From: Paracamarosporium sp. OC-R06-R3
Taxonomy: Eukaryota; Ascomycota; Dothideomycetes; Pleosporales; Didymosphaeriaceae
Length of the DNA stretch: 52,849 nucleotides
NCBI GenBank assembly: GCA_019828545.1
Contig: JACVRA010000574.1
Span: forward strand, 1 to 52,849
Direction: 5' to 3'
Shown: piece after piece, positions 1 to 52,849 of the stretch
Position numbering within the stretch: the first letter of the stretch is position 1
How the letters are laid out: every line of letters starts with the position of its first letter
Translations under genes and position numbers: made by a program
Notes under the pieces: generated by a model
Seen by the model: only the letters and a program-made list of their open reading frames with translations
The model's database searches: none
What the model was told of the DNA's origin: nothing

Positions 1-845
1 CTTATCTGATCCGTACTGCGTACGAACAATAAACCTATTTTTAAGAATAAAGATACAAAGCACGCGATATTATAGTTCTATTCTAGGTAGTTATTACAGG
101 CAGCTAAGACGGCTCAGTACCCTGCTCAACCTAAGATACCAAAGCCTATCCCACCTCTACAGTGCTCCACACTAGCTGCCAGAAATAGTCGATAGAACGC
201 GTCTGTGTTCTTTGTACTACTATTCTACTGCTCTAGGTGCTAACGGTAACGTATCAAACTCTTATACATTATATAGGTATTAACTAATCTATACTAAGCT
301 AATAGCTTACTTTTAACTCTACAAAATTCTACTAAGTTAGAGTTATTAGTTCTAAGAGCACTTAAGAATAATGCGACGGATGTTTTATATGCTTAGAAGA
401 AGTTAGCAAAGGTCGTGTTGGCAGTGTTGTACGAGAGATCCTTCTTGACGAGGTACCAGATCCAAGCCTCTGCGGACGCAAATGGCATAGGTACAGTCTT
501 GAGAATGAGCGAAGTTGAGTGGTTTGGTCTGCTGTGAGGATCTGCTGAAATGCGTCTAATGCTGTCGATCACTCGCTGTGAGCCCTGCTGTTATGAGTCG
601 AATCTCCTTAAAGAACACTAGGAGGTATAGACTAATATGATTTATGTGTATGGCTGTATAACCTGAGTCGGACGGTGCACTTCAGGTTGCTGGGCGGAGT
701 GTGTTACAGTTTCTGTAAGTGGGGTGGATTAATGGTTGACTGATTGCCAGGCTGGAAGGCTGAAGAGCTGAAGAGTGCAATTGCCAGGCTAACGCATCTC
801 GTTATACGAATACGAAGACACGCTCGCCATTTGATTTGCCACTGA
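1..845. other. Gene-free TpA-rich stretch
   Basis: No credible coding region is visible on either strand. The first 400 bases are rich in TA and poor in CG compared with the genes further right, with many scattered stops in all frames. This is the look of old RIP-affected repeat DNA, but no transposon motif is recognisable. Confidence 0.45.
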
Positions 846-1790
846 TCACAGATCGGTCGTGTGCATGCAAAACATCAGACTGTGAAGGATTATTTCTTCC
901 GAAGCAAGACTGCCGAAGGGAGTGGTCTATTCTTTAATCAGGCGGAAGAGCACGGTAAAATTGCAGAGATCTATCTGGACTTCCTCTATAACGACGTCAA
1001 GAAAACGATCCGTTATCGTCGCACAAATATGTCTGCCCGCGACATCTCCCGTCCTGCCTTCACTAATTACGCGATATCGTACTATATGTGGAACAAGAAC
1101 ATACCCGGAGGGAAATGTATCGACGTTCCGTTACTGTACAAGTTATCTAGTATCGGGAACATCATTACTGATGTCATTATCTTCATTCTTCCATTAAAAG
1201 TGATTATTGGGTTGCATGCTTCTGCGGCACGCAAACTTGGATTGCTTTTCATCTTCTGTGCTGGGAGTGTGTGAGTATATGCATATTTCTATTCCTTCCG
1301 CTCTTTCAGAGTCGTGCTTGTACTGACAACTCACGCTGCTTAGTGGTATCGTCGCTTCTATTATCAGAATGGTCGCTTTCTTCCAGACAGATGCATTCGA
1401 GGACAACACATGTGAGTTCTCGCGACGATACAGTTCCAAAAGCCACCTATTCAATAATTTGTAGGGGCTTCGGTGAAGCTTGTTAGCTGGTCAATCGTGG
1501 AGCCGGGCATGTATATCATTGCGGCCTGTTCGTTGAAATTGCGACCAGTGATGAGGAAAATGGCTTCTAAGCTCCAGCTAAAGAAGCTCTACAGCTCGAT
1601 CTCGGGGAAGACTACACAGGGAACTGGTAACAGGAACGGCCTCCACCTTGGTCCGATGCGCTCGTCTTCAGGATTTCGAAAGATGTCACCAGGTCAAGCG
1701 GAGCACACATTACTAGAAGGTCAGAAGCTACACAGGCAGGGAGTTCCTAGCCCTTATATACGATATGAGTTCAGCTGTGCCGAGTCTTAG
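846..1790 (+). pseudogene. Chimeric relic: NACHT-protein tail fused to C-terminal half of a fungal rhodopsin-like membrane protein
   Basis: With introns 1271-1343 (branch CTGAC) and 1412-1464 removed, one frame stays open from 846 to the stop at 1788-1790. The first ~60 residues contain HQTVKDYFFRS and an AEIYLDFL segment, the pattern found just after the NACHT domain in fungal NLR-like proteins. From about GKCIDVP onward the frame matches the second half of the fungal PTH11-like rhodopsin family: a segment ending ITDVIIFILPLK, then GIVASIIRMVAFFQTDAF, then WSIVEPGMYIIAAC. The first three to four membrane helices of that family are missing. There is no ATG before the NACHT-like part; the first in-frame ATG is at 1030. 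Phase is kept across both introns, so the 3' half is not obviously decayed. I read it as a rearrangement product; a short expressed protein starting at 1030 is possible. Confidence 0.6.
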
Positions 1791-3185
1791 CACAGCAAGG
1801 AATCTAGCTGCTTGATATTTCCACACTTAGCGGCGGCGTGTCAGAAGTGCCATCTAATGGATAAGGCTCAATATGATAAAGATGGCAGCTATAGTATATA
1901 GTGACATTTGTAGTGCGTGTAAGTGATTTGCGTCCTCTCATACTTTGTGGATTTCGAACCGTGCTACACGCTGTCAACAGCACGGTCCAGGAACATGTCG
2001 TCAATGTCGCCCAGCATTCGCTTCATCCTAGACTACATGGCTTCCAAGACCTAAGCAATTTGATCGACAGTGGATACGAGTTTAAGATGCTGCCAAAGGA
2101 CTACGGGAAATCCGTCAGTCAATGACCGACGTACGTTAAAACAGATTTCCTTCAGCTTCTCTAAATAATTGGAGGACCAGCCGAAACTAATGGCGGCAAT
2201 ATGCCAGGGTACAAGATGCGGGCCTCGTTGCAATCGCTGCATACAAAACGCCTGGGATTTGAATTTAGCAGAGTAGGATCCTTCTAGCGGCCAGCATCAC
2301 CATTAGTTGGGCGCATACGTACCCCTGTACACATAGACCATCAAGGAAGAGGTGACTGCGAAGGACGTGTGATAGTGATCGAGATCTACAGTGATGATTG
2401 GATTACCCTCGAATGTGTTGGGAGTTTGCCTGCTTCTCACGATGCCTTAATGCGGCACAGTCGGTCGATGCAGTGAACCAGATTTGAAATATGGGAAATG
2501 GCTCACTAAGATCGAGAATCTATCTTTTAGTAATTAGATATCTTCTTCCCATTCTGTTCAATCTGCTCCCTACCCGCGGTAGCTTCAATGTGGCCAACGG
2601 TGTCCGAATCTTTAATTTGCACGTCTTCTTTTGCATGGAGCAACTCAGATCCCTTGTCAATAGCTTCGGCGATTAAAGTAGCAGTCCAAGGGAAAGCATC
2701 CACCAAGAGACGATTACGAGAATAGCAAGTTCATATGTAAAGTACAGTCAAGATTGATATAATAAGCTAAAAACTGACATATTCTCTCTAAAAACCAACC
2801 TAGTCGAGGTACTATACAAAAATCTTTTTTGGAAATTGAAATACGGGAAATCGTTCGTGAAGAACTGGAGAATGTTTTCCGGTACTTATATTTTGAAAAC
2901 AAGAAAGATGTTCATCGTGTAGAGGACGAGGGTGGAGAAGATATCGAGTTTAGGTTTATGTTCGCCGGAGTCTGATTGGAGACGTTTACGCTGGGGACCA
3001 GATCGGCTGGCGGGTCGAGTATCTGTCAGCAGTCTGTGAGGATAGGGAGGCACTAAGGAGTAGGACTTCCTCGCCAGATATCGGTGTGGTAATCAAAGAT
3101 TCTTCACCGTTGTTTATGTATGTTCGCTCATAGGGTGCCTCTGCGGCAGTACTAAACTAGCCTCCCAGGTATTCTCATACGGTCA
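1791..3185. other. Gene-poor stretch
   Basis: Only short open frames without recognisable domains occur here, including 1901-2125 plus and 2491-2676 plus. Around 2845-2880 a sequence containing gggaaatcgttc and ggtactt resembles 6888-6928 just left of the captain gene. Confidence 0.4.
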
Positions 3186-3741
3186 TTATTCTTTTTTCTT
3201 CTTACAACTTAGAAAACTGTTCCACTCCTTTCTTCGCTTGGAGCTCCCTTTCACTTTACCCCGCCTGTCATACGGATTACTGCCCTTTCCAACAACTCCT
3301 TGCGCCTTGCCAACCTCATACGTACGCCCTTTTAACGTATACACCATAAAGATGGGCACACGCCATCCATACACAACTCCCATGCCCCCAAACCATGTAA
3401 TTGGCATGAGCTGCGTGTCCGTGGGATTCTGAACGTAGTAAGCATTTGCAGCGCCTCAATCTTGGCGCACGCGGAGGAGGGCGTCAAGAGGGGTGTTGAA
3501 TTGCTGTGGATACGGCGGTCGCTGTCTTGGGGTTCGGTTATAGACGCGGTTGTGTGGAAACCGGTAGCTGGTAGGGAAGAGTTGAGGTTGGTCTTGGGGT
3601 TTTGGCGTTCGTTGGACTATGCGGACGTGGGGGACGGACGGTCGCTGGGAAAAATATACGAGGGCCGAGGATGCTAGATACAGATGTGTAACGATTTGAG
3701 TGACAATGGCAGTCATGGAACAGATTGAAGATCTCATTCAT
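3186..3741 (-). pseudogene. Broken or intron-containing gene of unknown function
   Basis: On the minus strand a frame from 3737 reaches TGA at 3458-3456 and then continues in the same frame to 3186. The sequence after the stop looks coding: AANAYYVQNPTDTQ, then a hydrophobic, Gly/Tyr-rich segment with VVYGWRVPIFMVYTLKGR, then a basic tail ending CKKKKE. The part before the stop starts with a hydrophobic stretch (residues ~7-32) followed by a Pro/Arg/Gln-rich segment. Either a CGA-to-TGA change interrupts one gene, or the TGA lies in an intron whose acceptor follows gcttactacgttcag at about 3434. I do not recognise the family. Confidence 0.35.
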
Positions 3742-4667
3742 CGAGCTATCTACTAGAGAGATGATCAGCTACTTATACATGTCAATGGTAGCATCAATGG
3801 TAGTGTCCTCGAGATGACTGCTGCGCCAACTGCCGTACGAACTGCAGAATGGTTTGCTACTCTGCATAAGGGTGTCGTGTACATATTTGCTACTCTATAT
3901 GGCTGCATACAGTATTGCATCTTTGGAAAGTCCGATATGCTGTACCACCAAACTTACAAGATGGCATGGGCCAATGTTAGTGACGGAGGTCGTTCGCTTT
4001 ACGTTGCGGGATTCGTTTCTGCAGCCACATTATCTATATGCCTCTTAAACCGTATAACTACAAGACATTTCATAGATTAGCTACTAATTGAAGGTTCTCA
4101 TTATGCTTTTATCCCACTCAGCATATCTGTATTGATCAATTGGGCTCGCTCAGTCAGGTTACCTTTTCAGCTTAGTGTGCACGTGCCTTCAAGCAACGCT
4201 CGCTCGTAGAATACAAAGTGATTTGACAAGAGGATTTATTAAGATTGGCGGAGCAGTAGAGCGGTGGAGCGAGGAGAGTACCACAGTCCACACGATGAGA
4301 TTTCACAGGAGATAGTGTGCAGAATCCTCCGCTTAATTTGGTTACGTCGGCCCTTTCGTGTCCCACACTGCTTATGGGCTTATTTTTCTAATTGTTATTC
4401 GCTAAGTCTCTGGTGGTACAGAAAAGATCTAACCTTGTTAGTCAATGTTTAGGGCGCAGATGGGGTCCGTGTCTTTCAGCTACATGCTGTGCGCGCAATC
4501 TAGATTAATCTGGCGCTTTAGGTACAACAAGAAAACGTCAGCCGCACTTTTAGACCTTCCCTTATTACGTGTTGTGAGCTATATAAGTGGTCAAGTAAGG
4601 GATGCAACACTCATAAACCATCCTTCACTCTATATACCCTTAGTGCTCTGTCTCGTCTATAGTCAGT
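3742..4667. other. Gene-poor stretch upstream of the surface-protein gene
   Basis: An 88-codon frame at 3814-4080 (plus) has a hydrophobic middle but no recognisable motif and no supporting splice signals. Nothing else credible is seen. The promoter of the gene at 4668 must lie in the last few hundred bases. Confidence 0.35.
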
Positions 4668-5996
4668 ATGCCGGTCTTCGCTACGGCTGACCGGTCGGCG
4701 TCTTTAACCGATTATTCACACAGCGATATTTTCACTACATTGTACACAAATGGTTTACCAACCACGGTAGCAGTGGTCACTCCACTCACTACCATTTACA
4801 CGCCTCCACCCAGCTGCAGTAATCGATGGTAAGTCTCCCGGTATAAAGTGGATGTGTTCTTCCCATCAAGCGAAAGAAGGTCCTTTGATGTATTAAACAA
4901 GGATCTTTCCTTCGCTTGGCTAAGTCACGAGAGAGGCCAAGTATTATACCCCATATGTGAAATAAAAACTGACTTTGTACCTGCGAGTTTGGTAGGATGA
5001 AGGGTGGCGCCCCGTATGGTGTCAATTCGACCTGGAACAACGTATATAGCCTCAAGGGAAACTCTGCCGACAGACTGTACGCTGCGTGTCAGGCTCGCAG
5101 CCCTGTGCCGGATATTTATAGCCCCGGCATGTGTCCATGGGGACAAACAATTGCAGAAGTCACAGAACACCAGACACAGGGATTGTCTGGTATTGACAGC
5201 TACTGGCAAGCAAGTTGCTGCCTGAGGTACCGCCGCTCCAGTTGCCTTCAAAGGTCGGGACTGATATATTTTCAGTGACATGAGTTTTGGCTCTCTCCTG
5301 CTCCCAAGGTGCCAGCGATATATGACCACCCCTGTCCAAGCATTCGCGCCATTGGCTACGTTGCCGGGTGGCCACCAAAACACTCTGACACTGTATGAGA
5401 TTGTCACTTCAACTGTTGTTGGCACTTCGAATGGAACGCCACTCTATTCGACAACAATCATAAATAATATCACATGGCAAGAGCACGGATTTATCGTCGC
5501 GGATCCAGTCATCATAGCTTGGCAAAGTAGTGATCTGGCTTTTTTCCCGACATCATACGCTTCTTCATTAGCTGGGAAAATTGGGATCAAATTTACCGCT
5601 ATGCCTGAGGCATCCTCCACCACGACAGGAGTGAGTCTTACAAGCTCAGATGCTTCTACAACGGATACTACTGTTTTATCAAACGACCACCTTACCGTCG
5701 GCGCCAAAGTGGGTATATCGATGGGACCTATCGTTGTTCTCGTGCTGCTAGGCTCACTCGTTGCCGTTATTCGTTACATGCGTCAACGACGTGGGAGCCT
5801 AACAGTAACAACCAAACCAAAGACTGAGGTGTCTCAATCCAATTTCGTAGAGGGCGCCTCGCCGAGTGAGGTGGAGAACATTGAGCGAATGGAGCTACCC
5901 CATGGCACAAAATCACTACCAGAACTAGATCCGAACTCGCATGCTGAGAGGCCCTTCCCGACGGAGCTTGATGCTGAAATGCGTGCAGATCTGTAA
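4668..5996 (+). CDS. Single-pass fungal cell-surface membrane protein (373 aa, three exons)
   Basis: Exons 4668-4829, 4988-5226 and 5276-5996 join in phase to 373 aa. Intron 1 (158 nt) ends with branch CTGAC and acceptor gcgag; intron 2 is 49 nt. The protein has the plan of a common fungal extracellular family: a Thr-rich start with TPPPSCSNRW, then YSPGMCPWGQ, a double-Cys SCCLS segment with a later Cys, and a WQSSDLAFF segment. A Ser/Thr-rich stalk (residues ~230-265) leads to one hydrophobic helix near residues 275-295, a basic RYMRQRR stop-transfer signal and an acidic, Pro-rich cytoplasmic tail. There is no classical signal peptide, so a type III topology is likely. It probably sits in the plasma membrane facing the wall; function unknown. 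It lies left of the captain gene and is probably flank rather than cargo. Intact. Confidence 0.8.
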
Positions 5997-7301
5997 TCAC
6001 CGGTGGGATATTAGCAAGAGGCATCGCCAGTCACGATACTCTGTGGTGGTCGTATTTTCCTATGACGATGATCAATAATAGTACAGTAATATGCACGATG
6101 TAGATTCGGCACGCCATAGATGAGCAGGATATTCGACTTGGAGATTCCTCTGATCGCTCAGAAGTGACTCAAGATGAGTCTACCAATAATCTGCTAGCTG
6201 GGAATTTCGGATGAGACTCGCCGACTTTGCGACTGTGCCTCCCCTCGTTCATTGCAATGGCACGTCGTCGATAGGCAAGCGCTCTTGTAGCTAGATAAAC
6301 CCGGAAGCAAGCCCCTGGCTCCTTCAACTAGCCCTCGCCTTTTGCACTCCTTACACACCTCACGCATACTGTGAGAAATGGTATATCTGGTCTAATCATA
6401 TCCTCAACCGCATCCCGCCGTAGAACTGCCCCCGGTGCATGCTCAGGTAGCGAGATTCAATTTGTGGTTTTGAATATCTGTTTTTGCATATTTCGATTTG
6501 GACGCTTTCGCACATTTCGATTTTGATGTTAGCCGCTCAAACGTGCATTCTTTGGGGGAGACAGGCCCGCCGCCGCTGCACTTTGCAAATACTGTACGGT
6601 ATTCCTGGGCACGGCGAAGTAACGCTTGGAAGTGATGCAGAAGTCCTGCGTCCCCAGGAAGTGACTTCCCAATTTTCAAATGCGGACCGGGCAACCTGAA
6701 TATGCACGGACGTGGGCGGGTGCACGGGTTATTATTCATCTGGCCCGAGAAGTGAATCCGAAACCTAGTGCACCTTCACCAATCATGATGTCTAAGCCGC
6801 CCCACGATGACGAAGCCTAGCGGGGGAGCCCTGCCACGCTATGCTCGGAGAGTTGCAAAGGAGACATTTTTTTATTTTTGAAGGATGGGAAATCGTTCTC
6901 CGGGTTCCAGTAAATTTATTCTGGTACTTGGGGTAATTCGAAGGAGAAAAGCTTTAACGAGTAACAGAAACGGGCTTGTGGTTTAGTGGTACTTCAAGCG
7001 CACTTTGCCTTTTAAGATGGTTTGGAGTTGATGGTAAGAATGCCAAGGTTCAAAGGTATAAGCGCCCAGTGCTCGCTTTTCGTGTGTTATATTCCAATTC
7101 CTACTTTCCAAAAGAGAAATATCGTGTGCAACGCCTAAACTCGATTATGGATTTCCGAAACTATAAGCTCAGGCATCTAGCGGTACGAGGTGAACAAGCG
7201 CATCTAGTAGGCCGATGCGCTTGCTGTCCTCTGGTTTATCCTATCCCTTCCTCAAGCTCCGTGACGAAGTTCTAAACTACTTTGCTTGTCTAATTGAGAC
7301 G
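5997..7301. other. Intergenic zone expected to hold the left end of the mobile element
   Basis: No coding region is supported. A Starship's 5' end normally lies a short way upstream of its captain, so the terminus probably falls here. Visible elements: paired ATTTCG-rich sequences at about 6485-6530, a small imperfect hairpin at 6904-6927, and an A/T-rich run at 6868-6885. No target-site duplication can be named because the matching right end is not identified. Confidence 0.45.
6904..6927. repeat. Imperfect hairpin upstream of the captain
   Basis: Arms gttccag (6904-6910) and ctggtac (6921-6927) pair with one mismatch around a 10-nt A/T loop. It may be a recombinase or regulatory site, or chance. 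Confidence 0.25.
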
Positions 7302-9676
7302 ATGGTTTACTTTGACGATCTTGCGGCTTCCAACGCGGGAGGCTTGAATACTGTCTCACTTGAAGATGCAGTGGAGGACTACGAAAAAGAAGGTGTTAAA
7401 CGAATGCTTAAACGGTGGAAAGCGTATGCTGCTACAAAAGCCTTGTATAGTCATTTTCTTACATCTGTAAAGATATGCTGAATACCTCCCTCCGCCAGCA
7501 AAAGAAATTGAAGCCGTTGCCCCCTTTAGTCAACCTCCACAGATCAAATGGGTCAAGAACTACTTCGTCATGAGAGTCAGAACTGGAAACGCGAAGCTAG
7601 GTACACGTATAGCACTGAGTACTCTAATAAAGGAGTTTGAGCAGCTACGCCGCACGCTTCGCCTCAAACATGATTTCGAATGGAACAATAGAGAAGTCAT
7701 GGAGTTGAAAAAGGTATTACAAGGAAATTTTTTCAAAACGACTGTATGCTAACAGATCGTTCAGCACATCAAGAATCTCGCAAAGACAGAAGGTGCTTGC
7801 ACTGCCATGAGACCCAAGACTATAGCGTACGCCCTCGATGCGGATGAGATCCAGTTCTATGTCTGGAATTGCAGTGAGCGTGTGCATACGCACCCGAGAA
7901 CTATGGTACAGCTCTCCTTCTGGCTTGATATAATTTCTATATGGGGCCTGCGGACGGGTGAGATTGCCGAGTCCTCGAGTTATCGAAAGTCTAATGAAGG
8001 TTTTCACTACGGCGATGTTTCCTTGAGCCTTACACGGTGGGAGGATCAACTACGCTATGAAATACTCATCAATCTACGGAATCGTAAGTTTTGTAGGGAT
8101 GATGAAAGCAAGGTGTAAGTCTGAGATGCTCACGTATGTTTTCGCACGCTGACATGAGTGGCCAGGAAGCAGATCCCTCTGAGAGAGGAGATGGACCCCA
8201 AGCTACGTTTTCGGTGTCCTGTTCGAAAATTCCTTGCCCTAGCCCTCGCTGACGACGTCTTTATTGGGTACAAAACTCCGGAGGATTTCGAAAATCGCTC
8301 TATCCACGCCACGGCAGGTTCTCGTCCCATCGGCATTCGGGAGGACAAAAAGCGCCTACCGATCTTCCGCAAGCTTCACGGTAAAGGCATTTCGGAAACC
8401 TCCATTATGAGCTCTACTTCGGCCGGCACACTTCTCAAGCAGATATGTCAGGAATGCGGTTACATGGAGCCTGTCACAACATATACGTTCCGACGAGGCG
8501 TCGCAAACAATGTGGAAGGTAAGTGTGTCTCGAATTGAGGGAAGGGGTTTGCTGACGTGACTGTTTGAAGCAAAAGCAAGCCAGAAAGCAACCAAAGAGA
8601 TGTTGGGACATAGAGGTGATCGCACATGGCATGCCTACAGTGCACCTACGATGGGTGTCGATGCTCAAGCAATTGCATATGGTCAGCCAGAAGATGAAAC
8701 TGCTACTCGACATTCACAGAGCATCTCCTATACCCGAGACCATGCCGCTCCGAAACCAGTAAATTCTAGACTCGGGCCTCAAGCTGTGCCTTCTCGTGCT
8801 ATCATAGATATGGTTAAAAGTGCCAATCCGAAGGACAACCTGAAGGAAATCTTGAGGAAGGCATGCCGCAAGCAACTGGAGCTTGACCAGAGGGAATTCC
8901 TTGAAAAAGCGAAGGGCGAGGTGTTTACAACAGTGCTTCAGACCAACTCTACTATTGAGCCTTCTCCAGAAGACACTGCTGCAAGCCCGACGAAAACAGT
9001 TCAAGTCCACGTCCGACCCCGTCCAACGCCAGAATTTCTTCACATGCTGAAGTACAATCCTCTCCAGAAGAGCGTTATCGAGGCATTGTGGACTGCCGAA
9101 ACGGCTTCCCTGAGCCAGTGCGTCCGGCCCTTGATGCTTTTGTCTAAGGGCGAGCCTTTCCGAGCTTTCTATCCCGACCCAGTCTTGCCGCCTACTGAGG
9201 AGCATTTGTGTCCGTATTGTACTATGAACCTCAACAAAATCAAGTCATCAGAGTGGGCTTTGCATCTACTAAGATGTCATAGCTTAAAACATAGTGTCGG
9301 ATTCTGTTTCGACTGCACGCAGTTCTACAGCCACGGACAAAAGAGATCACATAACTGCCCAGCTTCGACTTATTCAAGCGAAATCTATGGCTGCATCTAC
9401 TGGCGCAATCTGCTAATACGTGAAGGAAGGTGCCCTTACGGCGCCGGGAACTGGTGTCACAAAGACCGGTGGCAAGATAAACAGCAGCTTAAGAAGCATG
9501 TACAGTCACATATGCAAGCCCTTCCTAACAAGGATCTAGCATGTCCTCACGAAACGTGCAGAGTCTTTGGTTTGACAAAGGTCGAATTGCAGGAGCATTT
9601 TCACTCAGTCCATAAGATTTTCTTCTTCACAGGGCAGGGTTTCGTGTCGGGCTCTCAGAGTTCGTCGGAGGACTGA
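7302..9676 (+). CDS. DUF3435 tyrosine recombinase, Starship 'captain' (726 aa, five exons)
   Basis: Exons 7302-7423, 7473-7713, 7756-8114, 8166-8518 and 8571-9676 join in phase to 726 aa with no internal stop. The catalytic part follows the DUF3435 pattern: GLRTGEI near residue 186 (first Arg box), CPVRKFLALALADDVFIG near 260, PIFRKL near 310, then YTFRRG with Arg350/351, MLGHRGDRTWHAY with His372 and candidate nucleophile Tyr381, and the family's DAQAIAYGQP segment. The C-terminal third holds several Cys/His clusters (CPYC at 572 with a later H..CH; CPYGAGNWC near 646; CPHETC with H..H near 683-706), probably zinc fingers for DNA binding. The family cuts and joins the ends of Starship elements. 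The start at 7302 is the first ATG giving a sensible N-terminus; the frame is open further upstream. All residues expected for activity seem present, so the captain may be functional. Confidence 0.9.
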
Positions 9677-10652
9677 ACTCTATGTCGAGTAAAGGATAGC
9701 TGAAAGCACTTGAAGCGTTCAATTAGGGATCGGATAGATTGTTTCATGCGTTTTTAGAAAAGCACGCTTAAGGTTGTTCTGGATATTAGATAGACTTTCC
9801 CGTTGGTGCGCATGACGTCGCTCAGATACCGTATAGGACGGCAGGGAATATCAAATGTGCTTGGGCAGCTTTGCAGAACACATCATCCATAGAAAGACTA
9901 CCAGCATACAAACCTCTTGCTGCAATACAGGCAGCGGCAGGAAAGCACATCCTGTTTACAGACATACTGTACAATTGCTAAACGACCGACCAGTCGTAGC
10001 TCACGGATCGCGGACGGAAGCATACGAGAGCCTCGTGTCCGATAAGGCTGAGCACGCGGCTCACGGCTTGCATGGTGTTATACGGACGATCTGTGACCTA
10101 AATTGGGTTCCCGGTCGTGGAATTTCATAACTGCTCCTATACAGATCACCAAATCCAGAATAGAGGAGATATGTCGCACGGAAACTGAGTCTTTACTTTC
10201 TATCAGTCAGACTTCCAATTCACAGAGTCGTTTCATGGTTTCGCCCAGTGGGCGTTTGGACCCCAAAGGAAGATGCGCGGCGGCCCGAAATGGGTTCCTA
10301 TGATTGAAAATTCGAAGTGCATTTTCGAAAAGTGACATTTTAAGGTATAGTTTTTTGGAAGTCGGGCTTTGAGGATAAGGAAGCAAACTATCACTTTCGA
10401 GACAAGGCGATAGTTGCGATCCCGAGCACTTGCAACTGTGGGACCAAACGGAGGCTGCTCTTGTGGACGATACCCCGCATCAATGTTTGGCCGGTTAGCT
10501 TGTCGATGTTGCTGAGTCAACCGAATTGCTGCCGGACCAGCGGCGTTGTCAGTTGTGGCTGGCGTCACTGTGGCTTAACGCGTCCCAGTTTTCTTGGCAA
10601 ATTGGCCGAAACAAACCCGACAATCGTCTTCTCTTCTCCCCATATAGCGACA
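9677..10652. other. Intergenic, no gene seen
   Basis: Only short uninformative frames occur. Around 10310-10340 a motif of the form cgaa(aa)gtg-cattttcgaaaagtg is partly repeated in tandem. The last 100 bases hold a pyrimidine-rich leader before the relic at 10653. Confidence 0.35.
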
Positions 10653-12240
10653 ATGAAGCGAGCGCTTTCGTGTTCTGACCTCGATCAGATTTGTAGCCGT
10701 CCTCCCTCCCCGAAACGCCGCAAGCCATCCCGCTTCAGCAGCGATCGCTGCTGCCCGCGCACTACAAGATCGCAATCTCCGCGAACGCGGTCTCCAACGC
10801 CTCGGACTCTACGAGCTCATCCATCGCAATCATACCAAGAGTCTCCGGGACTCATCGAGGAGTGGATACGCGATTGCGTCAGATACAGTGAAGCAGAAAT
10901 GGCTCCTTCACAGACGCCAAGCGTTACCTCGAACGAAAGCGGCCCGAGAAGGACATCAAAACTAGGATACCGGCGACAGCGGTCGCAGAGCCCCAACAAG
11001 AAAACAGGCACCCAATATTGAACAAGGAACATGGCTGATGCAAGCATCTTTATTGACCATTTCCCCGAACCCCCTCTTGACGTAACGCATCAACTGAACA
11101 ATATATTTGATGTGTCGGCGCTGGAAGACATTGGGAAAGCATTATTTAGTCATCCTCTATTGGACGTACCGCTAGCACAATCTGGGGTTGCAGAACTCGC
11201 GGGGAGATACAACAGGAAGTCAAGGCAACTGGCGAAGGACTGTGCCGGAGAAGGCTAGTGGAAGAGCTGTCTGCTGTCAGGTCTTATGGAACCGATGCAA
11301 GAGCTATGGCCAGATATAACAAAGTTGAGCGCATTAGAAAAGCGTATGTTTTCTGCATTCACTGTAGCGACGTGTCTGATCTTGCTACAGCATGGATTCC
11401 TAACCTTAGGCCGACCCTACTGACTTTTGAGGATATATTTGCCTCCGGTCGTCCTCTACCTAGTCCTTACGAATTTTCTACCCCATCTGAATGTTAGCCT
11501 TTTCTGGCACAAGATCCTATCCTCCCACGCACGCCGGTCCTCAGCCCGCCTTCTAATGCTCCGAGTGATTGCACTACCGACGATCCTAATCGTGTCTCTA
11601 TACCCAAGCCAGATATAACTATCGGTTTTTCTCATGCCTCTTTCTCCAAGCTCTAGGGCAAGATACTATGGGAGCTTCAGGACAATGGTCGCGTCTTTAG
11701 CGAGCCGCACCAGTTGGGAATTGGGTTGCATTTTCCTTTCTTGATTGTAGAAGTGAAGGGCTTGGCGGTTGGATCGAATATGGTCGGAGCATAGAATCAA
11801 GCTGCCGTCGATGCGGCCTGTGCTCTCAACATTCTGCGCGACTTGAAGGCCGCTACGAGCACTTCTGCGCATTGCGCTTCCGAAAACCCGTCTTCGTTAA
11901 GGGAGATTCTCTTCTCGATAGTGACAGAGGGGCCTCTTTATGAACTGTGGGTGCACTATCAATCAGATAGTGCGTATCATATGACTTTACTACGAATATG
12001 GCGTACTACGAGCAAAAGCGAATCAAGAGAATTTGTGCAGGCTTTGGGGAAAGTACTGGAATAGGGGGTGTCTAGCTTTAGGAATGCTGTTCTCCAGCAA
12101 CTTATTACTATTGAAACTATGTTTCAAGAGCGGAGGATAGGATGAATACATTGTAATTCCTAACCTCAGGCCAACCCCACCGTCTGTTGAATTTCCAACA
12201 GATCTTCTTGTCACCACTGACTTCCTACGTACTGCGAAGC
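10653..12240 (+). pseudogene. DUF7924-type gene inactivated by RIP-like nonsense mutations
   Basis: The start MKRALSCSD and a basic, Ser/Pro-rich N-terminus (SPKRRK) lead to YRRQRSQSP and then FIDHFPEPP. The C-terminal core reads HFPFLIVEVKGLA, NQAAVDAACALNILRDL, SIVTEGPLYELWVHY, HMTLLRIWRTT and FVQALGKVLE, the pattern of the fungal DUF7924 family. The reading is interrupted by TGA at 11019 (TQY*TRN, expected Arg), TAG at 11256 (GEG*WK, expected Gln), a TAG inside GA*NQAA near 11791 (expected Gln) and TAG at about 12062 (LE*GV, expected Trp), plus others and apparent frame changes at 11.3-11.7 kb. CAG-to-TAG, CGA-to-TGA and TGG-to-TAG are all C-to-T or G-to-A transitions. Family function is unknown. 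It is dead as a protein gene unless undetected introns bypass the stops, which is unlikely. Confidence 0.7.
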
Positions 12241-12879
12241 AGCCTGCAATATCTTCATAGAGTGTGGATGCTTACCTGCGGCCTGTGCAATGGATTCTTT
12301 CCGTAATGGCTAGGGGTTAGCACATCGGCGTCTTGTTATTATTAGTCCTTTCGAAGCCGACCAGCTGCTGCCGAAGATTTCGCTGTTAAAGACGGTGACT
12401 TTTACACCTCTATGCACCCCGATCAAATTGGATCTACGATCCGCTAGATTACCTTGAACCCCACTGTGCCGGTCAGAGACTCTCAAATCATGCAATTAAG
12501 TCTTTTTGCGGCCAATTGTACTTCAAGTCACACGGAATTATGCCGGAGTGCAAGCTGATAGATTCATTCTGCCACATGCTGGAGATTGGATATTGAAGTG
12601 TAGTCCTGTGAGGTTTTTACATGAGTTCATCACGATCCGACGGGAGGTTGAAGTCACGGAGAAGACGCAATTGGGTAAAGTCTTATGCGGAGGACTGTTA
12701 GAAGAGGGTGATTTTGAATAAATTAGCAGCAACGTGGCAATGATCTGTACGATTTAGCCACATGGACTTCAAACACGGTCACACAAAGAAAAGGCGAGAA
12801 CGTCATAAGGCGTGAGCGGTATGTGAAGCGGAAGTAGGCCAGTGATTTGTGAGATGCTCATAGGAGAAAGAGACTCGGC

Positions 12880-13016
12880 TTCCTATCGGTGAGCGTTAAT
12901 GGCGTTCACTACAGGGGACACGTAGTATATACTACTTCCTGTAATTAAGGCTGACATTGCTGGGAAATTCACTCGAATTGTGATGCGGTCACCGACGATA
13001 TCACTTCGCTAGGAGA
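12880..13016 (+). repeat. Dispersed repeat, copy 1
   Basis: About 137 bases match 20444-20587 in the same orientation. Shared blocks include tctatcggtgagcgtt-like, ctacttcctgtaattaagg and gaattgtgatgcgg. Differences are scattered and many are transitions. No coding capacity. Confidence 0.75.
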
Positions 13017-14221
13017 TTAATTTGGCGTATAGATTAGAATAACATGCGTGTTATTAGCCCCAGGGGTCCATCGTTCAACCTATATCAACATCAGTAAGGG
13101 CGGTCTTCGCTTAAGCTTCTTTTCCGGCCGCCTTCTATGGTCATGAAACAAATCAAGGATCTTGAAAATGTAGATTGAGCGCTGTTGTAGACATCCTTCG
13201 TCAATCTGCAACCGCCTATCAAATGAAGGGTTCGTCGGAGCCCGGACATCCATACGACACCAAGTCACTGCAACGATGCTCATCTTGAGGGCTGTAAACC
13301 GCATCCCACACAATGCGTTATCCAACTGGAAATCTGGCTCACTAACTCCACTGTGGACTGCTCCTATTCCTTTGTTGTGCATCATGGTGCTGTCAGTAGG
13401 CCCGCATTCCGGTGTAACAATTGACCTATCAACACCCTGTATCCAGTCCCCATTGCAAGGCTTACACGAGGGACAATTAGGACCTGGTACCGCCTCATGT
13501 GACATCCGCTGCCCTTGCCAATGGCCTCATGATGACACATTGCAAAATACTATGTCGGAGAGGCTGATCCACCACGGGGGCTGTGGCAGAGTCCATCTGC
13601 CAATCCTGTCTCGCTATACCCTGTCATTGTCACAGAGAGCCTACGAGGGCGGGATGAACCAGACGTCCTGACGAAAGCCTGGCGCAGGGTCCAGACTATC
13701 CCGGTTGCATGACATGGCAGTGGCGTAGTGTTCATGCGGTGGACCTGAACGGGCGGAACAATATCATTCGACTCGCGGATAATTTCAGAATGAGTAGGCT
13801 TAGGCAACAGCTGGAACAAGCATATTACTCCTTGACCCTAATTTCGGCGATGTAGGATGTCATGTACATTATGTCCGATGTCAGGGGTACCAAGGATCCT
13901 GTTTCAACAGCTGCGGTTCTGAAGGCGAGCCAGTAAAATGGAGGGGTGGATGGGGCGTAGAAGCATGGAGAAAGGGAAGGAGTTGAGAGTCTGGGTATAA
14001 GAAAGATGCTACCTCCCATGGAAACACTCACCAACATCATTCACCTCTTGACCCATCAATCGCCCAAACTCTGCAACATTGATGACCAAGTCTTCACAAA
14101 GCCCTTACCGATCCTCCCTCTGCGCGAGACAAGCCCTCCACCTTGAGATCGAGCGTATACTAGACGATGTGGAAGTCATCGATCTCAAATTGCCAGCTCT
14201 TTAGGTTCTCAAGGTAAACAT

Positions 14222-14880
14222 ATGGCGACATCAGATGAACGCAGAGGACCTTTCTCACATGCCAACATAGACATGCCGATTGATCTCTGCGGCGAATCGG
14301 AACGGGGGATGGATTCAACGGACGGACGCGATCTCGTCATACACAGCATCTCAGACTACAACCTTGGAACGCAGCCGAATCCTGATCATGATTTCCCTAT
14401 ACAGACAGATGCTACCGACATCTTCTTTTGCTAGATCTGGGGTCTCACTTCATGATACTCCAACCAAGGTGCCTCCTGCGTCTTCTCCTATCACACCGAG
14501 ATCTAGATACAAGAGCAATACCGCAACTAAGAGATCCGATCGTCCTGCAGGTATCAACAGGCAGAGGAGTGGTGGTGTACAAAGGAGAGGGTTTATGAAT
14601 TTAGGTAGACAGCAGACCGGTCGTCGCACTTCTTTGCATGTTCTGACTGTCCCCAGGATCCTTTAGGACGTTCGTGAGGTTGGAGATGATGTGTAGTCTT
14701 TTTTGTCTCCTGAGACTGGTTTCTCGCTCACTACTACCCATAGCTTGCATTCAATGTCTTGCAGGCACTTAAGTGAGCAGCTATGGGAGAACCGAGTGGC
14801 TTCTGAACGGGCAGTGAGTTGGTTTGAGGAACGACGAGATGGTGGACTGCAAGCATATGCAGATAGATTCTGTGGTCCCT
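14222..14880 (+). pseudogene. Possible degraded gene of unknown function
   Basis: A frame from 14222 (residues including FSHANIDMPIDLCGESE) ends at 14434, and a second frame overlapping it from 14280 continues as a Ser/Arg-rich, basic segment to 14666. After stops at 14664 and about 14693, LSPETGFSLTTTHSLHSM and LWENRVASERAVSWFEERR look coding. The changes of frame and the stops suggest a decayed gene. No family recognised. Confidence 0.3.
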
Positions 14881-15499
14881 AGTTATATAGATACCCCGAA
14901 ATTTGTTTAAGTTCTAACTCCAGGATTCTTACAATTCACCCCTTTCGGCATAGTCAGAAGTTTATAGTGATTCATGAGGCATAATTCACGGTTGGCCGAC
15001 AGAAGTATATGTCACGTGATTATACGTCTTGGTCGTGATGACGGAAAATCTCCTGTTTAGCCGTGCTACGAAGCAAAATTTGGTATCATATGATTCAGCT
15101 GTTTTCTATCAAGCGTTTTGAGTTGTTTCTCGAAATTGTTGTTTGCGGCTCGTGCTGAGCGGTTTTGTGATTGTAGTTGTTAGTGCTAGGTTGGTGATGG
15201 AAGCTCTGTGGGAGGTTATTTCAAGGGTGAGATGCGGCTAACAACTAAATATGTCCCGGAATTCTCATTAGATACTATCTTCAAACTACTCCAAGTAGAA
15301 TGGGTGCTCTGATAATTACTAACAATATGTGATGTCAGCTTATTACGGACGCCTTGAGCACGTGACATTTTGACTGGGCGCCGTCAAGACCATGGTAAAG
15401 AGTGGATTTGATGGAACTAAAATCTTTCTAGAATACGAGAGCTAGGTTTGGTCACCAAGCCGAAGGTACGACAGCCTCGCTGATCAAATATGGAGCTAC

Positions 15500-16671
15500 T
15501 CAATTGCGAGCCTCCTTGCGCAGAGCCATGTACTCTTTGGAATGCAGGATCACGGAAGCAGATGATCTCTTCTCTACATCCAGACTCAGCAGCAACCGCA
15601 ACATATTTTTCAACACCTTGGGAGCATCCATACTGCCCAATTGTTGCTCCAAGGTAGGCATGGGAACAAGGGGCTTGAGAGCGCGGGCCTCAGAGAATAA
15701 TTCTTGCAGAGACATACCCCTACGGGATTTCTCCCTAGCTGGATTTGGGGTCCAGTCCGGGTAGATCTGCATCAGTTGAGTGATTTCCACTGTGTCGAGG
15801 GTGTGTCGTCCTTCTGGAAATTGGTATTGGAAGGCTTCTAGATTGAACAGCCTCAGGAGCGTCATCCCAAGCGCCCATATATCAGAGCAATGATAATGAC
15901 CCTTTCCCTCCACAACTTCAGGAGCACACATCCCAAAGGAACCAAGCGCCCTTTCGTCAAAGCCGTTGTATGTTGCTAGGCTTTAATCAGTATCATGGTA
16001 GAAGATGGACATGCAGGGCATATTTACCACACCCGAAATCTCCAAGCATAACTTGAAACTTGCCCGCTTTCGGACTGTTGACGAAGATGTTGTCGGCTTT
16101 TATGTCTATAGTTTTTTAGCTATAGTTTTGTTGTCATAGGTCTCTCATCTCACCTGCGTGCAACCAATTGCCTAACTCTACTGTAGCAAGAGCATCCAAA
16201 ACCCCGGTTACAACTGCCTCAAAAAGTACGATATCCTTCTCGCGTGTTTTTGTGATGCTCTGGAGGGTGTCCTGCGCCCACTCGAAAGCCAGACAGCGGA
16301 TGCCCTTGCCGCTGTTCTCTGGCATGGCTTCGTCCTCAGATTTGATGACGTCGAGCAGACGCCTGATAGAGTGGCACTGAGAGAACTCAGGTTTCATGTA
16401 TTGCTCATACTCGGTCTTGAGCTGCTGCACTTGATTGGAAGGTGCTGTCTTGATCACAGCCCTGGTTAGAGATTCAGTTTCATAACACACTTGCAACACA
16501 AAGTATGATGGCATACCATTTTGGAGCGCTACCAGAAGTGTCGCCAATAACCTCTGCTTTGAAGCTCGAACTACTTCCCCAGTCATTGGGCAAACACTCA
16601 GTTAATTTGTACTCCCAGTACTTTCCGGGAAGCGTCTGTCCGAGGCGAAGTGCGAGAGCAGAAGAAGCCAT
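15500..16671 (-). CDS. Divergent protein kinase (338 aa, four exons)
   Basis: Exons 16671-16517, 16461-16154, 16105-16028 and 15975-15500 join in phase to a complete single-domain kinase. The beta-3 lysine is in KWAVIK (Lys56), the catalytic loop is HADIKADN (His153, Asp155, Lys157, Asn160), the metal-binding motif is LGDFGC (Asp177), and the activation segment ends CAPE (198-200). CSDIWALGMTLLRLF follows as subdomain IX. The HRD Arg is Ala, and I see no GxGxxG loop in the N-lobe, which instead has a GSSSS stretch. There are no extra domains and no membrane segment. It presumably phosphorylates Ser/Thr, but the substrate is unknown. The gene diverges from the one at 17116 over a 444-base promoter. 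Catalytic residues are intact, so activity is plausible. Confidence 0.85.
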
Positions 16672-17115
16672 GTTTCTGATGAAGGATGGATAATGGCCAA
16701 CAAGAGGCGAGGGGCGCATAGTAGTGCGTTTTTGGTGAGTAGCGTGGTTGATGGTGAAGAGAGGAAGGGGAAAAGAGAGGGACAGCTGCGAGCGAATAAA
16801 TATTCCCACCCCACGTATCACGTGATTGCATCGTCGGAGTGCCCGGACGTTGGCATACAAATCCGGAATGTTAAGCAGGATGATAAGACATCCCCTTTGG
16901 GAAAGTGAGGATACATGATATTTCATGCAGCAAGGATATGACAGGGGAGCGAGCAACCTTCCTCCCACACCGTATAAGCCTCTCCCAACCACTGTCCACC
17001 TACTGTCCATTTTCTCTAACCAACTGTCCACTTTCTCCCGCACACTCCCCACCTTCTATCATCATCTGATACTCTTTCACGGCCACCCAGCATCTTACCC
17101 CATCAACCTATCATC
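16672..17115. promoter_or_regulatory. Divergent promoter between the kinase and the 17116 gene
   Basis: The two start codons point away from each other. On the plus side gtataagc at about 16971 is TATA-like, followed by a long pyrimidine-rich leader with ctgtccac repeats up to the ATG at 17116. The minus side has no clear TATA element. Confidence 0.45.
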
Positions 17116-17676
17116 ATGAGATCTCGGAAACCCATGACTTTCGACGTGGCCATAGCCAAGTGTGAGCAATGGGTAAAGAAGGTGGAGGCCCAGCATGCCA
17201 TATCGCCCAGAGATGAGAAGCGGTTAACAGAGGCAGCCAAGATATTGGAGGTGCCTAAGTCGATCCCATCTCCGTATGGGTCCTACCTTCGTCAGGTCCA
17301 AAGCACTAGCGGCAGAGGGCTCGTACTGATCATCGCACTCGCACTGGGTAAGACCGGATTCCTAAATATGAGAAACGAGCACAAAAACCGGATTCCGAGC
17401 GAGATGAAGAAGCGAAACTATAGGTCAGGCGCCCTCACGATGCTCGTGGAGAAGTACTTCGCACAGCCTGCAGACGATCACCATGGCAAGGCAGAATCAG
17501 AATCAGAATCAGAGGCAGAATCAGAACCAGGATTAGGGTCACAATCACGAGATGTTCGAGCCACGTCACCGGAACTCATGCAGCAAGCAGGGTTTAACGG
17601 TTCACTGTTCAATACAAACCCAACAGAGCGACAAGCTGAAGGAAGATTCCCACAAGCAAGTATGCCAATCGCTTAG
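17116..17676 (+). CDS. Uncharacterised 186-aa protein with a Ser/Glu repeat
   Basis: A single open exon runs from an ATG with a C-rich leader to TAG at 17674. The N-terminal ~110 residues look folded (alternating charged and hydrophobic positions, a LVLIIALALGK segment near residues 68-80). Residues ~124-140 are a Ser/Glu-rich run encoded by tcagaa repeats, and the tail is polar and probably disordered. There is no signal peptide and no recognised domain. The strong leader and TATA-like element argue that it is a real gene. Confidence 0.5.
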   Translation: MRSRKPMTFDVAIAKCEQWVKKVEAQHAISPRDEKRLTEAAKILEVPKSIPSPYGSYLRQVQSTSGRGLVLIIALALGKTGFLNMRNEHKNRIPSEMKKRNYRSGALTMLVEKYFAQPADDHHGKAESESESEAESEPGLGSQSRDVRATSPELMQQAGFNGSLFNTNPTERQAEGRFPQASMPIA

Positions 17677-17921
17677 GGGGGGAGGCCGCCAATGGAAAAG
17701 AGCTAGAAGCTAATATAGAGACATCACCACAGGCTTTCAAACAGGGAACGTGTACAGGCTTACATCCCTGCACGCTCTTCGGATGGTAACAGAGATCCTG
17801 ACGCATGAAGAGGCGTGCCCAGGGCAAATAATACTAACGGAAACAAGTCGCACCGATTCTTTCGTGACTATCCCTGTTTCGGACTCGCTCTGTCTGTACC
17901 TGCGGCAAGCGGGCGAGCAGA

Positions 17922-18340
17922 TCATGTAACTTTGTTCTCCTCTGTCGGCACGAGATACCTTACGCGGACGTCGCCCATAGTGTAGTAATACCAAGCCTTT
18001 TCCCATCGCATGATAACCAGGTCGGTGAATGCCTTGTTGTCTCCTATCTTTGCTATTGACTCCACGCCTAGGCTGTTGGTGGCGGGTGCGCCGACATGGA
18101 TGGCGCCACCCCGACCGAAGATGTCAATAATGATAGCTACGGCATCCGGAGCTGTTGTGTCCTTGGTCGTGTCTTTTTTCTCCTGGACGACGATGTACTG
18201 ACTGGGAGCTATCTGCAGCAGATCAGCATTGTTGCAGGCAGGTGGTGTCCGGTATAGAGATCTACATGTGTCCTGCATAGCTCTGCAAGCTCGCTATGGG
18301 TGGACGGCTTCGGAGCACTTAGCCGGCGCTCGCTCGACAT
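17922..18340 (-). CDS. Small uncharacterised protein (121 aa, two exons)
   Basis: Exons 18340-18266 and 18212-17922 join in phase across a 53-nt intron with gtagat donor, TGCTGAT branch and ctgcag acceptor. The protein starts MSSERRLSAPK and contains IAPSQYIVVQEKKD, AIIIDIFGRGGAIHVGAP and MRWEKAWYYYTMGDVRVRYLVP, a soluble alpha/beta look with an aromatic C-terminal strand. No signal peptide. I do not recognise the family. Without the splice the frame breaks, so the intron model matters. Confidence 0.6.
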
Positions 18341-18996
18341 AGGAGGTCTGATCAAGTTGAGATGGGGTAAGGTGAAGGTAAGGTGAAGATGGAGACGGGA
18401 TGTAAGAAAAAACTGGGGCAGTGCGGGGCAGGTTTTCTCGTCACCTGACCTAAGGCACCGAAACAACGCCCAACCTCCAGCATTTAGTCGTAAAACATTT
18501 ATCGCTCCACCTACGAGCAGAAGGTCGATTTTGATAAGTTAGGCCTGTCATATTTGTACACCCCAATTTACTCGGCTCACACTCTGTCGGGCTACTATAG
18601 TGGTCATAGTGCCTTTAGAGTTGTCCGATGAGCTTCAATCTATATGTTGAAGGGGATATACGTCGCTGGCAGTAGGCGGGTTTACGTGAAAAGATACAGC
18701 TTGGTTTGGGGCCGGTGGAATATGTGTAATAGAATGGGGGTGTACGCAAAGTGATTGGGGGTGTCCAAATATTATACACCATTATATATATAGGGTACAA
18801 ACGAGTGTGGAGGTTTAACACAGTGATAAAAAAAATGGAAAAGCAACCAACAAAAGCGCGATAGAGCGCAGCACATCGAAAAAGAATGTCCATCTTGCAA
18901 ATCCAAAATCGCACCAACCAACCAACCATCACCAACATCGTCAATGCATCCTCCGTCAAAGCTCATCCGTCTACCTGAGGGCCCGCAAGAGAATGC
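18341..18996. other. Intergenic, no gene seen
   Basis: It contains an ACCA-type short repeat (caaccaaccaacc near 18914) and A-rich runs. No coding frame is supported. Confidence 0.4.
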
Positions 18997-19467
18997 TTAC
19001 TTGGCCATCTGTTGGAAAAGCGTTAGTAAACTCGCTTCTGCGCTCAAATCTTTCAGTGTCTTACTGTCTGAGCTCCCTTGTCCTTGGTAAGGTGAGCATT
19101 CTTGATCTTGGAACCCTTGTCATCTACAGCATCAATGTCCCAGTGAAGGTCCTTGTGGTCGCTTGCATGGTAAGCCGGGTTACTGCAGTGGCTTAGTAAG
19201 GGGTAGTTCAATCGAGATGGGGACAAGGGACACATACGTGATTTCCAAGTAGTGCGTCTTCTCTAAAATGGACTCGCTGAAGAGGTTCTTGTACGTCTCA
19301 AGCGCCTCCTTTGCCCTGGTCATCAGTTCATCTTGAGCAGTCCTCGTGATCGCGGGCATAGCCCCCTCAGGGCGGACGTAGCCACTGCCCGTCGGTTTGA
19401 TGTAGACATCCATGGAGGCTTTGCGGACCACGTTGGTCACAGTTCCGACGAAGTACTTGGAGGACAT
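18997..19467 (-). CDS. Small uncharacterised protein (119 aa) with a 12-nt last exon
   Basis: Exons 19467-19238, 19182-19065 and 19008-18997 join in phase. The second intron has a canonical TTACTAACG branch and ccaacag acceptor, leaving a terminal exon that encodes only Met-Ala-Lys and stop. The N-terminus MSSKYFVGTVTNVVRK is not a signal peptide; the rest is polar, ending DKGSKIKNAHLTKDKGAQT. Skipping the last intron would add about three residues before a TGA, so the tiny exon hardly alters the product. No family recognised. Confidence 0.6.
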
Positions 19468-20707
19468 TGTTGTTGATTGAGGAGAATGAAGATGAAGTCA
19501 AGTTGTTGAATTAGGCAAGTGATTGAGTGAAGATTTGTTGCTTGAGGTTGTTGATGCGGATAGTAGAGAGGTAGTGTTTATCTGGAGACATGATGAATGG
19601 TTTATATAACTCTCTCTCTCTAAGGTTTCTTCTGCGGTCTTTCAGGGACCGTATCGTACTAATGTTGGGGCGAGACGCTGTCGAGGTCCTGTTGAGATAC
19701 TGTCGAGATCTTGTCGAGATCCTGCCGATGTCAACTGATCACCGCGCCCAAACCCCGAGGGCCCACATAATGCACCTCCCCTTAATCCTTTGTTTTAGGC
19801 TGAGTATATCCAATCCACTCCTAGAAATGAACTCGTAAATTGGCACATCAGACCCGATGAAGAAGTAAGCCGTAGTTGGACAGGAAGTCAGCAGTAACTC
19901 GACAGGAAGATATTCAGACCAGCAGAGTCTAGACCACGGTGCTGGATCTGACCTACGCCGATACAGTTGTAGACGGATATAAGTAATAATTGACAGCATA
20001 ATGAAGTTGCCGTAATTTTGGGTTTTAAGGCGATGATCTAGGATGAACGTATGCATTATATTCATGTTTTGAACATGGCTCTAAGACCCCGTGGGGTATT
20101 GTTCTCATAACTTTTTTATGTCGGCATGCCAGAATAAAGGAATGAACCCGTAGCTGAGCAATGTAATTAAAAACCGTTGATAGTAGCTTTGGGTAAAACC
20201 AGAAATTGAAATTTGAATTTGGATTTTAACATCACGACTTTGATACAAGCTTTGGTTTTAAGTCTCAACCAGCCTTAAGGACACTCGTTAAGCGTTTCTG
20301 GTTACAAAGCATGGGAGGGTGGGCGGCCGATGGGAAGGACGTCAACGATGCGATTAGAAGCGTGGCATGTGACGATTGCGACATCTTTCTTGATGAACCT
20401 CAGCATTTATGGCTTCTAGAAGAAGATGGTTATCAGCGCTAGCTTTCTATCGGTGAGCGTTGTCAACGACATTCGTTACTGGGGGCTCGCAGTATAGGCT
20501 ACTTCCTGTAATTAAGGCCGAAATCGCTGTGAAATCCACTTGAATTGTGATGCGGACACCAATGATATCACTTTGCTAAAAGACTACATCAACATTGGCG
20601 AGAGCGGGTTTTTAAAGCTTTCGATTGATGACTATGGAAAGCGGGCGGGAAAGAAGCTTAAGCGAAAATACACGGCATCATCATCTAAAATGTATATTGA
20701 GCACTGT
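19468..20707. other. Intergenic with dispersed repeat copy 2
   Basis: A leader rich in ttgttgattga lies upstream of the 19467 start. The frames at 19590-19838 and 20540-20749 have no domain or splice support. Confidence 0.4.
20444..20587 (+). repeat. Dispersed repeat, copy 2
   Basis: This is the partner of 12880-13016 in the same orientation, with the same ctacttcctgtaattaagg core. Similarity stops abruptly on both sides, so the unit is about 140 bases, the size of a small non-autonomous element or a gene fragment. Confidence 0.75.
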
Positions 20708-21981
20708 CTAAGATATCTTTCGTCGCTTCTTTTGGGGCTTCGAGATTAGTTGAAGGTGAAGCGAATCGTACTCTGTGAAAGCTCTCTCAAGATCAGAACA
20801 GCTTCTTCTAATCGTGTCGCTGTCCGGGAATCTATTTGGAAGCGCAAGGATTCTGCGAAAATTCCTCTGCAATATCTCCAGCCGTTTGGGTGTGATTTGA
20901 TGAGAGGCCTTTTCCGTGTTGCGATGCAATTCCCATGAATGAGAGAAGTCAAGCAAGCATTTCATCTTGACTGTATTCATCTGACCAAAAGCCTCCAAAT
21001 TTCGAACAATTGACGTAATCATTGATCGTGTTTCTTTCACACGATCATTGATGTTGACAAACTGATTCTCGAGGCGTTGGCCTTTAGTCCGAGCCCCCCT
21101 TGTCGGAGCCGATTGTAGATTGACTTCCCGCGGTTCTGATCCAGTTTCGTTGTTAATATAAGATCCTCCCCGTTTTCTTCCCTGACCATGAAGCTTGTTT
21201 GAGATAGGTCCAGTATTTATGACAATATAACTCCTAGAATCCGGCGACGATAAATTGTCCAAAGATTGTGGAGAGTGATCACGGGTTTCTTCCGAGGTAC
21301 TCAGGGTATGCAAAGTCTCTGCTCCTTTATTCCTACCGCTACCGTCTTGTATCGTGGCTGTTGCTCCTTCGGTAGTTTCCCAGCATGCGGAGTTAGGAAT
21401 CTCTCGGCCTTGATCAGAATTCTCTACTTGCTCAACCATTTCAAGGCCAGATTCGGACCTGGCATCAACAACAAAATTGTCCGACGCGTCGATGGCAAGA
21501 GCAGCTGCGAGTGATATCTCGACGCAGCCATGTGCTGGGTCAGATGCCCAACTCCCAATGTCACTACAATCTGCGGCCTGATGCTTCTCAAGTGGCTCTA
21601 AGTTTCTTTCAGATAAGTCTTTCAGGTAGCCGGGGTCGTTGATAGGTTTTCCTGTCCCATCGGTAGTAACAAATCTTGTCGCCAGTGTCTGTATGTCCCA
21701 GTCTCCTTCCGCTTCGACATTGGATGTAACAGAAGACACGTGTGTGGTGCAACCGTCTCGCCCTACACTTTCTTGCAATAAATCTGTTTCGCAATCGGTG
21801 AACCCCTCCCACAGAGTTGATTCGTCAAAGGGGTCGTTGAATAAGGTCTTAGCAAAGTACTGTCAGTTACGCCAACCCGTCAATGGCTGCGGTGACTTAC
21901 CTCTATCCAAGAAGTGTGGTCAGCCAGCGTCTTTTGGTGATGTTCTTGATCCATCGAGCAATGAAGAGTGATTTCCGTCAT
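20708..21981 (-). CDS. Uncharacterised 406-aa protein, probably nuclear
   Basis: Exons 21981-21901 and 21847-20708 join in phase across a 53-nt intron with gtaagt donor. The N-terminal two thirds are acidic and Ser/Thr-rich with little predicted structure. From about residue 270 the chain becomes helical and charged (RLENQFVNINDRVKETRSMITSIVRNLEAF), and it ends PQKKRRKIS, which resembles a nuclear localisation signal. No enzyme motif is seen. Strand and spacing do not suggest co-regulation with neighbours. Confidence 0.55.
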
Positions 21982-23251
21982 CTTTGAAAGCGTCTTGTTT
22001 AGAAGACCACACACGTTCTCGTCTGCTACAGATATACTTCAGCGTTAAGCGCTCGTCTTATTACAACTCCACGCCTGAAACTTCTGCTGACGTTCCCTCC
22101 TTCCCTATTGAGGTGCGCTCTACATATAGATTGTCCGTAACTGCCGGCTACTGCAGCCAAGATTGCGTTAAGCAGGGCGTGGTTGCAGATGGCTCCTCAC
22201 AGATTCGAATGACTGGCCATAAGCTACCCAGGAGGACGCCTTCGAAATCAGGAGCTATGCAAGTCCCAGTGGATACCCGAAGTCTACGCCTCCCAGCGTC
22301 TCGCGGATCGGTTGCATTGGTGGATCAGCATGGTTGCCACACATATTAGTGAGACTTTCATGCGCCCGATCATCGGCTTGATTTGAGCGATTGGTCCCAA
22401 TCTCATGATTCCTTGCCCGGTGTTGCCAGGTGGGGCTGTGTGAGTGGAAAGAGCAGGCTTCTTTGATGAAAGCGCTTCTGGAGGCACAATGTTTCGCTGA
22501 CGGATCTCTAAAGCCTTGTCAGTAGTGCTGCTTCGCCTCCTGCAATAAGCAAGTTGCATCATGTCTCGGGCTGGGACTGCTTAATTTGGTGACTATCCGT
22601 TTGTCCTGGTCTAGGCATAATTTGATCGAGAAAGAGTAAGCCTGAAGTGGGCACTTATAAATTCATCCGCATGCCGGCCAGGAAGTGTTCATCAGACAAA
22701 TATAATCAGGCCCTCGAATTCTGGCATTATGAGCACGCTTTCCATCACCGGTCGGGCTGATGAGGCTGGGACGGTTAGTTTCCATATATCACCATTGGGC
22801 AGAAATACAGAACTTATCAAGGCTTAGGTTTTTGATCTCGATCCAACCAACATTGATCCCCAAGAGATTTCCACCGACCTGTTACAAGTGATCGTGATCT
22901 GGGTGGAGCCTCCTGAGTACGAGCTTCAACGCCGGCAAGAAGAGGACGGAACCCATAGGCATGATATGCAGTCCTTATCAGAAGTTGGTCATTCTACCAC
23001 GGCGTTTGCGGATGGCTTACGAGGTTATCTTCCTCACGTCCATGGGTGCTGGGAATTGATAAAGCTTGAGGTGGTGGCTAAGAGGTGATGATGTATGGGA
23101 GAACGAGGGAATGAACTCAGGATACCCCATCGACAGCGTGTGTCACGACGTTCACAAAATCTAATAATGTAAATTGCGAGTCTGAACTACATAAGCCTCC
23201 GATGAGTTTGCAGGAGCTTCTATACAAGACCACACAGATTAACCGTGCCAT
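21982..23251. other. Decayed stretch
   Basis: On the plus strand around 22080-22600, coding-like runs (SQRLADRLHWWISMVATHI, then PNLMIPCPVLPGGAV) share a frame broken by several TGA codons, suggesting a RIP-damaged relic of an unrecognised gene. 22888-23088 is open on plus but unsupported. Confidence 0.3.
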
Positions 23252-23632
23252 CTATTGCTGCCAGGACTCCGGAGTCTTATCCATGCAGCCATTTTTCACG
23301 CAGACGTCTTCCAGACGTCCGAGGTTGTCGTCAAGATCACAGGTTCTGGTCGCAAGCCCAATTTCATCCTTGACGATGGTGCACAAAGTCCACGGCAGTA
23401 GCTTACTGAAATCTAGTTGTGGTTGCTCGATGCAGGTTGCTATGATGCGTTTGTATTCGCGATTGTTAATGATCCCAGAGTCGAGCGGCTGTTTCGGTCA
23501 GATCTCGAGGTGAAAGGGCGAGAGATAGATGATTTCACATACGACGCAAGGCTCATTGCCCCATGACCCCCATTGGGGATAAGGAGAGGCCATGACGGTC
23601 ATACTAAATGCCAGCAGGCTGGGTAAAAGCAT
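23252..23632 (-). CDS. Small cysteine-rich secreted protein (108 aa), effector candidate
   Basis: Exons 23632-23543 and 23488-23252 join in phase across a 54-nt intron with gtatgt donor, CTGACC branch and aacag acceptor. Residues 1-16 (MLLPSLLAFSMTVMAS) form a signal peptide with likely cleavage before PYPQW. The mature part of about 92 residues has six cysteines (C29, C49, C66, C80, C93, C98), enough for three disulphides, and no recognisable enzyme motif. A TATA box lies about 70 bases upstream. Size, secretion, Cys content and isolation among mobile-element cargo are typical of fungal effectors, but no function can be assigned. The coding frame is split by the intron, so simple ORF calling misses it. 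Confidence 0.65.
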
Positions 23633-23700
23633 TGTGTTGAGGAGAAGATAGAGTGTTATTGTTTGGGTGTGTTAGAGCCAAGGCAACCTGATCACTGGCC

Positions 23701-23710
23701 ATTTATAGTT
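23701..23710 (-). promoter_or_regulatory. TATA box of the secreted-protein gene
   Basis: The minus strand reads aactataaat here, about 70 bases before the ATG at 23632, followed by a C-rich leader ending ctcaacaca-ATG, a normal strong fungal core promoter layout. Confidence 0.5.
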
Positions 23711-24138
23711 GAAATGGACTAGCATTGTTGAATCTGTGACATATCAAGAAATCAAAAGTCGATTTTGATGATTGGACCTCAAGCTAGCTAGGACTACCGA
23801 AGTTGATCTTGCTCTTGGATAGCCAAAAATCTGAACAGAAATGCTAGAGTACAGTAAGAAGATAGGCGAGGTTTAGAAAGAGAAAGGTGAATTGCGAAAA
23901 TTGGGATTCCTACTGTCGATCACAACGCAGAATGAGTATTGATTGTATCAGTATAGCCGATAGCTGTTCCCAGATACTATGCTCGTTGGAAATCGGCTCT
24001 CTTTAGGCAACACGACAACACGGTTGGATTTGCAGACGTCTGGAGCCAGATCATTAAATATATTGTGAAAAACCGATCAGTAGCAAAGAAAAAGTGATGG
24101 TCTTCGAACATTAGTGAAGCTGGAATCATCATTGTGAT

Positions 24139-24426
24139 TCAGGTAGGCTTTTGATACATGTAGACCTTGATTTCCTCCCCGTATGCTCCTCGAGAAGCAG
24201 TTTCAAGTGACCCTAAGGCAACTTGGATGTCTTCAAAAGTTGCGGTCAGTTCCTCAATCATTTCTATAAGCTTCAACATCACTTTGTAGCCCCCCATCTC
24301 CTCCACCATATCAATTAAACCTTCATTCAGCCTCTCGTCGGCCATGATCTCCTGATTTTTAACGAAGTTGTTCATTACCAATGCGAGTCTATCTGTTCGA
24401 TTGTGCAAGGCGGGTATAAGATACAC
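24139..24426 (-). CDS. C-terminal exon of an uncharacterised helical protein
   Basis: The open frame has no ATG at its start and is preceded by D-H-Y-F-E-R-G in frame, so upstream exons are expected. It encodes a charged, probably helical chain (NNFVKNQEIMADERLNEGLIDMV, LKLIEMIEELTATFEDIQ) ending IKVYMYQKPT. A strong donor (caaggtgagt) at about 24668 and coding-like sequence at 24480-24610 (ADFLHRAQDHIMMCNG) suggest at least two upstream exons, but I could not find a phase-consistent full join. Confidence 0.4.
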   Translation of the reverse strand: MYLIPALHNRTDRLALVMNNFVKNQEIMADERLNEGLIDMVEEMGGYKVMLKLIEMIEELTATFEDIQVALGSLETASRGAYGEEIKVYMYQKPT

Positions 24427-26318
24427 GCCCCTCTCAAAGTAATGATCTGGCCCGGTCAGCCTTAAGCATAGACGTCATCGCTCGTCCTCACAAGCAGCAC
24501 GATTTGTCTGGAAGTCAAGACTATGGTCTTGATTCCAAAGGTTCTCATAGCCCTGGAGTAGTATAAGCATTGCTCGGAACCGTTGCACATCATAATGTGA
24601 TCTATTAATCAGTAGACGGATTCTCACAAATGTGTAAACACTAGTTAATCTCGGAGCGTCTACTCACCTTGCGCTCTGTGTAGGAAATCTGCTTTGAATG
24701 TGGACTCATCTCATAATACACGAGGAGATAGATGGAACGGAATATTGTGACCAAAAGACTACAGTATCACAGACGTAGATTTTAGTCAATCGTAATCACA
24801 ATCGTAATCACAATCGCATGCTTCGGAACCTTGACACGCGTTCGCACTGCCGCCAGATCTCAAAATCGTTTTTGACAGTGAAGCGCCGCAAAATCAAAAA
24901 GCAATCTCAGCCTTGATGTCCGTCCACTAGCTCCGAACTCAATGGCAAGCATCACATAAATCCAAATTCAAATATCCGCTTTCACCATAAACTTCATTGA
25001 CTATCGCAACACCATGTCTTAGATGTGACAAGAAGTGGCAAACGTTACAGTAGCAGCGGATGAATCCCACAAAAACGAAAATCCGATCCCGAAGATTTTC
25101 TTGCAGACCGTGCCCCAACATGGTGGGGCTGACAGCATATGGCATTGCCTATCTGGGGGATCTGCCATGGCGCTCAGGATCTTATTTTCAGAAAATTGAT
25201 AATCGAAATTCAATCTTAAGAATCCTAATATGATCGGTTCCATGACGAATGCTTTGCATTATACCCTATCAGGATAATCCTCCGTACTTAGAATACTGTG
25301 CCACATGTTTGATATCATAGAGCCCCATGAACCTTTCGTTAACGGAATCTCGGATTTGGCGAGGATCAATCGACTCGCGTAATGATCGGCAATGCAACGT
25401 TAGTGTGAACCTTGTCTTGAGACAGCCAAGGATAGCGTAGGGTAATCGGTCTGTCTAACGCGTGAACCCCTGCAGCGCGGCGTAGCGCCAAGGTATCGTT
25501 CCGCCTGAATAGTTATCTCCGAAGCCTCTAGGACGGAACGTTCATAAAAGGGTATTGGTCGGCTAACGTCGCTCTATCATCCTCTTTTTGCCGGCCCGCA
25601 CGTATCGACACCGATGTTGCGCTACATCCCTATCAACACCCAGATCAAGAGGCGCTTGACCGACATGCTGCAACGCTCACAAGAATCCTTTTTACGTTGG
25701 AAGCAGGAACATAAAGAAGAAAAGACACGTCGTTCAGAGGAACGGGCCCAACTCTACGTATCAATTCCTAACGGGGGACACTGGAGCGAGTACTCTCCGG
25801 TTATTTGAAGAGACTGGAAAAGACCAAGTAAGAGAACCTTGCTGAAGGGTGACTGTACTGATACATGCAGAATTACTCCTTTCTCGGAAAAAAGGACTTA
25901 GCTACACGCCGTCCTAAGATCATCCGAGCAATTTTTTAGAAGTGACTTCCAAAGACAGTCCGAGCGTTTCTAGACAGACGAAAACTAAGTCACAGGCTTG
26001 AAAGGCTATGCTTGTTGTCCTTTCATCGATTGTGTCCATAGCTGCGAATGAATTCTCTTCTTTACTGTGATCACTATCCGTGTACGCGCCTGGTCTATTA
26101 CATTGATTGAATCCCCTTACGGGGCGCTTGGTCACACCCTTGTAGCTCCGAAGCGCGCACCATCTACGCCTCCTACGCGCTGCTGCGCCGAGGCTGATTC
26201 CGAAGACGTGATCTCATCGCCGTCGAAGTATTTATGACCGTCCTCCGGGTTATCGACGCCGATACTCAGAACTATCACGCTTTCCACAAGTTGTGCGATA
26301 GCAGCTCTTCTTACCATC
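24427..26318. other. Mostly gene-free
   Basis: Probable upstream exons of the preceding gene occupy part of 24480-24720. A 64-codon plus frame (25614-25808) starts MLRYIPINTQIKRRL and is charged, but it is short and unsupported. The minus frames at 24939-25243 and 25920-26431 lack domains. Confidence 0.35.
24788..24817 (+). repeat. Short tandem repeat (12-nt unit)
   Basis: The unit aatcgtaatcac occurs twice in direct succession, followed by a partial third copy. Confidence 0.7.
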
Positions 26319-27269
26319 ATGCACACACAACACGGAGCCTCGCACGCGAAATTGCAAGCCCTTCCATTATCTAGACGCACACGATCACAATCTGTGCCCC
26401 CAGGCTGGCGACCACGCCGACCGGAGATCACGAAACGTCCACGAACGTTCCTCAGCCTCCCTTATGAGCTTCGCCATAAGATCTATGGATACGTGTTCCA
26501 AAATACGCTGATACACATCCGCCGCCGTCGGCTCGTCAACAACAACGAGGAGAATTCCCACTTTACTTGGGCACCATGCATCCAATCATCAGCAGATGGT
26601 TCACTTTGCTTCAGCCCGACTCATAGCTGGCAGCACGCTTCCAGACTGCACAGAGTCCAGGACGCAGGAGTATGTGGCCAAGCGGCGGAACACAGGGCAA
26701 GAGCGATCATGAATACGGCACTCATCTGGACATGTCGTACAACAGCGTCGGAAGCTATGGCCGTCTTCTGCAGCGTGGCAAATATTGCGTTGGATATCAA
26801 CGATAGTCCTGGGTGTCTACGTCACATAGGCTCCATTGGGGGTTTGCAGATTCGAAGAATAACCCTATGTGGCAAGCTAAGTGCGACGAACCCACCTCCG
26901 TTCGAGTCAGGCTTCAGTATCACTCGAAAAGCTGAGACTTTCGACTCTACCCCTCTGTTAGCATACTTTCCAAACGTTTCTAGCATCACGATTCAAACGT
27001 GTAGCCGCTTCAATGACTGCCGAGCTTGGAACTTGTGGCACAGGGCAGCAACCGACAGCAAAGTTCAACAAGTCGAGATCACCATGATCACAAAGTGCTG
27101 GAGCCTCGACAATCTCCTCGTTCGTCGGTGGCAGCGAATGAGTCATGCGCAAGAATTATGGGTACAGGATAGTATGCGATGTGTGTTACATCGTACGTGT
27201 CGAACGCTATCAAGACTACCGGAAGATCCCGATGATACTACTGATGATGAACACTGGTATATAGACTAA
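26319..27269 (+). CDS. F-box-like fungal protein (316 aa)
   Basis: A single open exon. After a basic, disordered first 40 residues comes FLSLPYELRHKIYGYVF (residues ~46-62), matching the L-P-x-E-L-R-x-x-I-Y start typical of fungal F-box-like proteins. The rest includes RTTASEAMAVFCSVANIALDI and LLAYFPNVSSITIQ, as in the strand-rich regions of these proteins, and an acidic C-terminus. F-box proteins recruit substrates to SCF ubiquitin ligases, but only the N-terminal motif is visible. The start at 26319 is the first ATG of the frame; a shorter start is possible. A frame on the opposite strand is a shadow. Confidence 0.6.
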   Translation: MHTQHGASHAKLQALPLSRRTRSQSVPPGWRPRRPEITKRPRTFLSLPYELRHKIYGYVFQNTLIHIRRRRLVNNNEENSHFTWAPCIQSSADGSLCFSPTHSWQHASRLHRVQDAGVCGQAAEHRARAIMNTALIWTCRTTASEAMAVFCSVANIALDINDSPGCLRHIGSIGGLQIRRITLCGKLSATNPPPFESGFSITRKAETFDSTPLLAYFPNVSSITIQTCSRFNDCRAWNLWHRAATDSKVQQVEITMITKCWSLDNLLVRRWQRMSHAQELWVQDSMRCVLHRTCRTLSRLPEDPDDTTDDEHWYID

Positions 27270-27275
27270 CTTGGC

Positions 27276-27734
27276 TTATCCGAGCTTACTGCGGCTCTGG
27301 GTAAACACTTGCTCCGTAGATGATACATCGTTTTTCAACTTTTTACGATTGTGCCGTCTCCTTAGTATGATGAGCAACCCCACCAGAATCATGATGACCA
27401 CAATGCCTACAATGACCCCTATCACCGCTGGACTGATGGGCCTGGATTTTTGCTTGACGCCAGTAGAATTGTGCTTGGTGTTCACCATGGTCGGCTGTGG
27501 CAAGCTCGTAAAGGTGTCGAGGTTCGTTTGGAAAGTGCTCGGGATCGCCAGACTCAGGTTTGGTAAGTTTGTGGGTAGTGGAACAGAAACGGGTGTTCTT
27601 CGGTACATTTTGGAGGTAAATTGTAAGGAATCGTCTCGAGCTTGCTCCTTTATGTGACTTGCATGCACCATCGGGACGCAAAACCCCTCGCTTCCTCTAT
27701 CTAGAATATGACATCTCGATTCCGATCTTTCCAC
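27276..27734 (-). CDS. Small single-pass membrane protein (about 152 aa)
   Basis: An extracellular-like Ser/Thr/Pro-rich stretch precedes one strong hydrophobic helix (VIGVIVGIVVIMILVGLLII, residues ~102-121) and a basic RRRHNRKK stop-transfer, with a short cytoplasmic tail. This is the plan of small fungal surface sensors, without any family signature. It is convergent with the F-box-like gene, with six bases between the stops. The N-terminus is uncertain; a first exon further upstream is likely, because no signal peptide is present. Confidence 0.5.
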   Translation of the reverse strand: MERSESRCHILDRGSEGFCVPMVHASHIKEQARDDSLQFTSKMYRRTPVSVPLPTNLPNLSLAIPSTFQTNLDTFTSLPQPTMVNTKHNSTGVKQKSRPISPAVIGVIVGIVVIMILVGLLIILRRRHNRKKLKNDVSSTEQVFTQSRSKLG

Positions 27735-27890
27735 CAGTATAGAGCGTAGTAAATCAAGGCTTCCGGAATCGAAAATCGAAATATGGGATCTGAACTTGAA
27801 GTCTCCGGAAGATTTTCGGGGTTACCTGTCGCATTAGTAACAGTTATCGCAGCCGGGACAGCTCCGATGCTTCCGCAGCAGCATCTGAAA

Positions 27891-28646
27891 ATGTTTTCTT
27901 TGATCGTATTGACATTAAGCCTGTCCATAGTCCACGGTCACAGTTGGGTTGAAAGGGTATACGTTGTGAAGGAGGGGAAATTAGTTGGAGAGCCCGGCTT
28001 CCCGCGCGGCAATGGTACGATATTGGTCGTTGAATCTAAGCCCAACGCTAAGATCATGTCAATAGTTCAACGCACTCCTACGTTCTTGGATTCCGACATG
28101 ACATACCTTCTACCGCCGGCCGGAAGAGCAAGGAATGAAATCCTCCCAAATGATCTCGCGTGCAAAGAAACTCAGAGAACTAGAAACTACACAGATTACA
28201 GTACCATGCTCGTAGTACGGCCAAACGACCATATCCGATTGCTCTATCAGGAGAACGGGCATGTTACTAAGGTGCATGATGATCCACGCCGTAATGGAAC
28301 ATCTGGGATGGTTACTGTGGTAGGTACAAGACATGCCACAAGCACTGACACGCTTCAGGATATCCTTGATTCCTCGTTGACCGAAAAGACCACCCACACC
28401 TCCAACTTCGACGACGGGCTATGCTACCAGGCGAATGGCTCACCTGAGGCTTTGAGGCGAGAAAGACTAAGCCAGCGGCCTCGCTTGGAAGTAGAAGGCC
28501 CAGATGTGTGGTGCGGACAAGACTTTGTGATGCCCGGTTCCTTGCAACCACACGATATTTACACTTTGTATTGGATGTGGGATTTCGATGGTTGGGACTT
28601 CAAAGAACGATACACAACATGTCTTGACGTTCTTATTGCTAGCTGA
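27891..28646 (+). CDS. Secreted N-terminal-histidine protein, DUF7492 type (251 aa)
   Basis: I start at the ATG at 27891 because it gives a clean 16-residue signal peptide (MFSLIVLTLSLSIVHG) followed directly by HSWVERVYV. An exposed N-terminal His after cleavage is the hallmark of copper His-brace proteins such as LPMOs. Further motifs match the DUF7492 family: GFPRGN near residue 33, LYQENGHVTKV near 120, FDDGLCYQ near 175, VWCGQD near 202 and YTLYWMWDFDGWDF near 222, with a final YTTCLDV. The frame is open upstream of this ATG, but that extension would bury the signal peptide. A copper-dependent oxidative role is inference. Intact, single exon. Confidence 0.72.
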   Translation: MFSLIVLTLSLSIVHGHSWVERVYVVKEGKLVGEPGFPRGNGTILVVESKPNAKIMSIVQRTPTFLDSDMTYLLPPAGRARNEILPNDLACKETQRTRNYTDYSTMLVVRPNDHIRLLYQENGHVTKVHDDPRRNGTSGMVTVVGTRHATSTDTLQDILDSSLTEKTTHTSNFDDGLCYQANGSPEALRRERLSQRPRLEVEGPDVWCGQDFVMPGSLQPHDIYTLYWMWDFDGWDFKERYTTCLDVLIAS

Positions 28647-29278
28647 AGCTTTATTTCAAATACGCGTTCACACCCGCGCTCTAGATAGAAAATTCTAAGA
28701 CTTTATTTGCCCTCGCTCTGATCAACAGCCTTATTCTACACCTCATAGTAATTTCTCTCAATCTGTTCATCGATGGCTAGCTATAGTCAGCCGAGCAAGA
28801 ACCTTATTGTACGATAGAAAGTAGTCGTACCTTCAAACATTGGTGTCAGATCGAGATTTCCTCCGCATGTCTCGTAATGGCTCCAGTCAATGAGCTTGAG
28901 AAGGCTGTGCAATAAAGCATATTCTTCTTCGGAAGGTCCACGGGAAACCGATTTCAACCGGTTCAAACGTCGTAATCGAAGGGTTGATAGCTTCATAGAA
29001 AGGGTTGGATCAGGACTGTTTGTGCCACTATCGCCAAAATCAGGGGAACGATCTAGAGCCATGTTCGGTGCAGAGCAAGTACAATCTACGCAGGTATCGA
29101 GGGCAGGCTCAGGTCTCTTATAACTTTTGAGGGCGCCTAACGCACGAGCCATGCGGGTGTTTGTGTATATGGCATTCAAAGGACGCGATTTCCGATTGTC
29201 AAGTGTCTCACATATAGCATCGGAGTTCAGGTACGGTTATCAAAGACCTATATGCGCCAAACGCCATCTACTCGGCAC
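28647..29278. other. Possible small minus-strand exon, otherwise empty
   Basis: A 130-codon minus frame (29179-28787) with a basic middle (STLRLRRLNRLKSV) and a C-terminal LLHSLLKLIDWSHYETCGGNLDL segment looks partly coding. It could be the 3' part of the gene at 29279-30377 or a separate gene. No convincing splice join was found. Confidence 0.35.
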
Positions 29279-30377
29279 TTAATGTACACGCGCGTATCTA
29301 CGGATCCAGCATTTTAGAAACCCAGGTGGTAATTTGAGTAACTGCACAAGATCAGAATAAGGCACCATGCCACAATTTCTAGCCCATAGATAAGCCGCTC
29401 TCATCTGCGTTTGAGGCTTGTAGTAGCCTTCAGGAACGTTCGATGCGATGTTATCCATAAAACTTAGATTCTTCCAGTAGCCCTTGCTCAGTTCCTGGAT
29501 ATCTCGGACTATCAGTAGTGGGTTTTTCTCCATCGGAGAAAGATGAGCTTGCGTATAGAATGTGATCCGATTTGCCAGATCCAGCTGTTGCTCGGGGGTA
29601 GCCAATACCATCGACGCAGACAACATACTCGAATTTGCATATGCTGGAGCTGCTGGAGCTGCTGTAGTTCGGTAGGGTGTCGGATAATTTGGGTTTGAGT
29701 GCTGTACCACCTTGGCCACCGGAGGGATACTGGCCCCTGGAAGAAGCACTGGTGGATGAGTATTATGTGCTGCCTGAACAGAGGCTGAGGCATCGGGTTG
29801 CGGCAACAGAGGACGTCGCTCTAGAGGCGAAGTAGTATTGATCGTGGCTGAAGGGCCATCTCGAGGTGTGCTCGCTTCAGGCAGAGCAGTTGGAAACTGC
29901 TGTCCTTGTGATCGCTCTTCTCTAAATCCCATGTTCGCTGTCGTCGCCCTAGCAGACGGGGAGGGCGTTACTCGACCACGGCTAGTATTTGTAGCTGAGT
30001 TGCTAGAGATGGATTGATCTTGGTCGGTTGAGGCAGCGGCAAGCCCACTTCGATGAGGACCTCGATGGGCTAGCCAAGGGGAAGGTGGAGCGAGGGGGGA
30101 TGGGGGGGATGACAACGTGGAGGAGCGATCGTCTCCGACATTCGGATCTGCCTGAGGCCCGATAGGTGTTTTCTTCTCTGCTTTGACGATTAGAAAGTGT
30201 CTACTGAATGAGGAACGCCTCACCTTCTTCCATGCTATCGACAACAGTGTCTTCCGACTGCAACGATCGCTTACGCGTGGCTAGCTTTTCATCCCTGCGA
30301 ATCTTGGGGCTCGACGCTCGACGCTTGGAACGAGTCGTAGTAGCATGAGAGCGGGTGTAGCGTTTGAAGCGAGGCAT
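29279..30377 (-). CDS. Uncharacterised basic, disordered protein (350 aa, two exons)
   Basis: Exons 30377-30224 and 30177-29279 join in phase across a 46-nt intron (gtgagg donor, TTCTAATC branch). The N-terminus is strongly basic (MPRFKRYTRSH, then RSKRRASSPK), suggesting nuclear or nucleic-acid contact. The middle is Pro/Ser/Ala-rich with short APAAPA runs. The last 100 residues look folded (SPMEKNPLLIVRDIQELSKGYWKNL, YLWARNCGMVPYSDLVQLL). The same frame stays open up to 30644, so a start 89 residues earlier is possible; I prefer the internal ATG because the extra part is poor in coding character. No family recognised. Confidence 0.5.
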
Positions 30378-31560
30378 GCTGGGGTTGCAACTACGGAAGA
30401 TGGACTTTCGCACGAGCTGTGAACCAATAAATACTTCCGCGCAGGCGTAGTAGCGTTTTAGAGAATGTGCAAGGTTGTCTACTCGCTGCTGGTTTTCGGA
30501 AAATGTCGCACATCCTGATTCGAACAGCACAAGTACGTCTGAGGCACAGTGTGATAGAACAGCATCCAAATTAAGCGGCGGCGCGGTAAACACGCCACTA
30601 GTGCTGAGCAAGCGTTGCCGCAGGCGTTGCCGCAGGCGAGGCATCTTGGTGATCGGTAAGCGCCAACGTTACACTAGATTTATGCTAGCGCACGGCGTTC
30701 TTGCGTGCATGGGCGTTTTCCGCCGGGCATTTCGCGAGGCACGGGCGAATTCTGCAGGGATAAAAGAGGGGTGCGGCGTTATAGACCGCACGGGATTGTC
30801 GCGCAGGGGCTTTTCAAGGCGTGCAGCCGTTCACGTTGCGGTCATATGGACCGTGCTCTCGAATCGCGTACAGGGGAAATTTGCCCGCACGGGCTACTTG
30901 TTGCGTGTGGGCGCTTAAGATCTGGGGGCTGATAGGCCATGTTTGCCCATTTACCGCATAGGAGCAGTGCACGCGCGTTACGCGTACGGAGCACAAGGCG
31001 CACGTCGGCATGCCCGGGGTTCTTGGCCCCAGAAATCGTAATCCAACTCCAGGCCGTGATCGTCACACCGGCATTTTCAGACCTCCAATTTTGGAAACTG
31101 AAAAGTCAATCGCAGAACTAAGTAACCCTCTAGTATTTTTCGGTTTTTCAATTCTGGATATCGAGGACTTGGATTCGAAACTCGACTACTGTATTGTAAC
31201 AATAGTCAGCATGATTACGCTTGTAGTAGATGGTATTCTTGATTTCAGACTTTTGAAACTAGAATTTCAAACCCCAAACATAAATTATAGTCGCGGTAAT
31301 AGAAGCCTTAAGACGTGATGGTTAGAATTTCTAATGAGTAGCATGGACACGTCGTGTTACGATAGAGGCAACTCGCGCAAGATGGGGTGTACCTGCACAG
31401 TCAAACGTCTTGAGCCGGTAATAATTATCAAGACCTTTTGAAATGGAGTCATCACGTATCACAAAATAAGAAGTCAGGCAACTATACAAGTTTAAAAGGA
31501 GTGTATCTACTATTGATACGTAATTACAAGAGGAAGAGCCAATTCTAATGTCCATCGCAC
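30378..31560. other. Intergenic with a CpG-dense block
   Basis: From about 30590 to 31020 the DNA is unusually rich in CG dinucleotides (gcgcacggcg, cacgcgcgttacgcg) compared with everything around it. It includes a 2-copy gttgccgcaggc tandem at about 30614. The part from 31060 to 31330 turns A/T-rich. No gene is supported. Confidence 0.45.
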
Positions 31561-33228
31561 TCAGCAATACCTACCACGCGCTGCTTTGCTTGCTTCTGAT
31601 TCCTCGGGTCGAAACCCGGTCATGAACAGGTGGATATCTCGCTTACTAGACTGTACTCCCTTTCTGACTGCGCTCTCGAAGTGAGGGTTGCCACACACTG
31701 CGATTGTCAATGTTGGCCTGCCCAGAGCACGTACATAATCTTACCTGACACGGCTGTGTTACCACCTTCAACACCAGCTTCTCCATCAATCTCAGCGCTA
31801 AGGTCCAGAATCGTCGGCGTTCTCAAGTAACGTAAGTCCTGGGACTTGAATTCGGTCACCCCGATAGTGTATATCTTCAAGACGAAGATTTGGTGGCCAT
31901 CTGCGTTGTGGTTGTCGATTTCTTGGAGGCGGCGTAGAAAGCGGTCGGCCCACCTTTCTTGGTCTGATATTATCTTAGCTTAGTGGTTACAAGGGCTACA
32001 ATCAAATTTACCAGGTGATTCCAAGAACCAAGTGAGTGCTATCCTTCTGACTCGGACAGACTTATCTTTATGTGCTTCAAGAAGTTGACGTATGTGGAGT
32101 AGATGGGCGGCAACTCCAATCCCGCTTGCTAATAGCAGAACCTTGTCGTACTGGCCCAGTGATTGAACACGTCCGTACGGGCCGTCGATCATGGCAGAAT
32201 GGGTCATTGCATCTGAAAGTGTGAATATCGCGTTGCTGAAGCCTTTGCAACGTTCCAAAAGAATGGTTATGTGTTGTCCGTCGATCCAAGCGATAACGTA
32301 CGGATGTGACTGAACCAGTCCAAGGGTGTGAAAGGAAAGTCTTGGGAGCGTTATGTATATGTATTGTCCAGGTCCTAGGTCACAGCCCTTGTCGTATTTG
32401 ATCTCTATTGCCATGGCTTCGAGAGAATCCGGTGCAGATGCATTGAATTTTTCAACACTTACGATGGGTGTGGACCGCCCGCTAGACGATCGATGGATCA
32501 GTTTCACCAGCCAGATGATATGCTGCAACAACCAAGCAGCCGACGCCACACCCAAGCAAGCCATCGCGAGAGTAGAATAAAGTCGAACATGAAACCATAG
32601 AAGAATGGCTAAGGCCAGAGCGAATATCAAATGCGTTTTGAGGAATACCTCGTACATGTATCTTCGGATATGCAAGAAGGATAGGCATCCTAGAGCGACC
32701 AGCGAAGAGAGTATCTGTTCAGGTCAGAAAAGATCTCGCCATAAATAGAGGACCTACTACTATCTCTAAAGTAGAGGATGGCGACGTTGCGGCGTTCAGA
32801 ACACCATGAATCAGTCCTTGGAGCACACATACACGTCCTATCCAACGATGAAGGAGAGAGTATTCGTTGAGTTGAAGACGGAATATCCTGTCGACAATAA
32901 AGTTTGTTCGCCCCCCCAGGTATAACGGGATGACATTGATAATGAACAACCTTCCGCATCGTTTGGCGATCTCAGCTCGGCTTTGAACCCACAAAGTGCA
33001 GGCTGTGACGTTTGCTGCGCCGAACAGCAATAGATTCAAACCAGCAAACAGGCTAACATCGGAGGAAGTTCGCAAACGTCGGACTAGCAACGCGTACAAG
33101 AGCCGTTTGCGAATGAACGACACGATCGCCTTGCGAGTAGACCTATCGATCAGTCGCCAAACATTCCAGAAGAACAAGATGCCCACCGCCGATGCGAATG
33201 AAAGAGAATAGATGGAAAGTAGCTGCAT
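31561..33228 (-). CDS. Ferric reductase / NOX-like transmembrane oxidoreductase (509 aa, four exons)
   Basis: Exons 33228-32758, 32714-32012, 31963-31745 and 31697-31561 join in phase to 509 aa. The N-terminal half holds about six hydrophobic helices with the paired heme histidines of this superfamily (HRWIGRVCVLQGLIHGV; HIRRYMYEVFLKTH). The FAD-binding loop is SHPYVIAW near residue 255, followed by DGPYGRV and SGIGVAAHL for NADPH. The C-terminus keeps SVCGNPHFESAVRK. It should move electrons from NADPH across a membrane to ferric iron. FRE genes are one of the recurrent Starship accessory families. The protein is shorter than typical FREs (600-700 aa), mainly for lack of an N-terminal extracellular domain. 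The divergent neighbour is the MADS-like gene. No inactivating changes are seen. Confidence 0.85.
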
Positions 33229-33651
33229 TGTAGTGCAGTGTGAGCAGGGAAGCAGAAGATCGTTGCAGTCAGCCAGCTTGGCTGAGTATTAATTAGAAGC
33301 CAAAGATTACCGACGCGAATCTGAAGCGTCACGAAACCGAAATTTCACTTACAGATAACGTCTTTCATAAGCAGCATATTGCAATTATCATTTCCGAAAA
33401 CTGCTGAGCCCGTGCCGCTTCAGCCACCACAAGACGCCTGGCACTGGCAAATTTGCCCAGGTCACTGTGCCGTTCGCGCCATCACACACTAGCGCCATAG
33501 CGCCGCATGGAGCTTCCTTTGGATGTGTTCGTGAAATCAGAACTCAGATTCCGCATTTTATAAGGAGGCTTGGATTGAGCTCCTCCACTGTATCCTGCAG
33601 TCACTCGTATCAGCAAATACCTCTTGTTCAAACTTTCACCACTGTGTCACA
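33229..33651. promoter_or_regulatory. Divergent promoter between ferric reductase and MADS-like gene
   Basis: 423 bases separate the two starts. cattttataagg at 33554 is a TATA-like element about 95 bases before the ATG at 33652. No known iron-regulator site (GATA-type ATCWGATAA) is obvious. Confidence 0.4.
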
Positions 33652-34646
33652 ATGCCTCCCGTAGTCCGAGCCTCAGCGATGTCCAAGGACGTGTTCTTCA
33701 ATCGTCGTCGTGGGGGCCTAGAAAGAAAAGCCAAAGCACTGTGCCTTCAAGACCAGGTTGTGAAGGTTGCCATCTTCTATGCCCACGGGGATGAGTTTTC
33801 TGTCTTTCGGTCACACCCACATCTACCGAATTGGCCTTTCCCTAAGCATCTTCTTGTAGGATCTATCGAATCCATTCCCATGCAGGACACTGACCATGCT
33901 AGGGGAGCAACCCGATCAACGAGACTAACATGGACAGCTATTCCACCGAGCCGAAACATATGATGTGGTTGGCGGAGTGGAATCGGCGTGAAGGACTTTC
34001 GATGCCATGGTCCCAACCTGCTCAGCCGAATGTTCCGGAAGCAGTTGTTGAATTCGAAGAGGATACAGAAGGACAGAGTGCGATGGTCGAGAATCCGGCA
34101 AAAGTGAAGACTGAGAACTTTATCGAGAATGGTCAGGTCGTTACAAGTTACGACCAGGGGTCTGGGCTCTCGGACATCCAGGACCTCATAGGTCCCGAAT
34201 GGTTCGGAATCCAAAGTGGCCAATCCCCAATGGCACCATCCCCGTCTCGACAGACGCCGACTGCACCCGTTCCAGCACATAAAAGTCCGGTGGACTCAGA
34301 TGAGGATCTCACCGATGAAGATTTCGTGAACCTTGGCCCTGAAAACAGAAACAGGGACGGAGGGGCTGATCCAACTTGCATCTCGCCCCCGAAGCGCACA
34401 CGTGGCAACGACGGACATTACATCCGTCCAAGCGGACCGCTTCCGAATCGTTCGCGTCTGAACCCAGTCAACATCACCAGAAGCATGAGACAATTTCAGC
34501 CTCGCCGTGCGCGCTCAACCTACGACCTTCATTCTCAAGGCGGGATCCAACTGCACGACGGTCAAGGTACCGGTATTTATCACGAGACACCGGAAATGTA
34601 TGGCAGCCCTCCTCTGACCAGGGCAAGGGCACGCACAAGTCGTTAA
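33652..34646 (+). CDS. MADS-box-like DNA-binding protein (315 aa, two exons)
   Basis: Exons 33652-33855 and 33903-34646 join in phase across a 47-nt intron with CTGAC branch. Residues ~10-54 align with the MADS domain: FFNRRRGGLERKAKAL matches the family's F-x-KRR-x-GL-x-KKA-x-EL helix, VVKVAIFY its first strand, and FSVFRS its Y-x-F-x-S strand. The stretch between helix and strand differs, and the usual N-terminal MGRxKI arm is absent. The rest is disordered, acidic in the middle (DSDEDLTDEDF) with an NLS-like PPKRTR near residue 226 and a basic tail. MADS proteins bind A/T-rich sites as dimers and control transcription. Its place inside the accessory block suggests a regulator of cargo genes (inference). 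Confidence 0.68.
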
Positions 34647-34805
34647 GTCAGGTTGAGATCTCGGTACATACAGTCTTGTCAGATCTTGCTTTGCACGTAA
34701 CTAGACCTCTCACACTCATTATGTACTTGTTATTTTTCTGAATTTTTTTTGCGTGATGCACTGAAGAATGTCGCGGAGAAATTTGTGAAACATGAGTTAA
34801 AAGAT

Positions 34806-37800
34806 CTAGCTACCATCATCTCGTTGCCGTTTGGTCGAATCCAGTTCTATCCCGAATTTCCGTTTTCCTCTCGAGCTCGAAAGAAATTCTTGCCATGTAG
34901 TTTGAGTCCCAACAAAGCATACACCATGCTTTTGGCAGCTATTCCTCAAGGTTTGTGCGTTGATATGTTGCAAAGAGTCCGTGAGACGTTTTGGAGCTGG
35001 TAAACTGTCGGTAGTCTGTGCGAGTATGTAGGCTTCAAATTCCTGGGGAATCGAGGCAAGGAAACTTTGAGCCTTCTTGAGTGGGATCCAATATTGAGTA
35101 GCACGGAATCCGTCCTCTATAGAAATGTGAACAACGCTGAGGTAATTCGGGTCGTTGTTGGAGATTCTCAGAATGCGTCGCGCCGTTCCCATCCTTTCTT
35201 GTTGAATATCTTGGTCAAATCGACCACGAAGCCACTCTGAGCCCCCTTTCCAATACTTCATGTCTAAGTGGGTCGGTTTATTACGAGCCTTGATCTCTGC
35301 AATGCTCAGTGGAAGGTTCCCGTCCAGTATGAGGTCACCGCTATGGAAAAGATAATCTCGACGGAATGTTGACGTGCGTTGCGCAGTCCTTCTCGCGTAA
35401 CGCTCAGGGTCATTACCAGTGGTCATTGTGTCAACTTCATTCTCGAGATTTTTGATCTCGAAATCCTTAGCCGCGATGAGCTTTTCGTTAGCTGCCTTTC
35501 GTTCGAGTGATTCTGCCATCAGACTTGCGATTTCTCGATCCTTGTTTCGCAACTGGTCTTGCATTTCCGTGACAACATGCTCTTTGGCTATGTTCGTTTC
35601 TACCAGCTGCGCCCTCAACTCTGTGATTAGGGTTTCCTTGGTTCGCAACTGGTCTTGCATTTCCGTGACAACATGCTCTTTGGCTATGTTCGTTTCTACT
35701 AGTTGCGCCCTCAACTCTGTGATTAGGGTTTCCTTGGCATCGCATTCCCTGGCCTGCATCTGGCCACCTAGTTCCCTGAGCTTGACTACCTCAGCTCCCA
35801 ATTCTGCACTTCTAGCATCTTTTTCTTCTACTGCAAGCCGAAGATTCGACACTTCAGTAGCCACCATGTCCAGTTGTTTGAGCCTTGTTTGCAATTCGGA
35901 AATCTTTTCTTCCTTTTCGAGACCCCTTTGTGATTCTTCGCCTAAATGCATCTGCAAAGCATCTTTCTCGCTTGAGAGTTGGACCATACGTCTCTCAGTC
36001 TCTTCGAGATTTCCATTAGTCTCATTGAGAAGGTTCTGCGCCGCCTGCAAATCGCCTCGAAGCGTCGTCACCTCAGCTTCGTAGCCATGAAAGGATTGCG
36101 CGGAAGGTCTCCTAAAGAGATCCTCCGGATCAAGAGTTAGCATCTCAAATCTAGGGCATAGTTCGAGCAAGTCCTAGCAAACATCAGTATACCAAATTGA
36201 GTTTGTCAGATGAGGAGGCCCACCTTGCCAAAAAATGCATGTAGGAGGTCACGTTTTACATAGAGAGAGGTGATGTCAATATCCTCAGACATCTCATCCA
36301 ACTTTTGCCAAAGCAGAGGTAGAAACAGGCTATCCTTGTCACCCTCGTGGTCATCGTAGTTTGGTCGACCGCACCTGATGTCAGTGGGGTAGCGTGTTCT
36401 GCTCGTCAATTTTCCTATGCTCGCAATACCTGAAACATTCTCCATGCTATTTAGCACGTCCACGATCCTGTCAACATAGACATCCTGATTTATGCTGTGG
36501 TATGGACGGACGGTCTGTAAAAGTCCACGCACTTGCGTCTTATCAGGATCTTGATCCATAAGCCTTCGGATCTCTTCGGTGTCGAAGCCGAGTCTCCAGG
36601 CAAGTGTAGCGAGTCTATGCCACGAAGCTTGATTAGAGTTCTTTTCAATCTTATGTTTTCGTTGGCCGAGCTTTGGCTTCATCTCAGTCATGTCAGGAAA
36701 GTTCCTAAGACAGAACATCCACAACTGGACATACCCAAGCTTTCGCTCCCAGCCGCCGTTCGAAGTGGTGGCCTCCTGTATAGGGAACTTTAAAACATGT
36801 TGCTCCGAGCGTTGGATCACAAATGCATCGCGACGGAAGTGTCTAGCACTAAATCCTGCTTGCAGGGATCTTTTCGGCTCACACGTTCCTAGGAGCTGCC
36901 TGAGGATCGAGCTGCAGGGCTCCAGATATTTCTGATTCTCGAAAAAGGTTCTCAGCGATGGTATGATGCATTTGGTCTGCTTGAATTTCTCGATGGCTTG
37001 GGTCCGCTCGGCGTCGCTGGCTGCAGAAAGTATCTCGCTGTTCTGGGTGATCTCTCGCAAGTCCGCCTTGGACACGCCTGGTGCGCGCAGCTCAAGACCT
37101 CTGACCGTTGCATCGTCGACATATGATGCGAGAGTTCCAATCTGGATCCATACGTCCAGAATATGTTTTAGGTAATTCAAGAGTTCCTTTTAAGGATAAG
37201 CGCTGGTGCGAAGCACTGCGCAGCCCAATACTGACCTCTGGGCATCTAAGGCCATGAAATCGATGGAGTGTACCTAATTGGATAGGTTCCCACATCCCAC
37301 TGAAACCGAGTAGACGGTCGAATGATTCTGTGAGCTCTCGATTTTTCAATAGTTGACGCAAGTTCTTCTGCTTGGTAGCAGTCAATCTTGCCCACCACAT
37401 TGTTTCGTCTTCATACAGATTGTCCCGATACGCCAGGCGTATATTCCTGAAGATATGCCCATCGGAGTACTTCTGTTCGTGAGCAAAGGAAGCTCGCGTA
37501 TAAGAGCCGAGATCTTGTCGCTCATGATACGCTATTGTTGTGAGCAATGCTGGAAAGCTGCGCGCTCGACTGCACATACCTTCTTGATGTAACAATCGAA
37601 CGATCCACCAGCGATCGTTGAACGGGAGATATTTCTTGGCTGCTGAGATTCGGTGTAATCCATCTTGGCACTCTACAAGGTGGTGTAGTCGAAGCTGTGG
37701 GACGTTGCCCGCATCCTGAAATGTAGAAGGATCAGCAGGGGAAATGGCCGCTTGGAAGATATGAAGAGGGACAGTGGCATCGATGAAATTCTCAATTTCG

Positions 37801-38030
37801 TAACGCTTACACCCTACTTGTCGGAAAAGTTGCAATAATCGTTCTGTTGCTTTGGGTGATTCTGTTCGATGGTTTCGGCGCATCGAATCTTCGAAGCTTA
37901 ACTCGGAGAATTGAATACGGGCGAAACCCAAAGTACATTTCAACTTGAAGAGAGTCACCTCAGGTGTTTCCTTTGATTGATTCATTTTACTTGGTACCGC
38001 CAAAAAATCCATTGCATCGAACCAGATCAT
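34806..38030 (-). CDS. DUF3723 protein with C-terminal coiled coil (1041 aa, three exons)
   Basis: Exons 38030-37236, 37186-36224 and 36173-34806 join in phase across 49- and 50-nt introns. The DUF3723 signature is clear: LVECQDGLHRISAAKKYLP then DRWWIVRL (residues ~117-145), YSDGHIFRNIRLAY near 190, GLRCPEELLNYL at the first splice, and IRCGRP near 536 with YVKRDLLHAFFGK near 580. Residues ~610-760 form a long coiled coil with a recent 32-residue tandem duplication. The C-terminus looks folded (YWKGGSEWLRGRF, FRATQYWIPLKKA) and ends in a basic RKFGIELDSTKRQR. Its function is unknown, but DUF3723 is one of the gene families repeatedly found in Starships. It is convergent with the MADS-like gene and divergent from the phospholipase. 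Start could be 38030 or the next ATGs. No stops. Confidence 0.87.
35546..35737 (-). repeat. 96-bp tandem duplication in the coiled coil
   Basis: Copies 35546-35641 and 35642-35737 are almost identical, encoding two 32-residue units around LITELRAQLVETNIAKEH. The two differ at very few bases, so the duplication is recent. Confidence 0.9.
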
Positions 38031-38305
38031 CTATGTGTCTCCTACCGCTCGCTCACATCGTCGTGAGGCACGATCACGAGGACGTTCCTAATCCCGTTAG
38101 GCTAGACCAGCCCTCAAGCGGTGACTTCTGGTGCGAAATTGGGAAAACGGATTTCGGGTATTGGACGCACAATTTCGGCTTTTGGTTTTCGGTGTCGATT
38201 TCTTGCGAAAGTCATCCTAATTATGTGCCGTGTAATATAGCAGAGTGGGTGGAAGCACAACTATGAGGGCGCTTTCCCTGCTCCTTGCCCTTTACAAACC
38301 AAAAG

Positions 38306-41300
38306 ATGTCCACCTATCCTTGGATCAGCGTCTCTCGAGAGAACGACGTTTTCGAGCTTTGGACTCACAGAATTTCACTATGCGACCTTGGCCCTGGCCA
38401 AGCTCACGCAACCGTCAGCTTGCCACTAATTACTTTTGTGGGAACAACAAAGAAGTCGATTATTTTGTCGCGAATACTCGGCCATTCACGAACTTTGCAA
38501 CCCCACGGTCAGGTTCATTTAGCATGTCCCAGGCTCACTGACAGTTTCAACTCGGAAATATACATCGACTGTGAGCTTAATGCGGAAATTCCACCCGCCC
38601 GCCCTGGGTCGCCGGCGTGCGTATCGCAACCAATAGTGGAGTCAGACTCCGCCCTGAATATCGGATACAGTCTCATATCTAATGTTTTTGCACCCTTGTC
38701 GGACGTGGTCTGCTACTTTGCAGCCGACCTTCGCGGCATCCCTGGGATATGTAGCATATTGGCGTATCAAGCAGTTCAAGCAAAATCACACAGCCTGCCT
38801 GTCCGCGCTTTGCCGATGGCGCTGATCGTCGTGGAAACTCGAGCAGCTCAATTTGATCACGCGGGGGTGCAGCGCAAACTCTACAACATGGTGTTAGAAG
38901 AGATGAACCGGCTTAAGAAATACACGAATAGAGAGTTAATCGAGGTAGATCTGAAGTCTAGGTATCGCGACATCTGCGTCTTTGGAATTCGTAAGGACGG
39001 TCCACTGTCTAACCATGCTCAAAGCCTCCGGCAGCGCATCATGTCTCTCAGTAAAGACGTTCACGTGGGTCGGACCTTCTCCCGTCATTTGTTTAGCTTG
39101 AAACATATGGAAACACTCGCAACGCGTTTATTGCAACGATTCTGCACAAAGCAGTCATGCTTTAACTTTGTCAGAGCGACGAGGCCGAAAGACTTCAGCT
39201 ACAAGGACACCTCGCTACACCTTGCAGAGCTGCTCGCGGTGATGCCAAACCACTCTTGGATATGGTCCGTCGGTGTACCACTTTTCGCTTCCACGATATT
39301 TCTACCAAACTATCCTCCTGGAGCTCACGGTACGTGCTGATCCAGATACCTGAACATTTGCTGATCTTAGTAGCCTTCCTACCAGAAGATTTGTACGAAG
39401 AGTTCTACGCTGGCCAATGCATCAAAGCAATCGCAAAAACCATAAAGGTTGGAGACCAACGAACACGTTTCGTTGACCTTGTAAAAAGCAAATTGAGAGA
39501 ACAGTTCCAGCAATATGAAGATGACCGGTATGGAAACAGTGCCATTAAGCAGCACACTGAGACACTGAAATCATTGTGGCCACATCTTTCAGAAGTGAAA
39601 AGTTTTCGGACATGCCTTTCCTGTTTGTCATATAGACCGGAGAAGGTGTTTGACTGCGGTCATGCTATATGTAACATCTGTGTTCGAAGGTTTGGCCGGC
39701 GGTCGACACTTTCGCGCCACTCGTTTCAGTTACCACACTGCATTCTTTGTGGTCGAGTTCAGCCGGGCGAGAAGACGATAATTGATCTTGTGCCACCATC
39801 AGCAGGTATAAGAGTATTGTCTATCGATGGTGGAGGTGTACGAGGCGTTATTCCACTTATTCATCTTGACCACATGGACAGGGAGCTGCGGATCCTTGGC
39901 AGCCCTATTCGAAATTTCTTTGATTACGTCGGCGGTACTTCTGCTGGTGAGTCCTATCCACAACCATCCGGGAGTCCTAACTAATAGGCATATAGGCGGA
40001 CTGGCTGCGATTGGGGTCTTCCTCATGGAATGGACCCCGAGAGAGTGCCTCAACCGCTTCGAGGACATAGCCTCAATAACATTCAAGTCTAGTCATGATA
40101 AGACTTTCTCTCTATCCCGAAGATTCCACAGCCTGCTTCGTACCTTCCTAAGAGATCACCGTTACAATCTTTCGCCTATCGAGAGGGCTTTCGGGGCGGG
40201 TTTCGAGACTGCTAGGAAGATGTTCAACCCTCTCCGAGTGGACACAAAAGTTGCTGTCACGGCTACAACGGTTCGGGGAAACATCCCATGTATACACTCG
40301 AACTACAATGGGCCACGATCTGAAGAGAATAGTAAGTCATTATTCAATCGGGGCGGGAAGCAGTGCTGACGATCAGACTACCAACATATTCGAGCAGAAA
40401 CTTTTGGCCACGATATATCGATCTCCGATGCGTAAGTAAGAGACCGCACATCCTTTTCAAAGCTAAAAATTGCCTTTAGTGCAGCTTGTACCTCTGCAGC
40501 ACCCTATTACTTCAAATCCAAGGATGTGCATGACCTTGACACTTACCAAGATGGTGGCTTAACGCATAATAATCCTGTTTTCATAGTAGCTTGGGAATGC
40601 GCGCGAATATGGCCAGATAAAGGTCGAGTATTCGAGACTGATAAGTGCCGAATCGATCACCTCATCTCATTAGGAACAGGAACCTCACAGTCAAACCGCT
40701 ATACCGTCGGACCGCATTCACCGAAGAGAGACCGATTCTTCCATCGACTCGCAAGTTGGGCATCAGGCTCTTTGGACTCAGAAGACTTCTGGAAGCGGTT
40801 CTTGAGCTGTGTACCGGAACTGTGTCGTCCTCGCTGCCTTCGCCTTAACTTACAGTTTCCTGGTCCGGAGCCAGCGCTCAACGACGTAGCCTCAATTGGT
40901 AAGCTCAAGGAGCAAACTAAAGACGCAATTCGCTTAGATTGGAGAGTTGCACAAGCAAAGGATTTTATCATTGCAGGCGTATTTTACTTCGAGCTCGACA
41001 AGTTTTCTCGCGTGGAAGGAGGTGCATATCAATGCTCCGGTAACGTTCTCTGCAGGTTACCGTTGGACGTTGAAGGTCGTAAATCTTTCTATGCTACCTT
41101 GCGCAGTCATTCAACTACCTTCACCGTTCAGGGCCGTACAGTAGCAATTGTAGATGACGCGCCTCATGGAAGCCCTCCCTTTCGGTTGATGCTGAATTTT
41201 GTTGTGAAAAGTATGGAGGATAAGAAGGATAAGCTGGACATTTCTGTAAAGGGAGTCACCAGTCGACCGATGCTGATCAGTGGCATGCCTATCGGCTTAG

Positions 41301-41410
41301 GCGATTTGATTCAAGCGCAGGGCCTCAACGCGCCCTTCGGATGCGTTGACGGCCACGTAGAACGGCCACTTCCAGCTATTCCCTCAAAACGAAAATTACA
41401 TCAACTTTAA
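38306..41410 (+). CDS. Patatin-like phospholipase with RING-like domain (973 aa, five exons)
   Basis: Exons 38306-39329, 39371-39946, 39996-40331, 40377-40431 and 40480-41410 join in phase to 973 aa. Residues 1-400 form the N-terminal region usual in large fungal patatin proteins (SLISNVFAPLSDVVCYFAADL, IVVETRA, LPNYPPGAH). Residues ~423-470 have C-x2-C, C-x-H, C-x2-C and C-x2-C spacing, a zinc-binding RING-like fold. The patatin domain follows: oxyanion loop DGGGVRG (494-500), nucleophile Ser532 in GTSAGG, and catalytic Asp688 in DGG. It should hydrolyse acyl esters of membrane lipids. PLPs are recurrent Starship accessory genes and, in NLR-type proteins, executioners of cell death; an immune or conflict role here is inference. 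Catalytic residues are all present. The 55-nt fourth exon is small but phase-consistent. Confidence 0.88.
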
Positions 41411-41925
41411 TCGGCTCGACCAAGTCATCTAAGCGCAGGGAAATACAAATTTACATGTGAGTTACGGTTTTTTCCGTGTCAATCGAATGTGCTTTGAATC
41501 GAAAAGATCACTTCTTCGACGTCAACTGAATCCGTCACCTTGAGATATATCTTGCACTTCGCAGACATTCATCGGTCGTGAATAACATCCTTGTTGCTCG
41601 TAATCGTAATAAGCTCTTTTCACCCACGTCACTTTGTCAGAAACCCAAAAACTTTCCCTTTCTGCTGATTAAAAGTATTTATTCTCGGACCGAACAGCCC
41701 TCGTACGCTCCCGCTCTCCCTCTTGCTATTGGCTATAGATTCGACCGGTGACTGCTCCTAATGTCATAGTCGAGGAAGTCCCTTCGTAGGCCGAATCTTC
41801 CGTACTGCCAAGCCTTATCGCGTCGCGCGAATTAAGCCACCTTTTCCTCATGTTTACCACAGAAGCCAGGCCGAGACACAATAGCTGGAGTATCAGATTC
41901 GCCTGTCATTGTCAGAATCTCTACA
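41411..41925. other. Intergenic, 3' flanks of convergent genes
   Basis: A minus frame at 42020-41832 (FVLWRFWALEPKSV, then ESDTPAIVSRPGFCGK) may be an alternative last exon of the membrane protein to the right. Nothing else is seen. Confidence 0.35.
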
Positions 41926-42697
41926 TCAAAAAACCTGGGGTCGTACAAGAAACACGCCTTGTCGGAAACGGACTTCGGCTCCAGGGCCCAGAAACGCCAG
42001 AGTACAAAGCATAGTCCCACCTGTTACGTGGCAGAGAATCATCAAGTGATGTGTGGTAATGACTACAATCAAACTGAACAAGTAACCTCGTTGATGTTGT
42101 CTCAAACTCTTGTGTCTATACATCCACCGCAACGAGAGGGCCATGAGCCAGTGCGGTACTATTACTAAAAAGGGAAGAACAAGAGGCTCGTATATGTAGT
42201 AGGCCTCCTTCTGCCTACATATTGTTAGCGACCTGTGTAATAGCGAGTTGGGCCGATTACGTCTTATATAGAATGAGACCAGACACGATGGACACAGCAA
42301 CTGCCCCGCATGACAGCCGTGTAATCCATGGGGAGAGGATAAAAGTAGCTGAGAGATAAACAAACTATTTATAGCATAAGACACCATCGCTAACATTGGG
42401 GGAGGGGTGTGGGTTTACCGTTGTAATGGTAAAGACTTGGACGATGCAGAGGTTGACTACCTCTAGCCAAGTGGTTCGATAATCGTTGCGCAATTGCAAC
42501 GCCGCGAGCACTACACCGACCGTGAGCAGGCATGCTTGAAACAAATAAAAAAATAGAGCGATGTGTCTGTCGGTAGTGGCCGGCGTCACTCCCGAGCCCA
42601 CGTTGATCGGGTACGCATGGTCGAACATCAACCATAAAGAGAGCAGAAAACCAATAATGAAACAGACAAGGCAGAACACGGGATATGTAGGTGACAT
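41926..42697 (-). CDS. Multi-pass integral membrane protein (about 223 aa, three exons)
   Basis: Exons 42697-42419, 42364-42261 and 42214-41926 join in phase (introns 54 and 46 nt). At least five or six hydrophobic helices are visible, beginning VFCLVCFIIGFLLSLWLMF, then LFFYLFQACLLTVGVVLAAL, VNLCIVQVFTITTFVYLSA, CGAVAVSIVSGLILY and LVLPFLVIVPHWLMALSL. No signature of a transporter or receptor family is recognised. The C-terminus is uncertain: another intron around 42010-42080 could switch to a frame ending at 41832. It probably sits in a cell membrane. Confidence 0.55.
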
Positions 42698-43738
42698 CTT
42701 TGAGAGACTATAGAGAACTTTGGGAGGGCTGATCCTGCTTTATAGATCATCGGAACCCTGTCATTAGCTCTGCTTAGCCCATCATCAAGATAAATGACAG
42801 AGAACGCGCAGACAGCGTGGCTTTGATGCGGTGGAGACTTAGATCTATCACGTCAGATCCATGCTCGATGCATCTAAGCATCGGCCTCTGAAGGCTCGCG
42901 GTATCATGATTCGATTAGGAGCGTAGCGCCCAGTCTCTAAGCAAGCCACATAGATGCAGCGTCAGGGTAGTTCCGGCGAAGCTTCATTCTTCTCGGGCGC
43001 TTAGTAGGTGCTATGCTGCGTAACTAGCATGCGTTGGCAAGGAGAAGGGGGGCTGATCTATCAACCAGCGCTTGAGATTGAAGCGCTTTCGGATGGTAGT
43101 GCTACCGGAGGTTGCGGTGGTCGAGTTGCCAGGGGTGAAGAGATTGAGCCTGATCGTGCAAAGAATGCCTCGTAAAATGACCCAGTGGAAGTTATCGAGA
43201 TGTTCGGGATTCCCAGGCGGAGCGATTGACAGCACCTATCCACTTCCTATAAAAAGATTAAAGTGAGCCAGAGACACCTCCCACTCCCATCTGAGAAGAA
43301 CTCTTCAGCCGCCCCAACTTTCTACTGCCGGTATCATGCGCCCCAATTTAGGCATCCGACGTTTCTGACCCATGTGTAGCGAGAGGGATTGTGGCACTAG
43401 CTAAAGGGTTACGATCGGAGCTTCCGGCAGAGATCAAGGTCCATGACCATTCAGTCCTTGTCTATCGACATATGCTACCAGCTCCATGCGGTTACGCCAT
43501 CCGAATTTAGGCCGTATACTTTACAAGTTGACCGGAAGGTGGGGGCTTATGCGAGGTGTACATCGTCATTTCGGTCATCGGACGTACTGAAGCATTACAT
43601 TTATCGCTAGCGTTGTTATGAAGTGTCATGTGAATACATAGAGCCCCGGTATATAAGGCATTGCCGTGAGGCTCCTCATCTCCATCCATCTCTCGGCCTC
43701 GTGGTAACTTCCTTTTTTGGAACACCTTCCCCCCTTTA
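42698..43738. other. Gene-poor stretch
   Basis: Overlapping short frames at 43011-43266 on both strands contain no domain. The last 60 bases form a leader for the gene at 43739. Confidence 0.4.
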
Positions 43739-44362
43739 ATGAACATCATGTGTCACTTCAACAGCCTCCCATCTCGCATTGCAGACGCTAGCGATCTCAG
43801 CGCTTACGAAAACGCCTTTAGCAAATGGGAGGTCATGTACCCGAAAGGTCAATCATTCATCATCTCTGACGAGCGTATCGAATCTATAAGATTTTTAATA
43901 TCAAACCTACTCGAATATGCCAAGCGCCAAACGTGCCCTCCATCACCAACTGTAGTCGACCCCGATAGAGAGGTATGGATATTGATGGATGCTTCTCGTC
44001 TCTAAGCTCATTTTGATATCAAGGAACCCATATTCGCTCAAGCCCTCAATATGTCCTCTGTCAATTCATGCGAAGGACAACCTGCTGCTAGCTTGGCTCT
44101 TGACGGACTTCAGGATGATATTGAGCAAGTCGCTTCAAATGATTTAGATACCTTCGTGAAGTCCTTCGATAGCAGACTGAGGGAGGTGGAAGGGATTGTT
44201 TGCAGGCTCAAACAAGATTTCCAATCGCTTAGAGGCCGTTATCCGAATTTTCTTCCTACAAAGGGTGAGTTTCTCCCTCGCTCTAAGGAACTAGACGGTC
44301 GACCAAAGCGGAAGCGAAGTGAGATTGAGGAGATTGGGGAGACCTACCAAAGTATTGAGTAG
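43739..44362 (+). CDS. Uncharacterised small coiled-coil protein (190 aa, two exons)
   Basis: Exons 43739-43972 and 44024-44362 join in phase across a 51-nt intron (gtatgg donor, TCTAAG branch region, tatcaag acceptor); reading through would hit TAA at 44003. The first 78 residues contain FSKWEVMYPKGQSFIISDERIESIRFLI; the second exon is helical (DDIEQVASNDLDTFVKSFDSRLREVEGIV) and ends with a basic GRPKRKRSEIEE, a probable nuclear signal. No family recognised. Confidence 0.55.
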
Positions 44363-44686
44363 CCGTAACGACATTGATAGTTCATGCGTTTGGTCTACAG
44401 TTCTGATCTTCAAACAAACAAAATTCAGCATATAATCGTAACGCCTTCTTGTAATATGTTACAATTTAAGAGAGACAAACTCATCGTTTGCAGGCATATG
44501 CGAGGCGTCGCATCAATGTAAGAGCGGACTTGTAGCTCTAGCTTATTAGCGGATCATGCTGTCGATTGACAAAGGAAGTCTTTTTGTCTGAGAGAATTGA
44601 GAACGTGACCATTGCCAATGGAAACTCGAAACGACAGTTCTGAGGAAAAATCGCCCACAAATTTCTGGATTGGAGATGTTAAGTTT
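44363..44686. other. Intergenic, no gene seen
   Basis: The 3' flanks of two convergent genes; A/T-rich, without open frames of note. Confidence 0.4.
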
Positions 44687-45403
44687 TCAAAATAATGACA
44701 TCTCGTCATCATCGTCATCATCACTGTCGTCATGACTGATGTTTCCGTCGACACCGCCCTCCCTTGTAGCTTCTATTTTGAGGCAAATTACCAATTTCCC
44801 ACCCGCAGAAACATTTACGTGGTTTTTAAGACACATCTTGACAGCCTCTTTAAGCTCCTTCCTTGTGCTATCATAACAAATATCTTCGTTTTGATCGCGC
44901 ATTACAATCTCTTCTACAACAACACCAGGACCACTTAGTTGTATTATTAACCCTGTAATACCCTCTTTATTTTTGAATGGTAATTCCTTGATAAGTTCGT
45001 CCAGAGATTCTTTTAAGTGGCCTTCTGGGAACCATCTCTTACTCCGATATTTCTTTTTGCGGGAGAGAATCACTCTGTACACGAAACTAACACCAGGTTT
45101 GAGATCGGTCGCGACGTTTGTCTGGCCCTGCAGTCCTGGTACAATGTTGTTATCACGGCCTATTGTTGACTCGGTTGCTGAAATCAGTGAAGTGAAGGAC
45201 TGATTGGGTCTCTGAATGCTTGCGTGACTCATGCCCTCTGCTCTCCCTCTATGAAGCGAAGCTTGTGGCTCCTGATGTTTTCCCTTCTTTTTTACTTTGT
45301 TCCGGGGCTTCCCTTTCCTGTACACCTCGTTACGGTGTTGTTGGAGATTTAATCGAAAAATCAGTTGCCTCATGGTTTGAGTAATGCTAGTTGTGTTAGA
45401 CAT
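44687..45403 (-). CDS. Uncharacterised 238-aa protein with poly-Asp tail
   Basis: A single exon with ATG at 45403. The N-terminal third is very basic (RKGKPRNKVKKKGKH) and probably disordered. Residues ~100-215 look folded (GVSFVYRVILSRKKKYRSKRW, GITGLIIQLSGPGVVVEEIVM, GGKLVICLKIEATREGG). The C-terminus is an acidic run (DDSDDDDDDE). A basic head and acidic tail suggest a nuclear or nucleolar protein. A degraded relative may lie at 49239-49547. Family unknown. Confidence 0.5.
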   Translation of the reverse strand: MSNTTSITQTMRQLIFRLNLQQHRNEVYRKGKPRNKVKKKGKHQEPQASLHRGRAEGMSHASIQRPNQSFTSLISATESTIGRDNNIVPGLQGQTNVATDLKPGVSFVYRVILSRKKKYRSKRWFPEGHLKESLDELIKELPFKNKEGITGLIIQLSGPGVVVEEIVMRDQNEDICYDSTRKELKEAVKMCLKNHVNVSAGGKLVICLKIEATREGGVDGNISHDDSDDDDDDEMSLF

Positions 45404-45813
45404 GACACTTGTGCAAGTTGTTGATAAGAGGCATACAGCGTGTGGTCTGTTGAATACTGGAGCGAGTTGAAGTAATATGCTGTAGAATCACTTGGCCAGT
45501 ACATTTCGCCATATCCTTCTTTATCTAGAAAGGATATGGTGATCTGTGTAAGTGCATCTTGATGTTGATTCCATTCATAGAGCTCCGTTCCACGGATCAA
45601 ATGGCTGTTACAACAAGTAGATCCCGTCCGGTCCGTTCCCATGGTGGAGCTTTGCTCATCGTTGAGGAGAAATCTTTTTCGATAGACGCGAAGATGATCA
45701 TTGAACGCAAGACAGCGGGATGTTCCGTCTCCGTAGTTGAGGCTTTCACGAAGTGCTGTAATCTTTGGTATGCGCGAAGCCGCAATCATTGGGGTGGAGG
45801 GTACGTGCGACAT
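45370..45813 (-). CDS. Uncharacterised 147-aa open frame, uncertain
   Basis: An ATG-started frame ending 34 bases inside the next gene in another frame. It has a reasonable amino-acid mix (SLNYGDGTSRCLAFNDHLRVY, ITISFLDKEGYGEMYWPSD) but no domain. It may be an independent small gene or an upstream exon of the 238-aa gene. Confidence 0.35.
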   Translation of the reverse strand: MSHVPSTPMIAASRIPKITALRESLNYGDGTSRCLAFNDHLRVYRKRFLLNDEQSSTMGTDRTGSTCCNSHLIRGTELYEWNQHQDALTQITISFLDKEGYGEMYWPSDSTAYYFNSLQYSTDHTLYASYQQLAQVSCLTQLALLKP

Positions 45814-46630
45814 CTTGTGCAGGTAAGGATGGAGAAGGGCGAGATAGCTTCAGTAGGCAGTATATAAATACCCGTAAGATGACTAAGGACCACGCCACGG
45901 ACCAACCTACCCACTCCGAAGCGTAAGCAGGCAAGGATTCAGGAGACCGGGAAGGCCTTGCCGACAAGCTCGACAATCCCTCTAAGTTGATGTTGATAGA
46001 GAACAATAGAGTCAGGTAACTTGCTGATGCTGCTAAAATATCAAGAGATACTGTATCTCAATGCAGCATCCTTCTGTATCCCGCGCCCTGAAAGCTATCA
46101 AGTCTCATTACATCGCTAGAGACATCATAAGTGGGCCTTGACCATACCCAGTATACTCGATCTGTGTGTCATATAGAATATGCACAAGGTTCCAGCGCTT
46201 AGAAGAGGCGAACTTTGAACAGGAAGATACCCCTTGACATATACCCTACTTTACCTGGTGGGGTTGGCGCTGCTACCATATCTGAGACAGCCGCAAGGTA
46301 GTTCAACGGATCTATATCCATTTCAAGCCATCAATTTATAAGCGATGTATCTAGCATGGCTCTATTGGATGAGAAGTCGCCAGTTTTTCAAGCAGGACAT
46401 GAGATCAAAGCGCTTACAGACGGCAGTGCTGACACGTGATAAATTGCTGCTCGCTAAGCAATACGGATATAAATACTGCAATTTGTCCCTCCTGGGCGAT
46501 ACTCTCTTCACCATCTTGCAACTTGACTTGGTATATTCACAAGACTTAAGTTCCATCAAAGCGTTCCCAAAGATTGCTCCACAAGACTAAGCTCATTTAT
46601 TTCTCTGCTTTTTCTTTCGCGTCTGCAATC
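45814..46630. other. Intergenic
   Basis: A plus frame at 46345-46590 has no domain and ends just before the next gene; unsupported. Confidence 0.35.
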
Positions 46631-47547
46631 ATGCCTAAGCAACCTACAGAGCGGCGAGGGCCCCAGACGCGCAAGCCTTACTCTCGCGTCAGGGCAAAGA
46701 CAGCTGACGAGGGCGATAATGGAAATAATATTCATTATTTATCCGATCATGACGCAGGACTGGGCAATATTGGCTTACGACCCGGCGTAGTGAATAGAGC
46801 TGGCCTTGAAGTGATGGAAACACAGGCAGTGGGAATCTCAGAGAACGATTCTGAAGATGACGATACCTCTGAAGATGACGATACCTCTGAAGATGGCGAT
46901 ACCTCTGAAGATGACGATACCTCTGAAGATGGCGATACCTCTGAAGATGACGATTGGTCCAAAGATAGGCAGTTGGCTCAAGATATATGTTCGTCTCTGA
47001 AAAAGAGCAAGGGTACATCAGGTATGCAGAAGAGTCAGCGAATTAGCCAACTTACTAACATGTTGAAGACGATCCGATCATTATTGAAAAGGAAGAGCAG
47101 CGATTTAAATTCAGATTTTTGGCCCACAATTATAGCTCAACTTTAGAGATAAAATTCTTGGACCTTACAGGCCAGTGGTGCGAGGGCCAGATGTTTCCGA
47201 TGGGTAGACGATTCCAGGACGCATCGGACCACTTCGAGGTTTTTGAGGACGCCTTCTACGAAATTTATTCAAGAATGTGCGTTGAAAAGCACTTTCCTGT
47301 TGGCTCAATATTAGGCCTTCTCACAAGATGGAACACTCTAGAAAGTACCATTCTTCCCCTACTGGACGACGCACTTCGGTCGCAGTCTGGATGCAATGAT
47401 CCGAGAGCACGACTGGACTCATACAAACTCGAACGGCAGAGGTCGTGTATCATGAAGTTCAACAAAGCACTAAAAGAATTAGATACCCTAGAAAAGGTTG
47501 CTATAGATATCAAGAACTGCCTCGGCTGCGCCTGCGAGCAGTGCTGA
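46631..47547 (+). CDS. Uncharacterised protein with acidic hexapeptide repeats (289 aa, two exons)
   Basis: Exons 46631-47021 and 47069-47547 join in phase across a 47-nt intron with gtatgc donor and canonical TTACTAACA branch. I start at MPKQPTERRG because it opens a basic N-terminus; the frame is open further upstream. Residues ~74-109 are six copies of SED(D/G)DT-type hexapeptides. The second exon encodes a folded, Cys-containing region (LDLTGQWCEGQMFPMGRRF, VEKHFPVGSILGLLTRWNTLE) and a helical end with CLGCACEQC. No family recognised. Acidic repeats next to a basic head suggest chromatin or protein-binding roles (inference only). Confidence 0.6.
46850..46957 (+). repeat. Six 18-bp tandem repeats
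   Basis: The unit tctgaagatgacgatacc occurs six times with one variable position (gac/ggc) alternating and a divergent last copy. In frame, it encodes the acidic hexapeptides. Confidence 0.95.
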
Positions 47548-48368
47548 AGCATTGCGCAAAGTGCCGCTTGGTTCGTCATTGGAACGCTCATATAGGTTTT
47601 TAGCACCGGTAGTGAGATGCTTGGTGACTTAGGAGAAAAGGGAACGAGGCAATGTGGATGGCGCAGGGTTCTTCAACCGGATGGACATGGGCGCCTCGCC
47701 CGGAGATGGGAAGTATTAGTCAATGGTTTCTTATCCCATAACATTTTCAAATGGGGTAGCGCGATATGGAGATATATGTACTGTATCTATCATTCTTCTC
47801 TTATTCTTATGTTGCAGTCTAATGTTACAGTATGTTTTTCGTGTGGCTCCATCACCATCCGTACCGAAGCATGACTCCCAAGGAAAGATGAGCGAACCCA
47901 AATAGCTCTTCAGACTAGTAAATCAGAACGTTCAGCAGCGAACGAAGCTCCACTATGGAGTCGAGCCTCCCCGCCGGGATCCACCTGGTCCAATGACCAC
48001 TCGATCAACAGTATGTGGTGTCTATTTTGATTTTGAGACCGCTGTCTACATCGATTTGATGGAGCACAGGTCTCTCAAAATTGCTGTTGGTGTTTGACGC
48101 CCGACTACGTAATTACCTCCGAACACATTTTAGATTATCGCAATTAGTATTTGATTCAATCTCGGCGCTTGGCAGTCGCGCTTCGTCTGCCAAAGAAGAG
48201 CGCTAGCTGAAAGCCGATTTTAGAATTCAGGAAAACGGAAGCGACGGGGTTATGATCGCCATGTCTCACTTCTGTATAGTTTCGATATTGCTTCACCAGC
48301 ACCTACGATAGCGATTCAACACTTTTCCTACTTGTCCAGAAAATACGGTCTGATCCGATGTCCACAGA
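47548..48368. other. Intergenic
   Basis: Open frames at 47617-47905 overlap in two phases and lack domains. A possible hairpin pairs gattttgagacc (about 48030) with ggtctctcaaaatt (about 48069). Confidence 0.35.
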
Positions 48369-49061
48369 ATGACACTTCGAAATATCTTCATGAACCTCAG
48401 TCCGTTCCGCAGGACGTTGATGGGAATGCTTCGTCCCTACGACATTGCTAGATTAGCAGTGGCTCTTGGCTGTGATTTAACAAATGCTGAAAGGAAGAAG
48501 TTTATGAACATCATCGATGATATCTTCCCTGATAGGTCAGAGCTTCAAAAACTGCAGGGATTAGGCTGTCGTATAGATATTTTTGGTGCAGACTTGAGAA
48601 AACTGGCCTTACGCTTAAGCAGCCCGCGGTATTACGAAACCCAACTTGGTCTTTGCTATCTACAGGTTTTTGTCCTGGTGTCTTCACCGGAGCGTTCTTT
48701 AGGATCTACAATACAGCCAAGATGGATCCGAATCAATTCATCGTATCGAGACATACGGGTCAGCGTGTACGACAATACCATGATCGGAACCACAGCTCCG
48801 TGGATTCCCATGAGATCTGATCTTATGGAGAGCGCTCTGGGAATCCGCTTCCATACCGGGTTACTGTACCCTATGCAGCAGCAGCTCGTACCTTGCACAC
48901 GTTTAGAAGCTGGGGTGCAGAGCTGTTCGTTCTTCTATAGCCAACTAAAACCGAGAGCATGGTTGGAACGCAACCTTGATGGCCACGGTTCTTCATTCCG
49001 TAATGGCTCGATTGTTGCGCCCTACCAGTCACATTCATATGTCCTGCTTCAAGCCATCTAA
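48369..49061 (+). CDS. F-box-like protein of unknown function (230 aa)
   Basis: A single exon. The start MTLRNIFMNLSPF and MLRPYDIARLAVALGCDLTNAERKKFMNIIDDIF (residues ~19-52), followed by LGCRIDIFGADLRKLALRL, resemble a fungal F-box-like family in which the P-x-D-x-x-x-L core is followed by a conserved DIF and G-x-DL-x-x-L. Later parts are strand-rich (RWIRINSSYRDIRVSVYD, LMESALGIRFHTGLLYP). No signal peptide or membrane segment. Assignment rests on pattern recognition of the first 80 residues only. Confidence 0.5.
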   Translation: MTLRNIFMNLSPFRRTLMGMLRPYDIARLAVALGCDLTNAERKKFMNIIDDIFPDRSELQKLQGLGCRIDIFGADLRKLALRLSSPRYYETQLGLCYLQVFVLVSSPERSLGSTIQPRWIRINSSYRDIRVSVYDNTMIGTTAPWIPMRSDLMESALGIRFHTGLLYPMQQQLVPCTRLEAGVQSCSFFYSQLKPRAWLERNLDGHGSSFRNGSIVAPYQSHSYVLLQAI

Positions 49062-49238
49062 AGAGATGCATGTCAGTTGGTGTCAACGGATGATGCTAGC
49101 GCTCACGAGCGTCTTCTAGCAATGTTAATATGGTAGCTTAACTGCATGTTTGTCTATTGATATCTTGTAGGGTGAGACCGAAGAGTATCTTTCGTAAAGA
49201 GATAGCGAGGAATCTATCATCAAGCAGGTTGTTCCCTA

Positions 49239-49547
49239 TTGGCAGGTTCTCATTTTATATCAGTACTCTCAGGTGACTTGCTACAAAGGAACGAAGATAA
49301 CAAAAACGAATTAGATCAAGTGACACGACGCCACAGAAGTAAAACAGTGACGCGCATCCCAAAACTCAATCAATCCTTTAACTCATCAGCGACAGTACTT
49401 CGCGACAACGGCGGGGCATCAGCACCGGACAAATGTCGCAACCTAGCGGATATCAATTTCAGCTACCAGGTCATTCTCTCCCGCACACTAATCAACATTA
49501 GGGGAAACCCCGAGCAGTTCTACAACGAACAGACTTCTTTGGGATGA
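49239..49547 (+). pseudogene. Possible degraded relative of the 238-aa gene
   Basis: The frame has no ATG at its start. LNQSFNSSATVLRDN and later FSYQVILSR resemble PNQSFTSLIS...GRDN and SFVYRVILSR of the gene at 44687-45403, in the same order and similar spacing. The C-terminal half is missing. I read it as a truncated paralogue. Confidence 0.35.
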
Positions 49548-49574
49548 TCCTCCGTCGTTAGAAAACTGTGCCGC

Positions 49575-50115
49575 TCATCCAAATACAGCAGAGATACGTG
49601 CTTCGCCCCACCAAACTGGAGGCGATAGCGGGGTCAGCGAACGCTCAGGCGCCGCTGCCAGACTGAATGAATAAATGCCAAGGATCTGCATAGATAAATA
49701 TCTCTGCAAATGCATATGTTCGGACAGATTACCTGCAGTCGCTTGCGGTACGCGATGACAGCCAGAAAGGTCCCATCGGCATGTACCACACCGACCTCTG
49801 AATCACTCTCGATGCCAAAGGGTGACGTAGGAGAGATGACCGGGGTGGACACGCGGTTCGGTGGGGGCGAACCGCTTGCATCTACGGCAGTGGGATAGAT
49901 GTTCAATGTGCCAACATCCGGCAGGCGATAGCTTCCTTCGCAAAGAACGTAGGGTGGGCGATGTGTAGAGCTGCCTGCACTGCCAAAGTAGTATAAGTCT
50001 TTGCGCTAGCGTTGAACCCCCTAAGTGGGTAGCCTTCAGATCGATTAACTGTCCTCACGCGCCAACAACCCCTACTATGCCAGGCTACCTCGGCAGATAT
50101 ATGCCAATTGCTCAT
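49575..50115 (-). CDS. Hidden three-exon gene of unknown function (146 aa)
   Basis: Exons 50115-50059, 50005-49733 and 49685-49575 join in phase across 53- and 47-nt introns (donors gtgagg and gtaatc). The middle exon reads like real protein: KDLYYFGSAGSSTHRPPYVLC, then EGSYRLPDVGTLNIYPT, a Pro/Ser-rich stretch with VSTPVISPTSPFGI, and SEVGVVHADGTFLAVIAYRKRLQ. The last exon is hydrophobic then Pro-rich (ILGIYSFSLAAAPERS). No family recognised. The frame is split in three, so it is easily overlooked. A second reading of exon 1, with the donor after residue 9, is possible. Confidence 0.5.
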
Positions 50116-50336
50116 GGCCCGAAAGCCTCGTCGCAGCGTTGAGGTGTGAGCAGGCCGAGATTCCTCCTAGCATTGATTCTTGATATTTGCGTCAGTTGCT
50201 CATTCCTTCTGCCACTTTCAAGACGAATATAAAGCCATGGTTGATATTGTGGCTGTGGAGTAGATGTATGAAGATAGGGGAGATTCTAAGTAACTAGTGG
50301 TGACTACGTTCTTGATAGACCATTGTTAGACCATTG

Positions 50337-51826
50337 TTAGCGTGATATCGAAATGGTCAGGTCTTCTGGCCTCATCATGTCGAGTGGCGTATCTTTAAGC
50401 TTATGTAGCCCTTCTTTGAATAAATACTCTGTATCTTCTGTTTTCGTCATCAGTGCGAAGGTTCTGCACAGCAGGTCCTCTGGGGACAAGTCTTGGTTGC
50501 CATCTTGTGCAACGGTTGTTGTCCACTTTAGGCGCATGATACGGAGGTTATTTATAGCTAGCACTCGATTTACCACTTGTAGTGTCGACGCTCCAGGCTG
50601 AATTTCTAGCATCGATCGCAGGTGGCTCGTCGCTCGTCGCTCGTCGATCCATGCAATGAGAGCTTCACGCTGAGAGGCGAACAGACGATTCAAGGCTAGC
50701 TTGAATTCCTGCTCATGTTTAGCCCATATCTCTTCCAGTTTGTATAACAGATCAGCTTCTTCAACCTCGTATCCATCCCTGGGGAACAAGTATCCCAAGA
50801 GGAGTTGTAAAAGCTCGCATTGTAAAATAGTCACCTCGTGTACATCAGGCATTGCGTTTTGCTCTGTGCTATTCTGATTACCGTCATTGCGGTCAATACC
50901 ATCATCAAGGTCGCGAAGTCTATTCGGCGGCAATGGCAGTACTCGAGGGGCATTGTATCCGCATGCAGTGGTTGCAGTTTCAGGAGTGTGATTTCGAAGG
51001 CTAGTTGCGAGGGAGGCAAGCACCTCCATTGGGGTGCTCACTTCATCTCCATACTTTCCCTTATGATGAGTGGTAGTTGGGAAACAAGGTTGAGAAGGCT
51101 CTTGGTTACCGGCTCGATCAAGTGTTATAGGCGTAAATGATACTTTAGGGAGTAGCCCACTACTTTCGATAGAACTAGAAGCAGTCTGCACACCTTTCAT
51201 GTCATGACTATTGCTGTCGAGAGAGTCGCCTCCTTGAAGCTGGTGTGTGATAGTGCTTGCAAGAGGCTTAGGGGTAATGGACACGTCATTTGGTCCACTG
51301 CGAGAAGGAGCGTTGGTAGGCGCGGTCTCTGTCGCCGCTAGAGTGCGCATGCTCGGAAGTGTCACAGGATCTTGTCCTAATTCCCAGGTAGATATGGTTT
51401 CATTTTGGCAAGGCCGCCTTTCGGTAGGGCCAAATCTGATGGTAAAATCGCCTTCAGCTTTACGTTTCCTCGAATTATTTCCCTGAGCAATAGAGTCTCT
51501 GGCTATCTCTATATTGCAAGTCATAGCAGTTTCGGTCCTCGTTGTTTCAGTTGGTGAGCCTTGTCTGTACGCCATTTTGTAGATCCATCGATGGAGGTGG
51601 GTTTTCAGTCAGGAACAAGTCAGCAGATTTTCAGTGCCTCAAACACGCAGCTAACTTACATCTCTCTATCGAAAGGTACTTCATAGAAGAGGTCCGTGCG
51701 ATAGGTCTTTGTCAAGTTCCCAGGTGCTAGTGACATTCGTTTGCGGTCTGCACTTTCACCCCAGATCGCAGGACCATGGGTGGTTAGCAACTTGTCCAGC
51801 TCTTTGTTGATCGATTCAGGATCCAT
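50337..51826 (-). CDS. Uncharacterised 464-aa protein (two exons), probably nuclear
   Basis: Exons 51826-51660 and 51564-50337 join in phase across a 95-nt intron (gtaagt donor, gtacag acceptor). Exon 1 encodes a compact start (MDPESINKELDKLLTTHGPAIW, SLAPGNLTKTYRTDLFYEVPF). The middle is disordered, Ser/Thr/Pro-rich, with an NLS-like NNSRKRKAEG. The C-terminal ~170 residues are helical and charged (ILQCELLQLLLGYLF, YKLEEIWAKHEQEFKLALNRLF, RNRVLAINNLRIMRLKW-like). If the splice is wrong, the second exon alone can start at the ATG at 51575 (412 aa). No family recognised. Confidence 0.55.
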
Positions 51827-52849
51827 GCAGATTTGAGTAGGTCGTCTAAGCTCCGAGGAAGGCTTTGCGACACTTTTTGCACGGCGTTAGACAATTTCTG
51901 TGATTCTTGCCTAGTGAATTTTATAACACCGCCGCGTCCTGTAGCGCAGGATAGACCTAGAAACGTAACAATTTCGTGAACCGTCGGCCCTTTACTACCG
52001 AGAAATATTTTCCAATCGTCCTGGGTCCAACGCTGAAGCAAAAATTCTCCCATAGTAGGATGTCCGCTAGTAGTTCCCGTCTGGAGCTTGAGTGCGATTG
52101 GAAGGACCTCCATGGTATGGCTGATGAAGATAGGGTTGGTGATGGAAGTTAGTCCCAGCCAGTCTAGCAGCCAGCGGCTCACCTAATAGTGCCCGAAATC
52201 TCGATGTCAATGGTTGCAACCTAATCTTTAGTTTAGGATTTGCGATAACCAGCATTCGAATACGGCAAACGTATCCCGATATCTGTGTTACGTTCTTCGA
52301 GAATACGACCTCTGATGACGTGAGACGCGATTTCAAGATCCGAATCCAGGCTAAATATTTATATCTAAGGACCAAAACTATAAGCGGTATCAAGACAGAG
52401 CAGATATGCGGAAGCAATAACGTAGATCTAGAATTACTATTGCAGATGTTCATTACTATTCGAATTCCAGAACACTTGCTCTTAATTCTGCGCGAATAGG
52501 TTGCAACAAGGGCCCTTTTTCCAGGATCTAAGGAGACAGCACTCTACAGTACAGTCGTGACCGAAATCGGTTTCCGGTTCCTGCACTCCGGTTGTTCTCA
52601 GCGCACGGCCCTTTAGAAAGGCACTTACTAGATAGGCGTTAGCCTTTGCAGGGGTACCACCTGTGGCTTAGGTTGTGGCGTAGGATGAGTACCTCTACCC
52701 ACCCAATATCTAGTTATACATCTCAAAGCATCTGCAAGGCTGTGGCCGGTGCGCCTCGACCGTCCTGTCAGTGGTGGCAACCAAATGTACCTTTCTCGCC
52801 GCTGCTTTAACCTAACAGTACCGTGTCCGTGCACCCAATGCACGGATTC
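51827..52849. other. Window end: possible minus-strand exons, unresolved
   Basis: Minus frames at 52453-52067 (hydrophobic near the start, then basic) and 52182-51784 (GEFLLQRWTQDDWKIFLGSKG, EIVTFLGLSCATGRGGV) look partly coding and may be exons of one gene upstream of the 464-aa gene, but no phase-consistent join was found. 52843-52628 minus (RYIWLPPLTGRSRR, DALRCITRYWVGRG) may be a fragment cut by the window edge. Confidence 0.3.

What the first reader, a model, noticed from the sequence alone, without database searches (positions are those of the whole stretch)
7302..41410. A probable Starship giant transposon with captain and three classic accessory genes
An intact DUF3435 recombinase points into a region that also holds ferric reductase, DUF3723 and patatin-like phospholipase genes. 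Starship surveys established these as linked accessory families. All four appear intact, so the element may be recent or active.
Basis: partly seen in the sequence, partly recalled or inferred. Interest (0 to 1): 0.92.

Follow-up and report, generated by a model that had tools for sequence, protein, structure and literature searches.

The report
Giant fungal transposon in tRNA gene
This stretch of a fungal genome holds most of a giant "Starship" transposon with an intact recombinase and three typical passenger genes, and it appears to have inserted itself into the start of an alanine tRNA gene, a kind of target that was not found described for these elements in the papers that could be searched.

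Summary
In detail: an intact 723-aa DUF3435 recombinase starts at 7302; readable ferric reductase, DUF3723 and patatin genes follow, the last ending at 41410. The Starship reading is well supported, but presence/absence between strains could not be tested.

The new result is the left edge. 310 bp before the captain's ATG lie the first 20 nt of a tRNA-Ala(AGC) gene (6972-6991), without the rest of the gene. The genome holds 9 such 5' pieces. Seven belong to whole tRNA genes; the other two are this one and one on contig C31, and both join the same Starship left end at the same base. On C31 a whole tRNA gene follows 5.2 kb downstream on the same strand, so the relic sits between 20-bp direct repeats. 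Best reading: a Starship lineage that integrates into the 5' end of tRNA-Ala genes and rebuilds the tRNA at its far side, as bacterial islands do.

The element is at least 45.9 kb; its right end is off the contig, and C263:50068 is only a candidate. No TIR was found and activity is not shown. No tRNA-targeting Starship turned up in the searches, but the founding Starship papers were not held.

The parts
6972..6991 (+). First 20 nt of a tRNA-Ala(AGC) gene without the rest: left attachment repeat
   Evidence: 20 of 20 nt identical to whole tRNA genes; only copy in the window at up to 3 mismatches
6968..7307 (+). Block shared with C31:18547-18886, 305 of 340 identical
6992..7301 (+). Left terminal stretch of the element, between tRNA piece and captain ATG
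6855..6930 (+). Weak match to the 5' flank family of tRNA-Ala genes, at the expected distance before the tRNA piece
   Evidence: nhmmer E 0.015; window-C258 flank alignment z 6.4, co-linear
7302..9676 (+). Captain: DUF3435 tyrosine recombinase with C-terminal zinc-finger-like region, 5 exons, 723 aa
15503..15982 (-). Protein-kinase-domain piece
   Evidence: PF00069 E 1.3e-8, over cut-off
26238..27266 (+). DUF7730 protein (2EXR below cut-off)
27753..28643 (+). DUF7492 protein
   Evidence: PF24320 E 3.4e-51
31561..33228 (-). Ferric reductase, 508 aa
34806..38030 (-). DUF3723 protein, about 1000-1040 aa
   Evidence: PF12520 E 4.6e-71 and 1.8e-43; open models
38306..41410 (+). Patatin-like phospholipase, 973 aa
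   Evidence: PF01734 E 1.5e-22
52819..52844 (+). Terminal motif of a repeated transposon at the contig end, where the assembly stops inside the element

Best explanation
Window 6992 to beyond 52849 is a Starship whose captain integrates by site-specific recombination at the first 20 nt of tRNA-Ala(AGC) genes. Proposed mechanism: the excised element carries a copy of tRNA nt 1-20 as its attachment site; the captain recombines it with the same 20 nt of a chromosomal tRNA gene. The left junction keeps the old tRNA 5' flank plus nt 1-20, followed by the captain; the right junction is the element's right end plus nt 1-20 plus the rest of the tRNA, so the tRNA is rebuilt, not destroyed. SHOWN: readable captain and accessory genes; the tRNA piece exactly at the left edge; a second locus (C31) with the same left end joined to the same tRNA piece, and a whole tRNA gene 5.2 kb downstream in the same direction. 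INFERRED: that C31:23770 is the right junction of the C31 relic, that the window element has a like right junction elsewhere, and that the captain makes the cut.
For: 9 places match tRNA nt 1-20 with up to 2 mismatches (7 exact, 2 with one mismatch). All 7 tRNA 3' halves pair with one of them, leaving 2 orphans, window 6972 and C31:18551. Both orphans pass into the same left-end sequence at the same base, while the 60 bp before the shared block are 30% identical. About 8e-5 such 20-mers are expected by chance in the genome, and about 4e-4 for one of 7 whole genes within 5.2 kb downstream on the same strand. The C31 orphan's 5' flank resembles those of whole tRNA-Ala genes on C258 and C337 (z 28, 17), the window's that of C258 (z 6.4); the proposed displaced tRNA C31:23770 shows no co-linear flank match. 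Rfam finds no whole tRNA in the window. Captain at the 5' edge, with catalytic-type motifs kept in homologues.
Against: The right junction of the window element is not on the contig. No TIR between the left ends and the two candidate right ends. C263:50068 as the displaced tRNA is not supported by the contig ends, which carry different variants of a transposon end; its unrelated flank proves little, as C18 and C37 also lack the shared flank. AAAC before both orphans, also before C337, leaves the crossover point open. The flank family also occurs at 2669-2894 without a tRNA, which the simple picture does not explain. Flank z-scores used mononucleotide shuffles (60 per pair) on AT-rich DNA; the window-flank match is weak by profile (E 0.015). 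No empty site could be examined.
Confidence: 0.7

Rival explanations
1. Tandem accretion: the shared 5' flank of tRNA-Ala loci is itself the right end of older related elements, so window 1-6971 and the stretch before the C31 orphan are earlier insertions and the tRNA-Ala genes are stacking sites. (A variant of the best explanation rather than its opposite.)
For: The flanks of C126, C258, C337 and the C31 orphan match each other on the 5' side only; on the 3' side one pair exceeded z 4 (C126-C258, 4.2, not co-linear). A further copy lies at 2669-2894 (E 2.8e-21). A 22-bp motif of the left end recurs inverted in the flanks of C258 and C337, and C126 gives a longer, looser match; shuffles reaching the C31-left score: 10, 2 and 0 of 200.
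Against: Against the window's own left end the same test gives 70, 11 and 92 of 200 for C258, C337 and C126, i.e. nothing; it was one of 36 comparisons and the flanks are related to each other. C337 has what look like ordinary genes 3-6 kb upstream (by eye).
Confidence: 0.25
2. A Starship is present, but the tRNA piece is a chance passenger: a 340-bp block with a tRNA-derived start was duplicated between two contigs by other means, and the true element edge lies elsewhere.
For: The block is sharp on both sides and has two copies. C31 lacks the captain and its block runs into a stretch also found on C291.
Against: The block starts 4 bp before tRNA nt 1 at both loci, both lie behind tRNA-Ala-type 5' flanks (the window's weakly), and a whole tRNA-Ala follows on C31.
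Confidence: 0.15
3. Not a mobile element: a solo DUF3435 gene in a gene-poor region that happens to hold the other families.
For: [quoted passage not shown] No empty site could be seen.
Against: Three of four accessory families with an intact captain in one contig, plus the recurrent left edge.
Confidence: 0.07

Closest known systems
Starship elements (fungal giant transposons with a DUF3435 captain)
   Same: Captain at the 5' edge pointing inward, DUF3723 / ferric reductase / patatin cargo, length over 20 kb, site-specific type of target
   Different: Target is the 5' end of a tRNA gene; shared repeat of 20 bp, against direct repeats of 2-12 bp identified in 19 of 20 A. fumigatus Starships (PMC12153272, passage)
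Osiris (Enterprise family) Starships in 5S rDNA
   Same: Target is a small RNA-polymerase-III gene; longer direct repeats (PMC12153272, passages)
   Different: Those are predicted to fragment the 5S gene; here the tRNA appears to be rebuilt at the far side, judged from C31
Bacterial tRNA-integrating genomic islands / integrative elements (recalled)
   Same: Tyrosine recombinase, attachment site identical to part of a tRNA gene, tRNA restored at one junction, remnant repeat at the other
   Different: Fungal DUF3435 recombinase; the 5' part of the tRNA rather than the more usual 3' part (recalled)
tRNA-targeting retrotransposons of Dictyostelium and yeast (PMC5006619, abstract)
   Same: tRNA genes as a safe target
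   Different: Retrotransposons that insert at a distance up- or downstream of tRNA genes, not inside by site-specific recombination
Crypton DNA transposons (recalled)
   Same: Eukaryotic tyrosine recombinase element
   Different: Small, without the cargo families seen here (recalled)

Membership tests
Starship | DUF3435 tyrosine recombinase, intact, with catalytic motifs | tested here: met
   PF11917 E 3.6e-25; PF00589 below cut-off. GLRTGE, YTFRRG, LGH and TWHAY located; YTFRRG, the H, and TWHxY invariant in 6 of 6 rows, GLRTGE in the 3 rows that cover it. Catalytic roles recalled.
Starship | Captain first gene at the 5' end, transcribed into the element | tested here: met
   ATG 310 bp inside the left edge, plus strand, cargo downstream
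Starship | Accessory families DUF3723, FRE, PLP, NLR | tested here: met
   Three of four found; no NLR domain among 35 window pieces given to Pfam, not all ORFs
Starship | Short direct repeats / target site at both ends | tested here: inconclusive
   Left copy present; no right copy in the window. On the C31 relic both copies, 20 bp
Starship | Terminal inverted repeats (18 of 20 in A. fumigatus, PMC12153272) | tested here: inconclusive
   None between the left ends and C31:23770 or C263, but the window's true right end is unknown
Starship | Empty site or presence/absence between strains | not testable with these tools
   No relatives of this fungus are held (stated)
Starship | Length about 20-700 kb | tested here: met
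   At least 45.9 kb, 6992-52849, contig end
Starship | Captain falls in a named captain family | not tested
   No reference captains held; 10 relatives found among the 7998 candidates scored, 6 with species names
tRNA-integrating site-specific element | Attachment repeat identical to part of a tRNA gene | tested here: met
   20 of 20 nt at both orphans
tRNA-integrating site-specific element | tRNA rebuilt at one junction | tested here: inconclusive
   Whole tRNA at C31:23770 downstream of the C31 relic, Rfam E 3.2e-8; not seen for the window element

The most novel reading that the evidence does not exclude
A lineage of Starships, with a zinc-finger-tailed captain, has evolved the bacterial-island strategy: it uses tRNA-Ala(AGC) nt 1-20 as attachment site, spares the tRNA by rebuilding it, and uses these genes as repeated landing and stacking sites.
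Probability: 0.5. Interest if true: 0.85.

Novelty: new variant of a known kind. Interest (0 to 1): 0.7.

Why it matters
Of the gene targets named in the passages read, 5S rDNA is the clear one, and the insertion is predicted to fragment it. A Starship that enters a tRNA gene and rebuilds it would have a gentle landing site conserved between species, which bears on how such elements cross species borders. It also gives a way to find the ends of these elements within one genome, without strain comparison: look for orphan tRNA 5' pieces.

Tried and rejected
(1) The 340-bp block as a SINE: only two copies found, no target duplication seen by eye. (2) A gene start upstream of 7302: homologues start at the same Met. 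(3) TIRs: none. (4) C263 joined to the window by one bridging transposon: the two contig ends carry different variants of the terminal motif, so no support. (5) Structure prediction of P0001 with four relatives: mean pLDDT 33.5, not used. (6) Other captains: the DUF3435 loci on C241 and C318 look broken by eye, and tblastn of this captain on the fetched stretches gave nothing below E 1. (7) A decayed ORF at 11.0-12.1 kb: no Pfam match in the two pieces tested. (8) ARAGORN (bacterial setting) missed the intron-bearing tRNAs. Rfam found the tRNA-Ala in 6 of loci L046-L052, not in C37. Ala(AGC) was named by ARAGORN for C337 only; for C31, C126, C258 and C263 it is inferred from identical exon sequence; C18 and C37 differ at one base and are probably another Ala anticodon (by eye). 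(9) The founding Starship papers (MBE 2022, NAR 2024, PNAS 2023, Genome Res 2021; identity recalled) were not held, so a tRNA target may be described there.

Full report
What is in the window. The window is one whole contig of a 43.1-Mb genome in 337 contigs. The captain gene reads open from 7302 to 9676 in five exons and gives 723 aa; PF11917 matches the 726-aa version with E 3.6e-25. Ten relatives were found over two searches of the protein collection, in each of which only the 7998 candidates sharing most words were scored. Six bear names: Sporormia fimetaria (three), Didymella exigua, Massariosphaeria phaeospora and Aaosphaeria arxii; that these are Pleosporales is recalled. Two relatives confirm the start codon and first intron. 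The C-terminal part resembles C2H2 zinc fingers (profile match to YY1, E 9.4e-4).

Cargo. Ferric reductase 33228-31561 minus (508 aa), DUF3723 38030-34806 minus and patatin-like phospholipase 38306-41410 plus (973 aa) are readable; the DUF3723 models need non-consensus donor sites. PMC12506042 (passage) names these three and NLRs as the Starship accessory genes. Also present: a kinase-domain piece, DUF7730 and DUF7492. No RIP signature across this range.

The left edge. A genome-wide DNA search with the window in three pieces gave one match ending at the captain start: window 6968-7307 against C31:18547-18886, 305 of 340 identical, with no third copy. The first 34 positions are identical; the 60 bp on either side are only 30% and 18% identical. 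The block opens with AAAC followed by GGGCTTGTGGTTTAGTGGTA. Rfam found a tRNA gene starting with the same 20 nt on C31, 5.2 kb downstream, and no tRNA in the window.

Counting the tRNA. With up to 2 mismatches the 20-mer occurs 9 times in the genome, 7 of them exact. The tRNA 3' half, with up to 3 mismatches allowed, occurs 7 times, all exact; each lies 23-90 bases behind one of the nine 5' pieces on the same strand. The two 5' pieces without a 3' half are the window's and C31:18551. ARAGORN names the intronless copy on C337 as tRNA-Ala(AGC); Rfam supports 6 of the 7 whole genes. About 8e-5 exact 20-mers are expected by chance in this genome, and about 4e-4 for one of 7 whole genes to lie within 5.2 kb downstream on the same strand.

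Flanks. Comparing 600 bp 5' of the tRNA start among all nine loci (36 pairs, 60 mononucleotide shuffles each), 7 pairs exceeded z 4: C258-C337 57, C31 orphan-C258 28, C31 orphan-C337 17, C126-C337 13, C126-C258 11, C258-window 6.4, and C31:23770-C18 4.3, the last not co-linear. On the 3' side one pair exceeded 4 (C126-C258, 4.2, not co-linear). A profile of four flanks finds window 2669-2894 (E 2.8e-21, no tRNA behind it) and 6855-6930 (E 0.015, at the expected distance before the tRNA piece). So the C31 orphan clearly, and the window orphan more weakly, sit behind tRNA-Ala-type 5' flanks, while the whole tRNA behind the C31 relic does not.

The C31 relic. Right of the shared block, after six bases of the captain's reading frame, C31 passes into a stretch 84% identical to C291:21032-21255, by eye the 3' end of a methyltransferase gene. 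A HET gene (PF06985 E 8.2e-17) and a kinase-like gene (below cut-off) follow, then the whole tRNA. I read it as a related Starship that lost its captain by an internal deletion.

Mechanism. Best reading: the captain recombines an element-borne copy of tRNA nt 1-20 with the same stretch of a chromosomal tRNA-Ala gene; the left junction keeps the old flank and nt 1-20, the right junction rebuilds the gene. The left junction is shown at two loci; the rebuilt right junction rests on C31 alone and is inferred there from position. For the window element the right junction is off the contig. C263:50068 is a candidate because its 5' flank is unrelated to the shared family, but the contig ends give no support, and its neighbouring genes, an oxidoreductase and a possible Zn2Cys6 factor (below cut-off), do not decide.

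Against. No TIR, no empty site, an unexplained flank copy at 2669-2894, and a second possible reading of the shared flanks as right ends of older elements, for which the inverted-motif test was suggestive with the C31 left end and negative with the window's.

Known or new. In passages of PMC12153272, 19 of 20 Starships have identifiable direct repeats of 2-12 bp; repeats over 6 bp are generally associated with 5S rDNA, which the insertion is predicted to fragment. Searches for Starship together with tRNA (and, of which 15 of 37 papers were listed) gave no paper that, by listing or passages seen, reports a tRNA target. The Starship paper holding the word once, PMC13373834, uses it for a tRNA-modifying enzyme (passage); PMC12691639, on a yeast killer toxin, holds both words and was not read. 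The founding papers were not held, so absence from print is not established.

Noticed in passing
window 2669-2894: Copy of the 5' flank family of tRNA-Ala loci without a tRNA behind it (nhmmer E 2.8e-21).
   Followed up: partly
window 15514-19317 and C325:133566-136436 (L031): Matching pieces in the same order at 66-78% identity, perhaps shared cargo or a source locus.
   Followed up: no
window 44743-45866 and C207:21390-23343; window 46231-46607 and C170:8389-8755: Cargo-side stretches with relatives of 70-74% identity on small contigs.
   Followed up: no
window 29-501 and C258:228478-228973: 81% identical stretch near the contig's left end.
   Followed up: no
window 846-1787: Pieces of a fungal rhodopsin-domain protein (PF20684 E 1e-13 on the first piece), apparently broken, left of the element.
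   Followed up: no
window 11022-12137: Decayed ORF pieces in changing frames; no Pfam match in the two pieces tested.
   Followed up: partly
contig ends, e.g. C265:52819-52844, C263:4-29 and 62115-62140: Terminal motif TACCGTGTC-N8-CAATGCACG in two main variants, 80 places, many within 31 bases of a contig start: a transposon that limits this assembly.
   Followed up: partly
left end about 107-128 bp after the tRNA piece, and tRNA-Ala 5' flanks at about -101 to -79 (C337, C258): 22-bp motif in inverted orientation, a possible recombinase-binding site; weak statistics.
   Followed up: partly
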